This document shows positions 1 to 53,553 of a stretch of 53,553 nucleotides of DNA, piece after piece. The DNA is from Burkholderiaceae bacterium. Its GTDB lineage: Bacteria; Pseudomonadota; Gammaproteobacteria; Burkholderiales; Burkholderiaceae_C. Under the pieces are notes generated by a model. That model ran no database searches, was not told the DNA's origin, and worked only from the letters and a program-made list of their open reading frames with translations. The DNA lies in assembly GCA_016790515.1 (NCBI GenBank), contig JAEUOY010000104.1, forward strand, positions 1 through 53,553. The letters run 5' to 3'. A program made the translations under genes and the position numbers. How positions within the stretch are numbered: position 1 is the stretch's first letter; the number at the start of each line of letters is the position of its first letter.

Positions 1-130
1 ATATGCCGACTGCGCTGTGGCCGGATTACGCCGACTCCGACGTGGCCGGTATATGCCGACTCCGCCGTCGTCGTCGCCGGCCCTCAGGTGGCCGGACTAC
101 GCCGACTCTGAAGTGGCCTGATTACGCCGG
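1..130. repeat. IS21-type terminal repeat cluster
   Basis: Four imperfect copies of GTGGCCGGATTACGCCGACT start at 17, 42, 88 and 113, preceded by a partial copy ending at 11. They vary at the central ATTA/TATA/ACTA bases. Multiple short repeats at the ends are typical of IS21-family elements, where they bind the transposase. The adjacent istB and istA fragments support that reading. The element continues off the left edge or is truncated there. Confidence 0.6.
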
Positions 131-233
131 TCGCTGACACCCCGACGTCGCTGCGCTGTTCGAGCAGTTCGGCCCAGGCATCGGCCATGCCGTGCAGGCG
201 CAGCGCCTTGAGTTCGACGAGCAGGTCACGCAT
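84..233 (-). pseudogene. istB: istB remnant (IS21 helper ATPase, N-terminus only)
   Basis: The minus strand from 233 encodes about 30 residues with the IstB start pattern (MRDLLVELKALRLHGMADAW), then runs into the terminal repeats and stops at 84. The AAA+ ATPase core (Walker A and B) of the normal roughly 250-residue protein is absent. An internal deletion has therefore fused the start of istB to the end of the element. The start overlaps the istA 3' end by 8 bases, the usual istA-istB arrangement. Confidence 0.6.
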
Positions 234-471
234 GGTCGACCTCCTGGGTGTCGTCCTGGGTGTCGTCCTGCGCCTCGCCCAGGACTGCCGCGCCCGTGCG
301 CAGCCGGTCGTATCGAGCGGTGTCGGCCCTCGGCGGGGTCTTGGCCCGCAACGTCGTGGCTGCCGACTCGGGCGGCAGCGCCTCCTTCAGACGGGCCAAC
401 ACGTTGATCACATGCTCGACGCTCACGCGCCCCAACGGTGGCGCGCCCTCCAGCGCCAGCGACACCGCCAC
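226..471 (-). pseudogene. istA: istA remnant (IS21 transposase, C-terminus)
   Basis: Roughly 80 residues on the minus strand match the C-terminal tail of IS21-family IstA: a VSVEHVINVLARL stretch followed by TPPRADTARYDRLR. The DDE catalytic core is missing, and an in-frame stop lies directly upstream (475-477), so this is a dead 3' fragment. It sits immediately 5' of the istB remnant in the normal order. Confidence 0.6.
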
Positions 472-493
472 CAGTCAAGCCCCTCTCGATGAA

Positions 494-976
494 ATGGTGG
501 CGCAGATGGACGCAGGCGCCCAAGCCCTGGAAACCGCACTGCCTGTCGAGCGCGAAGTTGCCGCAGCCGTGGAGAGCCAGCGTGCACTGGCCGCCTTCCT
601 GAGCGCGCAGTTCGAGACCCAGCGCATCCAGATCTTCGACGCGAAGAACCAGGCCCACCAGGTCGAGCTGCCCACGTCCGCTCTGCGCTTGCTGGTCGAC
701 ATCCTGTCGGAGCTGGCCGAGGGCGATGCGGTCAATGTCGTGCCGATCCATGCCGAGCTGACGACACAGGAGGCCGCTGACATGCTGAACCTGTCCCGCC
801 CTCATCTCGTCAAGCTGTTGGAGAGCGGTGCGTTGGCCTTCCACAAGACCGGCATGCATCGGCGCATCCGCTTCGCAGACCTGATGGTCTTCAAGGCCGA
901 GCAGGATCGTGCGAGCGCGCAGGCGATGGAGGCGCTCGCGAAGCAGGCTCAGGAACTTCAACCGGGCTACGAGTGA
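494..976 (+). CDS. HTH/excisionase-type antitoxin of a PIN-domain pair
   Basis: A 160-residue protein. The C-terminal half carries a helix-turn-helix of the excisionase type (LTTQEAADMLNLSRPHLVKL) followed by HRRIRFADLMVFKAEQD. This combination is common in antitoxins encoded just before PIN-domain nucleases. The start is the ATG at 494, since the sequence upstream belongs to the IS21 remnant on the other strand. The stop overlaps the toxin GTG start (GTGA at 973), implying translational coupling. It probably binds its own promoter and neutralises the toxin; both roles are inferred from the family. The transposon scar replaces its native upstream region, so its promoter may be altered. Confidence 0.6.
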   Translation: MVAQMDAGAQALETALPVEREVAAAVESQRALAAFLSAQFETQRIQIFDAKNQAHQVELPTSALRLLVDILSELAEGDAVNVVPIHAELTTQEAADMLNLSRPHLVKLLESGALAFHKTGMHRRIRFADLMVFKAEQDRASAQAMEALAKQAQELQPGYE

Positions 977-1392
977 GGAGTTCGCCATTCAGCGCGGTCT
1001 ACGACGCCTGCGTGCCGTATCCTGCGCCGCTGCGCGATTTCGTCATGTGGCTTGCCCTGTCCGGGCGCTTTCGCGCGCGCTGGAGCGCCCAGATCCACGA
1101 TGAGTGGAAACGGAACCTGATCAAGAACCGGCCGGACCTCACGGCCGAGCAACTCGATCGCACTTCTGACCCCATGGAACGGGCGGTCCCTGACGGGCTG
1201 GTGATCGGGCACGAGGTCTTGACCGGGACGAAGCGCACCAATCTGCGCGAAAAGCACGACTGCCCCAAACAAGGGAACGGCTCCAGGCATCGGCAGCGCC
1301 ACGTTCGCGCCATCGAGGCAGCAGGCCGTCACGTGAGCGACTTCGGTGAACCAGGCTCGCTCGGTCGATCGAACGGGAGGCTGCCACTCTGA
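973..1392 (+). pseudogene. Truncated PIN-domain toxin
   Basis: It starts at the GTG at 973, overlapping the antitoxin stop. About 80 residues look like the N-terminal half of a PIN-domain RNase toxin: VYDACVPYPAPLRDF with the first acidic residue, then WSAQIHDEWKRNL and ERAVPDGLV. After about 1215 the sequence loses family character and ends in an unrelated Arg/Gly-rich tail. The C-terminal acidic residues needed for metal binding are missing, so it is probably inactive. The break may date from the rearrangement that placed this debris next to the ccm operon. Confidence 0.55.
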
Positions 1393-1416
1393 ACTTGCTC
1401 GACGGCCACCAGGACG

Positions 1417-1433
1417 CCCGAACCCCGTTCGGG
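1417..1433. terminator. Possible hairpin downstream of ccmH
   Basis: CCCGAAC and GTTCGGG form a perfect 7-bp stem with a 3-base loop, about 80 bases past the ccmH stop on the minus strand. No T-run follows on either strand, so it is at best a weak terminator or an mRNA 3' stabiliser. Confidence 0.25.
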
Positions 1434-1515
1434 ATCCTGTCCGACTACAGCCGCAGCCGGGCTTGGCGCTACCGAGCCGGGAGGCCCCGCGAAAAGCGCG
1501 CAGCGCTTGGATTGT

Positions 1516-2022
1516 TCAGGCTGGCGGTTCGTCGAGCAATCGGGACACACGCCGCGACGCCTCCTCTGTCCATTCGGCCGCCCCGCCGGTGGCCTGTTGC
1601 GAGCGCGCCAGGGCCCACCGAAGCACCAACGCGGCCAACAGCACCAGCAGCAACGGACCGGCCCACAGCAGCACCGTGCTGGCCTTCAGCGGTGGCCGGT
1701 AGCGCACGAAGTCGCCATAGCGCTCGGTCATGTAGGCCAGCACCTGCTGCTCGCTGCGGCCAGCCTGCAGTTGCTCGCGCACCTGGTTCTTCAGGTCGAC
1801 CGCCAGGCTGGCATTGGAATCGGCCAGCGACTGGTTCTGGCACACCAGGCAACGCAGTTCGGCCGCGACCTGATTGACGCGCGCCTCCAGCACCGAATCA
1901 GCCGCCGTGTCCAACGCCGGCGCGGCCTGCACGACGGCCGTCACCAGCGCGAAAGCCAGCCACAGGCCACCCCGCCGAGCTCTCGAACGGCTGCGCCGGG
2001 CCCGGGCCATCGCCGTGCTCAT
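1516..2022 (-). CDS. ccmH: Cytochrome c maturation protein CcmH (short form)
   Basis: A 168-residue membrane-anchored thiol oxidoreductase that handles apocytochrome cysteines before heme ligation in the periplasm. It has an N-terminal signal or anchor (about 17-33), the hallmark LRCLVCQNQS with C58 and C61, and a C-terminal membrane segment (about 113-135). This is the short form with no TPR part; the TPR function is in the separate ccmI at 27727. The start is the ATG at 2022, which overlaps the ccmG stop (ATGA). It is the last gene of the ccmCDEFGH operon, and the DNA beyond it is mobile-element debris. Confidence 0.93.
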   Translation of the reverse strand: MSTAMARARRSRSRARRGGLWLAFALVTAVVQAAPALDTAADSVLEARVNQVAAELRCLVCQNQSLADSNASLAVDLKNQVREQLQAGRSEQQVLAYMTERYGDFVRYRPPLKASTVLLWAGPLLLVLLAALVLRWALARSQQATGGAAEWTEEASRRVSRLLDEPPA

Positions 2023-2552
2023 CCCTGCAGGCGCTTGACCAGCGGCAACACGTCGCGCTGCCAGACCTCGGTCGTCAGCGGGCCGATATGCTTGAAGCGC
2101 ACGATGCCGGTCTTGTCGATGACGAAGGTCTCGGGCACGCCGTACACGCCGTAGTCGATCGACGCCCGACCATCGGCATCGACCACCGACGCGGCATAGG
2201 GATCGCCCAGCTTGAGCAGCCATTCCTGGGCGTTGCGCGGGTCGTCCTTGTAGTTGATGCCATAGATCGGCACCTGAGCGGCCTGGCCCATCGCCACCAG
2301 CAATGGATGCTCCTCGCGGCAGGGCGCGCACCACGAGGCCCAGATGTTGAGCACCCAGACCTGGCCCTTGAGCTCGTCGGCGCTGAGCTGGCGGCTCGGC
2401 TCGCCCAGCCGCGGCAACGTGAAAGGCGGTGCCGGCTTGCCGATGAAGGGCGACGGCACTTCGCGCGGCTTCAGCGTGAGGCCCACGCCCAGCACTGCAG
2501 CCAGCGCCACGAAGAGCGCCAGCGGGATGAAACGGCGCAGCGTCGGCCTCAC
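2019..2552 (-). CDS. ccmG: Thiol:disulfide interchange protein CcmG/DsbE
   Basis: A 177-residue thioredoxin-like protein with one N-terminal membrane anchor (about 8-26) and a periplasmic fold. The active site WCAPC is at 74-78. It reduces the disulfide in the CXXCH motif of apocytochromes so that heme can be attached, working with CcmH and CcmF. A YGVYGVPETFVID stretch provides the cis-proline loop. It overlaps ccmF and ccmH by 4 bases each, indicating a tightly coupled operon. Confidence 0.95.
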   Translation of the reverse strand: MRPTLRRFIPLALFVALAAVLGVGLTLKPREVPSPFIGKPAPPFTLPRLGEPSRQLSADELKGQVWVLNIWASWCAPCREEHPLLVAMGQAAQVPIYGINYKDDPRNAQEWLLKLGDPYAASVVDADGRASIDYGVYGVPETFVIDKTGIVRFKHIGPLTTEVWQRDVLPLVKRLQG

Positions 2553-4537
2553 GTGGGTTGTCCCTGCAGGGCCGGCGCCGGCTCGGGCTGCGGCGCCATC
2601 TCGGGTGCCGCGCGCGGCAGGGCCAGCCGATAGCGCCGGTCCGCCAGCGCCAGCAGGCCGCCCAGCGCCATGACGAACGCACCGCCCCAGATCCAGTCGA
2701 CGTAGGGCTTGACGTAGACGCGCAGCGTCCAGGTCGATTCATCGAGCGGTTCACCCAGCGAGACGTACAGGTCGCGCGTCAGCCCCGAGTCGATGGCCGC
2801 CTCGGTCATCGGCATCTGACGCACCTTGTAAAGGCGCTTCTCGGGCAGCATCGTGAAGGGCGCGTCGCCGTCGCGCTGGACCTCGATGGCCGCGCGCACC
2901 GCCACGTAGTTGGGCCCGGTGTCCTCGCTGATGCCCTTGAACGTGAAGCGGTAGCCACCGGCTTCGACATGGTCGCCGAGCTTCATCTTCACGTCGCGCT
3001 CGATCTCGTAGCCGCGCACCATGGTCACGCCGACGATGAACACACCCACGCCCAGGTGGGCGACGACCATGCCCCAGAAGCCGAGCGGGGACCGTGCGAG
3101 CTGCGCCAGGCCGTCGCCGCGGCTGCGCGACAGCAGCAGCGCGGCACTGCAGGTGAACACCCACGCCGCCAGCAACAGCCCCAGCGCAACGCCGACGCTG
3201 AAGCGTCCGGCCGCCAGCGGCAGCGCCAGCGCCGCCGCCACGCTGGCCAGCGCCGGCCAACGCAGCCGCCGCGCCAGATCGGCCACGGTGGTCGACTTCC
3301 AGCGCGCCAGCGGCCCCACCCCCATCAACAGCACCACCGGCGCCATCAGCGGCACGAACACGGCCTCGAAGTACGGCGGGCCCACCGACAGCTTGCCGCC
3401 GCCCAGCGCATCGAGCGCCAGCGGGTAGAGCGTGCCCAGCATCACCGACCCGGTGGCCGCGGCCAGCAGCATGTTGTTGCCCAGCAGCAGCGACTCGCGC
3501 GAGAGCCGGTCGAAACGCCCGGCAAAGCCCACCTGCCCGGCACGCCAGCCGAACAGCGCCAGCGAGCCGCCGATCACCACGCCGAGGAAGGACAGCATGA
3601 AGACACCGCGCGCCGGGTCGGTGGCGAATGCGTGCACCGAGGTCAGCACGCCCGATCGGACCAGGAAGGTGCCCAGCAGGCTCAGCGAGAACGCGGCGAT
3701 CGCCAGCAGCAAGGTCCAGGCCTTGAAGGCGCCGCGCTTTTCGGCCACCGCCAGCGAATGCAGCAGTGCGGTGCCGGCCAGCCAGGGCATGAACGAGGCG
3801 TTCTCCACCGGGTCCCAGAACCACCAGCCGCCCCAGCCCAGTTCGTAGTAGGCCCACCAGCTGCCCAGCGCGATGCCCAGCGTCAGGAACACCCAGGCGG
3901 CGGTGGTCCAGGGCCGCGACCAGCGGGCCCAGGTCGCGTCGAAGCGGCCGGCCAGCAGCGCCGCCACCGCGAACGCGAAGGCCACCGCAAAGCCGACGTA
4001 GCCCATGTAGAGCATCGGCGGATGGATCACCATGCCCGGGTCCTGCAGCAGCGGATTCAGGTCACGGCCGTCGAGCGCCGGCGGTTTCAGGCGCAGGAAC
4101 GGGTTGGAGGTCAGCAGCACGAACAGCAGGAAGCCGACGCTGACGAAGCCCATCACGCCCAGCACGCGCGCGACCATGTCCAGCGGCAGCCGTGCCGACA
4201 GCAGGCTGACGGCCAGCGTCCAGCCCGACAGCATGAACACCCACAGCAGCATCGAGCCTTCGTGGCTACCCCAGGTGGCGGCCAGCCGGTAGGCCATCGG
4301 CAGCTCGCTGTTCGCGTTGGCCGCGACGTTGACGAGCGAGAAGTCGACGCGTGCGAACGACGCCATCAGGCTGCCGAACGCGATCGCGACGAACACGAAC
4401 TGGGCCTGTGCCGCCGGCCGGGCCAGCGCCATCCAGCCGGCGTGGCCACGGGCCGCGCCGACCGTAGGCAGCAGGGCCAGCACGATGCCGACGAACAGCG
4501 CGACGATCAACGAGAAGTGGCCGAGTTCAGGCAGCAT
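2549..4537 (-). CDS. ccmF: Cytochrome c heme lyase subunit CcmF
   Basis: A 662-residue multi-spanning inner-membrane protein of normal family length. The periplasmic tryptophan-rich WWD motif (WGGWWFWDPVEN) lies at about 235-246, and conserved histidines H172 (GMVIHPP) and H260 flank it. It takes heme from holo-CcmE and joins it to reduced apocytochrome thiols in a complex with CcmH and CcmI. The start ATG at 4537 overlaps the ccmE stop by one base (TGATG). Confidence 0.96.
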   Translation of the reverse strand: MLPELGHFSLIVALFVGIVLALLPTVGAARGHAGWMALARPAAQAQFVFVAIAFGSLMASFARVDFSLVNVAANANSELPMAYRLAATWGSHEGSMLLWVFMLSGWTLAVSLLSARLPLDMVARVLGVMGFVSVGFLLFVLLTSNPFLRLKPPALDGRDLNPLLQDPGMVIHPPMLYMGYVGFAVAFAFAVAALLAGRFDATWARWSRPWTTAAWVFLTLGIALGSWWAYYELGWGGWWFWDPVENASFMPWLAGTALLHSLAVAEKRGAFKAWTLLLAIAAFSLSLLGTFLVRSGVLTSVHAFATDPARGVFMLSFLGVVIGGSLALFGWRAGQVGFAGRFDRLSRESLLLGNNMLLAAATGSVMLGTLYPLALDALGGGKLSVGPPYFEAVFVPLMAPVVLLMGVGPLARWKSTTVADLARRLRWPALASVAAALALPLAAGRFSVGVALGLLLAAWVFTCSAALLLSRSRGDGLAQLARSPLGFWGMVVAHLGVGVFIVGVTMVRGYEIERDVKMKLGDHVEAGGYRFTFKGISEDTGPNYVAVRAAIEVQRDGDAPFTMLPEKRLYKVRQMPMTEAAIDSGLTRDLYVSLGEPLDESTWTLRVYVKPYVDWIWGGAFVMALGGLLALADRRYRLALPRAAPEMAPQPEPAPALQGQPT

Positions 4538-5013
4538 CAGCGGCTCGCGGGAAGACTCTCGGTGGCCAGCGCCTGGGCCCGCAGCTTCTGCTGCTGCGCC
4601 CTGGCCAGCGCGTCGGCGGCCTCGGGTGGCATGTAGTTCTCGTCATGCTTGGCCAGCACCTCCTGCGCACGGAAGACACCGTCGTGCGCCAGCCGACCCT
4701 GGGCCACCACCCCTTTGCCCTCCTTGAACAGGTCGGGCAGGACGCCGCGGTACTCCACCGGCATGTGGTTCACGTTGTCGGTGACGACGAAGCGCACCGT
4801 CACGCCATCGGGCTGGCGCTGCACACTGCCGGCCTGCACCAGGCCGCCCAACCGGAACGGCCGGTCGTCGGGGGCCTGGTCGGCCAGCACGTCCGACGGG
4901 CTCAGGAAGAACACCAGATTGCTGTTGAAGGCGTTGACGACCAACCCCACGCACAGCGCGCCACCGGCCAGCACCGTGGCGGCCAAAGCCATTCGGGTGT
5001 GTCGCGGCGTCAT
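4537..5013 (-). CDS. ccmE: Heme chaperone CcmE
   Basis: A 158-residue periplasmic heme chaperone with an N-terminal membrane anchor (about 8-28), an OB-fold, and the heme-binding motif AKHDENY with H123 as the covalent heme ligand. It accepts heme from CcmC/CcmD and delivers it to CcmF. The ATG at 5013 overlaps the ccmD stop (ATGA) and fits the family N-terminus; an upstream in-frame extension to 5097 would encode a non-homologous Arg-rich segment. In the classical pathway the CcmAB ATPase releases holo-CcmE; no ccmA or ccmB lies in this window. Confidence 0.95.
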
Positions 5014-5189
5014 GCGGCGTCCTCGTCGAGGCGCTGCCAGGCGCGCACGTCCTCGGCAGCACGGCGCCGACGCTGCAGCAGCGTCATCAGCTCCCAACCC
5101 AGCGCCAATGCCGTCATGCCGTAGGAACCCCAGACGTAGAGGCCATAGCCGCCCATGTCGGCGAACTCCGCCAGGCTGGACCAGATCAT
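5010..5189 (-). CDS. ccmD: Heme exporter protein CcmD
   Basis: A small 59-residue membrane protein: a short periplasmic start, a [10 protein letters not shown] transmembrane helix (about 14-38) and an Arg-rich cytoplasmic tail. This matches the CcmD family, which stabilises the CcmC-CcmE complex. The start codon overlaps the ccmC stop and its stop overlaps the ccmE start, so expression is coupled on both sides. Confidence 0.88.
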
Positions 5190-5950
5190 CCCTGGGACTC
5201 CGGCAAGGCCCGCACCCACTCGGTCTCGCGCTCGCGCTCGACGATCAGGCTGCGCAAGCGGTGCAGCGCCGCGGCGATGGCGTAGACCCAGAACGCCGCC
5301 ACCATCAGCAACATGCCCGCCAGCATGATGCTGGCCATGCTGGGCGCGCGGTCGACGCTGACCGACGAGCCCTGGTGCAAGGTGTTCCACCACCTGACCG
5401 AGAAGTAGATGATCGGCACGTTGACGACACCCACCAGCGCCAGGATCGCGCCCGCGCGGTCGCCGCGCCGCGGGTCGTCGATCGCGGACTGCAGCGCCAT
5501 GAAGGCGGCATACAGGAACAGCAGCAGCAGCTCGGAGGTCAGGCGTGCGTCCCAAACCCACCAGGTGCCCCAGGTGGGCTTGCCCCACAGCGCACCGGTC
5601 CACAGCGCGATGAAGGTCATCAGCGCGCCGGTGGGCGCCAGCGCGCGGGCCATCATCGACGACAGCCGGGTGTTGAGCACCAGCCCGATGCCGGCCCAGA
5701 AGGCCATCGCCAGGTAGACCAGCATCGACATCCAGGCCGCCGGCACGTGGATGAAGATGATGCGGTAGGCGTCACCCTGCTGGAAGTCCGTCGGCGCGAC
5801 CAGCAGCCCGACCGTGAGCCCGGCGAGCGCCAGCAGCACCGCCAGCGCCCACAGCCACGGCAGCCAGGCGCCGGCGGCCCGGTAGAACGGCTGCGGCGAG
5901 GCGAGGCGAGACCAGCGCCAGCGCCGGGGTGGCGAGGGTGGCGAGGGCAT
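5186..5950 (-). CDS. ccmC: Heme handling protein CcmC
   Basis: A 254-residue protein with six predicted membrane helices. It loads heme onto CcmE. The WWD motif ([10 protein letters not shown]) is at about 127-136, and conserved histidines sit in [10 protein letters not shown] (H68) and NTLHQGSS. The ATG at 5950 starts shortly before the first hydrophobic segment. It is the first gene of the operon, so the usual upstream ccmA and ccmB are absent here. A sigma-54-like promoter lies 28-43 bases upstream on the minus strand. Confidence 0.94.
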
Positions 5951-5977
5951 GGCGAGTTGTGGCACGGTGGACGGAGC

Positions 5978-5993
5978 AGCAATCGCCGTGCCT
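5978..5993 (-). promoter_or_regulatory. Sigma-54 promoter candidate for ccmCDEFGH
   Basis: The minus strand reads AGGCACG-GCGA-TTGCT, close to the RpoN consensus TGGCACG-N4-TTGCW with exact GG-N10-GC spacing. The predicted start site is near 5967, leaving a short leader before the ccmC ATG at 5950. A near-identical 14-mer (GCAATCGCCGTGCC here) recurs at 30270 in another minus-strand candidate. Confidence 0.65.
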
Positions 5994-6036
5994 GCCCGGC
6001 CGGGAGCCCTGGCCGGCGTGGACTGCCCGCGGCGCC

Positions 6037-6052
6037 TGGCATGCACCATGCA
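6037..6052 (+). promoter_or_regulatory. Sigma-54 promoter candidate for the first NHL lipoprotein gene
   Basis: TGGCATG-CACC-ATGCA has the GG-N10-GC spacing and most consensus bases. The predicted start site (about 6063) falls right at the ATG at 6064, so the transcript would be leaderless. Either the gene is translated leaderless or this match is fortuitous. It lies back to back with the ccmC promoter candidate. Confidence 0.4.
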
Positions 6053-6063
6053 CTGCCCGACCC

Positions 6064-7134
6064 ATGCCCACCCGACGCGATGGCCTGCTGTTGCTGGCCG
6101 CCAGCCTTGGCGGCTGCGGGGCGCCGCCACCCCGGCGCGGCCCGACCGGTCCCGTTGTCTGGCCGGCGCCCCCGGAACCCGCGCGCTATGTCCACGAAGC
6201 CACCTTGCGCAATGCCGCAAGCCTGGCGGCCGCCGGAGATTCGGCCGACCTGATGCGCCGGCTGAGCGGCGAAGACCGTTCACGCGCGAGCTTCGGCAAG
6301 GCCTTGGCGGTGGCCGCCGGGCGCGGCTTCGTCTACGTCGGCGACACCGAGGGCCGGCGCATCTTCGTGTTCGACCTGCCGCGCCGGCGCACCTTCAGTT
6401 TCGGGCTGCGGCGCGAGGGCGAACTGAAGAAGCCCGCCGGCATCGCACTCGACACCGAAGGCCGGGTGCACGTGGTCGACGCCACGGCGCGGCGCGTCGT
6501 GGTGTTCGACGCGCTGGGGCTGTTCCTGCGCCAGATCGACGGCAGCGCAGACTGGGTGCGGCCCAGCGCGCTGGCCGTCAGCGCCGCGGGCGACCGCCTG
6601 TACGTGATCGATACCGGCGGTGTGGAGAGCAACAGCCACCGGGTCTGGGTCTACGACGGCGCCGGCCGACCGCTGGGCCGCATCGGCCGGCGTGGCGACG
6701 GCCCCGGCGAGTTCAACCTGCCGACCGACGCAGCCACCGGGCCCGACGGCAGCCTGTGGGTGCTGGATGCCGGCAACTTCCGCGTGCAGGCCTTCGATCG
6801 CGAGGGCCGCTTCGTGCGCCAGTTCGGCTCACTGGGCAACGGCATCGGCCAGTTCGCCCGGCCACGTGGCCTGGCGGTGGACCCCACCGGGCTGGTCTGC
6901 GTCAGCGACGCCGCCTTCTGCAACCTGCAGTTGTTCCAGCCCGATGGCACGCTGCTGCTGACCATCGGCAGCCGGGCCAGCCCCGGTGCCGATCGCGACC
7001 AACCGGGCCGCTACCTGCTGCCGGCCAAGCTGGCCGCCGACGAGACGGGCCGGCTGTATGTCGTCGACCAGTTCCTGCACAAGGTCGAGGTGCTGCGCCG
7101 GCTCGACACCGGACAGTTCCCCGGCACGGGCTGA
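6064..7134 (+). CDS. NHL-repeat beta-propeller lipoprotein
   Basis: A 356-residue lipoprotein. A short signal peptide ends in the lipobox LGGC (Cys18). The rest consists of NHL-type blades with recurring patterns such as PAGIALDTEGRVHVVD, GDGPGEFNLPTDAATGPDGSLWVLDAGNFRVQAFD and GQFARPRGLAVDPTG. NHL propellers are protein-interaction scaffolds, and exported ones recur beside multiheme cytochromes. No heme motif is present. The ATG at 6064 is the only start that gives a lipoprotein signal. It is divergent from ccmC and 173 bases upstream of a five-heme cytochrome. It is one of four NHL-like lipoproteins in the locus (with 10793, 20483 and 21493). Assembly factor or envelope scaffold is an inference. 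Confidence 0.85.
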   Translation: MPTRRDGLLLLAASLGGCGAPPPRRGPTGPVVWPAPPEPARYVHEATLRNAASLAAAGDSADLMRRLSGEDRSRASFGKALAVAAGRGFVYVGDTEGRRIFVFDLPRRRTFSFGLRREGELKKPAGIALDTEGRVHVVDATARRVVVFDALGLFLRQIDGSADWVRPSALAVSAAGDRLYVIDTGGVESNSHRVWVYDGAGRPLGRIGRRGDGPGEFNLPTDAATGPDGSLWVLDAGNFRVQAFDREGRFVRQFGSLGNGIGQFARPRGLAVDPTGLVCVSDAAFCNLQLFQPDGTLLLTIGSRASPGADRDQPGRYLLPAKLAADETGRLYVVDQFLHKVEVLRRLDTGQFPGTG

Positions 7135-7163
7135 CGAGGCGCGGCCGCGGGCGCAACAAGAAG

Positions 7164-7200
7164 CTCCCGATTCCGAGAATGGAGGGCCCGATTCCGGGAA
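7164..7200 (+). promoter_or_regulatory. Paired palindromic activator sites upstream of the five-heme cytochrome
   Basis: Two 16-bp sites of the form (T)TCCCG-N4-CG(G)GAA: CTCCCG-ATTC-CGAGAA at 7164-7179 and GGCCCG-ATTC-CGGGAA at 7185-7200. They are 21 bp apart, about two helical turns, and just upstream of a sigma-54 promoter candidate at 7244. The same pattern recurs at 11973/11995 and 27675/27695. They are likely enhancer sites for the NtrC-type regulator at 31747 (inference). Confidence 0.6.
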
Positions 7201-7243
7201 TCCGCGGGGCGGGCGCGGCCTGCAATGGCAGCAGCATGCAGGG

Positions 7244-7259
7244 CGGTACAGGACTTGCA
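7244..7259 (+). promoter_or_regulatory. Sigma-54 promoter candidate for the five-heme cytochrome
   Basis: CGGTACA-GGAC-TTGCA has a perfect -12 element and exact GG-N10-GC spacing; the -24 element is partial. The predicted start near 7271 leaves a leader of about 37 bases containing a strong ribosome site (GGAGGGAGGA) before the ATG at 7308. Confidence 0.55.
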
Positions 7260-7307
7260 GGTAGACGCCGGCCGCCGACCGCCTGCGCTGGCGGAGGGAG
7301 GAACCCG

Positions 7308-8297
7308 ATGACATCGACGTCGCAGCCCAGATTCGTCGTGCCGAAGCCGTCACACGGGCCGGTCCGGATGGGAGCGATCGTCGGTTCGACCTGGGGCTGG
7401 GCCCTGCTGACGGTCGTCCTGCTGTGCACGGCCCTCGCGCCGGCACGCGCCGATACCGACCTGCCGACCAAGTTCAGCAACATCGGCACGGTGGGCAACA
7501 CACGACACAACCTGAGCCAGCGGCAGACCTCCGGCGGCGGCCCGTCGGGACAGACGATGGACTCGTTCCGCAACGACTACACCGAGGTCTGCGTCTACTG
7601 CCACACCCCGCACGGCGCGAACCGGACGACCGCCGCGCCGCTGTGGAACCGCACGATGAAGGCCACCACCTACCAGACCTACGACCTGCTGGCCACCGCC
7701 AGCCTGACGCAGCCGGTGACGCAGCCCGGGATGAACTCGCTGACCTGCCTGTCCTGCCACGATGGCCAGACCGCCGTCGACTCGATCATCAACATGCCGG
7801 GTTCGGGTCGTTTCCTGGCAACCCAGGAGACGTCGGAGAACGCCGCGTTCCTGAACAGCTGGAACAACAGCCGCGGCCCCGATGCGACGGTGCATGCCCG
7901 GATGGCGCCCACCGAATGCCTGGCCTGCCATTCGTCCGGCGCGGGCATCGTCGGCGCAGGCGCCACCGACTTCACGCTGTTCGCGATCGGCACCGATCTG
8001 CGCAACGACCATCCGGTGGGCATCCGCTACCCCACCACCGCCGGCCCGGGCACCGATTTCAAGGACCCGTCGCGCAAGGAAGCACGTCTGGCCTGGTTCG
8101 ACACCAACGCCAACAGCCGTGCCGATGCCAACGAGATCCGCCTGTACAACACCGGCGACGGCTACGAGGTGGAATGCGCCTCCTGCCACGACCCGCATGG
8201 CGTGTCGCCGTCGGGCGCCGGAGGCGCGTTCAACGCCACCTTCCTGCGGGTCAGCAACGCCGGCAGCGGCGTCTGCCTGACCTGCCACTCGAAGTGA
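7308..8297 (+). CDS. Pentaheme c-type cytochrome, OmcE-like family
   Basis: A 329-residue exported protein with an N-terminal signal (about 22-49). Five CXXCH motifs lie at about C95 (CVYCH), C147 (CLSCH), C204 (CLACH), C290 (CASCH) and C323 (CLTCH, seven residues from the C-terminus). The framework VCVYCHTPHG...PLWNR...CLSCHDG...GTDLRNDHPVGI...CASCHDPHG...VSNAGSGVCLTCH matches the tetraheme protein at 12159 almost motif for motif, with one extra heme inserted. That framework resembles filament-forming OmcE-type cytochromes, so an extracellular electron carrier is plausible. GGAGGGAGGA at 7292-7302 supports the ATG at 7308. It is probably its own transcription unit, ending at the hairpin at 8303. 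Confidence 0.88.
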   Translation: MTSTSQPRFVVPKPSHGPVRMGAIVGSTWGWALLTVVLLCTALAPARADTDLPTKFSNIGTVGNTRHNLSQRQTSGGGPSGQTMDSFRNDYTEVCVYCHTPHGANRTTAAPLWNRTMKATTYQTYDLLATASLTQPVTQPGMNSLTCLSCHDGQTAVDSIINMPGSGRFLATQETSENAAFLNSWNNSRGPDATVHARMAPTECLACHSSGAGIVGAGATDFTLFAIGTDLRNDHPVGIRYPTTAGPGTDFKDPSRKEARLAWFDTNANSRADANEIRLYNTGDGYEVECASCHDPHGVSPSGAGGAFNATFLRVSNAGSGVCLTCHSK

Positions 8298-8302
8298 GCG
8301 TG

Positions 8303-8323
8303 CGCTGAGCGCCGCGCTCAGCG
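8303..8323. terminator. Bidirectional hairpin between convergent cytochrome genes
   Basis: A perfect 9-bp stem (CGCTGAGCG / CGCTCAGCG, 3-base loop) lies between the 3' ends of the plus-strand gene at 7308 and the minus-strand gene at 8318, overlapping the latter's stop. No clear T-tract follows, but position and symmetry suit a shared terminator. Confidence 0.5.
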
Positions 8324-9370
8324 TCGCAGCGCGATCGAATCGCCCGCCGGCCCGGGCGCGAACATCACCCGCTCGACATAGGCGCCGATGGCGTCGATCT
8401 CGGCGGGCTTCAGCACGGCCCGCCAGGCCGGCATCGAGGTGCCCGGCAGTCCGTCGCGGATCACCTGGCGCAGGCGCTGCGGCGGCAGGGTCTGCGCGCT
8501 GTACTGCGTCAGGTCGCGCGCCTTGGGCTCCATGAACTGGCCGATCCAGTTCTTGCCGGTGCCATCGCCGCCGTGGCAGAAGGCGCAATTGGCCTGGAAC
8601 AGCGCCTGGCCCCGCTGCTGCCGGGGCGTCAGCCCCGCGACCTGGGGCACCACCTCGTGCTTGGCGTAGACGCTGGCGCTGGACACCGCATCGACCGGCG
8701 GCGTGTTGGGTTGCCCGGGCTCGAACCCCATGCGCGGATAGGACACCGGCCGCGCGCTCCAGGCCGGGCCCTCGTCGAGCACCCGACCACGGTCGTGGCA
8801 GCTCACGCAGGCCGACAGGTAGAGCCGTCGTCCCTCGCGCTCGCCGGCGCTCAGCGATTCGACCGGGGCGTCCAGCGCCCGCTCGCCCCGCGCGAACGGG
8901 AAGGCCACGGCGAACCTCTGATGCTCCGGCCAGCCGTTCTCGGCCGTGTGATAGGCCGTGTTGGACGCCTTGTCGAGCACGAACTCGCGGGCGACGAAAC
9001 CGGCCACGGCGTCGATCTCGGCATCGCTCAGGATCCCCCCGAACGACTTCATCGCGGTACCGGGCCGGCCCTCACGCACCGCTGCAGCGATGCGATCGCG
9101 TGGCAGTTCGGCCGCCGTTGCGGCGCGGAAGTCACGCGGCTGCGGCGCCAGGTAGCTTGCCGCCAGCGTGCGGGCATCGCCCGAGTAGCCGTGGCAGAAG
9201 TAGCAGCGGAAGTTGTAGACCGCGCGGCCGACTTCGTGCGCATCGACCGCGGCGCCAACGGTCGAAGGTGCCACCGGGCCTGCGGCATCGGCGGTGCGGC
9301 CGACCGAGTCGTAACCCGCGGCGATCAACAGCAGCGCGGTCGCTGCGCCAGCCAACACGGTGCGCGTCAT
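8318..9370 (-). CDS. Three-domain (triheme) class I cytochrome c
   Basis: A 350-residue protein with an N-terminal signal or anchor (about 5-20). Three mono-heme cytochrome c domains follow, with CYFCH (about 56), CVSCH (about 187) and CAFCH (about 257). Downstream methionines in PGTAMKSFGG and PGTSMPAW are the likely distal heme ligands of the first and third domains; the middle one is shorter and less typical. It starts 27 bases after the diheme cytochrome gene at 9398, so both probably share the promoter at 10363. A likely role is a periplasmic electron shuttle to or from the multiheme conduit; the direction cannot be read from sequence. Confidence 0.85.
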   Translation of the reverse strand: MTRTVLAGAATALLLIAAGYDSVGRTADAAGPVAPSTVGAAVDAHEVGRAVYNFRCYFCHGYSGDARTLAASYLAPQPRDFRAATAAELPRDRIAAAVREGRPGTAMKSFGGILSDAEIDAVAGFVAREFVLDKASNTAYHTAENGWPEHQRFAVAFPFARGERALDAPVESLSAGEREGRRLYLSACVSCHDRGRVLDEGPAWSARPVSYPRMGFEPGQPNTPPVDAVSSASVYAKHEVVPQVAGLTPRQQRGQALFQANCAFCHGGDGTGKNWIGQFMEPKARDLTQYSAQTLPPQRLRQVIRDGLPGTSMPAWRAVLKPAEIDAIGAYVERVMFAPGPAGDSIALRR

Positions 9371-9397
9371 CGCCGATGACCCGGTCCGTCGCCGGTT

Positions 9398-10318
9398 TCA
9401 GCGCCTGGCCGCGGCAGCCTGAGCGGCTGGCCGGCCCTGCACGAAAGTCTGGAAGACGTACTCGGCGACGTCGGCGATCTGCTGCGGCGACGACACCTTG
9501 CTCCAGGCGGGCATCTCGCTGCCCAGGCGCCCCTCGCTGATGGCCGCGAACAGCGCCACCCGGTTGAAGCGTGCGCGCGAATCGTCTTCGATGAAGTTGC
9601 GCGGCTTGGGGTTGATGAAGTAGGCCCGGGGCCCGGCGCCGTCGCCTCGGGCACCATGGCAGGTGGCACAGTTGGCCAGATAAAAAGCACCCCCACGCTT
9701 GAAGTCTCCCTTCAGACCGTTGGGGAGGCCGGCCGTCATGTCGACCCGCATGGGGGTGAGAACCGGATTGCCGTTGGCATCGGCCTCGCGCCCTCCGTGG
9801 GCCTGGGTGCCGGAGATCCCCGGCGTGCTGGCGGGGCCGCCCTGGCCCAGCACATAGCGCTGGTACACATGCTCGGCCAGCCGATCGATGTCGGTCTGCG
9901 ACAGCTGGGTCTTCCAGCCGACCATCGCGGTGCCCGGCCGGCCATGGGCAATGGCCAGCGCGATGCGCTCGCGGCTGAGCTCGCGTTTCGATGCCTCGGA
10001 GGTGAAGTCGCGCGGCGTCGTCGACAGCGCGCCGGTGGCCCGGCTCCTGCCGTCGCCCTTGTCGCCATGGCAGACCGAACAGTAGTTGTGGTACAGCACT
10101 GCCGGATCGGGACTGCCGGCCGCGCCGCGCGCGCCGCTCACCTCGGACGCTGGCGCGGCAGCCCTGGCCGGTTGGAGGGCCAGCGTGATGGCCGCCAATG
10201 CCGCCAAAGCCGCCAATGCCATTGGGCCGATCCGGGTCACGGCCGCCAGCCGCCGCGCGCCGCTGGACGCGATGGTGGTCAGCCCGGCCGCCGCGCGGCG
10301 GCGATCGTCAGAGCTCAT
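9398..10318 (-). CDS. Diheme class I cytochrome c
   Basis: A 306-residue exported protein. It has a long N-region, a hydrophobic signal (about 33-52) and two cytochrome c domains with CSVCH (C80) and CATCH (about C213). Probable distal ligands are the methionines in PGTAMVGW and GSEMPAW. The ATG at 10318 is preceded by GAGGA at good spacing; an internal ATG at about residue 33 is the alternative start. It is transcribed divergently from the monoheme cytochrome at 10475, from a strong sigma-54-type promoter (10363-10378), and followed closely by the triheme gene. It is likely a periplasmic carrier. Confidence 0.85.
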   Translation of the reverse strand: MSSDDRRRAAAGLTTIASSGARRLAAVTRIGPMALAALAALAAITLALQPARAAAPASEVSGARGAAGSPDPAVLYHNYCSVCHGDKGDGRSRATGALSTTPRDFTSEASKRELSRERIALAIAHGRPGTAMVGWKTQLSQTDIDRLAEHVYQRYVLGQGGPASTPGISGTQAHGGREADANGNPVLTPMRVDMTAGLPNGLKGDFKRGGAFYLANCATCHGARGDGAGPRAYFINPKPRNFIEDDSRARFNRVALFAAISEGRLGSEMPAWSKVSSPQQIADVAEYVFQTFVQGRPAAQAAAARR

Positions 10319-10362
10319 GCCGAAATCCTCATCGACCTTGGACAGGCCTTCGCCCCATGTGC

Positions 10363-10378
10363 TGCAACTTCCTTGCCA
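10363..10378 (-). promoter_or_regulatory. Sigma-54 promoter for the diheme/triheme cytochrome genes
   Basis: The minus strand reads TGGCAAG-GAAG-TTGCA, matching the RpoN consensus at nearly every conserved base with exact spacing. The predicted start is about 10352, 34 bases before the ATG at 10318. It is back to back with the plus-strand promoter at 10408. Confidence 0.75.
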
Positions 10379-10407
10379 CCGATCGGCCGAGCCCAGGCGC
10401 GCTGCAC

Positions 10408-10423
10408 TGGCATGGGCTTTGCA
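10408..10423 (+). promoter_or_regulatory. Sigma-54 promoter for the monoheme cytochrome and NHL gene
   Basis: TGGCATG-GGCT-TTGCA matches the RpoN consensus at both elements with GG-N10-GC spacing. The predicted start is about 10434, with GGAG at 10463 before the ATG at 10475. It forms a divergent pair with the site at 10363. No clear TTCCCG-type palindrome lies in this short intergenic region. Confidence 0.75.
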
Positions 10424-10474
10424 GCCCGGCGCATGGATACCCCGAACCAACGCACGAAACCTGGAGTGAAGAAG

Positions 10475-10786
10475 ATGACGTTTTCGAAACTGAGACAGGC
10501 CCTTCTCGGATTTGGTGTCGCCACGCTGGCGCTGCCCTTGCTGGCCGCCGATGGCAAGGCGGTCTACGACAAGACCTGTGTCGCCTGCCACGCCTCGGGC
10601 GTGGCCAATGCGCCCAAGCTGGGCGACAAGGCGGCCTGGGCACCCCGCGTGGCGCAGGGCAAGGACGCAATGGTGGCCTCGGTCGTCAAGGGCAAGGGTG
10701 CGATGCCGCCGAAGGCCGGTGCCGCGGACCTGAAGGACGACGACATCAAGGCCGCCGTCGACTTCATGCTGGCCTCGCTCAAGTAG
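10475..10786 (+). CDS. Small monoheme cytochrome c (c5-like)
   Basis: A 103-residue periplasmic cytochrome with a cleavable signal (about 1-25). CVACH lies at C35 and the likely distal methionine in KGAMPPKAG. The pattern KTCVACHASGVANAPKLGDKAAWAPR...DLKDDDIKAAVDFML is that of cytochrome c5-type proteins. The N-terminal domain of the fused protein at 16824 is a close paralog. GGAG 8 bases upstream supports the ATG at 10475; a GTG at 10466 is the alternative. It is followed after 6 bases by the NHL lipoprotein gene. Confidence 0.9.
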   Translation: MTFSKLRQALLGFGVATLALPLLAADGKAVYDKTCVACHASGVANAPKLGDKAAWAPRVAQGKDAMVASVVKGKGAMPPKAGAADLKDDDIKAAVDFMLASLK

Positions 10787-10792
10787 GCCGAC

Positions 10793-11914
10793 ATGGAGTG
10801 GCCGCACGCCCGCAGTCCGGCGCTGACACGGCGCTCGGCGCTGCTGTACCTCACCGTGCTGGCGGGCTGCGCCACGCCGCCACCGGCGCCCGACGCAGCA
10901 CCCGCCCGGGCACTCGTCTTCCCGCCGGCTCCCGACGAACCCCGCTTCGCCTGGGAACGCGTGATCCGTTCCAGCGGCGACATCGTGCCCGACGCGCAAT
11001 CGAGCGAACTGCGGCGCATGGTGACGGGCGAGGAGGTGCGCGGCGAGCCCTTGTCCAAGCCCTATGCGGTGGCGGTGTATCGGGGCCGCATCTTCGTCTC
11101 CGACACGGTCAGCCGCTTCGTGCGCCTGTTCGATGTGCCGCAGGGTCAGCAGCACCGCATCGGCGATGACGAAGGCCCGGGGCAACTGATCAAGCCCACC
11201 GGGCTGGACGTCGATGCGGCCGGCAACCTCTACGTGGCCGACATCGGCGCCAAGGCCGTGCTGGTCTACGGGTCCGATCGCCAGTTCCTGCGCCGCATCG
11301 GCGGCGAGAAGTGGTTCTCGCGCCTGTCCAGCGTCACCGTCGATCCCGCAGGCGCCCGCGTCTATGCCGTCGACCTGGGCGGCGTCAGCAGCGAGCAGCA
11401 CCGGGTGCGGGTGTTCGACGCGGTCAGCGGCGCCCATCTGATGGACATCGGCAAGCGCGGCAGCGGCCCGGGTGAGTTCAACCTGCCACGCGACCTGGCC
11501 ATCGGCATGGGTGGCCGCCTGTACGTGGTCGACGGCGGCAACTTCCGCGTCGTGGTGTTCGACGCATCCGGGCGCTACCTGCAGAGCTTCGGCAGCGTGG
11601 GCAAGCAGTACGGCCAGTTCGCCCGGCCGAAGGAGGTCGCGGTCGACCGCGACGGCAATGTCTATGTCGTCGACGCCGCCTTCGGCAACTTCCAGATCTT
11701 CAATCCCGACGGCGAACTGCTGATGTTCGTCGGCGACCGTTCCGAACGCGACGGGCCGGGCAAGTACATGCTGCCCTCGGGCATCGCGGTGGACGAGGAC
11801 GGCCGCATCTACGTGGTCGACCAGTGGTTCCGCAAGATCGATGTCTACCGACCGGTGGCGTTGACGGCCCACTCGGGCTACCTGGCCCGCCGCCCGACCG
11901 CAGCGGCGAAGTGA
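10793..11914 (+). CDS. NHL-repeat beta-propeller lipoprotein
   Basis: A 373-residue protein with a type II signal ending in LAGC (about residue 26) and a six-bladed-type NHL propeller. Typical blade motifs are IKPTGLDVDAAGNLYVADIG, GSGPGEFNLPRDLAIG, GGNFRVVVFDASGRYLQSFG, GQFARPKEVAVDRDGNVYVVD and LPSGIAVDEDGRIYVVD. It is the closest relative in the window of the 6064 protein, sharing the GxGPGEFNLP and YGQFARP blocks. It lies 6 bases after the monoheme cytochrome gene and is probably cotranscribed from 10408. A scaffold or assembly role at the outer or inner membrane is inferred from the recurrent pairing with cytochromes. Confidence 0.87.
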   Translation: MEWPHARSPALTRRSALLYLTVLAGCATPPPAPDAAPARALVFPPAPDEPRFAWERVIRSSGDIVPDAQSSELRRMVTGEEVRGEPLSKPYAVAVYRGRIFVSDTVSRFVRLFDVPQGQQHRIGDDEGPGQLIKPTGLDVDAAGNLYVADIGAKAVLVYGSDRQFLRRIGGEKWFSRLSSVTVDPAGARVYAVDLGGVSSEQHRVRVFDAVSGAHLMDIGKRGSGPGEFNLPRDLAIGMGGRLYVVDGGNFRVVVFDASGRYLQSFGSVGKQYGQFARPKEVAVDRDGNVYVVDAAFGNFQIFNPDGELLMFVGDRSERDGPGKYMLPSGIAVDEDGRIYVVDQWFRKIDVYRPVALTAHSGYLARRPTAAAK

Positions 11915-11972
11915 CACGCCCGGCCCGCCGGTGTGGGCGCTGGCGCGCCGCGCGGTGAACGCGGGCCCAGGC

Positions 11973-12010
11973 TTCCCGAACGCGGGAACACCGCTTCCAA
12001 CAACCGGGAC
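11973..12010 (+). promoter_or_regulatory. Paired palindromic activator sites upstream of the tetraheme cytochrome
   Basis: TTCCCG-AACG-CGGGAA at 11973-11988 is a perfect inverted repeat, and TTCCAA-CAAC-CGGGAC at 11995-12010 is a weaker copy 22 bp downstream. They lie about 55-90 bases upstream of the -24 element at 12064, a normal enhancer distance for a bacterial enhancer-binding protein. The sites are like those at 7164 and 27675. Confidence 0.65.
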
Positions 12011-12063
12011 CGCGACACGGCACCGGACGGCCCATACCCCGGTGCGGCAGTTCGCGTGATCAA

Positions 12064-12079
12064 TGGCACGCTTTCTGCA
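12064..12079 (+). promoter_or_regulatory. Sigma-54 promoter for the tetraheme cytochrome
   Basis: TGGCACG-CTTT-CTGCA has a perfect -24 element and GG-N10-GC spacing. The predicted start is near 12090, giving a leader of about 70 bases that includes GAGGA at 12146 before the ATG at 12159. With its paired upstream sites this is the best-formed regulatory region in the window. Confidence 0.75.
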
Positions 12080-12158
12080 GAACACCGGTCGTCAAGCGGG
12101 CATTGGGGAGTGCACGACCTGACGACTGTTCAACCAACCTAGATCGAGGACCAACATC

Positions 12159-13049
12159 ATGATGGCATGGCTATCGGGTCGCAGATGGTGGGGGGCGGCG
12201 TCCGCAGGATTGCTGGCGGCAATGCTCCTCGGCTTCGCCGCACCAGCGTCGGCGGGCATCGCCGACACCAAGCACAACCTGGGATCGGGCGCAGGCCCGG
12301 CAGGGCGCAACCAGGTCTCCGACACCGCGGAGATCTGCGTCTTCTGCCACACACCGCACGGCGGCAGCACCGATGCGCCGGTGCCTTTGTGGAACAAGCG
12401 GCTCGGTACCGCGGGCGCGCCTGCCGGCGGCGGCAGCTACACCACCTACGACACGCTGCAGACGCCTTCGCTGGACGGCACGGTGGCCGCGGTGGGTTCG
12501 ATCTCGATGGCCTGCCTGTCGTGCCATGACGGCACCCAGGCGATGGACAACGTGATCAACGCGCCGGGCTCGGGCGGGCTGTTGGCCGACGGCGGTGGCG
12601 TCGACGGCCGGGGTTACACCTGGACCGGCAGCACGGTGAACGCGGCCGGCCGGCTGTCCAGCGGCGTGGCGTTGATCGGCACCGATCTCAGCAACGATCA
12701 CCCGATCGGCATCCAGTACTGTGGCGGTGGACTGAGCGGCAGCGCCGGCACGGTGTCGGGCACCTGCAAGGACACCGACTTCCGGTTGCCGGAGACGCAG
12801 ACCATCAACGGCAACCAGATCTTCTGGGTCGACACCGGCGCCCCTGGCACCAAGCAGCGCACCGACCTGCCGCTGTACCAGCGCAGCACCGGCGGGCTGG
12901 GCCCGATGGTGGAGTGCGCCAGCTGCCACGACCCGCATGTATCCAACAACCAGGCCGGCCCGGCCGGCACCGGCCAGACCGCGGGCGAGACCTTCCTGCG
13001 CATCTCCAACGCGTCGTCGGCGGTCTGCACCGCCTGCCACGTGAAGTAG
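12159..13049 (+). CDS. Tetraheme c-type cytochrome, OmcE-like nanowire candidate
   Basis: A 296-residue exported protein with a signal peptide of about 32 residues. Four CXXCH motifs lie at C60 (CVFCH), C119 (CLSCH), C253 (CASCH) and C290 (CTACH, near the C-terminus). It shows the framework DTKHNL...ICVFCHTPHGG...PLWNK...CLSCHDGTQAMDNVINAPGSG...GTDLSNDHPIGI...CASCHDPHV...CTACHVK. Four hemes, the spacing and the small size match what is known of OmcE-type cytochromes that form extracellular filaments. Two extra cysteines (QYC, GTC) could form a disulfide. It has its own sigma-54 promoter, and a PPIase and barrel candidate follow. The filament function is an inference; the heme count and family framework are seen directly. 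Confidence 0.88.
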   Translation: MMAWLSGRRWWGAASAGLLAAMLLGFAAPASAGIADTKHNLGSGAGPAGRNQVSDTAEICVFCHTPHGGSTDAPVPLWNKRLGTAGAPAGGGSYTTYDTLQTPSLDGTVAAVGSISMACLSCHDGTQAMDNVINAPGSGGLLADGGGVDGRGYTWTGSTVNAAGRLSSGVALIGTDLSNDHPIGIQYCGGGLSGSAGTVSGTCKDTDFRLPETQTINGNQIFWVDTGAPGTKQRTDLPLYQRSTGGLGPMVECASCHDPHVSNNQAGPAGTGQTAGETFLRISNASSAVCTACHVK

Positions 13050-13235
13050 ACGCCTCGACTGGAACTGCCGAACAACCTGCCGCAGAGCAGGACAGCTCTC
13101 GACGGCGCCGGGCCGGCGGACCACGCCGCCCGCGCCGCCGTCGGTCCCACCACCCACGGGCCGCCCATGCGGCCGACCTGAACCCAGCGCTCTGCAGGCC
13201 AGCCGGGCCGCAGCACGCCGAACCCTGCATCCGAC

Positions 13236-14303
13236 ATGCCCAACTCCTCCGGACCCCACCAGCGCCTGGGCAATTTGCTGATATGGGCTGCGATCGGCCT
13301 GACCGGTCGGTCGGCACTGTCGGCCGACGCGCCGGCGCCGGGCGCCGTGCCCGCCGCGGCCGCGCCGGCCCAGGCCGCCCGCAGCGCCACCCCGTTCGCC
13401 GTGGTCGGCGAAACGGTGGTCAGCGGTGCCGACTACCAGCGAGCGCTGGGTGTGGCGATGCGCAAGAAGTACTTCCACGCCAAGCCGCCCGAAGGCGAAT
13501 ACGCGAAGTTCCAGCGCGAGGTGGGCGACGACGTGGTCAACCGCGTGCTGCTGCTGAACGAGGCACGCCGCCGCGGCATCCAGCCCGACCGCGACAAGAT
13601 CAAGGCCACCGTGGCCGGCTACGACGCCCAGTACCAGGGCAGCGCCAACTGGAGCGCCAACCGCGAGCGCATGCTGGCCAACGTGGTGCCGCAACTCGAG
13701 AACGACAGCCTCTACGAACGGCTCGAGAAGCTGGTGCGCCAGGTTCCGCCGCCCAGCGACGCGGTGGCCCGTACCTACTACGAGCAGCACCGTGACCTGT
13801 TCGTCGAGCCCGAGCAGGTCAAGCTGGCGGTGATCCTGCTGAAGGTCGACCCCAGCTCCAGCCAGGCGGTGTGGAACAGCGCGATCGCCGAGGCCAGGAC
13901 CCTGCACCGCAAGCTGCTGGCCGGTGCCGACTTCGGCGAAATGGCGAAGCTGCATTCGGGCGACCGCTCCGCGGCGCGAGGCGGCGAGATGGACTACACC
14001 CATCGCGGCATGCTGCCGGAGGCGGTGCACGGCGTGGTCGACCAGTTGAAGGTCGGCGGCCTGTCCGAGCCGGTGCAATTGCTCGAGGGCGTCGCGATCC
14101 TGCGGCTGGACGGCAGGCGTCCGGCAGTGCAGCGCGAGTTCGAACAGGTCAAGCAGCGCGCCGCCGAACTCTGGCAACGCGACGAGGCCGATGCACGCTG
14201 GCGGAAACTGATCGCCGACCTGCGCCAGGCCACCCCGATCCGCATCGACGAGAGCCACTATGCGCCGCTGCGCGGCTCGGCTGACAAGCCGCGCGCGAGC
14301 TGA
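13236..14303 (+). CDS. Parvulin/SurA-like peptidyl-prolyl isomerase
   Basis: A 355-residue exported protein. It has an N-terminal signal (about 1-30), an Ala/Pro linker, a SurA-N-like helical domain (about 52-170), a PpiC/rotamase-type domain (about 185-290, with VKLAVILLKV, GADFGEMAKLHSGDRSAARGGEMDY and VGGLSEPVQLLEGVAILRL) and a helical tail. This architecture serves periplasmic folding of outer-membrane or exported proteins. Position directly after the tetraheme cytochrome and before the barrel suggests a dedicated chaperone for one or both. No separate promoter is evident in the 186-base gap, so readthrough from 12064 is likely. Confidence 0.85.
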   Translation: MPNSSGPHQRLGNLLIWAAIGLTGRSALSADAPAPGAVPAAAAPAQAARSATPFAVVGETVVSGADYQRALGVAMRKKYFHAKPPEGEYAKFQREVGDDVVNRVLLLNEARRRGIQPDRDKIKATVAGYDAQYQGSANWSANRERMLANVVPQLENDSLYERLEKLVRQVPPPSDAVARTYYEQHRDLFVEPEQVKLAVILLKVDPSSSQAVWNSAIAEARTLHRKLLAGADFGEMAKLHSGDRSAARGGEMDYTHRGMLPEAVHGVVDQLKVGGLSEPVQLLEGVAILRLDGRRPAVQREFEQVKQRAAELWQRDEADARWRKLIADLRQATPIRIDESHYAPLRGSADKPRAS

Positions 14304-14343
14304 GTGCCGCGCCCGGCCCCGAAGCTGGCGCGCCCTGCAGGCC

Positions 14344-16287
14344 ATGCAAGCGCAGCGCCATCGCCGCAGCGGCCGCCAGCAGCGCCTGCGCTGGTCCTGC
14401 TCGCTGACGCTGCTGCTGGCACCGGCGAGCCAGGCTGCGGTCTTCGCGCCCGGCACCGAACCCGACCCAGCCACCGGCGACGTGCCTGCAGCCATCGACA
14501 GGCCCGCCAGCGAACCGCTGCGCGTGCCAGGCTTCCAGTGGACGGTGGCGCCTTGGAGGCGCATGGGCACGCTGTCGCTCGACGGCCGCTGGATGAAGAT
14601 GGAGGACGGTCGGGTCAGCCGACAGGCGCTGGCCTTCGGCGACATCGAATGGGCCAGCTACCTGTGGCAACCCTGGTTCCTGCAGATGCGCTTCGGGCTC
14701 GGGCTGATGGCCGAGCGCGACACCGAAACGGGCGGCGAAGGCCTGGGCGACAGCTCCAGCGCCAGCACCAACGGCACGCTGACCGGTCGGGTGTCGCTGG
14801 CCTTGTTCCCGGCCAGCCGCTTTCCGTTCGAGTTCCGCGCCGACGTCGGCGACAACCGCGTCAACGGCGATGCGCTGGGCGACACGTTGCGGACCCAGCG
14901 TGTGACGCTGTCGCAGTCGTACCGGCCCGAAACGGGCGTCGGCAGCCTGCACCTGCAGATCGACCACAGCAAGCTGTCGTCGCCCGACAGCGTCGACGTG
15001 CTGACCAACGTGCAGGCCAACGCCGACCACCGGTTCGGCGACCACAGCGTGGAGATCGGCACCCACCATTCGATCAACACCCGCAGCGACACCGCGGACA
15101 GCACGGAACTGAGCTCGATCGTGGCGCGCCACAGCCTGCATCGCGGCCCCGACGCGCAGCTCGACAACATCTTCACCTGGAACGACCAGCGGCTGCGGGG
15201 CGAAGGCTTGCGGCCGTACGACTTCGGCAGCGAGGTACGCCAGTTCACCTCGGTGGTCAACTGGCGCCCGCGCGAGGGCGAGCCGCTCTACCACGAGCAC
15301 ATGCCGCTGCAGTGGGTCGGCAGCCTGCGCTGGATCGAGTCCCGTGCGCTGGGCGATGCCGACGTGGGGACAAGCGCTCGTGCGCTCAGCGGCACGCTGG
15401 GCGCCAACCTCGACCTGACGCCCTCATGGCGGCTGGCCGGGTCGCTCTCGGCCAGCCAGGTCGACGGTGGCACCCGGGCTCCGGTGGCCAATACCAGCAG
15501 CGGCGCCGCCAGCCTCAGCTGGAGCCCTGTGGGGCTGCCGCTGGGCAGCTGGCGCTACGCCCCCGCCGCATCGCTGACTCTGGCCGTGACGCAGGGCGGC
15601 GACCAACCGCAGCGCCGCCTGACGGGTCTGCAAGGCACCCACAGCCTGTCGCGCGACTGGGCGTTGACCGAGCGCCAGCAGATTGCGTTGACGCTTTCGC
15701 AGAGCGCGGCAGTGTTGCAGGAGACGCTGTCGCCCGAGCCATCGCGTGCGCTGGCCCACAGCCTGGGGCTGTTCTGGCAGTCCGCGGGCGATGGCAGCTC
15801 GCAGCGCTACGCCAACCTGTCGATCAGCGATTCGCGCACCCGTGCGGTCGTCAACAGCAGCTTCCAGATGGTCAACCTGCAGCTCAACCAGCGTGCCCAG
15901 TCCTCGCGTGACACCAGCTGGTCGATCAACCTCACGCTGCAGGCGACGCGCAACGAGTCGACCGAGGTCGACGCCTTCACCGGGCTGCGCCGGCCTCAGG
16001 GTACCGGATGGCAACAGTTCTACAGCGGCGGCGGCAGCCTGGAGCAGCAACGGCTGTTCGGCGTGCCGCGGCTGCGCCACACGCTGCAGCTGAACCTCAA
16101 CAGCCAGCAGATCGAACGCCGCGCGCTGGGCGACATCGACGCGCCGCGCGAGCGCATCTCCAGTTCGTTGGAGAGCCGGGTCGACTACATGATCGGCCGC
16201 CTCGAAATGCGCCTGCTGGCCCGCCTGGCGCGGGTCGACGACAGCAGCGTGGCCACCGTCGTCGCCCGCCTGCTGCGGCGATTCTGA
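14344..16287 (+). CDS. Outer-membrane beta-barrel protein (conduit porin candidate)
   Basis: A 647-residue protein with a signal peptide ending near SQAA (about 33). A long run of alternating polar/hydrophobic strands follows: LSLDGRWMKM, WFLQMRFGLGLMAE, GTLTGRVSLALFP, RVTLSQSYRP, GSLHLQIDH. It ends ...VVARLLRRF; a terminal Phe after an amphipathic strand is the usual BAM insertion signal. There are no CXXCH motifs. The size is in the range of MtrB/PioB-type barrels that sheath multiheme cytochromes, but I cannot assign that family by eye. The ATG at 14344 precedes the signal peptide; an in-frame extension to 14260 overlaps the PPIase gene. An outer-membrane porin of a porin-cytochrome conduit is the best inference from context. 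Confidence 0.7.
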   Translation: MQAQRHRRSGRQQRLRWSCSLTLLLAPASQAAVFAPGTEPDPATGDVPAAIDRPASEPLRVPGFQWTVAPWRRMGTLSLDGRWMKMEDGRVSRQALAFGDIEWASYLWQPWFLQMRFGLGLMAERDTETGGEGLGDSSSASTNGTLTGRVSLALFPASRFPFEFRADVGDNRVNGDALGDTLRTQRVTLSQSYRPETGVGSLHLQIDHSKLSSPDSVDVLTNVQANADHRFGDHSVEIGTHHSINTRSDTADSTELSSIVARHSLHRGPDAQLDNIFTWNDQRLRGEGLRPYDFGSEVRQFTSVVNWRPREGEPLYHEHMPLQWVGSLRWIESRALGDADVGTSARALSGTLGANLDLTPSWRLAGSLSASQVDGGTRAPVANTSSGAASLSWSPVGLPLGSWRYAPAASLTLAVTQGGDQPQRRLTGLQGTHSLSRDWALTERQQIALTLSQSAAVLQETLSPEPSRALAHSLGLFWQSAGDGSSQRYANLSISDSRTRAVVNSSFQMVNLQLNQRAQSSRDTSWSINLTLQATRNESTEVDAFTGLRRPQGTGWQQFYSGGGSLEQQRLFGVPRLRHTLQLNLNSQQIERRALGDIDAPRERISSSLESRVDYMIGRLEMRLLARLARVDDSSVATVVARLLRRF

Positions 16288-16317
16288 ATCCAGCGACCCT
16301 TCTTCCGGAGATCTGCC

Positions 16318-16827
16318 GTGCCCCCGTCTGCCCCCAGCACCCAAAGGGTCCGCAACACCGTTGCCGCGTGGGCCGCAGCGGTTGCCGCACTGGCCGTGCT
16401 GCTGACCGTCGCGCCGGCGCGGGCCGAGTACGGCGACGTCGTGATCAACAACTTCTCCGACGCCGCAGGCATGCGCCCGGTGGTCTTCCCGCACTGGTTC
16501 CACCGGGTCCGCTTCCGCTGCAAGGTGTGCCACGCCGATCTGGGCTTTCAGTTCAAGGCCGGTGGCAACGACATCAACATGCTGAAGATCATCGACGGCC
16601 AGTTCTGCGGCTCCTGCCACAACGGCGAGTTGGCCTGGGCGGTGGAGAACTGCAACCTGTGCCACTCGGCCAAGCCCGGCACGCCGACCCAGGTGCACGA
16701 AAGCACGCTGCAGAAGCTGGCACCGCGGCCTGCCGCCGCGTCGGCTCCGGCGCTGGCCGCGGCCCCGGCCGCAAGTGCGCCGCCGGCCCGGGCGACGACC
16801 GCCAACCGGCAGGAGACCCGGCCATGA
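16318..16827 (+). CDS. c7-type triheme cytochrome
   Basis: A 169-residue exported protein (GTG start at 16318, signal about 12-36). Three CXXCH motifs lie at 68 (CKVCH), 97 (CGSCH) and 112 (CNLCH), with paired histidine ligands in VVFPHWFHR. The pattern PHWFHRxRFRCKVCHxxLGFxxxAGxNxxxMxxIxxGxFCGxCHN is that of the c7 triheme domain family (named nanowire_3heme in TIGRFAMs, as I recall). An Ala/Pro-rich tail (about 125-165) may be a flexible linker. The stop overlaps the next start (ATGA). A close paralog lies at 20112. A role as a small multiheme periplasmic carrier is likely. Confidence 0.9.
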   Translation: MPPSAPSTQRVRNTVAAWAAAVAALAVLLTVAPARAEYGDVVINNFSDAAGMRPVVFPHWFHRVRFRCKVCHADLGFQFKAGGNDINMLKIIDGQFCGSCHNGELAWAVENCNLCHSAKPGTPTQVHESTLQKLAPRPAAASAPALAAAPAASAPPARATTANRQETRP

Positions 16828-17825
16828 AGCGCCGGCTGTTGCACTTCGCACTGGCGCTCGGACTGGTCTGGGCCTGGACGACCCCTGCCGCGGCGCAGGA
16901 CAAGTCCAGTGCCAAGGCGGTCTACGAGACCAGCTGTGCCGGCTGCCATGCCAGCGGCGTCCTCGACGCACCGAAGTTCGGCGACGCTGCGCAGTGGGGG
17001 CCGCGTGCCAAGGGTGGCATCGACGCCTTGGTCAAGCGCGCCGTTGCCGGGTCGGCCAAGGGCATGCCGCCGCGCGGCGGTCGTGCCGACCTGAACGATG
17101 GACAGCTGCGCGCGGTGATCGAGTACATGATGGCCGGTGGAGCGCCGGTGGCCAGGCCTGCGGCCGCCGCAGCGGCCGCCGCTGCGCCAGCGGCGCCAGC
17201 TGCATCACCCGCGGCCCCTGCCGCAACGGCTGCCGCGGCGCCCACTCCGACAGCCCCGCCCCCGACGCAGGCCGTGGCCAGCCGCGCGGCTCCCGCGGCC
17301 GCCGGCGGGGCCGAGGTCAACGCCTTCAACCGCCTGCTCAAGCCGCTGGGCCGCATCCATCGGCCGGCGGCTGAATCGGGCATCCACGACCCGGGCAATG
17401 ACATGACGCTGCAGCTGCAGTCGCCGTCAGTGGCCTTCGACGGCCTGCCGCGCAGTGCGGCGGGCAACCATATCGACTGGGTCAAGTCACTCGACGCCAA
17501 GGCCATCACGCCACGCTGGGACCGCAACGACCCGGCGGCCGCGGCGGTGGTGATGGACCTGAACATCGTGCGCGAGGTCAAGGGCTCGATGCCCGACGTG
17601 GTCTACCCGCACAAGCAACACACCGAGTGGCTGGACTGCTCCAACTGCCACCCGGCGATCTTCGTGCCGCAGAAGGGCGCGAACCAGATCAGCATGGCCT
17701 CGATCCTGCTGGGGCAGAAGTGCGGCGTCTGCCACGGCAAGGTGGCCTTTCCGGTCTCCGAATGCAAGCTCTGCCATTCACGCAAGAAGTCCAGCGCCAC
17801 GGTGGCCGGCGAGACCAAGCCATGA
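16824..17825 (+). CDS. Fused c5-like plus c7-type tetraheme cytochrome
   Basis: A 333-residue exported protein. It has a signal peptide (1-24), a c5-like mono-heme domain (CAGCH at 38-42, GMPPRGG distal Met), an Ala/Pro-rich linker (about 112-170) and a C-terminal c7-type triheme domain (CSNCH 272, CGVCH 300, CKLCH 314; PHKQHTEWLDCSNCH). The N-terminal domain is a paralog of the 10475 protein, and the C-terminal part of the 19573 protein. The fusion therefore joins two carriers that also exist separately in the locus. The start overlaps the upstream stop by 4 bases. It could pass electrons internally between a monoheme and a triheme unit. Confidence 0.9.
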   Translation: MKRRLLHFALALGLVWAWTTPAAAQDKSSAKAVYETSCAGCHASGVLDAPKFGDAAQWGPRAKGGIDALVKRAVAGSAKGMPPRGGRADLNDGQLRAVIEYMMAGGAPVARPAAAAAAAAAPAAPAASPAAPAATAAAAPTPTAPPPTQAVASRAAPAAAGGAEVNAFNRLLKPLGRIHRPAAESGIHDPGNDMTLQLQSPSVAFDGLPRSAAGNHIDWVKSLDAKAITPRWDRNDPAAAAVVMDLNIVREVKGSMPDVVYPHKQHTEWLDCSNCHPAIFVPQKGANQISMASILLGQKCGVCHGKVAFPVSECKLCHSRKKSSATVAGETKP

Positions 17826-18685
17826 CCCGCTCGGTTGCGTGGTGCCTGCTGCTGGCGGCCGGCACCGCACTGGCCGCCGACGACAGTGCACGCGCCCAGC
17901 TCGAGCAACGCATCCAGCTGACCGCACGGCTGATCGGCGACGCAGGCACCGGCCAACGCATCGCGGCCAGTGGCAATGCCCGCGCGAGCGCGCACCTCGA
18001 CGAGGGCCGCGTGCACCAGGCCAACGCCGAACAGGCGCTGGCCGCCGGCGACCTGGACACCGCACGGCGCGAAGTCGATGAGGCGCTGCGCCACATCGGC
18101 CAGGCACGGCGCCTGGCGCCCGACTCGCAAGGGCGGCAGGCGGCGGCCCGCAGACGTTACGAGCAGCGGCTGGAAACGCTCGAGCGGCTGATGCAGGCCT
18201 GGCCCGCGCCGGTGCCACCGGCCGGCAGCGACAACGCCGATGCCGAGGACCGCATGGTGGCCACGACGATGCTGCTCGATGCGCGCCGCCTGGCCGGCAA
18301 TGACCGCCACGACGAGGCGCTGCAGCAGCTCGACGTCGCCGAGACGCGCGTTCAGGCGGGCATGAACCGGCGTCTTCACCAGCGCACGCTGGACTACAGC
18401 GCACGGGCTTCGACACCGATCGACCGGTTCTACGAGGCCCTGGCCCGTCACGAAGGCCTGATCGAACTGGTGCCGGTGGCGCTGGCCGAACTCAAGCCCG
18501 GCCCTGACGCACGGACCCTGGTCGAACGCTACGCCGACACCAGCCGCCGGCTGCGTCAGCAGGCGGTGCAACGCCAGCAGCAGGGCGACCTGTCGCCGGC
18601 GCTGGCCGACCTGGAGAACGCCCTGCTCTATGTGCACCGGGCGCTGGCCGCGACCGGTCTGGCGCTGCCGGCGCCGCTGGAATGA
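17822..18685 (+). CDS. Exported helical protein of unknown function (paralog of next gene)
   Basis: A 287-residue protein with a signal peptide (about 1-19), then almost entirely amphipathic helix with TPR-like heptads: QLEQRIQLTARLIGD, ANAEQALAAGDLDTARREVDEALRHIGQAR, NDRHDEALQQLDVAETRVQAG. The first 90 residues align by eye with the 18682 protein (LIxxxxxxxxIxASGxAxA...AxxAGDxxxAxxxxxxAxxxxxxARLAxxxQ), so the two are tandem paralogs. No heme motif and no recognised catalytic residues. It overlaps both neighbours by ATGA and sits between two c7 cytochrome pairs. It may be a periplasmic assembly or scaffold factor; I do not recognise the family. Confidence 0.75.
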   Translation: MTRSVAWCLLLAAGTALAADDSARAQLEQRIQLTARLIGDAGTGQRIAASGNARASAHLDEGRVHQANAEQALAAGDLDTARREVDEALRHIGQARRLAPDSQGRQAAARRRYEQRLETLERLMQAWPAPVPPAGSDNADAEDRMVATTMLLDARRLAGNDRHDEALQQLDVAETRVQAGMNRRLHQRTLDYSARASTPIDRFYEALARHEGLIELVPVALAELKPGPDARTLVERYADTSRRLRQQAVQRQQQGDLSPALADLENALLYVHRALAATGLALPAPLE

Positions 18686-19563
18686 CGAACATGACAAGAA
18701 TCCTTCGCTTCGTCGGCGTGGTCGCGGGCCTGGTGGCGGGCTTGGCCGCCGCGACCGCCTGCCACGCCCAGGACCGCGACCAGGTCGAGCGCAGGCTGCA
18801 ATCGGTCGCCACGTTGATCGAGTCGTCGTCGGCGGCGCGGCAGATCGACGCCAGCGGCGAGGCCACGGCGCGCAGCAAGCGCGACAGCGCCCGGCTGATC
18901 CACCGCGAAGCCGGCGCGTCGCTGCGCGCCGGTGACACCGCCAGCGCCAGCCGCCTGCTCGACCAGGCGACCCGGGAGATGATGGACGGCGCCCGCCTGG
19001 CGCGACCCGAGCAGGTGACCGGCGAGAAGTCGCGGCGCGACTTCGAGGCCCGGCTCGACAGCGCCCGCGCGCTGCTGTCGGCGCAGCAGCGCATCACGCA
19101 GGAGAAGGGTGCCTCGCCCGAGGCGACCGCCGCGACGCGCCGCATCGAATCCGAGATCGGCCAGGCGCAGCAGCTGGCCGGCGCCGGTCAGTTCGAGGAG
19201 GCGCGCCGCATGGTCGACCGTGCCTACCTGACCGCCCGGGTCTCGATCGAGACGATGCGCCGCGGCGACACGCTGGTGCGGTCGCTGAACTTCGCCAGCC
19301 CGCGCGAGGAATACGACTACGAGCTCGACCGCAACGACACCCACCGCATGCTGATCAACGTGCTGCTGGCCGACCGCAAGGACGCCGCCGGCGCCATGCC
19401 CCCGGCGATGCAGGGGTTCGTCGACAAGGCCGGGCAGTTGCGCGGCGAGGCCGAGGCTCAGGCCCGGCGTGGCGAGCACGGACCGGCGATCCGCACGCTC
19501 GAGGACTCCACCCGCGAGCTGGTGCGTGCGATCCGCGCCGGCGGCCTCTACATCCCCGGCTGA
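18682..19563 (+). CDS. Exported helical protein of unknown function
   Basis: A 293-residue protein with a signal peptide (about 1-29), then long helices rich in Ala, Arg, Glu and Gln: DRDQVERRLQSVATLIESS, AGASLRAGDTASASRLLDQATREMMDGARLA, IESEIGQAQQLAGAGQFEEARRMVDRAY. A more conserved-looking block, LNFASPREEYDYELDRNDTHRMLINVLL (about 212-240), precedes the helical C-terminus ending GGLYIPG. It is a tandem paralog of the 17822 protein. There are no CXXCH motifs. It is translationally coupled upstream and 9 bases from the next c7 gene. A helper of cytochrome assembly is an inference from position only. Confidence 0.75.
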   Translation: MTNMTRILRFVGVVAGLVAGLAAATACHAQDRDQVERRLQSVATLIESSSAARQIDASGEATARSKRDSARLIHREAGASLRAGDTASASRLLDQATREMMDGARLARPEQVTGEKSRRDFEARLDSARALLSAQQRITQEKGASPEATAATRRIESEIGQAQQLAGAGQFEEARRMVDRAYLTARVSIETMRRGDTLVRSLNFASPREEYDYELDRNDTHRMLINVLLADRKDAAGAMPPAMQGFVDKAGQLRGEAEAQARRGEHGPAIRTLEDSTRELVRAIRAGGLYIPG

Positions 19564-19572
19564 CCGTGTCCG

Positions 19573-20115
19573 ATGCGCTGTCCCGCCCCGCCCTGGCACG
19601 CTGCAGCCGCCTGCGCGCTGCTGCTGGTGGGCATCGCCTCGGCACAGCCCTCGCCATGGAAGCCGCTGGCCAAGGACGGCCTGCACGACCCCAAGGGACC
19701 GGCCATCGGCGTGCTGCAGGAGCCGGCGGCCGCGCTGTCGCTGCTGCCCCGCGACACCGCGGGCAACATGGTCCGCTGGGTGCAGGCCATCGACAGTGGC
19801 GCGATCGCGCCACGAACCCACCTGCGACCCGGCACCGAAGTGCGCATGCGCGACGACGACCTGATCATCTCGAAGTTCGGCTCGATGCCGGCGGTGAAGT
19901 TCCCGCACCGCCAGCACACGCTGTGGCTGGATTGCAGCAACTGCCACGACAAGCTGTTCAAGGCGCAGGCCGGCGCCAATGTCTTCAGCATGACGGCGAT
20001 CCTCAACGGCGAGCAGTGCGGGCTGTGCCATGGCGCGGTGGCCTTTCCGCTGACCGAGTGCAATCGCTGCCACAGCGTGTCCAATGCCTCGCTGATGCGG
20101 CGCCGCGAACCATGA
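19573..20115 (+). CDS. c7-type triheme cytochrome
   Basis: A 180-residue exported protein with a signal (about 1-24), a non-heme N-terminal region (WKPLAKDGLHDPKGPAIGVL...GNMVRWVQAIDSGAIAPR) and a triheme domain: CSNCH (about 124), CGLCH (about 152), CNRCH (about 166), preceded by FPHRQHTLWLDCSNC. The N-terminal region is also shared with the C-terminal half of the 16824 protein (SGIHDPGN...AGNHIDWVKSLDAKAITPR), so these are clear paralogs. Its stop overlaps the start of the next triheme gene (ATGA). This N/O pair mirrors the 16318/16824 pair in reverse order. Confidence 0.9.
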   Translation: MRCPAPPWHAAAACALLLVGIASAQPSPWKPLAKDGLHDPKGPAIGVLQEPAAALSLLPRDTAGNMVRWVQAIDSGAIAPRTHLRPGTEVRMRDDDLIISKFGSMPAVKFPHRQHTLWLDCSNCHDKLFKAQAGANVFSMTAILNGEQCGLCHGAVAFPLTECNRCHSVSNASLMRRREP

Positions 20116-20486
20116 GGCCGGCCTGGCGCATCACCCTGCTGGCCCTGCTGGCCGGGCTGCCCGCGGCCACGCCCGCCGAGTACGGCGACGTGGTGCTGAA
20201 CCGCCGCTCCGACGCCAATGGCGTGCCGCCGGTGGTGTTTCCGCACTGGTTCCACCGCATCCGGTTTCGCTGCAAGGTCTGCCATTCCGAACTGGGCTTC
20301 GAGATGCGCGCCGGCGCCAACGACGTGCAGATGGCCGACATCCTGGACGGCAAGTTCTGCGGCATGTGCCACAACAACCAGATCGCCTGGGGGCCTGAAC
20401 GATGCGAGCTCTGCCATTCGGGAATCAAGGGCCTGCCGTCCGGCATCCAGGGCGGTGCGCAGACCTCGGGGCCGGGGCGGTGGTGA
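20112..20486 (+). CDS. c7-type triheme cytochrome
   Basis: A 124-residue exported protein with a signal (about 1-20) and three heme motifs CKVCH, CGMCH and CELCH in the c7 framework EYGDVVLNRRSD...VVFPHWFHRIRFRCKVCHSELGFEMRAGAND...GKFCGMCHN. It is nearly the same framework as the 16318 protein but lacks its Ala/Pro tail. The ATG at 20112 overlaps the preceding stop, and the stop overlaps the GTG start of the next gene. Confidence 0.9.
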   Translation: MRPAWRITLLALLAGLPAATPAEYGDVVLNRRSDANGVPPVVFPHWFHRIRFRCKVCHSELGFEMRAGANDVQMADILDGKFCGMCHNNQIAWGPERCELCHSGIKGLPSGIQGGAQTSGPGRW

Positions 20487-21496
20487 GCCGGCCTGCACGC
20501 CGCCGCTGGCTCGGTACTGCCGCAGCCGCGCTGCTGGTGCCCTGGCTGGACGGCTGCGCCAGCGCGCCCGACGCCGATGCCGGCGCGGCGTCGGCCACAG
20601 CGTCGGCCGGCGAGCCGCTGCTGTCGCGCTGGCGCACGATGGACGGCGGCTTCCTCGCGCCGCCCAGCCCGGTCGTGGGCCTGCCGTCGCAGCCGGGCAC
20701 CGGCATGTTCGTCAAGTGGGTGCAACCCACTGCGGTGGCGATGCGCGGATCCGACCTGCTGTTGCTGGACGCGGCCGCCGGCCGTCTGTGGCGTGCCGAC
20801 ACCGCGCTGAACACCTTGACCGGCATCGCCGGCGCACCGACGGTGCCCGACTCGGCGCTGGCGCTGGGCCCCGACCTGTCGGCCTGGGTGCTGGCGCCCG
20901 GCGCGCGGCAGGTGTTGCGCTTCGGCCCTGACAGCCGGCTGCTGCAGACCTGGCCGATCGACACCACGGTGCCGTCGCCGGTCGCGTTGGCGCTCGCCGA
21001 TGGTGGCGCCACGCTGCTGCTGGGCGATGGCATGGGCGCGCAATGGGCCGAGCAGCGCAGCCCCTCGGCGCCGTTGCGCCGCATCCTGCCGGTGCGCGCC
21101 GGTGGCGAGCGCATCAGCGGCGTCGATGGCCTGGCCACGGTGCCCGGTGTCGGCCGCGGCGGCGCCAGCGACCTGGTGTGGGTGCTCGACCGCCTCGGTG
21201 GCGTGGTGCACCGGGTGCAGCGCGACGGCCAGGTGGTCGGCACCTTGGGGCGCGGTGACCTGCTGCAGCCTGTCGCGATCGCAGCGGACCGGTTCGAGCG
21301 GGTGTTCGTGGTCGACCGCCAGGGCCAGTCGCTGGTCTGTCTGCAGGCCGGCTCACCAGCGCAGCGATGGGCGGCGGCCGACCTGGGCGTGCAGGAGATC
21401 GGCGGTCTCGCGACCGACGATCGACTGCTCGCGCTCAGCGACCGGCGGATAGGCCGTCTGGTGATGCTTCGCATCGGCCGGCCGCCGGCACCATGA
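20483..21496 (+). CDS. Propeller-like lipoprotein, divergent NHL type
   Basis: A 337-residue protein starting at a GTG that overlaps the previous stop (GTGA). The N-terminus RPARRRWLGTAAAALL...WLDGC has an Arg-rich, twin-arginine-like region and a lipobox-like DGC (about 25). The body has weak beta-propeller blades: VQPTAVAMRGSDLLLLDAAAGRLWRAD, LLQPVAIAADRFERVFVVDRQGQ, IGGLATDDRLLALSDRRIGRL. It is more degenerate than the other NHL proteins. It follows four c7 genes and is coupled to the next NHL lipoprotein gene. A role in envelope assembly of the cytochromes is inferred. Confidence 0.72.
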   Translation: MSRPARRRWLGTAAAALLVPWLDGCASAPDADAGAASATASAGEPLLSRWRTMDGGFLAPPSPVVGLPSQPGTGMFVKWVQPTAVAMRGSDLLLLDAAAGRLWRADTALNTLTGIAGAPTVPDSALALGPDLSAWVLAPGARQVLRFGPDSRLLQTWPIDTTVPSPVALALADGGATLLLGDGMGAQWAEQRSPSAPLRRILPVRAGGERISGVDGLATVPGVGRGGASDLVWVLDRLGGVVHRVQRDGQVVGTLGRGDLLQPVAIAADRFERVFVVDRQGQSLVCLQAGSPAQRWAAADLGVQEIGGLATDDRLLALSDRRIGRLVMLRIGRPPAP

Positions 21497-22608
21497 GCTC
21501 ACGGCGCCACGCCATGAGCCCGAACAGAGGCCGGCTCGCGGTGGTGTCGGCCCCGCTGCTGGCCCTGGCGCTGGCCGGCTGCGCCGCGCCCGGCAGCCAC
21601 GCGCCGGTGCGCGGCAGCCTGCACTACGGCATGGCCGACGCGCCCGAGGGCGCCCAGCTGACCTGGCCGGCGGCGCCCGAGGTGCCGCGGTTTCTTTACA
21701 CCGGCACGCTGACCGGGGAGCCCAACTTCCGCAGCCACGAGTCGCCCCGCGGACCGATGGCCGAGCTGGGGCGCTGGATCGCCGGCCTCGACGAGGCCGC
21801 GGCCGCACCGCTGGTGTTGCAGCGTCCCAGCGCGGTGATCGGCGACGAGGCCGGCCGGCTCTACGTCAGTGACACCAGCCGGCAGGCGGTGTTCGTGTTC
21901 GACGAGACCGCCGGCGAACTGCTGCTGTGGGAGCGTGCCGACGGCCTGCGCCGCTTCGCCGCGCCGTCCGGGCTGGCGGTGGCGCCCGGCCGGCTCTACG
22001 TGGCCGATGCCGAACTCGGAGCGGTGTTCACGCTCGACGCCAGCGGCGAGCCTGCGGGCACGATCGGCCGTGGCCAGCTGAAGCGTCCCACCGGGCTGGC
22101 GCGCGACGCCCGCAACGGCCGGCTGTTCGTGGCCGACACCTACGCCCACGACATCAAGGTGTTCGACGAAGCCGGCGCGCTGCTGCAGGTGATCGGCCGG
22201 CGCGGCGAAGCCCCCGGCGAGTTCAACTTTCCCAGCCACCTGGCCCTGGAGCAGAACGAGCTGTACGTGACCGACACGCTGAACAGCCGCATCCAGGTGC
22301 TGGACGCCGACAGCGGCCGACCGCTGCGCACGCTGGGCCGGCGCGGCCTGTACCTGGGCGACCTGGTGCGGCCCAAGGGCGTCGCCGTCGACGGCGAGGG
22401 CAACGTCTACATCATCGAGTCCTACCACGACAGCCTGCTGGTGTACTCGCGCCGCGGCGAGTTCCTGATGCCCATCGGCGGCACCGGCAAGGCCACCGGC
22501 CGCTTCTACCTGCCCGCCGGCGTCTGGATCGATGCGCGCAACCGGGTGCACATCGCCGACATGTTCAACGGCCGCGTCGTGCTGTTCCAGTTCCTGGGGG
22601 GCAGCTGA
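21493..22608 (+). CDS. NHL-repeat beta-propeller lipoprotein
   Basis: A 371-residue lipoprotein with a signal ending in LAGC (about 26). NHL blades are clear: RRFAAPSGLAVAPGRLYVAD, KRPTGLARDARNGRLFVADTYAHDIKVFD, GEAPGEFNFPSHLALEQNELYVTDTLNSRIQVLD, VRPKGVAVDGEGNVYIIESYHDSLLVY, YLPAGVWIDARNRVHIADMFNGRVVLF. The start ATG at 21493 overlaps the upstream stop; an ATG at 21514 is the alternative. Its stop overlaps the start of the 11-heme cytochrome (TGATG), so the two are made in a coupled way. This suggests the propeller acts on or with that cytochrome (inference). Confidence 0.88.
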   Translation: MSSRRHAMSPNRGRLAVVSAPLLALALAGCAAPGSHAPVRGSLHYGMADAPEGAQLTWPAAPEVPRFLYTGTLTGEPNFRSHESPRGPMAELGRWIAGLDEAAAAPLVLQRPSAVIGDEAGRLYVSDTSRQAVFVFDETAGELLLWERADGLRRFAAPSGLAVAPGRLYVADAELGAVFTLDASGEPAGTIGRGQLKRPTGLARDARNGRLFVADTYAHDIKVFDEAGALLQVIGRRGEAPGEFNFPSHLALEQNELYVTDTLNSRIQVLDADSGRPLRTLGRRGLYLGDLVRPKGVAVDGEGNVYIIESYHDSLLVYSRRGEFLMPIGGTGKATGRFYLPAGVWIDARNRVHIADMFNGRVVLFQFLGGS

Positions 22609-25232
22609 TGCAACGCCACCGCGGCCTGCCGGCTCGATGGGCAGCGGCCATCCTGCTGCTGGCCGCGCTGCTGCCTGCGCCGTCGGCCGACGCGCAGCGC
22701 ATCTCGGACGTGCGCGGCACCCTGCACAACCTGTCGGCCAGCGGCAGCGGCGGCACCCATGCGGTGGCCGGCAGCACCGGCACCAGCGAGGTCTGCGTGT
22801 TCTGCCACACGCCGCATGCCGCCACCCAGGCCGACCAGGGCGGCGGCGCACTGCGCGCACCGCTGTGGAACCGCCGCGTACCGGCCGGCGCCACCTACAC
22901 GCCCTACACCTCGAGCACGATGGACGCGCAGAGCATCGCCGACGGACTGAACAATCAGCCTGGCGGCAGCTCCAAGCTGTGCCTGAGCTGCCACGACGGC
23001 ACGCTGGCGATCGGCCAGGTCAACGTGCTCAATGGCCGGGCCAATGCCGCGATCGAGATGACCGGCACCGGCCCCGGCGGCGTGATGCCTGCCGGCGAGG
23101 GCACGACCAGCGGCTTCACCCGCTTCCTCGGCACCGACCTGCGCAACGACCACCCGATCTCGGTCACCTTCAATGCCGCGCTGGCCACCCGCGACGGCGA
23201 ACTGCGGCCGGTCGACGCCCAGCAGCGCTGGCCGGCCGGCACCGGCAGCGTGCTGGCGGTGAAGGCGCCCGGTGTCAAGCCGCTGCTGCCGCTGGAGCCC
23301 ACCGGCAGCGCCAACGCCGGCCAGGTGCAATGCGCCACCTGCCACGACCCGCACGTCCGCGAGCTGGACCCCTCCAAGGGCAACCAGAAGTTCCTGCGTG
23401 CGCAGCGCTTCCAGGAGCAGGCGCCGACCGCCAGCCACAACGCCAGCGCCGACATCATCTGCCTGAGCTGCCACGACAAGAATCAGAGCCTGGGCATCTG
23501 GGCCTACTCGGCGCATGCCCAGCCGGCGGTGGCCGACGAGACCTACCGCGAGGGCGCGGCAGCGCTGCGCCAGTTCCCCACCGGCCTGCCGGTCTGGAAG
23601 GCGGCATGCCTGAACTGCCACGACACCCACACCGTGCAGGGCGCGCGCCGCCTCACCCGCGAGGGCACCGACGCGGCGCTGCCGCCGGGCAACCCGCTGG
23701 CCGCGCGCCAGGGCGGCAACCCGGCGCTGGAGAACACCTGCTACCAGTGCCACACCACGGCGGCCAAGTCGGCACTGGCCAGCGTGACCGGGGTGCCCGA
23801 CATCGAGACGGCGTTCAACCTCGCCATCCGCATGCCCATCACCACGTCCGAACAGGACGGCGCCACCGAGGAAGTGCACGACCCGTCGTCGAACTTCAGC
23901 GACATCAGCATCGACTGCAGCACGGCCAACAACCGCTGCGGCGCCGACCTCATCGAACCGAAGTCGGTGCTGTCACGACGCCACGCCGAATGCACCGACT
24001 GCCACAACCCGCACCGCGTGATCCGCAACCGGCTGTTCTATGCCAACCCGGCCACGCCCGACGCCCGCGGCACCCACCGCAACGATGCCGCCACCGACTA
24101 CACCCCCAGCAACCTGGCCAGTGGCGTGCTGCGCGGCAGCTGGGGCGTGGAGCCGGTCTATACCTCGCCGTCGTTCCAGGTCGACCCGGGCAGCTACACC
24201 GTCAAGCGCGGCGACCCGGGCGCCAATCCCGGCACCGCCGCCGGCGCGACCTACGTCACCCGCGAGTACCAGATCTGCCTGAAGTGCCACAGCGACCATG
24301 CCTATGGCAACAACCCGCCGCCACTGGGCCGCAACGGCGGCACGCCGGCGGGCACCAACAACCTGACGCGTTACACCAACCAGGCGCGCGAGCTGCAGGC
24401 GCCTGTTGCGCATGCCGGCGGCGGCATCGGCGACACCCGAAACCTGGGCGCCAACGGCGGCGCCGGCAGCAACTACAACACCGGCAACCATCGCTCCTGG
24501 CACCCGGTGATCGCGGCCACCGGCCGCGACATCGCCAGGCGCGGCATCAGCGCGACCAAGATGCCCTGGCTGCCACCCTTCGGCAACACCGGCGCGGTCG
24601 GCACCCAGACGATGTACTGCTCCGACTGCCACGGCTCGAGGGCCAGCACGGCCGGGTCGCTGCAGCCCGACAGCGGCGTCGGCGGGCCGCACGGCTCGGA
24701 GAACGATTTCCTGCTGAAGGCCCCGTTCTCGGCCAGCGACCCGTCGTTGTGCTTCAAGTGCCACGATCGCGAGGTCTATTCACCCACCGGCGACACCAAG
24801 AAATCGGGCTTCTACACCGGCTTCTGCTGCCGCGGTGGCCGCGACGACGGCCGCGACCAGCTGCACTGGTACCACTGGAACAAGATCCTGAGCCATGACC
24901 CGGCGCGCACGCTGAAGTGCAACTGGTGCCACGCCGCCGTGCCTCACGGCTGGAAGAACAAGGCCCTGCTGGTCAACCTGAACGACGTCGGCGAGGAAGC
25001 GGGCCTGCCTAGCGGCAACCGCGAGTGGCGCGAGAACGCCTCGACCCAGGCCTACAACCAGGAGCCTTACTACCTGAACGCCAAGCTCAAGGTGCGCACC
25101 TTCGCGACCAGCGGCAACTGGGCCGACAGCAACTGCGGGTCCAACAGCTCGGCCATCACCTTCGGCAGCAACGGCAACAGCACGCTCACCGGCAAGGACT
25201 GGATGAAGGACGTGTGCGCCAATCCACCATGA
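22608..25232 (+). CDS. Undecaheme c-type cytochrome with OmcE-like N-terminal module
   Basis: An 874-residue exported protein with a signal peptide (about 1-29). Eleven CXXCH motifs run in order CVFCH (C63), CLSCH, CATCH, CLSCH, CLNCH, CYQCH, CTDCH, CLKCH, CSDCH, CFKCH, CNWCH (C771). The first roughly 290 residues repeat the framework of the 12159 protein: EVCVFCHTPHA...PLWNR...CLSCHDG...GTDLRNDHPIS...CATCHDPHV...CLSCHDK. A unique region with seven more hemes follows. Extra cysteines (DCSTANNRC, FCC, NCGS, DVCANPP) may form disulfides. Size and heme number suit a cell-surface or trans-outer-membrane terminal cytochrome. The stop overlaps the resB start. Confidence 0.92.
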   Translation: MQRHRGLPARWAAAILLLAALLPAPSADAQRISDVRGTLHNLSASGSGGTHAVAGSTGTSEVCVFCHTPHAATQADQGGGALRAPLWNRRVPAGATYTPYTSSTMDAQSIADGLNNQPGGSSKLCLSCHDGTLAIGQVNVLNGRANAAIEMTGTGPGGVMPAGEGTTSGFTRFLGTDLRNDHPISVTFNAALATRDGELRPVDAQQRWPAGTGSVLAVKAPGVKPLLPLEPTGSANAGQVQCATCHDPHVRELDPSKGNQKFLRAQRFQEQAPTASHNASADIICLSCHDKNQSLGIWAYSAHAQPAVADETYREGAAALRQFPTGLPVWKAACLNCHDTHTVQGARRLTREGTDAALPPGNPLAARQGGNPALENTCYQCHTTAAKSALASVTGVPDIETAFNLAIRMPITTSEQDGATEEVHDPSSNFSDISIDCSTANNRCGADLIEPKSVLSRRHAECTDCHNPHRVIRNRLFYANPATPDARGTHRNDAATDYTPSNLASGVLRGSWGVEPVYTSPSFQVDPGSYTVKRGDPGANPGTAAGATYVTREYQICLKCHSDHAYGNNPPPLGRNGGTPAGTNNLTRYTNQARELQAPVAHAGGGIGDTRNLGANGGAGSNYNTGNHRSWHPVIAATGRDIARRGISATKMPWLPPFGNTGAVGTQTMYCSDCHGSRASTAGSLQPDSGVGGPHGSENDFLLKAPFSASDPSLCFKCHDREVYSPTGDTKKSGFYTGFCCRGGRDDGRDQLHWYHWNKILSHDPARTLKCNWCHAAVPHGWKNKALLVNLNDVGEEAGLPSGNREWRENASTQAYNQEPYYLNAKLKVRTFATSGNWADSNCGSNSSAITFGSNGNSTLTGKDWMKDVCANPP

Positions 25233-26251
25233 AAGCCAACGCCACCGCCGCCATCATTCGCGTCGCAACCCCGGTGATCGCGCACCTGGGCTCGCTGCGC
25301 GCCACGCTGGCCGGGCTGGCGCTGCTGGCCGCGGTGGTGCTGGCACGCCCGGACTGGCAGGCCTTGTCGCTGGTCATCGGCGCGCTGGCGATCAACCTGA
25401 CGGTCGCCCTGGCGCACCACCCCGGCCTGCGCCGACGGCTGCCGCTGCTGGTGGCGCACCTGGCGCTGCTGGCGCTGGTGGTGGGCGTGGCATTCGGTCG
25501 GCTCACCGCGCTGGACGGCCATTTCGAGCTCACCCAGGGTCTGGCTTTCGACGGCCAGCTCATCGACCAGGCCAGCGGCCCGCTGTACCGGCCGCCGCTG
25601 CATCGGCTGGCCTTCCGCCACGAGGGCTTCGAGATCGACTATGCGCCGGGCCGCAAGCGCGGCGCGACCCGCAATGCCGTCAGCTGGGTCGACGAATCCG
25701 GCCAGGCGCGGCGCGCGGTCATCGGCGACCACCGGCCCCTGGTGCTGGCCGGCCACCGCATCACGACGACGCCCAACAAAGGCTTTGCGCCGCTGCTGCG
25801 CTGGCTGCCCGGACGCGGCGAGCCGTTGGCCGGCACGGTGCACCTGCCCAGCTTTCCCGCGAACGAGTTGCGCCAGTCGCGCGAATGGGCCTTGCCCGAC
25901 GGCCGCAAGGTCTGGGTGATGCTGCACACCGACGAGACCCTGATCGACCCGGGCAGTGCCGGGCGCTTCCGGCTGCCCGATGACCACCGGCTGGTGGTGC
26001 GGCTGGACGACCAGCGCACCGAGCTGCAACCCGGCCAGGCCTGGCGCATCAGCGGCGGCACGCTGGTCTACGAGGGCCTGCGCAGCTGGATGGGGTACCG
26101 CGTCGCCTACGACCCCACGCTGCCCTGGCTGCTCGCCGCGGCCCTGGTCGCCGCGCTGGCACTGGGCTTGCACTATGCGCAGAAGTTCTGGCTGCAACTG
26201 CCGGCCCGGGCGGTGCAGCCGCGGACGGATCCGGGAGAGCTCGATGGATGA
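25229..26251 (+). CDS. ResB/CcsB-like System II cytochrome c maturation protein
   Basis: A 340-residue membrane protein of the ResB family. It has three N-terminal membrane helices (about 22-38, 44-60, 71-89), a large periplasmic domain (HFELTQGLAFDGQLI...HEGFEIDYAPG...EWALPDGRKVWVMLHTDETLIDPG...WMGYRVAYDPTLPW) and a last helix (about 297-320). With CcsA it forms the heme delivery and ligation complex of System II. It is a short ResB form, common beside multiheme cytochrome genes. It overlaps the 11-heme gene by 4 bases and ccsA by 8. Confidence 0.85.
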   Translation: MKANATAAIIRVATPVIAHLGSLRATLAGLALLAAVVLARPDWQALSLVIGALAINLTVALAHHPGLRRRLPLLVAHLALLALVVGVAFGRLTALDGHFELTQGLAFDGQLIDQASGPLYRPPLHRLAFRHEGFEIDYAPGRKRGATRNAVSWVDESGQARRAVIGDHRPLVLAGHRITTTPNKGFAPLLRWLPGRGEPLAGTVHLPSFPANELRQSREWALPDGRKVWVMLHTDETLIDPGSAGRFRLPDDHRLVVRLDDQRTELQPGQAWRISGGTLVYEGLRSWMGYRVAYDPTLPWLLAAALVAALALGLHYAQKFWLQLPARAVQPRTDPGELDG

Positions 26252-27029
26252 TGGTCAACTGTTGCGCGGCGCGCTCGGCCTGTACGCCGGCACGGCGGCC
26301 GGCCTGCGCTGGCCGCGGCTGGCCGGTGCCACGCTGACCGCCGCCGTTGCGCTGCACACGGCCGCGCTGGCAGGCCGCTGGCAGGCGCACGGCCACGGGC
26401 CGTTCACCACCATGCACGAGATCCTCAGCTCCAACCTGTGGAGCCTGGCGCTGGTGTTCGCCGTCGCCTGGTGGACCGTGCGCGAACTGCGGCCCGCACT
26501 GGTCAACGCGCTGCCGGTCTGGGCCGTGCTGGGCGCCTGGCTGCTGATGGCCAACCCTGCGCCGGGACACTTCCCGCCGACCTACGCCACGCCCTTGCTG
26601 TACCTGCACACGCTGGTCGGCAAGCTGTTCCTGGGCCTGCTGCTGGTGGCGGTGGCGCTGGGTGGGGTGCCGCTGCTGCGCCGCAGCGGGCGGGGCACGG
26701 GGGTCTTCGCCGCGGCACCCGACGACCGTCGGCTCGATGAACTGGCGCATCGCTTCTCGGCCTTCGCCTTCGTTGCGCAGACGCTGATGCTGATCGTCGG
26801 CGCGGTCTGGGCGCAGGACGCCTGGGGCCGCTACTGGGCCTGGGACCCGCTGGAATCCTGGGCCTTCGTCACCTGGCTGGCGCTGGCCGCCACGCTGCAC
26901 GGACGGGTCACGCTGCGTCCCTCGCCGGCCCTGCACGGGGCCTGGCTGGCCGGGGTGTTCGTGCTGGCTTTCCTCACCTTCTTCGGCGTGCCGTTCGTGT
27001 CGACAGCGCCGCACAAGGGGGCGGTGTGA
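26244..27029 (+). CDS. ccsA: CcsA/ResC-like cytochrome c synthase
   Basis: A 261-residue multi-spanning protein of the CcsA/CcmC/CcmF superfamily. The tryptophan-rich WWD motif is WAQDAWGRYWAWDPLESW (about 190-207). Conserved histidines lie in FTTMHEILSSN, LLYLHTLVGK and the C-terminal STAPHKG. The length is shorter than many CcsA proteins but with the usual helices. It exports and attaches heme together with the ResB partner encoded just upstream. The start ATG at 26244 lies inside the end of resB. The window thus carries both System I and System II ligases. Confidence 0.88.
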   Translation: MDDGQLLRGALGLYAGTAAGLRWPRLAGATLTAAVALHTAALAGRWQAHGHGPFTTMHEILSSNLWSLALVFAVAWWTVRELRPALVNALPVWAVLGAWLLMANPAPGHFPPTYATPLLYLHTLVGKLFLGLLLVAVALGGVPLLRRSGRGTGVFAAAPDDRRLDELAHRFSAFAFVAQTLMLIVGAVWAQDAWGRYWAWDPLESWAFVTWLALAATLHGRVTLRPSPALHGAWLAGVFVLAFLTFFGVPFVSTAPHKGAV

Positions 27030-27595
27030 TCGGCCTGGCCGGCAGGCGCCGCGAACCCGGCGGTCTGCGACGCCGCGACTGGCGCCTGCCGGGACTGCTG
27101 CTGACGTTGTCGGCGGTGGCCGGTGGCGGCTGGCTGATCGAGCGCGCCGGCGCGCCGACCGGCACGGCCACACCCGCCGCCACGGCCGCGATGCCGCACC
27201 AGGCGCAGGTGCAGCGCCTGTTCGACCAGGCGGTCCTGATGCTGCATGCGCGCCAGTTCGAGCCCGCGGCGACCGCGCTGCACCGGGTGCTGCAGCTGGC
27301 ACCCACGCTGACCGAGGCCCATGTCAACATGGGCTATGCCTTGCTGAGCCTGCAGCGGCTGAAGGAGGCGCGCGACTTCTTCGACAGCGCCATCGCGCTG
27401 AAGCCCGATCAGGCCAATGCCTACTACGGGCTCGCGCTGGCCTGGGAGGCCGCGGGTGACCTGCCGATGGCCACCGGCGCGATGCGCAGCTACCTGCACC
27501 TGGCGAAGAACGAGCGCCCGGAGCACCTGCGCCGCGCACGGGCCGCGCTGTGGGAATGGGAGCAGGCGCGCGAGAGCGGCGGCCGTCAACGCTGA
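27026..27595 (+). CDS. Membrane-anchored TPR protein
   Basis: A 189-residue protein from a GTG overlapping the ccsA stop. An Arg-rich N-terminus, one membrane segment (about 22-40) and three TPR units (about 62-165: VQRLFDQAVLMLHARQFEPAATALHRVLQLAP, AHVNMGYALLSLQRLKEARDFFDSAIALKP, ANAYYGLALAWEAAGDLPMATGAMRSYLHLA) are visible. TPR proteins present apocytochromes to heme ligases (compare CcmI/NrfG), so this is likely the apocytochrome-binding partner of the ResB-CcsA pair. It is the last gene of the long operon; a new promoter candidate follows at 27611. Confidence 0.8.
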   Translation: MIGLAGRRREPGGLRRRDWRLPGLLLTLSAVAGGGWLIERAGAPTGTATPAATAAMPHQAQVQRLFDQAVLMLHARQFEPAATALHRVLQLAPTLTEAHVNMGYALLSLQRLKEARDFFDSAIALKPDQANAYYGLALAWEAAGDLPMATGAMRSYLHLAKNERPEHLRRARAALWEWEQARESGGRQR

Positions 27596-27610
27596 TCGCT
27601 GGCGCCCGGC

Positions 27611-27626
27611 TGGCCGCGGTCTTGCT
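27611..27626 (+). promoter_or_regulatory. Sigma-54 promoter candidate for ccmI
   Basis: TGGCCGC-GGTC-TTGCT has a perfect -12 element, TGGC in the -24 element and GG-N10-GC spacing. It lies in the 131-base gap before ccmI. The predicted start is about 27637. Confidence 0.6.
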
Positions 27627-27674
27627 AAGCAGGCGGTATGACCCACCTGCCCTGTGCGCTTGGCCCGCCGCCGG

Positions 27675-27710
27675 TTCCCGTTTCCGGGAACCACTTCCCG
27701 AAGCCGGGGA
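27675..27710 (+). promoter_or_regulatory. Paired palindromic activator sites before ccmI
   Basis: TTCCCG-TTTC-CGGGAA at 27675-27690 (extended to GGTTCCCG/CGGGAACC) and TTCCCG-AAGC-CGGGGA at 27695-27710, 20 bp apart. These are the best-conserved members of the motif also seen at 7164/7185 and 11973/11995. Unusually they lie downstream of the promoter candidate at 27611, in the would-be leader of ccmI. Confidence 0.65.
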
Positions 27711-27726
27711 CCCGGGAGCCTCGGCG

Positions 27727-28995
27727 ATGACCGTCTTCTGGATCGTCGCCGCCCTGTTCCTGCTGGGGGCCTTGCTGCTGATGCTGCCGGCGCTGCTGGT
27801 GCCCCGCAGCGATAGCCTCGGCGCCGGCAGTGCCAGCCTGGCGGTGTATCGCGACCAGTTGCGCGAGGCCCGTGCCGACCTCGCAGCCGGATGGCTGTCG
27901 CCCGAGCGCTTCGCGCAGGTGCGCAGCGAGGTCGAACGCCGTGCCCTCGAGGACATCGACGCGGGTGTTGCCGCAAGACCGGTGGGGCCGTCGCGCCGCA
28001 CGGCCCTGGCACTGGCGCTGCTGCTGCCGCTGGCCAGCGTGCTGACCTACCTGCAACTGGGCGACCCGCAGGCGCTGGCACCTGCCCTGGCCGTCACGAA
28101 CCGCCACAGCGTGACACCCGAGCAGATCCAGCGAATGGTCGCGGCGCTGGCCGAGCGGCTGAAGGGCACGCCCGACGATGCCGAGGGCTGGCTCAACCTG
28201 GCCCGCTCGTATACCGCGCTGGGCCGCTACCGGGATGCCGCCACCGCGTTCCGGCGCGCCAGCGAACTGCTGCCCGGCAATGCCCATGTGCTGGCCGACC
28301 TGGCCGACGTGCTGGCCATGACCCAGAACAAGCGATTGGCCGGCGAACCTGCGAGGCTGGTGCAGCAGGCGTTGGACATCGATCCGCGCCATGTCAAGGC
28401 GCTGTCGCTGGCCGGCAGCGTCGCGTTCGAGGCGCGCGACTACCCGGCTGCCCGCAGCCACTGGCAGCGCCTGGTGGCCGTGCTGCCGGCCGACTCGCCG
28501 ATGTTGCGCTCAGTGCAGGGCAGCATTGCCGAAGCCAACCGCCTGGAGGCCGGTGGCCAGGCGGCCACCGCCGAAGGGCCCCGGCCAGCGCCTGCGTCGG
28601 TGCGTGTCGCGGCCACCACCACCGACGCCGCGGCAGCGGCCGCCGCGACCGGCAGTGCGGTCAGCGGCGAGGTCGTTGTCAGCCCCGAGCTGAGTGCCCG
28701 CATTGCGCCGGGCGACACGGTCTTCGTCTTCGCAAGGGCGGCGCAGGGGCCGCGCATGCCATTGGCGATCCTGCGTCACCCGGCAGACGGCAAGCCGATG
28801 ACCTTCACGCTGGATGACGCGATGGCGATGACGCCCGAACTGAAGCTGTCGAACTTCCCGCTGGTGGTGGTGGGCGCACGCATCTCGCGCAGCGGCAACG
28901 CGACGCCGCAGCCGGGCGATCTGGTGGGCCAGGGCGATCCCGTGCGACCGGGCACGTTGGGTCTGCGCATCGTCATCGACCGGGTCCAACCGTGA
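27727..28995 (+). CDS. ccmI: Cytochrome c maturation protein CcmI/CycH
   Basis: A 422-residue inner-membrane TPR protein. Two membrane helices (about 1-24 and 93-112) frame a cytoplasmic heptad region (VYRDQLREARADLAAGWLSPERFAQVRSEVERRALEDI), followed by periplasmic TPR units (about 140-270) and a beta-rich C-terminal domain. It binds apocytochrome C-termini and delivers them to CcmFH. It is separated by about 22 kb from ccmCDEFGH, with which it is normally contiguous. The ATG at 27727 begins the first membrane helix. Confidence 0.92.
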   Translation: MTVFWIVAALFLLGALLLMLPALLVPRSDSLGAGSASLAVYRDQLREARADLAAGWLSPERFAQVRSEVERRALEDIDAGVAARPVGPSRRTALALALLLPLASVLTYLQLGDPQALAPALAVTNRHSVTPEQIQRMVAALAERLKGTPDDAEGWLNLARSYTALGRYRDAATAFRRASELLPGNAHVLADLADVLAMTQNKRLAGEPARLVQQALDIDPRHVKALSLAGSVAFEARDYPAARSHWQRLVAVLPADSPMLRSVQGSIAEANRLEAGGQAATAEGPRPAPASVRVAATTTDAAAAAAATGSAVSGEVVVSPELSARIAPGDTVFVFARAAQGPRMPLAILRHPADGKPMTFTLDDAMAMTPELKLSNFPLVVVGARISRSGNATPQPGDLVGQGDPVRPGTLGLRIVIDRVQP

Positions 28996-29023
28996 TCAAA
29001 CAGGCCGTCCTCGCGTTGCCCCC

Positions 29024-29039
29024 TGGCAGTGATTGGGCG
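29024..29039 (+). promoter_or_regulatory. Weak sigma-54-like site before the heme-sensor-like gene
   Basis: TGGCAGT-GATT-GGGCG keeps GG-N10-GC spacing and TGGCA, but the -12 element is poor. It lies 35 bases before the ATG at 29074 in a 78-base gap. Low confidence. Confidence 0.25.
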
Positions 29040-29073
29040 AGAATGCAAGTGCTTGTAAACGCCTCGCCAACTC

Positions 29074-29667
29074 ATGCGCCTGAAGTCTGTTCCAACAATT
29101 GTCGTGATGGGCTTGGCGGGCTGGTTGGTCGGCTTTCCGACGCAGGCGAACGACGAAGTCCAGCGCGCGGCCCTGGACGACGCCCGCAAGGCGGCCACCG
29201 AGCTGGTCACCGGGGTGCGCACTGAACTGCTGAAGGCCATCGAAGCCAGCGGGCCCTTGCGCGCGATCGTCGTCTGCAAGTACGTCACGCCCGAGATCGC
29301 ATCGGCCGTCTCGCGCAAGTACGGCGCACGGGTCACGCGGGTCAGCCTGACACCGCGCAATCCGTCGCTGGGTTGGGGCGACGCCTGGGAACAGAAGGTG
29401 TTGATGGGCTTCGACGAGCGCATCGCCGCCGGCGAGAAGGCCGAGGGCATGGAGTTCCACGAGGTGGTCAAGGAGCCCAGTGGCAAGTTCCTGCGCTACA
29501 TGCGGGCGCTGCCGATGCAGCCAGCCTGCATGCATTGCCACGGACCGACGGACCAGATGTCGGAGCCGATCCGCAGCCAACTCGCACACGACTACCCGCA
29601 CGACCGTGCCACCGGCCTGACGCTGGGCAAGGCGCGCGGTGCAGTCACCTACAAGAAGCCGCTCTGA
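29074..29667 (+). CDS. Exported Tll0287-like (DUF3365) heme protein
   Basis: A 197-residue protein with a signal peptide (about 1-25). The domain is of the Tll0287/DUF3365 type: IVVCKYVTPEIASAVSRKYGARVTRVSLTPRNPSL...FHEVVKEPSGKFLRYMRALPMQPACMHCHGPTDQM. One heme motif, CMHCH, is at 152-156; C68 is an extra cysteine. Such domains are c-heme sensor modules, often attached to kinases, and here it is free-standing. It lies 78 bases after ccmI and about 640 bases before the histidine kinase gene at 30308, so it may sense redox state or a gas ligand for that kinase. That link is an inference. Confidence 0.82.
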   Translation: MRLKSVPTIVVMGLAGWLVGFPTQANDEVQRAALDDARKAATELVTGVRTELLKAIEASGPLRAIVVCKYVTPEIASAVSRKYGARVTRVSLTPRNPSLGWGDAWEQKVLMGFDERIAAGEKAEGMEFHEVVKEPSGKFLRYMRALPMQPACMHCHGPTDQMSEPIRSQLAHDYPHDRATGLTLGKARGAVTYKKPL

Positions 29668-29686
29668 CGAGGTCGGAGCGCCCGGC

Positions 29687-30238
29687 TCACTTGGACAAGG
29701 CGCCGAGGTAGGCGATGGCGTCGCGGTGTCCCTGGGCCGCGGCCCGAGCGATCCACTTGCGGGCTTCGGCTTCGCTTTGTTCGACACCGCTGCCGGTGAG
29801 GAAGAGGATTCCCAGGCTGTACTGCGCTTCCGGGTGGCCACTGCGGGCCGCCTCGAAGTACCACTGCGCGGCCAGGCGGCTGGCGTCGGTCTCGGGAGGC
29901 AGGTCGGCCAGCCCGTAGGCATACATGTTGCCTAGGTGGTATTGCGCTTCGGCCAGGCCCTGGCGGGCCGCACGCTCGAACCACTGCAGCGCCGCGGCAT
30001 CGCTTTCGCGAACGCCATGGCCGTGGTAATAGAGCAGGCCCAGGCGCAGTTGCGCGCTGGCGACGCCCTGGCGGGCGAGCGGTTCGAGCAGCCGGACGGC
30101 GGTGGGGTAGTCCTTGCGGTTCACCGCGTCGCTGGCGTCCTGCAAGGGATCGGCAGCGACGTCGACGATCGCAAGTGAAAGTACAGTGGTGATCATGGTC
30201 CTGGCAAACAGTTTCCTGGCAAGCAAGGCAACGGGCAT
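29687..30238 (-). CDS. Sel1-repeat exported protein
   Basis: A 183-residue protein with an N-terminal signal (about 1-29) and four Sel1-type repeats: AVRLLEPLARQGVASAQLRLGLLYYHGHGV, ALQWFERAARQGLAEAQYHLGNMYAYG, AAQWYFEAARSGHPEAQYSLGILFLTGSGV, ARKWIARAAAQGHRDAIAYLGAL. Sel1 solenoids mediate protein interactions. It is transcribed toward the heme-protein gene (19-base gap) and divergently from the kinase gene, with a sigma-54-like promoter at 30269. Another Sel1 protein is encoded at 33216. The target is unknown. Confidence 0.85.
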   Translation of the reverse strand: MPVALLARKLFARTMITTVLSLAIVDVAADPLQDASDAVNRKDYPTAVRLLEPLARQGVASAQLRLGLLYYHGHGVRESDAAALQWFERAARQGLAEAQYHLGNMYAYGLADLPPETDASRLAAQWYFEAARSGHPEAQYSLGILFLTGSGVEQSEAEARKWIARAAAQGHRDAIAYLGALSK

Positions 30239-30263
30239 CGTCGGTCTCCTCGGTTTGGCGCAT

Positions 30264-30278
30264 GGCGATGCAATCGCC
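30264..30278. repeat. Perfect inverted repeat in the kinase/Sel1 intergenic region
   Basis: GGCGAT-GCA-ATCGCC is a 15-base palindrome overlapping the -12 region of the minus-strand sigma-54 candidate. It could be an operator or a coincidence in GC-rich DNA. Confidence 0.35.
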
Positions 30279-30284
30279 GTACCG
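30269..30284 (-). promoter_or_regulatory. Sigma-54 promoter candidate for the Sel1 protein gene
   Basis: The minus strand reads CGGTACG-GCGA-TTGCA: perfect -12 element, GG-N10-GC spacing and most of the -24 element. The predicted start is near 30258, 20 bases before the ATG at 30238. It is similar to the ccmC promoter candidate at 5978. Confidence 0.6.
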
Positions 30285-30307
30285 CATCGGCCAAGGGTGG
30301 TCGTGCG

Positions 30308-31750
30308 GTGACCCATGCCGCTGCCGACCTGCCGCTGCCGGCGCACAAATCGCTGCGCGCCAAGGCCTGGTTTGCCACGCTGGCGCTGCTGGCCTACCTG
30401 CTCGGTTCGGCGCTGTACATCGCCAGCGAGCGCGGCAAGATCTACGACAGCATCCAGCGCCTGGAAGAGCTGGCCGAGCATGAGAAGGCGCTGGCACTGG
30501 CCGAGGCGGCCATCAACGGGGCGCTGGTCGATGCCAGCGAGGCCAGCAGCGCCGCAGCGGCCGAGCCGCCCCAGCCCTCGGAGATGCGGCTGTACATGGA
30601 AGCCTGCACCAAGCTGATGGGCGCGCTGGAGCCGTTCGACCCGGCCTACGCGTTGATCTACCGCGCCATCGAACGGTCCTTCGGGTCGCTGGAGGCCGCG
30701 CCGGTGCGCGCCAACTGGATCGACCTGCGTGAAACCCTGGGCCGCGCGGCCGACGACCTGGAGATCCGCCGCGTCCGCCTGGTGGCGTCGCGGGAGGCGC
30801 TGACGCAGGGCTACCAGCGCCTGTACGACGCGGTGACGATCGAGTCGCTGGGGCTGGCCACGGTCGGCCTGCTGGCCTTCGGCACCCTGGCCGGCTGGTT
30901 CTTCGCCCGCCTGTCGGCGGACGTGCGGCGGCTGGAGGCCCATGCCCGGCACATCGTCCGGGGCGGCCGAGGCGTGACGCTGGACGTGCAGCGGGAGGAC
31001 GAACTGGGGCGCCTGATGCACGCCGTCAACCGCATGGCCATCGATCTGGACGAACGCGAGAAGCAGATCGAGGTCGACGGCCAGCGCCGGTCGCACCAGG
31101 ACAAGATGCTGGCCGTGGGGGCCCTGGCGGCCGGTCTGGCCCACGAGGTGAACAACCCTCTGGCAGTGATCACCGGCCTCGCGCAGGAATTGAAGGCCGC
31201 GCCGCAGACGCTGTCGCCCGCGGACCTGGCCGGCAGCGCGCAGATGATCCTGACCCAGGCGCAGCGAGCGTCGCTGGCCGCACGGCACCTGGCCGAGGCC
31301 GCCGCGCCGCAACCGGCCGAGTTGGACTGGGTGGACCTCAACGCGATGGTTCAGCGCGCCGTGCAGCTGTTGGGCTACGACCGGCGCTACCGCTCGTTCA
31401 CCTTCGAGGTGGTCACCGACCCGGCGTTGCCGGCGGTGCGCACGGTCGGCAATGCGATCCAGCAGGTGCTGATGCAGTTGCTGGCGTTGGGCTGCGATGC
31501 GATGAAGGCCCAGGGTGATGCCCCGGCCGAGGTGCGCATCGCGACCGCCGAGCAGTCCGGCCAGGTCGAGGTCAGCCTGCTGTTCCCGTCGGTGATCGAC
31601 TTCACGCGCGCCGAGGTCCAGAACAGCCTGCTGCTCAATCGCGCCATCGTCGAGCCGCTGGGCGCAAGGCTTGCGCTCCGTCAAGTCGAAGGCCCCCGGC
31701 TGCGCATTACGCTCGGCCTGGCCTCACCTGGAGGCGACGAACGAGGATGA
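30308..31750 (+). CDS. Membrane histidine kinase with degenerate ATP-binding domain
   Basis: A 480-residue protein from a GTG start. It has TM1 (about 20-40), a periplasmic helical sensor (about 41-177), TM2 (about 178-200), a HAMP domain (about 200-252) and a HisKA-type dimerisation helix with LAHEVNNPLAVITG (H279). The catalytic domain is abnormal: the N-box reads QQVLMQLLALGCDAM without the usual asparagines, and the DxGxG and GxGLGL glycine boxes are missing. It therefore may not autophosphorylate, and could act as a phosphatase or depend on another kinase such as the hybrid kinase at 36502. Its stop overlaps the start of the NtrC-type regulator, its clear partner. Confidence 0.85.
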   Translation: MTHAAADLPLPAHKSLRAKAWFATLALLAYLLGSALYIASERGKIYDSIQRLEELAEHEKALALAEAAINGALVDASEASSAAAAEPPQPSEMRLYMEACTKLMGALEPFDPAYALIYRAIERSFGSLEAAPVRANWIDLRETLGRAADDLEIRRVRLVASREALTQGYQRLYDAVTIESLGLATVGLLAFGTLAGWFFARLSADVRRLEAHARHIVRGGRGVTLDVQREDELGRLMHAVNRMAIDLDEREKQIEVDGQRRSHQDKMLAVGALAAGLAHEVNNPLAVITGLAQELKAAPQTLSPADLAGSAQMILTQAQRASLAARHLAEAAAPQPAELDWVDLNAMVQRAVQLLGYDRRYRSFTFEVVTDPALPAVRTVGNAIQQVLMQLLALGCDAMKAQGDAPAEVRIATAEQSGQVEVSLLFPSVIDFTRAEVQNSLLLNRAIVEPLGARLALRQVEGPRLRITLGLASPGGDERG

Positions 31751-33138
31751 GCGGGATGCCGGAGTTGAATGTGCTCGTCGTGGATGACGAGCCGGCCATC
31801 CGGCAGGTGCTGTCGGCCGCGATCTCCAAGGCCGGCTACGCGGTGGACACCGCGGCATCGGCCGCCGAGGCCTTGGCCAAGCTCGACAAGACCTCGATCG
31901 ATGTCGTGCTCAGCGACGTCTTCATGCCGGTGACCGACGGCATCGAGTTGCTGAAACTGGCCCGCGCGCGCGGCCATTCGTCGACCTTCATCATGGTCAC
32001 CGCGTTCGCCTCGGTCGATTCGGCGATCGATGCGATCAAGGCCGGCGCCTGGGACTACATCACCAAGCCGGTCCGCAGCGAGGAGATCGTGCACCGCCTC
32101 GAGCAGATCGATGCGCTGCGCGGCCTGCGCGAGGAGAACCGCACGCTGCGCAGCCTCGTGCTCGGCAGCGGCGCGAAGGCGTTCAGCTTCACGTCGCCGG
32201 CGATGCAGGCCACCGAGAGGCTGATCGCGCGCGTCGCGCCCACCGGCAGCACCGTGCTGATCACCGGCGAGAGCGGCACCGGCAAGGGTGTCAGCGCCAG
32301 GCGCATCCATGAACTGTCGTCGCGACGCGACGGGCCCTTCATCCCGGTGAACTGCGCCGCGATTCCCGAGACCTTGATCGAGAGCGAGCTGTTCGGCCAT
32401 ACCAAGGGCGCCTTCACCAGTGCCGACCGGGTGCGCAAGGGCCTGTTCGTGCAGGCCGACCGAGGCACCATCTTCCTCGACGAGATCGGCGAACTGCCCC
32501 TGGGCATGCAGACCAAGCTGCTGCACGTGCTGGAGGCCAAGGAAGTGCGGCCGCTGGGTTCGGAGCAGAGTCGCAAGGTCGACGTTCGCATCATCGCGGC
32601 CACCAACCGCGACCTGGCCGCGATGGTTGCGGCCGGCCGGTTCCGCGAGGACCTGTTCTTCCGGTTGTCGGCGTTCCAGATCCCGATGCCGCCGCTGCGA
32701 GCGCGGCGCGAGGACATCCCGGGCCTGCTGCGCCACCTGATCGCCCAGCGGGTGATGCCTTCGGGCACGCACGAAGAGCTGGTGCTGGAGCCCGAGGCCG
32801 AGGACCTGCTGGTCAATTTCAGCTGGCCGGGCAACGTGCGGCAGCTCGAGAACGTGCTGCACCGCGCCGCCATACTGGCCGACGGTGGCTGCATCCGCAC
32901 CGTCGACCTGCCGCCGGAGGTCACCCGCGGCAACAGCGCAACCATCGCCAACCCTGTGGCGGCCGACGGTGCCGGCGGCGAAGGCAGCCTGCGCGATCGG
33001 GTGCGGCGCTTCGAGTTGTCGCTGCTCCGCCGCGCCATCGACGAGGCCGGCGGCGACCGCCGGTTGGCCGCGCAGCGTCTGGGCATCGGCTTGTCCAGCC
33101 TGTACCGCAAGCTCGAAGAGACCGGCAGCGACGGCTGA
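31747..33138 (+). CDS. NtrC-family sigma-54-dependent response regulator
   Basis: A 463-residue regulator. The receiver domain (about 6-120) has VVDDE, phospho-acceptor D57 and K107. The AAA+ domain (about 145-380) has Walker A GESGTGKG (174-181), a sigma-54 contact loop GAFTSA (221-226; usual form GAFTGA), Walker B TIFLDE (241-246) and FREDLFFRLSAFQIPMPPLR. The C-terminal Fis-type helix-turn-helix is GGDRRLAAQRLGIGLSSLYRKLEE. It activates RpoN-dependent promoters, and many surround it here. The paired TTCCCG-N4-CGGGAA sites are its likely targets (inference). It overlaps the kinase gene by 4 bases. Confidence 0.93.
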   Translation: MSGMPELNVLVVDDEPAIRQVLSAAISKAGYAVDTAASAAEALAKLDKTSIDVVLSDVFMPVTDGIELLKLARARGHSSTFIMVTAFASVDSAIDAIKAGAWDYITKPVRSEEIVHRLEQIDALRGLREENRTLRSLVLGSGAKAFSFTSPAMQATERLIARVAPTGSTVLITGESGTGKGVSARRIHELSSRRDGPFIPVNCAAIPETLIESELFGHTKGAFTSADRVRKGLFVQADRGTIFLDEIGELPLGMQTKLLHVLEAKEVRPLGSEQSRKVDVRIIAATNRDLAAMVAAGRFREDLFFRLSAFQIPMPPLRARREDIPGLLRHLIAQRVMPSGTHEELVLEPEAEDLLVNFSWPGNVRQLENVLHRAAILADGGCIRTVDLPPEVTRGNSATIANPVAADGAGGEGSLRDRVRRFELSLLRRAIDEAGGDRRLAAQRLGIGLSSLYRKLEETGSDG

Positions 33139-33161
33139 GGGCGGCGCGTGCCGTCGCGCCG

Positions 33162-33177
33162 TGGCACGGAATTCGCT
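33162..33177 (+). promoter_or_regulatory. Sigma-54 promoter for the Sel1/cytochrome/propeller operon
   Basis: TGGCACG-GAAT-TCGCT has a perfect -24 element and GG-N10-GC spacing, in the 77-base gap after the regulator gene. The predicted start is near 33188, just inside the hairpin at 33183. Confidence 0.65.
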
Positions 33178-33182
33178 GCAAG

Positions 33183-33200
33183 CCACCCATCGAAGGGTGG
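33183..33200 (+). other. Hairpin at the 5' end of the Sel1 operon leader
   Basis: CCACCC-ATCGAA-GGGTGG forms a 6-bp GC-rich stem with a 6-base loop, directly before GGAG (33203) and the GTG start at 33216. It could modulate translation or be residual terminator structure of the regulator gene. Confidence 0.35.
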
Positions 33201-33215
33201 TTTGGAGAACACACC

Positions 33216-33854
33216 GTGCCGTTCAGCCTCAGACATTGGCGACCAGGCGCACTGCTGTGCGTGATGGTTGCCTGCGCGCAAGCGACACCGCAGGACGATT
33301 TCCTGCGCGGCCAACTGGCCTACCACCGGGGCGACGTGGCTGGCGCGATGGCGGCGCTGAAGCCGGCGGCGCAGGCCGGTCATGCGCCCTCGCAGACCTT
33401 GCTGGCCTTCATCCTCGACCGCGCCGATTTCGTCGACGAGGCCGCCCGCTACTACCGCGATGCCGCAGCCCTCGGTGATGCCGAGGGCCACGCCGGGCTG
33501 GCCAATGCCCATCTCACGGGCCGCGGTGTTGCCAAAGATGAGAAGCTTGCCGCGGCGCATTTCTCGAAAGCGGCAGAACTCGGGCATGCGGCGTCGATCG
33601 AGCTGTTGGCCACGGCCTGGTCGCGCAATCAACTGGGACTGGACGCCAACGCCAACCCCGCCGCCGCGCTCTCCGCCCTGCAGCGCGCCGCCGACGCCGG
33701 CCACCTGCCATCGACCGAGGCACTCGCGCGTGCCTACCAGGGTGGCGGCCTCGGCCTGGCACCCGACGCGGCCGAAGCCGCACGCTGGCAGGCGCGCGCC
33801 ACCGAGCTGCGCAAGCAACGCGCCGGCAAGCCGGTGGCCAAGGCCGCGCGATGA
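33216..33854 (+). CDS. Sel1-repeat exported protein
   Basis: A 212-residue protein (GTG start, GGAG upstream) with a signal peptide (about 1-23) and Sel1-like repeats: AMAALKPAAQAGHAPSQTLLAFIL, EAARYYRDAAALGDAEGHAGLANAHLTGRGV, AAAHFSKAAELGHAASIELLATAW, ALSALQRAADAGHLPSTEALARAYQGGGLGL. It is the first gene of an operon reading into a monoheme cytochrome (ATGA overlap), two propellers and a hybrid kinase. It is related in type to the 29687 protein. An interaction scaffold is likely; the partner is unknown. Confidence 0.85.
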   Translation: MPFSLRHWRPGALLCVMVACAQATPQDDFLRGQLAYHRGDVAGAMAALKPAAQAGHAPSQTLLAFILDRADFVDEAARYYRDAAALGDAEGHAGLANAHLTGRGVAKDEKLAAAHFSKAAELGHAASIELLATAWSRNQLGLDANANPAAALSALQRAADAGHLPSTEALARAYQGGGLGLAPDAAEAARWQARATELRKQRAGKPVAKAAR

Positions 33855-34159
33855 TGCCGCGCCATGCCGCGCTGGCACTCGGCCTGCTGCTGGGTAGCGC
33901 CGGCAGTTCGTCCGAGGCCGCCGACCCGGCGCAAGGGGCCGACCTGTACCGCCGCTGGTGCGTCAACTGCCACGGCCCCGCGGGCCGGCCGGTGCTTCCC
34001 GGCGCACCCGACTTCTCGCGACCCACCTCGCTGCTGCGATCGGACCTCGAACTGATGACCCGCATCCGCGACGGCCGTGGCGCCATGCCTGCCTTTCAGG
34101 GCCAACTGCGCGATCGCGAGATTCTCGACGTCGTTGCCCACCTGAGAACGCTGCGATGA
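33851..34159 (+). CDS. Small monoheme class I cytochrome c
   Basis: A 102-residue exported protein with a signal (about 1-24), CVNCH at about 37-41 in LYRRWCVNCHGPAGRP, and GAMPAFQGQLRDREILDVVAHLRTLR, whose methionine is the likely distal ligand. It overlaps its neighbours by ATGA on both sides. It could report periplasmic redox state to the adjacent sensor proteins or act as a plain carrier. Confidence 0.9.
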   Translation: MMPRHAALALGLLLGSAGSSSEAADPAQGADLYRRWCVNCHGPAGRPVLPGAPDFSRPTSLLRSDLELMTRIRDGRGAMPAFQGQLRDREILDVVAHLRTLR

Positions 34160-35214
34160 ATCCTCTCTCGCTCATGGCGACCCGCGGCATCGGCGCGCTC
34201 GTCAGCCTGATGCTGTTGTCGACGCCCGCGCTGGCGCAAAGGGTGAAGGACGCCTTCGAGGTCGGTCCGAGCGTCTATGTGCGCGCGCTCACCGTCGAGC
34301 CGGCGCGCGGTGCGCTGTGGGTCGGCACCTCGGCCGGCGTGCACGAGGTCGACCTCGGCAGCGGCAAGTTGCGCAACACCTTCACCCGCAAGGAGGGGCT
34401 GGCCAACGAGTACGTCTTTGCCGTCGGTCTGGACCGGCAGGGCTACAAGTGGTTCGGCACCAACGCCGGCGGCGTCTCGCGCTACCGGGACGGGCAGTGG
34501 AAGACCTTCTTTCCGATGCATGGTCTGGCCGACTACTGGATCTACTCGTTCGCGCAACAGAGGAACGGCGACTTCTGGATCGGCACCTGGGCCGGGGTCA
34601 ACAAGGTCGATCGCAAGACCGGCAAGTTCAGCACCTACGTGAAGGAACTGGTCAACGAATGGGTCTACGGCATCTCGGTCGATGCGCTGGACCGGGTGTG
34701 GTTCGGCACCGAGGGCGGCGTGTCGATGTACGACGGCAAGCGCTGGGTGTCGTGGACGCACAAGGACGGGCTGGGCGCGCCCAACAGCGACAACCTGCCG
34801 CACTCCACCAATACCGGTCTGGGGACGCGCTCCCGGCACGACCTGTCGGTCGGCGCCGACGGCCCGGCCACCTACAACCCGAACTATGTGTTCTCGATCC
34901 TGTCGACGCAGGACGGCAGCATCTGGGCCGGCACCTGGGGCGGCGGCGCCGCCCGCTGGGACGGCCGCGCCTGGACCAACCTCACGGTTCGCGACGGCCT
35001 GGCCGGCAACATCGTCTACAGCATCGCCCAGGGACCCGACGGCGCGCTCTGGTTCGGCACCAACAACGGCCTCTCGCGCTGGGACGGCAAGGGCTTCAAG
35101 AACCTGGGCTCGGCCGAAGGCCTGCTCGAACGCAACGTCTACGCGGTGGCCATCGCCCCCGATGGCGACGTCTGGGCCGGCACCCGCAAGGGTGTCGTCC
35201 GCATCAACCGCTGA
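34156..35214 (+). CDS. Exported Reg_prop (two-component propeller) protein
   Basis: A 352-residue protein with a signal peptide (about 1-28, ending ALAQ) and repeats of the two-component-propeller type: GALWVGTSAGVHEVDLGSGKLRNTFTRKEGLAN, YKWFGTNAGGVSRYRDGQWKTF, DFWIGTWAGVNKVD, RVWFGTEGGVSMYDGKRWVSW, SIWAGTWGGGAARWDGRAW, ALWFGTNNGLSRWDGKGF. In classical hybrid two-component systems this propeller is the periplasmic half of the kinase; here it is a separate protein. It pairs with the 35261 protein and precedes a hybrid kinase gene. Confidence 0.88.
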   Translation: MNPLSLMATRGIGALVSLMLLSTPALAQRVKDAFEVGPSVYVRALTVEPARGALWVGTSAGVHEVDLGSGKLRNTFTRKEGLANEYVFAVGLDRQGYKWFGTNAGGVSRYRDGQWKTFFPMHGLADYWIYSFAQQRNGDFWIGTWAGVNKVDRKTGKFSTYVKELVNEWVYGISVDALDRVWFGTEGGVSMYDGKRWVSWTHKDGLGAPNSDNLPHSTNTGLGTRSRHDLSVGADGPATYNPNYVFSILSTQDGSIWAGTWGGGAARWDGRAWTNLTVRDGLAGNIVYSIAQGPDGALWFGTNNGLSRWDGKGFKNLGSAEGLLERNVYAVAIAPDGDVWAGTRKGVVRINR

Positions 35215-35260
35215 ACCGGCGATGGCCGTGCCGATTCGCCGCACCCGGAGAGCAAGCCTG

Positions 35261-36484
35261 ATGGTCATCAACCTGCGCATCGCCACCCTGGGCGGCTTCG
35301 CCTGCATTCTCATCGGCGCCGCACTGGCCGGCACCTACCAGCTCGGGCGCAGCAATGCTGCGGCAAACGCAGCGGCACTGGCGCCGGCGGCCCCGACCGG
35401 CGGCGGGCTGCCCGCCGGCCATGCCCCCGCGCCGCCACGCGAAGGCAAGGTGGGCGCCGACCCGTCACAGAAGTTCACCCACTTCCGCGTCGGCAACAAG
35501 AACGTCAAGCGCATCTTCGTCGACGGCGACATGGTGTGGGTCGGCACCTCGGGCGGCGCAGTGCGCTACGACACACGGACCGACGACTACAAGCTGTTCG
35601 ACGTCAAGAGCGGCTTGCTGTCGAACGGCGTGTTCCATGTGGGGCGGGTCGGCGAGAAGGTCGCGGTCGGCACCTATGGCGGCGGCCTGGCGCTGCTCGA
35701 CCGCAAGACCGAGCAATGGGAAACCTACAACATCCCCGAAGGTCTGGGCGATGCCTTCGTCTACGACGTGCTGACCGCGAAGAACGGCGACGTCTGGATC
35801 GCCACCTGGTCGGGGGTCAACCGCATCCACGGAGGCGACCTGAAGGACCGCTCGAAATGGGAGCTGCACACGGTGGCCTCCACGAAGGGCGGCCTGCCCA
35901 ACGATTGGGTCTATGGTCTGGCCGAGGGCAAGAACGGCGAAATCTGGCTGGGCACCGAAGGCGGGCTGGCGCAGTTTGCACAGGGCCGCTGGGAGAACTG
36001 GAACCACGCCAAGGGCCTGGGCGCGCCCTACGAGCGGGTGAAGAACGCGATCGACTTCAAGAACGACCCGGCCAAGGTCAGCGAACACCATGCCCGGCAG
36101 AAGCAGGAGATGGGGCTGCAAAACATCGACGTCGCCTACAACCCGAACTACATCGTTGCGCTCGCCGTCGACGCGCAGGGCGTGGTGTGGACCGGGACCT
36201 GGGGCGGCGGGCTGTCGCGCTACGACGGCAAGACCTGGACGCAGTACACGGTCAGCGAGGGATTGCCGGGAAACCACGTCTTCATGCTGCACATCGACCC
36301 GGGCGGTGTGTTGTGGATCGGGACCAACAACGGGCTGGCGCGCCTGAAGAGCGGGGGCGGGTTCGAGGTGCTGACAACCCAGGACGGCCTGTTCAACAAT
36401 GCAGTCTTTTCGATGGCCACCGCCCGCGATGGCACGCTTTGGGTCGGCAGCTTCGGCGGAGTGGCCAAGATCAAGCCGTCCTGA
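35261..36484 (+). CDS. Membrane-anchored Reg_prop propeller protein
   Basis: A 407-residue protein with an N-terminal membrane anchor (about 5-27), a Pro/Ala linker (about 35-65) and propeller repeats: MVWVGTSGGAVRYDTRTDDYKLF, VAVGTYGGGLALLDRKTEQWETY, DVWIATWSGVNRIHGGD, EIWLGTEGGLAQFAQGRWENW, VVWTGTWGGGLSRYDGKTW, VLWIGTNNGLARLK, TLWVGSFGGVAKIK. The start at 35261 is chosen because GGAG lies at 35247; an in-frame ATG at 35222 lacks a ribosome site. It lies 17 bases upstream of the hybrid kinase gene. Two propellers plus a soluble kinase look like a split sensor. Confidence 0.87.
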   Translation: MVINLRIATLGGFACILIGAALAGTYQLGRSNAAANAAALAPAAPTGGGLPAGHAPAPPREGKVGADPSQKFTHFRVGNKNVKRIFVDGDMVWVGTSGGAVRYDTRTDDYKLFDVKSGLLSNGVFHVGRVGEKVAVGTYGGGLALLDRKTEQWETYNIPEGLGDAFVYDVLTAKNGDVWIATWSGVNRIHGGDLKDRSKWELHTVASTKGGLPNDWVYGLAEGKNGEIWLGTEGGLAQFAQGRWENWNHAKGLGAPYERVKNAIDFKNDPAKVSEHHARQKQEMGLQNIDVAYNPNYIVALAVDAQGVVWTGTWGGGLSRYDGKTWTQYTVSEGLPGNHVFMLHIDPGGVLWIGTNNGLARLKSGGGFEVLTTQDGLFNNAVFSMATARDGTLWVGSFGGVAKIKPS

Positions 36485-36501
36485 GCGTCAGCGCTCCTTC
36501 G

Positions 36502-39273
36502 ATGAACCAGTCCCTGTTGAATGGCCTGGCACCGCCAGCCTTCGCCACGCTGCTCGAGCGCCTGCTGGCGATCGCCGACGATGCGGTGATCGTCACCGAC
36601 GCAACGCAGCGCGTGGTGCTGTTCAACGAAGGCGCCGAGCGCACGTTCGGCCACGCCCGAAGCCAGGTGCTGGGGCAGCCGCTCGCGATGCTGCTGCCCC
36701 CGGCTGTGCGCGAAGCCCATGCGGGGCACGTGGTCCGGTTCGGCGAATCGGAGCGGGCCTCGCGCCCGATGGGCCAGCGCGGCAAGATCCAGGGCCGGCG
36801 CGCCGATGGCCAGTTGTTCCATGCCGAGGCGTCGATCTCGCATGTCGAACTCGACGGGCAGGTCTTCTACACCGCGATCCTGCGCGACGTCAGCGCTGCG
36901 CGGGCCGCCGAGAACGCGCTGGTGCAGAGCGAGGCCCGTTTTCGCCTGCTGGCCGAGGCGGCGCCGGTGGGCATCTTCCAGACCGATGCCGAAGGCCGCT
37001 GCCTCTATGTCAACGCCCACTGGTGCCGCCTCGCCGGCCTGGGCGCCTGCGAGGCGCTCGGGGAGGGCTGGATGCGCGCACTGCATCCCGAGGACCGCGC
37101 CATGGTGCGGCAGGACTGGGGGCTTTCGGTGGCAGGCGGCCGGCCGTTCAACCGCAGCTACCGCTTCCTGAAGCCCGACGGCACCGAGACCTGGGTGATG
37201 GGCAGCGCGGTCGCCCGCCGGGGCGCCGACGGCGCCGTCACCGGCCACATCGGCACGGTGACCGACGTGACCGAGGCCCACCTCCAGGCGTTGGCGCTGG
37301 ATCGCGCCCGCAGCGAGGCGGAATCGGCAACGCGGGCCAAGAGCCTGTTCCTGGCCAACATGAGCCACGAGATCCGGACGCCGCTGAACGCGGTGATCGG
37401 CATGACCAGCCTGTTGCTGGACACCCCGATGTCCGACGACCAGCTCAGCTTCGCGCGCACCATCCGTGCCAGCGGCGAGGCCCTGCTGGAGGTCATCAAC
37501 GACATCCTCGACTTTTCCAAAGCCGAGGCCGGCAAGCTGGAGCTCGAGCAGCAGGCGTTCGACCTGCGCCGCTGTATCGAGGACTCGCTCGACCTGGTGG
37601 CTGCCCGCGCGCAGGAGAAGGGCCTGAACCTGGCCTACCTGATCGAGGACGGCACGCCCGAGCTGCTGCTGGGCGACGCCTCGCGGGTGCGCCAGATCCT
37701 GGTCAACCTGCTGACGAACGCAGTGAAGTTCACCCACCAGGGCGAGGTCTTCGTGTCGGTGGACAGCGAATCCCTGGGCGACGACCAGCTGCGCCTGCAC
37801 CTGGCGGTGCACGACACCGGCATCGGCATCCCCGTCGAACACCTCGGCAAGCTGTTCCAGTCATTCAGCCAGGTCGATGCCTCGACCACGCGCAAGTACG
37901 GTGGCACCGGGCTCGGGCTGGCCATCAGCAAGCGGCTGGCCGAAATGATGGGCGGCACAGTCAGCGTGCAGAGCGAGCCCGGTCGCGGCTCGGTGTTCCG
38001 CGTCGAGCTGCAGATGGCCCGTGCGCCGCAGTCGCGTGAAGCAGACTATCTGCAGCGTGACATACCGCAGCTGAAGGGCAAGCGCTTGCTGATCGTCGAC
38101 GACAACCTGACCAACCGGCGCATCCTCACCCGGCTGGCCTTGCGTTGGGGCATGCTGCCCTCGACGCTGCCTTCGGCGCTCGAGGCGCTGGACCGGGTGC
38201 GCCACGGCGAGCCGATCGACCTGGCCGTGCTCGACATGAACATGCCGGGCATCGATGGCCTGCAGCTCACCGAATCGATTCGCCAGATCCTCGACGCCAA
38301 CGAATTGCCGATCGTGATGCTGACCTCGCTGGGCCAGCGCCCGATGCGGCCGCCCGAACAGCGCGCCGGGCTGTCGGCCTGCCTGGCCAAGCCCATCAAG
38401 GCCGCGGAACTGTTGGCCACACTGGTGCGTGTGCTGCAGCAACGGCCCGTGCTGGCGGTCGCCGAGACGCCGCCGGCAGTGGCACCCGCGCCAGCCGCGA
38501 TGCCCCGGATGGCCGACGGGCTGCCGCTGCGAATCCTGGTGGCCGAAGACAACGCAGTGAACCAGCGCGTGGTCCTGCGTCTGCTCGAACGCCTGGGTTA
38601 CCGGGCCGACCTGACCGCCAATGGCCTGGAGGTGATCGATGCCGTCGAGCGCCAGACCTACGACGTGGTGTTGATGGACATCCAGATGCCCGTGATGGAC
38701 GGACTCCAGGCCACGAACTGGATCGTGCAGCACCGCGGCCCGGAGGGCCGGCCCCGCATCGTTGCGATGACCGCGAACGCGATGCCTGGCGACCGCGAGA
38801 CCTGCATCGACGCCGACATCGACGCCTACCTGCCGAAACCCATCGATCCGGATGCGCTCGCGTCGGTGCTGTCGCAGCTGGCGCGTCGCTGTCGCCGCGC
38901 CGGCGCCAGCGACGCCGCATCGGCGCCTGTCGACGCCGCACGGCTGGCCCAGTTGCAGGCCATGCAGGGCGACTGCCAGCCCACGCTGGTGCGCGATCTG
39001 ATCGACCTGTTCATCGCCGACTCGGCCTCGCACGTGCGGCGGCTGATGGACGCCCATGCCGACGGCCAGACCGACCGCCTGCGTGCGCTGGCCCACCGCT
39101 TCCTGTCGACCACCCAGAACATCGGCGCCGGGCGGCTTTCGGCCCTTTGCGAGCAGATCGAAACCGCTGCGCGCGAAGCCAGATTGGACGACGCCCGCCG
39201 GCTGCTGGGGGACCTGGCTGCCGAGCGCGAACGGGTGCATGCGATGCTCGCCGCAGTGCGGGCCTACTATTGA
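36502..39273 (+). CDS. Soluble hybrid sensor histidine kinase (PAS-PAS-HK-REC-REC-HPt)
   Basis: A 923-residue protein without obvious membrane segments. Two PAS domains (about 20-130 and 145-260) precede HisKA with FLANMSHEIRTPLN (H289) and an intact ATPase domain (NLLTNAVKFT, DTGIGIP, GGTGLGLAI). Receiver 1 (about 527-645, D578) and receiver 2 (about 678-790, D726) follow, then a C-terminal HPt domain (H865 in LAHRFLSTTQNIGAG). It is a complete phosphorelay in one chain. It could supply phosphate to the regulator at 31747, whose own kinase looks degenerate (inference). PAS domains suggest redox or small-ligand input from the cytoplasm. Confidence 0.93.
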   Translation: MNQSLLNGLAPPAFATLLERLLAIADDAVIVTDATQRVVLFNEGAERTFGHARSQVLGQPLAMLLPPAVREAHAGHVVRFGESERASRPMGQRGKIQGRRADGQLFHAEASISHVELDGQVFYTAILRDVSAARAAENALVQSEARFRLLAEAAPVGIFQTDAEGRCLYVNAHWCRLAGLGACEALGEGWMRALHPEDRAMVRQDWGLSVAGGRPFNRSYRFLKPDGTETWVMGSAVARRGADGAVTGHIGTVTDVTEAHLQALALDRARSEAESATRAKSLFLANMSHEIRTPLNAVIGMTSLLLDTPMSDDQLSFARTIRASGEALLEVINDILDFSKAEAGKLELEQQAFDLRRCIEDSLDLVAARAQEKGLNLAYLIEDGTPELLLGDASRVRQILVNLLTNAVKFTHQGEVFVSVDSESLGDDQLRLHLAVHDTGIGIPVEHLGKLFQSFSQVDASTTRKYGGTGLGLAISKRLAEMMGGTVSVQSEPGRGSVFRVELQMARAPQSREADYLQRDIPQLKGKRLLIVDDNLTNRRILTRLALRWGMLPSTLPSALEALDRVRHGEPIDLAVLDMNMPGIDGLQLTESIRQILDANELPIVMLTSLGQRPMRPPEQRAGLSACLAKPIKAAELLATLVRVLQQRPVLAVAETPPAVAPAPAAMPRMADGLPLRILVAEDNAVNQRVVLRLLERLGYRADLTANGLEVIDAVERQTYDVVLMDIQMPVMDGLQATNWIVQHRGPEGRPRIVAMTANAMPGDRETCIDADIDAYLPKPIDPDALASVLSQLARRCRRAGASDAASAPVDAARLAQLQAMQGDCQPTLVRDLIDLFIADSASHVRRLMDAHADGQTDRLRALAHRFLSTTQNIGAGRLSALCEQIETAAREARLDDARRLLGDLAAERERVHAMLAAVRAYY

Positions 39274-39281
39274 GAAGCGCA

Positions 39282-40328
39282 ATGACTCAGCGGACGGCAC
39301 CGATCGTATCGACGGATCCGCGGCGGGTCGACCGACGCACCTGGCTGGCCTTGGCCACCGGCCTGCTGGCTTGGCCCGCCGCAGGTGCAGCACCACTTCA
39401 ACACCAGCAGCGGCAGTTGTTCGGGTCGCCTGTCGAACTGTGGCTGCCGGCCACGGCAGCGGCCGCCGTGGCCGACGATCTGTGGCGGGATCTGAGCGCG
39501 ATCCACCGGCAGTGGAATGCCTGGAAGCCGGGCGAGCTGTACGAGCTCAACCGGGCTTTCCGCGCAGGCCGCGATGCCGCTGCCAGTCCGGCCCTGCGCG
39601 CGGTGATCCGCCAGGCCGCGGTGCTGGAGCAGGCCAGCCGAGGCCTCTTCAACCCCGGCATCGGCGGCCTGGTCGGCACCTGGGGCTTCCATGCCGATGT
39701 GCTGGCCGATGGCCAGCGCCCCAGCGCCGCCAGCCTGGCGCGCTGGCAGCGTGCCGCCCCCAGCCTGTCGCAGATCGAGGAGCGCGGCGGCCGGCTGCGA
39801 TCGCGCAACCCGGGGCTGCAACTGGATCTGGGCGCCTATGCCAAGGGCGTGGCGATCGACGCGGCGCTGGACCGCCTGCAACGCCAGGGTGTCCAGCAGG
39901 CCTTGCTGAACCTGGGTGGCAACCTGGCCGCGATGGGGCGGCCTGGCGACCGGCCCTGGCGGGTGGGCGTGCGTGACCCGCACGGCAGCGGCCTGCTCAC
40001 GACCTTGACCGTCGACGGCCGAGAGGCGGTGGTCACCTCGGGCAGTTATGAGCGCTACCGCTGGCTGGACGGCGAACGTTGCTGCCACATTCTCGATCCG
40101 CAGACCGGCGCGCCGGCACCGGCCTTCGTCAGCGTGACGGTCGTGCACCGCAGCGCCGCACTGGCCGACGCGGCGGCCACCGCGCTGCTGGTGGCCGGCC
40201 CGGCGCGCTGGCGATCGGTCGCCGAGCGTCTCGGCGTGAACCAGGTGCTGGTGGTCGACCGCCACGGGCGCACCGACGTCACCGACACACTTCGCCCGAG
40301 ATTGCAGCGCCCGACTGCGCCCGTGTGA
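39282..40328 (+). CDS. apbE: FAD:protein FMN transferase (ApbE family)
   Basis: A 348-residue exported protein. The N-terminus RRVDRRTWLALATGLLAWPAAGAAP looks like a twin-arginine-type signal. The ApbE core shows LSAIHRQWNAWKPGELYELNR, DLGAYAKGVAIDAAL, ALLNLGGNLAAMG, VTSGSYERYRWLDGERCCHILDPQTGAPA and AALADAAATALLVAG. ApbE attaches FMN covalently to Thr/Ser of target flavoproteins in the periplasm, and is a frequent companion of extracellular electron transfer systems. No flavoprotein target is visible in the window. It starts 8 bases after the hybrid kinase gene and is probably cotranscribed. Confidence 0.92.
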   Translation: MTQRTAPIVSTDPRRVDRRTWLALATGLLAWPAAGAAPLQHQQRQLFGSPVELWLPATAAAAVADDLWRDLSAIHRQWNAWKPGELYELNRAFRAGRDAAASPALRAVIRQAAVLEQASRGLFNPGIGGLVGTWGFHADVLADGQRPSAASLARWQRAAPSLSQIEERGGRLRSRNPGLQLDLGAYAKGVAIDAALDRLQRQGVQQALLNLGGNLAAMGRPGDRPWRVGVRDPHGSGLLTTLTVDGREAVVTSGSYERYRWLDGERCCHILDPQTGAPAPAFVSVTVVHRSAALADAAATALLVAGPARWRSVAERLGVNQVLVVDRHGRTDVTDTLRPRLQRPTAPV

Positions 40329-40427
40329 TCGAGGCCGGCCGCGGGCGCCGGGTTCGCGTGAACCGGTGCACGCCGATCGCGGTGGCCAGGCGTCGAGCCG
40401 CAGGCCCTGCCGGCCGATAACAAGGGC

Positions 40428-40817
40428 ATGGTCCGTCTGCCTGCCCTCCGATCGATCGCGCTGGCGTTGGCGGCGACCTGTGCCGGGAACGCGCACGCCG
40501 GCACCTTCTGGGTTTGTGGACTGTCCGATGACCTCGTCCGGCTCGTCTGCATCGCCGACGACCCGCCGACATCGGACGCCGTCACGCCAGCCGACTTGCC
40601 GACCGCCCAAGTCAACGGGACGCGGTTTCCGCTGGATTCGCGCGGGCGATGGGTCGTCGACCTGTGGAGCCCACCGACCGAACGCGAATCGGTGCTGACG
40701 CTGGCCCGGGCGACGATCTGCTACCGCAGCCCGGGATGCGAGGTGACCGTGCAGGGGCCAGGCTTCGACGCCATCCCAGGCGCCCGGCGCCGGGTCTCTG
40801 GCACCTCGAAGCGCTGA
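40428..40817 (+). CDS. Small exported protein of unknown function
   Basis: A 129-residue protein with a clear signal peptide (about 1-24, ending AHAG). The mature part has four cysteines (WVCGL, LVCIADD, TICYRS, PGCEVTV) that could make two disulfides, no CXXCH, and an Arg-rich tail. I do not recognise a family. It lies 99 bases after apbE; a small hairpin (GGTTC-GCGT-GAACC, 40351-40364) in that gap may end the apbE transcript. Confidence 0.55.
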   Translation: MVRLPALRSIALALAATCAGNAHAGTFWVCGLSDDLVRLVCIADDPPTSDAVTPADLPTAQVNGTRFPLDSRGRWVVDLWSPPTERESVLTLARATICYRSPGCEVTVQGPGFDAIPGARRRVSGTSKR

Positions 40818-41679
40818 GAGTCTGTGAGTACAGAGCCGGCCTGCACGTGGAGACTTGGGCACTGGCGCCCCGCGCGGGAGCGGCATCCCCTTTAGACCCG
40901 TCATTGAGCGATTGCGCTCGCTCCAGCGCCACCGGCCAGACTGGAGGCGGCCAGCCGCCAGGCGGGGCTCGCCGCGCCGGCAGTCCCGCCTCGCGCTGCG
41001 TCTGCTTGAGGTGTTCGAGCTGTCCTATCGCCTCCGGCGCCGTAGGTGGGCTGCTGGGACACGCACACGGCGTCCAGGCAGCAACATGCCGGGTTCTGGC
41101 ATTGCGTGGCGACCCACTCGTGCACCGGTTCCACCGCGCCCAGTTGCAGGGCGACGGCCGCGCCAATCAGAACGACTGCGCATAGCTCGGGTTCACGACC
41201 ATGCCCCGTTGTACCTCCTCCAGGGCGCGCTGCGGGTCACCGGTTGCCAGGCTGGGCCCCGTCCGAATGAGGTGCCAGATCACGCGCAAGGGCTCGAGTG
41301 GGCTCAACGCAACGGCCCGCTCATGAGTCGACGAAGGGCTGTTCCCGCGAGTCGACTCACCGCCTCGGGGGTGGCGGCGGGCCTCGGCTGCCGCCCGGGT
41401 GCGCTCACAGTGGGCCCACGCCTCGTCATGAAGTCCGGGCCGATGCATGACAGGCCCGGCAGACCACATGCTGGGGCGTACGGCGCATGCGTTCCGCGAA
41501 CGACACGCTTGCGCCGCCGCTCGCGGCGTGCTGAGGTCGGCGTCATGCCGCCGCGGCGACAGACGCTGACTCTGGCGTGGCGGAATCGGAGGGCCGCCGT
41601 TGCGCGGCAGCAACTGCGCCAAGTCGCGCGGCTCGAGGGTGTGCAGCCGGCCGAAAACGTCCACACGCCAGCCCGAGCA
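40818..41679. other. Gene-poor stretch with decayed coding remnants
   Basis: No convincing intact gene. On the minus strand around 41170-41340 a short stretch (RAVALSPLEPLRVIWHLIRTGPSLATGDPQRALEEVQRG) looks like a TPR from the C-terminus of an adenylate-cyclase-type protein, but it is not part of a complete reading frame. The rest shows only random open frames typical of GC-rich DNA. Confidence 0.4.
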
Positions 41680-42251
41680 CGTTCGAGTGCATGACTTCAT
41701 CGACGTCGAGTTGGGCAGAGTCGCGCCCTGGGGGGTCTACGACGTCTCGGCCAACGTGGGCCGGGTCAGCGTAGGAATCGGCCACGGCATGGCGGCGTTC
41801 GCGGTGCGAAGCATCCGTCACTGGTGCCTCGAGATGGGGCGCCCGTTGCATGCCCGGGCCAAGCGGTTGCTGATCAACGTCGTCTGCGGTGGCTTCAACG
41901 GCTACCGGCTACGCCTGTGGAGGCTGCAGTTGCAGCGGCTGGCCGATGAACTCGGACTGGAAGTCCAGGTGTGCCACTTCCCGCCCGGCACCAGCAAGTG
42001 GAACAAGATCGAGCATCGGATGATCTGTCACATCACCTCCAACTGGCGCGGTCGTCCCCTGTTGAGTCGGCAAGTGGTGGTCAACTCGTCGGCAGTGTCA
42101 CCACCGACCAAGGTCTGCGGGTGATGACCGCGCTCGACGCGAACACCTACGAACCCGGCATCGAGCGATGCCGAACCCGCGGCAATCAACTTCGACGACG
42201 GGTACCACGGCATATGGAGCTACCGCGTTACACCGAGAAAGACTGGAGCGC
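41680..42251 (+). pseudogene. ISAzo13-family transposase remnant (3' part, frameshifted)
   Basis: From about 41687 the plus strand encodes VHDFIDVELGRVAPWGVYD...GGFNGYRLRLWRLQLQRLADELGLEVQVCHFPPGTSKWNKIEHRM, characteristic of ISAzo13-type DDE transposases. The frame breaks before 42124. The family continues in another frame (TTDQGLRVMTALDANTYEPGIE) and a third (INFDDGYHGIWSYRVTPR). The 5' half is absent. It is a dead fragment with at least two frameshifts. Confidence 0.7.
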
Positions 42252-42551
42252 GCATCTAAGTTCAACTCTTCTTGCCAGGTTCTTTGCAATCACGCCCGTT
42301 CGTCATTCGAAAGTCGCCGCGCTGCGCAATGCAGGGGCCCGCGTCAACACACTTGGCCTTAACGGCCATGGCGCGCGCAGCTCCGAGGTTGCGACGCCCG
42401 GTTGGACCGATGAATTGGCGCGACGGTCTCCAAGACCGAGCGCCGCGGCGCCGATCGTGCCCTGACGCACAATTCGACTGCTACCCGGAACCCCCGAGCC
42501 CGTGCCCGCCGTGACCCGCCGCCGCCTTCCATCACCACTGCGGCCCGCTGC
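42252..42551. other. Intergenic region before the ECF sigma gene
   Basis: About 300 bases with no supported gene. Less GC-biased patches (for example AAGTTCAACTCTTCTTGCC near 42259) could hold the promoter of the downstream module, but I cannot point to a clear -35/-10 pair. Confidence 0.3.
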
Positions 42552-43151
42552 ATGTCAGCCGAGCTGAGCCCGCCAGGGCCGGGCGACGAGGACGCGGCGC
42601 TGGTGCAGCGCTGCCGCGCCGGCGACGCCAGCGCTTGGCGAGGTCTGGTGATGCGCTACCAGCGCCTTGTCCACACCATTGCCCGCCGTGCGGGGCTGGA
42701 CGAGGCGATTGCGGCCGATGTGTTCCAGGAAGTCTTCGCGCGCCTGCTGCGTCATCTCGACACGCTGCGTGAACCGCAGCGGCTGCAGGCCTGGATCGTG
42801 ACCACCGCCAAGCGCGAGGCCCTGCACCAGCGCGCGCGGGCACGGCGCGAGATCGCGCTCGACGAGCCGCCGGCCGACCGTGACGACGACGCTACGCTGG
42901 CGCCACAGCTCGTTGACCCCGGCCCGCTGCCCGACGAGCTGCTCGACGAACTGCAGCAGCTCGAACGCCTGCAGCGCGGCGTCGAGCGGCTCGACGAACG
43001 CTGCCGTGCCCTGATCGGCGCGCTTTACCGCGATGACGCGCCGCCGGCGTACGAGGTGATTGCCGTCCGCCTGGCGATGCCTGTCGGCAGCATCGGACCG
43101 ACCCGCGCCCGCTGCCTCGACCGGCTGCGCCGCTTGCTGCTGGCAGGTTGA
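42552..43151 (+). CDS. ECF-type RNA polymerase sigma factor
   Basis: A 199-residue sigma-70 family protein. Region 2 lies at about 15-85 (ALVQRCRAGDASAWRGLVMRYQRLVHTIARRAGLDEAIAADVFQEVFARLL) and region 4 at about 130-197 (LERLQRGVERLDERCRALIGALY...YEVIAVRLAMPVGSIGPTRARCLDRLRRLLL). A typical extracytoplasmic-function sigma lacking region 3. It heads a module with a small protein, a TPR-CHAT protein, a subtilase and a small secreted protein, and probably controls their transcription. No classical membrane anti-sigma gene is adjacent. Confidence 0.88.
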   Translation: MSAELSPPGPGDEDAALVQRCRAGDASAWRGLVMRYQRLVHTIARRAGLDEAIAADVFQEVFARLLRHLDTLREPQRLQAWIVTTAKREALHQRARARREIALDEPPADRDDDATLAPQLVDPGPLPDELLDELQQLERLQRGVERLDERCRALIGALYRDDAPPAYEVIAVRLAMPVGSIGPTRARCLDRLRRLLLAG

Positions 43152-43226
43152 CCGCTCGGCCGCGCCGCTGTATTTCCTCCACCCTTGCGTGCTCTGTCTC
43201 CCAGACGCTTCCCGGGACCGCCGCCG

Positions 43227-43760
43227 ATGAAACCGCTCGAACACCAGACCGACGCCGAATTACTGGACAGCCTGCGCCGCGCGCGGGACGAGCTGTCCGA
43301 TGCGCCCGCGCAGGCGATCGAGCGGGCGATCGCGCTGTGGCCGGCGCCGGTCCCGGTGTCGGTTGAGGCGCTGGCCGACGCCGCCGCAGCCGCCCTGCGG
43401 CTGGTGCAGGCGGTGCTGAGCTTCGACAGCCGCGCGGGCGGCCCGCTCGCGCTCGGCCTGCGCGGCGCGGCGCCAGACACGCTGCACCAGCTCGTCTTCA
43501 CCGCCGAGGGCCGCGACATCGACCTGCGCATCGAGGCCGGCCCGGCCGGTTACGAGATCGCCGGGCAGTTGCTCGGCCCGGACGAACCCGGCAATGTGCT
43601 GCTCGCGCCCGAGGCCGGTGGCGAGCCGCTGCGCGTGGCGATAGACGAGTTTGGCGAATTCCGCTTCACGCCGGTGGACGCAGGCCGTTACCGCCTGACG
43701 CTGCAAACCGGCGGACTGGCGATCGAGCTTCCGGTCGTGGAAGCCGGCCCGCGCCGCTGA
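43227..43760 (+). CDS. Small protein of the ECF-CHAT module, possible regulator
   Basis: A 177-residue protein with no signal peptide. The N-terminal helical part (EHQTDAELLDSLRRARDELSDAPAQAIERAIALWP) is followed by a beta-rich C-terminal half (QLVFTAEGRDIDLRIEAGPAGYEIAGQLLG...RVAIDEFGEFRFTPVDAGRYRLTLQTGGLAIELP) resembling carboxypeptidase-regulatory-like or Ig-like folds. It sits between the ECF sigma gene (75-base gap) and the CHAT gene (19-base gap). It may be a soluble anti-sigma or CHAT substrate; both are speculation. An upstream in-frame ATG at 43185 would add 14 residues. Confidence 0.65.
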   Translation: MKPLEHQTDAELLDSLRRARDELSDAPAQAIERAIALWPAPVPVSVEALADAAAAALRLVQAVLSFDSRAGGPLALGLRGAAPDTLHQLVFTAEGRDIDLRIEAGPAGYEIAGQLLGPDEPGNVLLAPEAGGEPLRVAIDEFGEFRFTPVDAGRYRLTLQTGGLAIELPVVEAGPRR

Positions 43761-43779
43761 GGAGACGACTGTCGCCACC

Positions 43780-46590
43780 ATGCCACTGCAGGAGCCGCTC
43801 GCACCGGCCCGCGCCTGGCTGGCCGGCACCGCCGCCGCGCCGGCCGACGCGGCGGGCTGCGTGGCGCTCGCCTGGGCGCTGAAGTCGCTGTGCGACCAGG
43901 CCTGGAATACCGACCCGCCCGCCACTCGCGCGATCGCCGCCGCCGCGGCCCGGCTCGCCGACCTGGCGCCGCCCGGTGCAGCCGCGACGGTCGCGGCGGT
44001 CGCGCGCTGGCTGCAGGGAGTGGCCGCGCTGACGCGTGGGGCGGTGAACGATGCCGCCCTCGCCTTCGACGAAGCCCATGCCGTGCTGCAACGCGCCGGC
44101 TGCGCGGCCGAGGCGGCGCAGGTGCTGGTGCCGCGTATCGTCGCACTGTCGGTGCTCGGGCGCCATGCCGAGGCGCTCGCTTGCGGTCGCACGGCACTGC
44201 GGTCGCTGCAGGCCTTCGGCGACCGGCGCACGGCGGCCAAGGTGCGGCTGAACCTGGGCAACCTCGAGGTGCGGGTCGGCGCATATGCGGATGCGCTCGA
44301 TGACTACCGGCGCGCCGCTGTCGAGTTCGCCCGGCTCGGCGACCGCGAGCATTCGGTGATGGCCGACATCGGCACGGCGGACGCCCTCGCCGCGCTGGGC
44401 CAGCTCGACGACGCGCTGCGCACGGCCCACCGCGCCGGCCAGCGCGCGGTGCTGCACGACCTTCCGGTGCTGGGTGCGCTCGCGCGCGAGACGGCGGCGC
44501 TGGTGTACCTCGCGCGCGGTGACTTCCGCGACGCGCTGGCCGGCCTGGAGGCGGCACGCCGCGCCTACGCGTCCATCGGCATGCCGCAACACGAGGCCAC
44601 GGTCGAGAAGCAGCTCGCCGACGCTTACCTAGAGTTGCGCCTGCTGCCCGAGGCCGAGGCGCTGCTGCGTTGCGCGCTGCCGCGGCTGGCCGCGCTGGAG
44701 CTGCATGTCGAGACGGCCTGGGCGCACCTGCAGCTTGCGCGCGTACTGCTGCAGCGTGCCCGACCGGCCGCCGAAGTCGCGGCCGAGCTGGCCCGCGCCG
44801 CGGCGCTGTTCGCGCAGCAGGAAGTGCCGGTGGGCCGCTCGACGGTCGACTGGGTCGATGCCGAGTCCCTGCTGGCCGGCGGCGACGCCGATGCGGCGCT
44901 GGTCCGCGCACGGCGCGCGGCCGAGGGTCTTTCGCGCGACGGCGCGGCCGACCTGCAACTGCGTGCGCGCGCGACGATCGCTCGTGCACTGCTGGCCCGC
45001 GGCGAACTGGCCAGCGCGCAGGCCGAGGCCGCGCACACCGCCGCCGAGGCCGCCGCGCTCGGACTGCAGGCGCTGCGCGCCGACGCGCTGGCGCTGCACG
45101 GCCGGGCCGCCTGGGCACTCGGCCGCACCGATACCGCCGCGGCCGATTACGCCGAGGCGGTTCGGCTGCTGGAACTGCAGCGCACCGTGCTTCCCGACGA
45201 CACGCTGCGGCGTGCCTTCCTCGCGCAACGCCTGGACGCCTACGAAGGCGCGCTGCGTGCCGCACTGCAGCGCGACGCGCCGCCGGCGCAGGTGCTGTGG
45301 GCGCTGGAGGCCTTTCGCGCCCGCGGCCTCGACGACCGGCTGCACGGTGGCCACGCGTCGACGTCGGCCGAGGCGGGCGACCCGCAGGCCGAAACGCTGC
45401 GCGCGCGGCTGGACTGGTGGTACCGCCGCGCGCTGCGCCAGCGTGAGAACGGCGACTCGCCCTCCGAATCGTGGCGCCACGCCGCCACGCTGGAGGCAGA
45501 GCTGCGCGAGCACCTGCGCCGCAGCGGCTTCGACCGCCCGGGCGGCGAAGGCGGGTCGCTGGACGCGGCGGCCGACGATGCCGCCGCGCTGTGCGAGCGG
45601 CTCGCCCGCGGCGAGGCAGTGATCGCCTACGGCGCGCTCGACGACGAAGTGCTCGCCGTCAGCCTGACGCGCGACGGCCCGCGCATCCACCGAAGACTCG
45701 CCGCTTGGCCGGCAGTCGTCGCTGCGCTGGCCGGGCTGCGATTCCAGATCGACAGCCTGCGCGTCGGCCCGGCCGCGGTGAAACGCCACATGCCGCAGCT
45801 CGTCGAGCGCACCCGCGGGCGGTTGCAAGCGCTGCAGCGCTTGCTCTGGGCGCCGCTGCGCGAGGCGCTCGGCCGGCCGCAGCGACTGCTGTTTGTGCCG
45901 CAGAGAGAGCTGATCGGCGTACCTTTCGCGGCGCTGCACGACGGGCAGGACTGGCTTTTGCGCGAGTCGTCCATCGCACAGGCGCACAGCGTGCGCGCGG
46001 TGCTGCACGGGATGGCGCGCAGCCCGGCCACGCCGCGGACGGCGCGCGCCTGGGGCGAGGATTCCCGCCTGCCACACGCCGGCGAAGAGGCGCTCGGCGC
46101 CGTCGCTGCCTATGGCGATGGACAGGCCTTCACCGGCGCGGCAGCCGATGTCGCCAGCTTCGTCGCGCACGCCCCGGCGGCCGATGTGCTGCACCTGGCC
46201 TGCCACGGCGAATTCCGCGCCGACAACCCGACGTTCTCGGCGCTGCACCTGGCCGACGGCACGCTGACCGCCGACGTCGTCGCACAGCTGCGGTTACGGC
46301 CGTGCACCGTGGTGCTGGGCGCCTGCGACAGTGCACGCGCGGCCGGCGGGCGCGGCGATGAGGTCGCCGGCTTCACCCGTGCCTTCATCGAGGCCGGCGC
46401 GGCGCGGGTGGTCGCCAGCCTGTGGCCCGTGGCCGATGCACGCAGCGTCGCGCCGATGCTGGCGCTGCACGCAGCGCTCGCCACGGGGCGACCGGTGGCC
46501 GAGGCGCTGCGCGAGGTACAGCTCGAGTCGCTGCGCGCGCATCCGCATCCGCTCCACTGGGCCGGCTTGGCGGCCTACGGCGGCTGGTGA
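43780..46590 (+). CDS. TPR-CHAT (caspase-like protease) protein
   Basis: A 936-residue cytoplasmic protein. Long Ala-rich TPR-like repeats fill about the first 500 residues (CGRTALRSLQAFGDRRTAAKVRLNLGNLEVRVGAYADALDDYRRAAVEFARLGDREHSVMADIG). A C-terminal CHAT domain (about 640-936) follows with H809 in LHLACHGEFRADNP and C849 in VLGACDSAR, the His-Cys dyad of clan CD proteases. PTFSALHLADGTLTADVVAQLRL and ASLWPVAD are also typical. CHAT proteases cleave partner proteins upon a signal. Context with an ECF sigma factor and a subtilase suggests a stress- or infection-triggered proteolytic circuit (inference). Confidence 0.9.
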   Translation: MPLQEPLAPARAWLAGTAAAPADAAGCVALAWALKSLCDQAWNTDPPATRAIAAAAARLADLAPPGAAATVAAVARWLQGVAALTRGAVNDAALAFDEAHAVLQRAGCAAEAAQVLVPRIVALSVLGRHAEALACGRTALRSLQAFGDRRTAAKVRLNLGNLEVRVGAYADALDDYRRAAVEFARLGDREHSVMADIGTADALAALGQLDDALRTAHRAGQRAVLHDLPVLGALARETAALVYLARGDFRDALAGLEAARRAYASIGMPQHEATVEKQLADAYLELRLLPEAEALLRCALPRLAALELHVETAWAHLQLARVLLQRARPAAEVAAELARAAALFAQQEVPVGRSTVDWVDAESLLAGGDADAALVRARRAAEGLSRDGAADLQLRARATIARALLARGELASAQAEAAHTAAEAAALGLQALRADALALHGRAAWALGRTDTAAADYAEAVRLLELQRTVLPDDTLRRAFLAQRLDAYEGALRAALQRDAPPAQVLWALEAFRARGLDDRLHGGHASTSAEAGDPQAETLRARLDWWYRRALRQRENGDSPSESWRHAATLEAELREHLRRSGFDRPGGEGGSLDAAADDAAALCERLARGEAVIAYGALDDEVLAVSLTRDGPRIHRRLAAWPAVVAALAGLRFQIDSLRVGPAAVKRHMPQLVERTRGRLQALQRLLWAPLREALGRPQRLLFVPQRELIGVPFAALHDGQDWLLRESSIAQAHSVRAVLHGMARSPATPRTARAWGEDSRLPHAGEEALGAVAAYGDGQAFTGAAADVASFVAHAPAADVLHLACHGEFRADNPTFSALHLADGTLTADVVAQLRLRPCTVVLGACDSARAAGGRGDEVAGFTRAFIEAGAARVVASLWPVADARSVAPMLALHAALATGRPVAEALREVQLESLRAHPHPLHWAGLAAYGGW

Positions 46591-46711
46591 GCCTGCATGA
46601 TGCCGTGTCTGCGAACTGCGGTATCAGACGCGCCGCTGCCCGCTCTGTCACCGAGTGGCCGCGCAGCGGCCACCCCCCTTTCCCCACTTCGTCCGCCACG
46701 AGGAGACCGCC

Positions 46712-48046
46712 ATGACCCGCACCGCCGATTCGCGTCGACCGCAGGCCCGCAGGCAGCGCCGCGCCATGCCGTGCCTGCTGCTTGCACTCGCCGTCGCCGC
46801 AGCGGGCCTGGCCGCCGCGCCGGCGCGCGCCGCGACGATGCCGGAGGCCGTGCCGGGCGAAATTGTCGTCAAGCTGAAAGCCACCGCCGCACTGCCGGCG
46901 CTACTGACACGCTACCGGCTGACGCTGGCGGCGCAATTCGGCGCCCGGCCGATCTACCGGCTGCGTGTTGCAGCCGGCGCCGACGTCCGGCAGCTGCTGG
47001 CGGCGCTGGCGCTCGAGCCCGCGGTGCAGCTGGCCGAGCCCAACTTGATCCACCGCAGCCCCGAGGCGCGCAAGAACCAGGCGTGGGCGATCGGTGAGGC
47101 GTCCGCCTACACCGCACAGTGGGCGCCGCAGGCGCTGCGATGGCCGCTGGCTCACACGCGCAGCCGCGGCACCGGCGTGTGCGTGGCTGTGCTCGATACC
47201 GGCGTCGATGCGACGCACCCGACACTGGCCGGCCGCGTACTGCCCGGCGCCGACCTCGTCGACGGCGACCTGCTGCCCGCCGAGGGTGCTCCGACTGGCG
47301 CCGGCTACGGCCACGGCACGCACGTCGCGGGGCTGGTGCTCGCCGGCGCCCCGCAGGCAACGATCCTGCCGCTGCGGGTGCTCGATGACGAGGGCGCCGG
47401 CAATGTCTGGGTACTGGCCGAGGCGCTGCTGCGTGCAGTGGACCCCGACGGCAACCCCGCCACGCGCGATGGCGCGCAGGTGATCAATCTCAGCCTCGGC
47501 ACGTTGACGCGGACGCGGCTGCTCGACGCCGTCGGCACGCTGGCCACCTGCGCCACGCCGGAGCCCGGCAACCGCATCGAGGACCAGTCGGATCCCGGCT
47601 ACGGCGTGGACCGCCAGCGCTGCGCCAACGGCGGCGGTGCGATCATCGTCGCTGCCGCGGGCAACGACGCAAGCGGCTCGATCCGCGAATATCCGGCGGC
47701 CGAGGGTGTCTACGGCCTGCTGTCGGTGACGGCCAGCACGCCTGCCCGGCGCGTGGCGAGCTTCGCCAATTCTGGCAACTGGATCGACGTCGCGGCGCCC
47801 GGCGAGGGCCTGACCAGCACGCTGCCCGGCGGGCTGTACGCCACTTGGAGCGGCACCTCGATGGCCGCAGCGGTGGCCAGCGCCAGCGCCGCGCTACTGC
47901 GCTCGGCCGAGCCGGCGCTGACGCCGCGCGATTCGGTACGCCGGCTGATGCGCAGCGCAGTGCTGCTGTGCGACGGCCGTACGCGGCAGATCGACGCGGC
48001 CGCCACGCTCGGCCTCGGCACGGCGGTGCCGGTGGCTTGCCCCTGA
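46712..48046 (+). CDS. Exported subtilisin-family (S8) serine protease
   Basis: A 444-residue protein with a signal peptide (about 1-41), an inhibitor-like prodomain (PGEIVVKLKATAALPALLTRYRLTLAAQFGARPIYRLRV, about 47-115) and the S8 catalytic domain. Catalytic residues are D162 (AVLDTGVD), H204 (GHGTHVAG) and S383 (GTSMAAA); the oxyanion Asn is in AAAGNDAS. AGGAG upstream supports the ATG at 46712. It lies 121 bases after the CHAT gene. It probably acts in the periplasm or outside the cell, as the secreted arm of this module. Confidence 0.92.
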   Translation: MTRTADSRRPQARRQRRAMPCLLLALAVAAAGLAAAPARAATMPEAVPGEIVVKLKATAALPALLTRYRLTLAAQFGARPIYRLRVAAGADVRQLLAALALEPAVQLAEPNLIHRSPEARKNQAWAIGEASAYTAQWAPQALRWPLAHTRSRGTGVCVAVLDTGVDATHPTLAGRVLPGADLVDGDLLPAEGAPTGAGYGHGTHVAGLVLAGAPQATILPLRVLDDEGAGNVWVLAEALLRAVDPDGNPATRDGAQVINLSLGTLTRTRLLDAVGTLATCATPEPGNRIEDQSDPGYGVDRQRCANGGGAIIVAAAGNDASGSIREYPAAEGVYGLLSVTASTPARRVASFANSGNWIDVAAPGEGLTSTLPGGLYATWSGTSMAAAVASASAALLRSAEPALTPRDSVRRLMRSAVLLCDGRTRQIDAAATLGLGTAVPVACP

Positions 48047-48178
48047 GCGATGGCGTCGATCCGGCCCCGGCTTACCCGGCGTTACAAGGAGATCGATACC
48101 ACGACGTATCAGGCGCGCCGGTCGGCGCTCTGTCGGTGGCAGGCCAGGAGCCCTGCGCCACCACCAAAGGAACCGACC

Positions 48179-48562
48179 ATGACCCGCAAGACCCTTTCGC
48201 TCGCCACGCTCGCCATAGCCGCATTCACGCTGACCGCCGCGCAGGCGCAGGCCGCGACGATCCGCGTGCAATGCGAACAGCGCAGCGACCGCTCTATCGT
48301 CTCCGTCGACGGCAAGAACATCGCCCGCGGCAACTACAGCGCCTCGATCAATTCCGGCGGCAACATCGCCACCACGCCGACGCGCGCGGCGGTCAACGGC
48401 GAGGCGGAATTCGACTTCTCGAGCCAGCCAAACGACGTTGCGGCCGGCGCCGTCGCGATCCCGCTCGGCTTCGTCGTCGGCGCCACGGTCAGTGGCCGCG
48501 TTGTCGATGCCGCCGGCAACACGGTGGCGGTCGACACGGTCGCCTGCCGGGTGCGCCGCTGA
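48179..48562 (+). CDS. Small secreted protein of unknown function
   Basis: A 127-residue protein with a strong signal peptide (about 1-26, AQAQA) and a mature beta-rich part (IRVQCEQRSDRSIVSVDGKNIARGNYSASINSGGN...VSGRVVDAAGNTVAVDTVACRVRR) with two cysteines that may pair. AAAGGA precedes the ATG. It follows the subtilase gene by 132 bases and may be its substrate or an accessory of the ECF module; I do not recognise a family. Confidence 0.65.
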   Translation: MTRKTLSLATLAIAAFTLTAAQAQAATIRVQCEQRSDRSIVSVDGKNIARGNYSASINSGGNIATTPTRAAVNGEAEFDFSSQPNDVAAGAVAIPLGFVVGATVSGRVVDAAGNTVAVDTVACRVRR

Positions 48563-48914
48563 GGCGCCGAGCCACGCGGCAAGATCATGCCGGCCGGGCC
48601 GGTGGCCGACAGCGACGACTGAGGCGCGCAACCGGCGCGCGGTCGATCGCGACAAACACGCCGCGGATCCCGCCGACCTCGCGCGCGCGGCGCACCCACA
48701 CGGGCTGACGTCGTTCAGACCGACGAGCTCGTCGGCGTCGATTTGAGTGACGATGGCGACCTGGCAGCTGTCAAGGCCGGGATTCTCGCGCAAACAGCGT
48801 GACGATCGGCGCGCCTGCCAACGCCCCGATGCCGAGGCTCGACTCCTCGGCCGGTGCACTGTTGAGATCCGACAGCAGTGGCTCCGGTACGTGGGCCAGC
48901 GGCCACGGCACCAC
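48563..48914. other. Intergenic stretch without a supported gene
   Basis: About 350 bases between the small secreted protein and a decayed nuclease fragment. Only short random open frames are visible. Confidence 0.4.
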
Positions 48915-49215
48915 AACGCCGACCCGTCGAACTGCAGATCTGCTGCCGCCGAGGGTCGGTCCGACAGCCATAGCGCGCAGGCCGGGCCCGGCGGCTTTGT
49001 CTTGTAGACCATGCGGCTACCGAGCAGGCGCATTTCGAACATGCGCCGCGGCGGTGTCATAGAGAAGATGAAGTCGGTGTGCTCGCAGCATTGCGGCGGG
49101 GGGTTGTCGATCGACCTGGCTTGGCACCAGGTGAAGCCGGGCTCGGCGCGCGGCTGGCGCTGCCAGCGGTCATTGTGGCAGTTGCCGGCGAGTACCTGGT
49201 AGGGGATCGCGGTCG
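48915..49215 (-). pseudogene. Endonuclease/exonuclease/phosphatase-type fragment
   Basis: The minus strand encodes VLAGNCHNDRWQRQ...GFTWCQ...DNPPPQCCEHTDFIFSMTPPRRMFEMRLLG...LWLSDRPSAAADLQF, resembling the C-terminal end of an endonuclease/exonuclease/phosphatase-family protein (the usual IDYIF and SDHxxxxA motifs; here the key His of SDH is Arg). No intact N-terminal half is present in the same frame. A degraded remnant. Confidence 0.4.
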
Positions 49216-49232
49216 GCAGCGTCGGTGGTGGA

Positions 49233-49409
49233 TCACCTGTCCCGGTGCCGCATGAGGAAAGGCACGGCTGCCGCCAGCGCGTCCGGCTCCCGCTCGACCA
49301 CCATGGCGAGGTCGTACAGATCACGCGCCGTGACCTCGGGACCGACTTCGTAGAAGAGCGACCCGACCGGGATGAACTGGCGCCTGACGAACCCCGTGTG
49401 CGGGTACAT
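49233..49409 (-). pseudogene. Nucleotidyltransferase-like C-terminal fragment
   Basis: A 58-residue frame ending HRDR carries FYEVGPEVTARDLYDLAMVVEREPDALAAAVPFL, a pattern I associate with the C-terminal half of AbiEii/AbiGii-type nucleotidyltransferases. A matching upstream stretch appears in another frame, suggesting a frameshift. It is too short to be functional. Confidence 0.35.
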
Positions 49410-49625
49410 CCGCCCGCCAGGATTTCCAGCTGCAACAGGTGAGCCAGGCAGTGCGCATCACCGTTGCGATGCTCGCTCGCCGCCGAATCTCTCGCTGGTG
49501 CGCCTCTTGGCACGCCGCAACGGCGGCAACCCCGAAAGGCGGCAGTGCAGCGGCTGCGATCAGTCGCTGCTGGCCGCCTGACCCACGCCGACCGCCGACG
49601 CCAACCCCGCCGCGGGCGGTGCCCC

Positions 49626-50084
49626 TCAGCAAGTCACGAGGTCGGTGTGCGCAAAACCTTTCGTGTAGTCGAGCACGGAGATGACCTCCGGCACGACGCG
49701 AAAGGGCGCGACCTCTTCTGGCGTGGGCATCTGCATCGCCGCCATCTGGGGCGGCGCGTCGGGATACTTCAGCGGCATCATCCCGATCACCTTCTCCGCC
49801 TCGGCCCGATCGACCACGCGGTGCGCTCGCGCCGCCATCGACATTCCAGTGATCGACATGATGTCCGGCGTGTCGTGGTCGATGGTGAGTGACACCCGAT
49901 TGTCGAGCGCGAGGTTCTTCGCCTTCTGGCTCTCCAGACCGCACAGGAACCAGAGCGTGAGGCTCTCATGCACGTAGCCCACCGTCGTCGCCTGTGGCCA
50001 GCCGTCCGGCCGCAAGGTGGCAATTGTCATGATCCTGTGACTCCTGAGCAACGCGACGATGTTCTGCTTCAACTGGCTATCCAT
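49626..50084 (-). CDS. Pyridoxamine 5'-phosphate oxidase-like FMN-binding protein
   Basis: A 152-residue protein of the split-barrel PPOX-like superfamily: IVALLRSHRIMTIATLRPDGWPQATTVGYVHESLTLWFLCGLESQKAKNLALDNRVSLTIDHDTPD. Such proteins bind FMN, F420 or heme and reduce small substrates. The start at 50084 (MDSQLKQN) is chosen over an upstream extension to 50141 because it matches the compact family N-terminus. It is transcribed alone on the minus strand, unrelated to the cytochrome locus. Confidence 0.78.
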   Translation of the reverse strand: MDSQLKQNIVALLRSHRIMTIATLRPDGWPQATTVGYVHESLTLWFLCGLESQKAKNLALDNRVSLTIDHDTPDIMSITGMSMAARAHRVVDRAEAEKVIGMMPLKYPDAPPQMAAMQMPTPEEVAPFRVVPEVISVLDYTKGFAHTDLVTC

Positions 50085-50277
50085 CACGGTCTCCCCAGCC
50101 GCCCATCGACTGATTCGGGAAATCGTGCCACCGCATGCCACCCGGTAACTTGATTGGCGTCAGCGTGGCCACGCGACCGGCTGCGCTCGTGGCGAACTGG
50201 TGCCTGCCCGAGCCTGCCGAAGGCGCAGCGCAGCACGACGCCGGCCGCGCCGTTCGCCGCAACCGCCAGAAAGCCCT

Positions 50278-50928
50278 TCATGCCGTGTCGGGGGCTTGCC
50301 CACGCCGTCCGCGCAGGATGATCGGCACAGCGACGATCCCGCTGAACAGCAGGAACCAGTCCTGAGGAACGTGCAACAGAAGTGCAGCACTACCTCCGAT
50401 GAGCGACCAGACAAACGGGATGACGAGCAACCACCACCAGACTGCGGAACTCGCCAGCAGCAAAAGTCCGAAGGTGAAGATGGTGACTGGGCATGGCGTG
50501 ATGCCGAACAGCGGCATGCCGGGGTACTCACTCCCGGTGGCGAGGCCAACCAGTGGGTAGATCACCACAGCGTAGGCCGCGAACACCCAGCCCATCCAGG
50601 ATGACAGGCTTTTCGTCGGCGCGAACCTGAGCCGATCCCGGACGACGGTCACGAACAACAGCAACAGGCCCTGTGCGACGAAGAGCGCACCGAACAGCCA
50701 GGCTGCCTTGTTGATGTCGGCGAAGAACATCCAGTGGTAGCCGATGCCCGTCCACAGCCACATCGCCGCCAACCCGCCGCCGATCAAGCGTCCGGACGCC
50801 GGCGCGGGCCTCACCAGCGCCGCGATCATCGCGGCGGCCAGCAGGTACGTCAGCATCTGCGCCGGCCAGACCGCCGCGTTGTAGCGGGCGAAGACATCCA
50901 GGAACTGATCGTGGGTGAACGGCAGCAT
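50278..50928 (-). CDS. DUF6064-family membrane protein
   Basis: A 216-residue polytopic protein with the DUF6064 start (MLPFTHDQFLDVFARYNAAVWPAQ) and about six to seven membrane helices, including WLWTGIGYHWMFFADINKAAWLFGALFVAQGLLLLF and PLFGITPCPVTIFTFGLLLL. The function of the family is unknown to me. It lies 21 bases downstream of the DUF2277 gene on the same strand, possibly cotranscribed. Confidence 0.8.
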   Translation of the reverse strand: MLPFTHDQFLDVFARYNAAVWPAQMLTYLLAAAMIAALVRPAPASGRLIGGGLAAMWLWTGIGYHWMFFADINKAAWLFGALFVAQGLLLLFVTVVRDRLRFAPTKSLSSWMGWVFAAYAVVIYPLVGLATGSEYPGMPLFGITPCPVTIFTFGLLLLASSAVWWWLLVIPFVWSLIGGSAALLLHVPQDWFLLFSGIVAVPIILRGRRGQAPDTA

Positions 50929-50949
50929 GACCCGGGCTCCGGCAGGCGC

Positions 50950-51225
50950 TCATCGCCCTGTAGCGAAGCGATGCCGCGCCCGCTCCCTGGCTCGCGCGGC
51001 TTCCACCTCTCGGCTCTTGGGTTCGGCGGAGGTGACCAGCGATTGAATCAGTTGCCTGGCTGACTCGGCGACCTGCTCAACGGCGCGTTCGAACGCGGCC
51101 TCGTTGGCCTTGGACGGGACATTGAAGCCGCTGAGCTTGCGGACGAACTGCAGAGAGGCGTCCCGGATCTCGACCTCCGTCGCCGGGGGCTCGAAGTTGA
51201 ACAACGTCTTGATGTTGCGACACAC
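50950..51225 (-). CDS. DUF2277-family small protein
   Basis: A 91-residue protein starting MCRNIKTLFNFEPPATEVEIRDASLQFVRKLSGFNVPSKANEAAFERAV, the conserved core of DUF2277. Often annotated as a conserved cytoplasmic protein without assigned function. Upstream of the DUF6064 gene. Confidence 0.85.
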   Translation of the reverse strand: MCRNIKTLFNFEPPATEVEIRDASLQFVRKLSGFNVPSKANEAAFERAVEQVAESARQLIQSLVTSAEPKSREVEAARARERARHRFATGR

Positions 51226-51498
51226 GGCCTGGGCTCCCGCGTTGGGACTGGAGCATGGTACGGCTTCGGCCTGGGGGCGAGCGAAATTTGGCGGGAATAA
51301 AGCAGAGCCCGGCAGGCGCCCTTGCGCGTGAAGTTCAAGTTGAGCGGGTGACGACGGCAGGACGCCTGACCCGGGCCAGCGAGAGTGAGCCGCGTATCGC
51401 TGGACAGCCTGGAGGCATGGCGTCGGCGACCAGCTTGAGCGAGGGGTCAGGCGATGCCGCGCGCGCCGTCTGTGGGCCTGCAGCGGCCATACCGTGAG

Positions 51499-51912
51499 CT
51501 ACACGAATGCCGGGTCGAAGACGACTTCCCAGATGTGGCCGTCCGGGTCCTGGAAGTATCCAGCGTAGCCGCCCCAGAACGTTACCTGAGCGAGCTTGAC
51601 GATCTTTGCGCCCGCCTTGGCCGCCTGGTTCATGACCTCGTCAACTTCTGCAGCTGAAGCGACGTTGTGGCCCTGAGTGAACGCGATCTCGCCTCGTGGT
51701 CCATCGGGCAAACCTGTGTCAGCAGCGAGACTTGTCCGTGGCCAGAGTGCGGGGCGAAGGCCGTGATCCAGCTCGAAGAAGCCGACCGCACCATGCTCGA
51801 ACTCGCGTCCAACGATCCCCTCTGTCTTGAAGCCCAGGCCGTCTCGGTAGAACGCGGCAGCCTTCTCGAGATCAGACACCGAGAGGGCCAGGACCGAGAT
51901 GCGCGGCTTCAT
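51499..51912 (-). CDS. VOC/glyoxalase-family protein
   Basis: A 137-residue protein of the vicinal-oxygen-chelate fold: ISVLALSVSDLEKAAAFYRDGLGFKTEGI at the N-terminus and GGYAGYFQDPDGHIWEVVFDPAF at the C-terminus, with the metal-site-type glutamate in WEVVFDP. The substrate cannot be predicted. It overlaps the 3' end of the SnoaL-like reading frame upstream by about 40 bases. Confidence 0.85.
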   Translation of the reverse strand: MKPRISVLALSVSDLEKAAAFYRDGLGFKTEGIVGREFEHGAVGFFELDHGLRPALWPRTSLAADTGLPDGPRGEIAFTQGHNVASAAEVDEVMNQAAKAGAKIVKLAQVTFWGGYAGYFQDPDGHIWEVVFDPAFV

Positions 51913-52264
51913 GATGGGCGCAGATCATCCGCTCCGCTATGAGCTTGCCGGGCGCTCGATGGGTCGAAGCGAATCCGGCAATTTGCAGGCCCGGGCGCTC
52001 ATCGTCCCAGGCCATCGAGCTGACCGTCCAGCCTCGCGGCGTATGAATGAACTGCGTGGAGATCATTCCTCTTGCGCTGAACCGTGACCCCTTCAGCGTT
52101 TCGGACTTGGTGTAGGCGCTGAAGCGGTGGGCTACGTTCCCAAACATCTCTGTGGTCCCGGACAACTCGGACTCGTGAAAGTCCGTCAGTTCGCCGACGC
52201 GCACGTTCTCATTGCGTGGTGCGATGAACTGAGAGCATCGCAGGCCCATGGCGGTGCCCGGCAT
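51872..52264 (-). CDS. SnoaL/NTF2-like protein, probably truncated at the 5' end
   Basis: A 130-residue frame. VGELTDFHESELSGTTEMFGNVAHRFSAYTKSETLKGSRFSARGMISTQFIHTPRGWTVSSMAWDDERPGL resembles the C-terminal two thirds of SnoaL-like (DUF4440-type) proteins. The usual N-terminal helices (FFxxFxxxDxxxLxxLF) are not visible upstream, and the region beyond 52264 has no matching frame, so it may be a 5'-truncated gene. Low certainty about the start. Confidence 0.5.
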   Translation of the reverse strand: MPGTAMGLRCSQFIAPRNENVRVGELTDFHESELSGTTEMFGNVAHRFSAYTKSETLKGSRFSARGMISTQFIHTPRGWTVSSMAWDDERPGLQIAGFASTHRAPGKLIAERMICAHHEAAHLGPGPLGV

Positions 52265-52588
52265 TCGGGCCAGAAACAGGTTTGCTTACCAGCAATTCAA
52301 CGACTTGGAAGTTTTGTTGCTCATGAGGTGCCGTAAGGCCCTCGCCCTCCGGGCGCGTCGCGGACAGTGCAGCAACTGGCACCGCTGCGAGATGCCAGCG
52401 GCGCTAGCCGCCATGCGGCGCGCGCCGGATATCGCCAATCGTCAGCCGGCGTTTGACCACGTCCCGCCGGAATGCAGCTTCAGCAGTACCCGGCGACCGA
52501 GGTGCCGGTCAGGCGAGCGGCCGCAAGTTTGATGCTGCATCACCGCGGCGCGCTCGGCCGAGTCTGCAGCGGCGGGGCGACCCATCAG
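52265..52588. other. Intergenic stretch without a supported gene
   Basis: About 320 bases with only short random frames. It may contain the lost 5' end of the SnoaL-like gene in decayed form. Confidence 0.35.
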
Positions 52589-52840
52589 TTACTTCGGGCT
52601 GCTGCGCACCTTCTGCACCACGAATAACAGCACCACCGCGCCCACCACCGAGGCGATCCAGCCGGCACCCTCGCCCGCCTGGTACCAGCCCATCATCTGT
52701 CCGGCCGCGCCGGCGGCGATCGAGCCGGCGACGCCGAGCAGACAGGTGAGGATCCAGCCCATCTTCTGTTCGCCGGGCAGCAGAAAGCGTGCGATGGCGC
52801 CTACGATCAGGCCGATGAAGAGGGTTCCGATCAGACCCAT
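52589..52840 (-). CDS. GlsB/YeaQ/YmgE-family membrane protein
   Basis: An 83-residue protein with three membrane helices and Gly-rich loops: GLIGTLFIGLIVGAIARFLLPGEQKMGWILTCLLGVAGSIAAG...WIASVVGAVVLLFVVQKV. The pattern is that of transglycosylase-associated GlsB/YeaQ/YmgE proteins, often stress-induced. AAAGGAGTGAGC directly before the ATG at 52840 is a strong ribosome site and excludes the longer upstream frame. Confidence 0.85.
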   Translation of the reverse strand: MGLIGTLFIGLIVGAIARFLLPGEQKMGWILTCLLGVAGSIAAGAAGQMMGWYQAGEGAGWIASVVGAVVLLFVVQKVRSSPK

Positions 52841-53024
52841 GCTCACTCCTTTCGTGTTGATCAACCACGCGTGCCTGCGTACTGATGTGCGGCCAACGCG
52901 GGCGAATGGTAGCGGCTGCGCGTGCTGCCGCATCGATCGGCGGCCGCAAGGTGTCGCAGCAGCGAGGCTGCGCTGAAGCCCGAGCGGGGGGCTTAGGCTG
53001 CACCGCTGAGTTCGGAAAAAGCTT

Positions 53025-53129
53025 ATGCATCCTCTGTCCCTGCGCGTCATGGCGGGCGGCCTTGCGTTCGCTGCCACCGGCTCCGCCGCCGAGCGGATCG
53101 GCGAGGTCGACACCGATCCCAGAAGCTGA
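53025..53129 (+). pseudogene. creA: creA remnant (N-terminal stub)
   Basis: A 34-residue frame, MHPLSLRVMAGGLAFAATGS then AAERIGEVDTDPRS, has a signal peptide followed by ERIGEVDT, the start of the mature CreA protein. The remaining roughly 120 residues are gone; the stop follows almost at once. A truncated remnant. Confidence 0.5.
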
Positions 53130-53440
53130 CCGCTGCGAGCGACTCCCTGTGGACGAGTCAGGCCGAAGGGAGGCCTAGACTCGTTGCCGGGAACCCGCCT
53201 TCACATGTGCGCCGAGCCAAGATTGCCGAGCGCACCAGGTAGGACCGCTTGTGGCCGGGGACCGTCGCGTAGTCGTCAATTCAGGCAGCGGTCATTCGAG
53301 CAGACTCGGGGACGAACATTCCTGTTGCCCTCTGGCTCACGGTTCCGGCGCAAGATCCGACATCCGAGCACACGGCAGTCGCTGCCATCGGGTGCGGTGT
53401 CCCCATCCACCTGGTGACCGGGTGCACCGTTCGACCTGCC
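53130..53440. other. Intergenic stretch without a supported gene
   Basis: About 310 bases between the creA stub and the nitrilase end. Random frames only. Confidence 0.35.
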
Positions 53441-53553
53441 TCAGCCGAACGCCCGTTCGTTGGCCAGCGACGGAATCCTGCGCCGCGTGTCGGCGACGCG
53501 CCGCAGGTCGATCTCGGCGCAGACGACGCCGGGATCTTCGCCCGCGTCGGCCA
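53441..53553 (-). CDS. Carbon-nitrogen hydrolase (nitrilase superfamily), C-terminal end
   Basis: The last 36 residues of a gene running off the right edge: EDPGVVCAEIDLRRVADTRRRIPSLANERAFG. The motif AEIDxxRVxxxRxxxPxLxxR is typical of the C-terminus of nitrilase-superfamily amidohydrolases. The catalytic Glu-Lys-Cys residues lie outside the window. Confidence 0.6.
   Translation of the reverse strand, partial: ADAGEDPGVVCAEIDLRRVADTRRRIPSLANERAFG

Follow-up and report, generated by a model that had tools for sequence, protein, structure and literature searches.

Known Uet clusters and related systems

The undecaheme electron transfer (Uet) cluster, uetABCDEFGHIJ, of Eddie et al. 2022 is taken here from excerpts of citing or related papers (PMC10734462, PMC13386937, PMC12575090, PMC5371394) and is reported from Tenderiales, Gallionella and Leptothrix. 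In the published description, as excerpted, UetA is a tetraheme cytochrome, UetB a peptidyl-prolyl isomerase (PPIase), UetC a porin, UetD, UetE and UetG triheme cytochromes, UetH and UetI NHL proteins and UetJ the undecaheme cytochrome; Tel_16525, a TPR protein, is numbered between the triheme genes, and Tel_16545 is the undecaheme protein. Further sources, also in excerpt, are PMC13264449, PMC5566968, PMC9473688, PMC12954529, PMC11936953, PMC10954620 and PMC12977616. The operon of ANME partner bacteria, in the part available of PMC5539420, likewise combines a beta propeller and a PPIase with multiheme cytochromes; its cytochromes (16-heme and 26-heme) differ from those described here, and that part states no link to OmcE. 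The secretion and anchoring of cytochrome nanowires are called speculative in a 2025 review (excerpt of PMC12307469).

Gene content and order of the core cluster

The window analyzed here is a stretch of 53,553 nucleotides from a Burkholderiaceae bacterium. Its core, positions 12159-25232, agrees with uetABCDEFGHIJ in which genes it has and how they are ordered, apart from two additional genes; this was judged by published description. The core genes and the maturation genes that follow them are:

12159..13049, +, UetA-like tetraheme cytochrome of the OmcE family (PDB 7tfs, OmcE, E 1.3e-21 over residues 19-295)
13236..14303, +, UetB-like PpiC/SurA-type PPIase (Pfam Rotamase_2, 8.6e-15; tblastn match in place in 8/8 relatives)
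14344..16287, +, UetC-like outer-membrane beta barrel (AlphaFold2 model, pLDDT 87.6)
16318..16827, +, UetD-like triheme cytochrome c7 (Pfam Cytochrome_C7, 1.8e-14; PDB 3ov0, 2.3e-32)
16824..17825, +, UetE-like class I monoheme domain fused to triheme c7 (Cytochrome_CBB3, 5.6e-11; Cytochrome_C7, 1.7e-11; query from 16818)
17822..18685, +, UetF-like helical protein, copy 1 (position between c7 genes; no Pfam hit)
18682..19563, +, UetF-like helical/TPR protein, copy 2
19573..20115, +, additional triheme c7 cytochrome (Cytochrome_C7, 5.1e-11)
20112..20486, +, UetG-like triheme c7 cytochrome (Cytochrome_C7, 3.3e-14)
20483..21496, +, UetH-like lipoprotein, presumed propeller (position; lipobox-like N-terminus read from the sequence)
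21514..22608, +, UetI-like NHL propeller lipoprotein (Pfam NHL, 3.8e-24)
22608..25232, +, UetJ-like undecaheme cytochrome, OmcE-like N-module plus 7 hemes (profile match to 7tfs, 8.3e-57, chain residues 6-232)
25229..26251, +, ResB-like cytochrome c maturation protein (Pfam ResB, 1.7e-10)
26244..27029, +, CcsA-like cytochrome c assembly protein (Pfam Cytochrom_C_asm, 3.3e-21)
27026..27595, +, TPR protein (Pfam TPR_2, 2.6e-10)
27727..28995, +, CycH/CcmI-like maturation protein (Pfam Ig_CycH, 9.2e-34)

The tetraheme, PPIase and barrel genes stand in the published order, and the heme numbers 4, 3, 3, 3 and 11 agree with those of the Uet cluster. UetJ has 11 CXXCH motifs in the window and in 7/7 complete relatives, the copy of the eighth being cut off. 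UetD, UetE and UetG find their counterparts among four c7 domains, one of which has an added class I heme. UetF and UetH were assigned mainly by position; two helical proteins lie between the triheme genes, and TPR_2 was found in 2/8 aligned members of the second, the window protein not among them. The window differs from the published cluster, Tenderiales being compared by description only, in its two UetF-like proteins, its four c7 proteins, the class I heme domain joined to UetE, additional NHL propellers, a pentaheme paralogue of UetA and the sigma-54 pair. The order from A to J was also found in four of the six fetched class loci (L180, L181, L182, L185), and another class locus, L184, has an extended gene order like that of the window.

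The system is therefore a known one and the cluster is not new, and a categorically new filament locus was rejected because the published Uet description fits. The original prediction of an extracellular electron-transfer locus is supported, its reading as a conduit or nanowire was fair, and the PPIase, the barrel candidate and the sigma-54 pair that it named are all in place. What is added here to the known Uet cluster is the alignment of UetA with OmcE, the module within UetJ, the UetC barrel prediction, a sigma-54-like site and the order and patchiness of the block.

Flanking genes and heme inventory

The core is flanked by further cytochrome, propeller, maturation and regulatory genes:

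1516..5013, -, ccmE-F-G-H maturation genes (CcmE, CcmF, thioredoxin-like CcmG, CcmH)
6064..7134, +, NHL propeller lipoprotein (Pfam NHL, 2.3e-27)
7308..8297, +, pentaheme paralogue of UetA, OmcE-like (7tfs, E 1.1e-17; 5 hemes in 3/3 family relatives)
8318..9370, -, three-heme class I cytochrome c (Cytochrome_CBB3, 1.9e-32)
9398..10318, -, two-heme class I cytochrome c (Cytochrome_CBB3, 6.5e-21)
10475..10786, +, c5-like monoheme cytochrome (Cytochrome_CBB3, 6e-17)
10793..11914, +, NHL propeller lipoprotein adjoining uetA (Pfam NHL, 1.5e-22)
29074..29667, +, Tll0287-like (DUF3365) monoheme protein (Pfam, 1.9e-21)
30308..31750, +, histidine kinase (Pfam HAMP, HisKA)
31747..33138, +, sigma-54-activating response regulator (Pfam Sigma54_activat, 1.6e-68; matched in 3/8 fetched relatives)
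33216..36484, +, Sel1 protein, monoheme cytochrome (33851) and two Reg_prop propellers (34156 and 35222), matched in 4/8 relatives

A count over all ORFs, with frame-shadow ORFs resolved, reproduced the twelve heme proteins and 41 CXXCH motifs first predicted for the locus and its flanks: 7308 (5), 8318 on the minus strand (3), 9398 on the minus strand (2), 10475 (1), 12159 (4), 16318 (3), 16824 (4), 19573 (3), 20112 (3), 22608 (11), 29074 (1) and 33851 (1). Both predicted maturation sets were located as well, ResB/CcsA-like/CycH at 25229-28995 and the ccm genes at 1516-5013, the latter outside the range first marked out. Of the four propeller lipoproteins expected, those at 6064, 10793 and 21514 have Pfam NHL domains; the one at 20483 has no Pfam hit and is taken for a propeller by position only. 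The description of the locus as self-contained stands in part: class I cytochromes, maturation genes and the regulator accompany the block in three family relatives, and no inner-membrane quinone oxidoreductase was found among the proteins scanned. The genes at 33216..36484 were not seen in the other four relatives, in stretches of 17-20 kb.

UetA and its pentaheme paralogue are related to OmcE

UetA can be aligned over its full length with OmcE, the subunit of a Geobacter sulfurreducens filament (PDB 7tfs). Sequence evidence bears out the predicted OmcE relation in three cases: 12159, 7308 and the module at the N-terminus of 22608. Identity to OmcE is 37% for the UetA of the window and 35-40% across nine UetA. 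Eight histidines are invariant in 12/12 rows of the UetA/OmcE alignment, four in the CXXCH motifs and four others, which would be the second ligands of bis-His hemes. In OmcE, 9yuq, UetA and the pentaheme protein (12/12 rows) the C-terminus lies two residues past the last CXXCH, whereas UetJ runs on. A UetA filament is a proposal from homology. OmcE is not named in PMC10734462, and no text naming both UetA and OmcE was found among the matches listed; priority for their link is not claimed.

Among 79 OmcE-seeded loci, the PPIase profile was the best hit in six (L049, L056, L059, L062, L106, L107) and c7 profiles in five (L044, L071, L076, L078, L106); the full Uet set is therefore no general feature of this sample. 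In none of the 79 loci did a frame have the UetC barrel profile as its best hit; OmcE-like genes of other groups therefore lack a UetC-type barrel within 10 kb. The barrel profile also had no hit among the matches listed for the 14 stretches of the Geobacter comparison. In the Geobacter-type loci L038 and L047, OmcE adjoins an NHL gene, and a CcsA gene and a ResB-like gene (the last by eye) are also present; unlike in the window, their other cytochromes are 8- to 10-heme. The osc (omcS-companion) assembly cluster, said to come from Shen et al. 2025, reportedly has a prolyl isomerase, channel-like proteins and a propeller beside the filament cytochrome, parts that resemble, by description only, the PPIase, channel and propeller of the window. 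The PPIase profile had matches in 17/18 genomes reached through the 79 loci, one of them beside a cluster of NHL and OmcE-like genes of a Geobacter MAG (L137); PPIases are too common for such matches to decide osc membership.

UetC barrel and undecaheme UetJ

UetC has no Pfam family at E 1e-3, hence no MtrB_PioB match; its sequence profile gave nothing better than E 0.09 against the PDB, and identity to its relatives is low (24-46%). The AlphaFold2 model predicts a large plugless barrel, with 28 strands by our own count. MtrB was the best VIA match of the model, with BtuB just 1.8 Z units behind; in Foldseek's own ranking TonB receptors come first and MtrB 28th. A possible likeness to the MtrCAB porin-cytochrome complex (PDB 6r2q) lies in the predicted barrel and its top VIA match; the 28 predicted strands, the missing MtrB_PioB match and the partial match of UetJ to MtrA (over a stretch of the profile only, E 4.6e-11) set the two apart.

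In UetJ, a complete module of the OmcE type is joined to a stretch with seven further hemes. The C, C and H of its 11 heme motifs are invariant in 49 sequences, and the eight OmcE-type histidines are kept in 58/58 collected UetJ. Because the OmcE-seeded loci were picked by patterns containing three of these histidines (OmcE rows 45, 48 and 139) and ranked by OmcE likeness, the 50 UetJ from these loci keep those three partly by selection. The other five are free of this bias, as are all eight histidines of the window and of the seven syntenic genomes. Of 56 UetJ-like frames, six were dropped before the count, four with heme numbers outside 10-12 and two without a usable start, and G132 was excluded because its copy is cut off. 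The structure model of UetJ was poor (pLDDT 56.4), had no PDB match and was set aside.

Proposed electron path

The locus is probably an extended Uet-type cluster for extracellular electron transfer, and the following way of working is proposed. UetA would lie outside the cell, stacked head to tail as a heme wire; the OmcE-like module of UetJ would dock at one end of the wire, and its covalent run of seven more hemes would continue the chain inward. The UetC barrel would sheathe the crossing of the outer membrane, presumably with a cytochrome inside, as MtrB does for MtrA. Electron relay in the periplasm may fall to the triheme c7 proteins and class I cytochromes, folding and placement of the parts to UetB and the propeller lipoproteins, and heme attachment to ResB, CcsA and CycH; the sigma-54 pair may switch the locus on. 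The general claim, that Uet is an OmcE-type nanowire system in which UetA polymerizes, UetJ is the covalently extended terminal subunit joining the wire to the MtrB-like UetC and electrons move inward, is put forward tentatively, with less than even confidence.

A plain porin-cytochrome conduit, with UetA as a monomeric surface cytochrome and UetJ spanning or capping UetC, is a serious possibility that we hold somewhat short of probable. The literature, as excerpted, files Uet with porin-cytochrome complexes, UetC may resemble MtrB, and OmcE-type homology alone is no proof of polymerization; against this, UetA ends directly after heme 4 like OmcE and has all eight invariant histidines of the family, therefore also whichever one is donated between subunits. 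As for direction, inward flow is favored, and export to metals or electrodes is likewise a serious possibility somewhat short of probable. In Geobacter, OmcE is linked to the reduction of Fe(III) oxides, and one citing paper describes an undecaheme cytochrome from a manganese reducer, which speaks against a fixed inward direction; Uet is otherwise reported from cathode oxidizers and iron- or metal-oxidizing groups (all according to excerpts), and the genome carrying the window has RuBisCO. Should UetJ be an OmcE subunit that carries its own extension, as the wire proposal has it, a possible joint between wire and cell would be named and a three-protein model (UetA, UetJ, UetC) could be tested. 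Nanowires would then also occur in bacteria drawing electrons from iron or cathodes, and a tetraheme OmcE-like subunit with an 11-heme protein carrying the same module would be a general, cross-phylum plan for anchoring them.

Distribution and sigma-54-like sites

The tetraheme, PPIase, barrel, c7, NHL and 11-heme genes form one ordered block in 8/8 fetched relatives; on this synteny a chance gathering of cytochromes was rejected, and it rules out genes scattered singly, one of two outcomes named beforehand as refuting the prediction. Tetraheme, separate c7 and 11-heme proteins each keep a constant number of hemes; in the fusion at 16824 the number varies from 3 to 4. UetJ is patchy (3/60 related genomes, this one included), and the plasmid collection held no UetJ match, so a plasmid-borne copy was rejected. 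No MtrB/PioB (PF11854) match was found in the genome, an absence that is weak because the draft is 82% complete. A misbinned contig is very improbable: the assembly is in 176 contigs and only 1/20 other same-genus genomes has UetJ, but G+C is fairly even along the window (0.65-0.75) and the locus also occurs in one congener and in three further genera of the family.

Promoter-like sites of the -24/-12 type precede several genes:

10363..10378, -, sigma-54-like site upstream of the 9398 gene
10408..10423, +, sigma-54-like site upstream of the c5 gene
12064..12079, +, sigma-54-like -24/-12 site upstream of uetA (10/11 consensus letters)
33162..33177, +, sigma-54-like site upstream of the Sel1/cytochrome/propeller genes

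Eleven such sites were observed against 2.3 expected, a number that 0/100 shuffles reached; only 4/11 precede genes in the right direction, and the sole exact match is inside a coding sequence. In the promoter comparison, the H5 and c5 rows of the order relatives were mostly other genes and were not used. A sigma-54-like site lies before uetA in 7/9 genomes.

Gene content and identity of the cluster

The window corresponds to contig 66 of a 5.0 Mb draft genome (82% complete) and has a G+C content of about 70% (0.65-0.75 across 2-kb steps); its gene models were built from open reading frames and codon-position G+C. The original prediction had counted twelve heme proteins with 41 CXXCH motifs, which a recount matched exactly, and the proposed PPIase and sigma-54 two-component pair (a kinase and a sigma-54 activator) were borne out by family searches, as were c7 and class I cytochromes. 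The cytochrome maturation genes were also recovered, comprising ResB, a CcsA-like protein and CycH, with a ccmE-F-G-H set just to the left of the proposed locus. Three of the four predicted propellers were found by family searches, and the presumed fourth, starting at 20483, matched no Pfam family.

According to PMC10734462, the undecaheme electron transfer (Uet) complex consists of a tetraheme (UetA), a PPIase (UetB), a porin (UetC), triheme proteins (UetDEG), NHL proteins (UetHI) and an undecaheme protein (UetJ), reported in six Gallionella, with the porin found in 4/6; the cluster is named uetABCDEFGHIJ in PMC12575090. Together with its porin, UetJ is also reported from Leptothrix Group 2 (PMC13386937). 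In Ca. Tenderia electrophaga, triheme genes are reported to be highly expressed, a TPR gene falls between them in the gene numbering, and the expression of an undecaheme gene (Tel_16545, the last of the gene run) was unchanged with potential (PMC5371394). Six barrel-bearing genomes of the class were fetched for comparison of gene order (L180-L185). Four of them (L180, L181, L182, L185) have the order tetraheme, PPIase, barrel, c7, c7, helical, c7, 20483-type protein, NHL and undecaheme; L184 has the longer order of the window, which includes an extra helical protein and an extra c7, and L183 is a short contig. Given the published descriptions and this shared order, the locus (core 12159-25232) is classed, by gene content and order, as a Uet cluster, a somewhat extended member of the published system, in which UetF and UetH are assigned mainly by position.

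Conservation and distribution

Carriers are few, own genome included in each count: the tetraheme (12159) is present in 4/150 family genomes, the UetC barrel in 7/200 order genomes, the barrel profile in 43/369 class genomes (three of the 43 weak), and UetJ in 3/60 close relatives, among them 1/20 other genomes of the genus. Relatives were fetched from genomes with tetraheme or barrel matches, namely all three from the family and five of six from the order, omitting G011, whose barrel match sits at a contig end. The tetraheme, PPIase, barrel, c7 genes, NHL and 11-heme protein form one ordered block in all eight. The helical proteins are unmatched in G045, the 20483 protein is unmatched in G225, G132 and G170 (with a weak match in G132 in a further comparison), and ResB is matched in 6/8; its place after UetJ is taken in G045 by a second UetJ-like frame. 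The tetraheme has 4 hemes in 8/8 relatives and the 11-heme protein has 11 in all seven complete copies, the fetched stretch of G132 stopping inside UetJ. Since order and heme numbers are kept and carriers are few, the block is stable as a unit and patchily distributed. The second UetJ-like frame of G045 (L033), directly 3' of UetJ, has 9 hemes.

Relation to OmcE

The tetraheme matches the OmcE filament of Geobacter sulfurreducens (PDB 7tfs) with E 1.3e-21 over residues 19-295, the pentaheme paralogue (7308) with E 1.1e-17, and the N-terminus of the 11-heme protein with E 4.1e-22; a UetJ profile made from 49 of 58 collected UetJ reaches E 8.3e-57 over chain residues 6-232. Twelve rows were aligned (OmcE, 9yuq, the pentaheme and nine UetA), and among them four CXXCH and a further four histidines are invariant; eight histidines is what a tetraheme with bis-His ligation requires. 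In OmcE, one ligand is reported to come from the neighbouring subunit, and the filament has a rise of about 34 Angstrom. All eight histidines are also kept in 58/58 UetJ, three of them (OmcE row 45, 48, 139) being partly enforced, as they were contained in the patterns that selected the 50 UetJ from OmcE-seeded loci. The chain ends two residues past the last CXXCH in all 12 rows, where UetJ continues with seven more hemes, and because UetJ runs on whereas the OmcE/UetA rows end there, it may serve as an end piece. New here are the link to OmcE, the architecture of UetJ and a recurring promoter-like site, which make the predicted "conduit or nanowire" a testable model.

An OmcE-seeded scan gave at least 580 confirmed relatives, and 79 loci were kept, from Geobacter, Nitrospirae, Acidobacteria, Planctomycetes, Bacteroidetes, Verrucomicrobia, Thiobacillus, Sulfurimicrobium and others. 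Counted on stop-to-stop frames in this sample picked by similarity to OmcE, 76/79 loci have an NHL gene, 65/79 an OmcE-like gene with 3-6 hemes, 65/79 one with 8 or more, and 51/79 both; among the 39 loci of at least 20 kb, 33 have both heme classes and all have the NHL gene. Exactly 11 CXXCH occur in 48 of the 56 UetJ-like frames listed, across many phyla (L038-L116). The UetC barrel was not the best hit in any of the 79 loci; therefore, the wider pattern takes in the NHL and OmcE-like genes but not the complete Uet set. A Geobacter MAG (L137:5247-10550) has a second OmcE-type cluster, separate from the OmcE locus L038, with PPIase, glycosyltransferase-like, NHL, 4-heme OmcE-like, 7-heme and 3-heme genes. 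Four loci (L069, L081, L086, L114), from Thiobacillus, Sulfurimicrobium and a Nitrosomonadales MAG, have a 24-heme frame that contains an OmcE-like stretch; it lies upstream of an 11-heme frame, in the place taken by a 4-heme gene in many other loci.

Sigma-54-like sites

Allowing at most one mismatch to the sigma-54 consensus, 11 sites were observed in the window (2.3 expected; 11 reached in 0/100 shuffles). Four of the 11 lie ahead of correctly oriented genes (10363-, 10408+, 12064+, 33162+), and the only exact match, at 26157, falls within coding sequence. Upstream of uetA, 10 of the 11 consensus letters are found in 7/9 genomes, 86-150 bases before the start, with 8 letters in one of the remaining two and none in the other; the comparison regions upstream of uetB and of the first c7 gene gave 1/9 and 0/9, and simulated sequence attained 10 letters in 16/3000. 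The sites before the divergent cytochrome genes 9398 and 10475 have 9 to 11 letters in the window, G289 and G329, and the region upstream of the 9398 gene scores only 5 to 7 in four other genomes. The sigma-54 response regulator, matched in 3/8 fetched relatives, is possibly linked to these sites.

Direction of electron flow

An inward flow of electrons through the putative Uet conduit is favoured. Uet is reported, in PMC10734462, PMC13386937 and PMC12575090, from cathode oxidisers and iron- or metal-oxidising groups, but a citing paper also places an undecaheme cytochrome in a manganese reducer. A RuBisCO large subunit is encoded in the own genome (G000:C75:43513-44433), which gave no match to MtrB_PioB, a weak negative as the genome is a draft.

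Neighbouring genes

The following genes lie to the right of the core:
34156-36484, +, two Reg_prop propellers, matched in 4/8 fetched relatives and preceded by a Sel1 protein and a monoheme cytochrome
36547-40328, +, a hybrid kinase and an ApbE flavin transferase, adjoining the block
41600-42124, +, a fragment of an ISAZ013-type transposase, with the ApbE gene on one side and the CHAT module on the other
42552-48046, +, a sigma-70 region 2 factor, a small protein, a CHAT-TPR protein and an S8 subtilase, consecutive and beyond the locus discussed here
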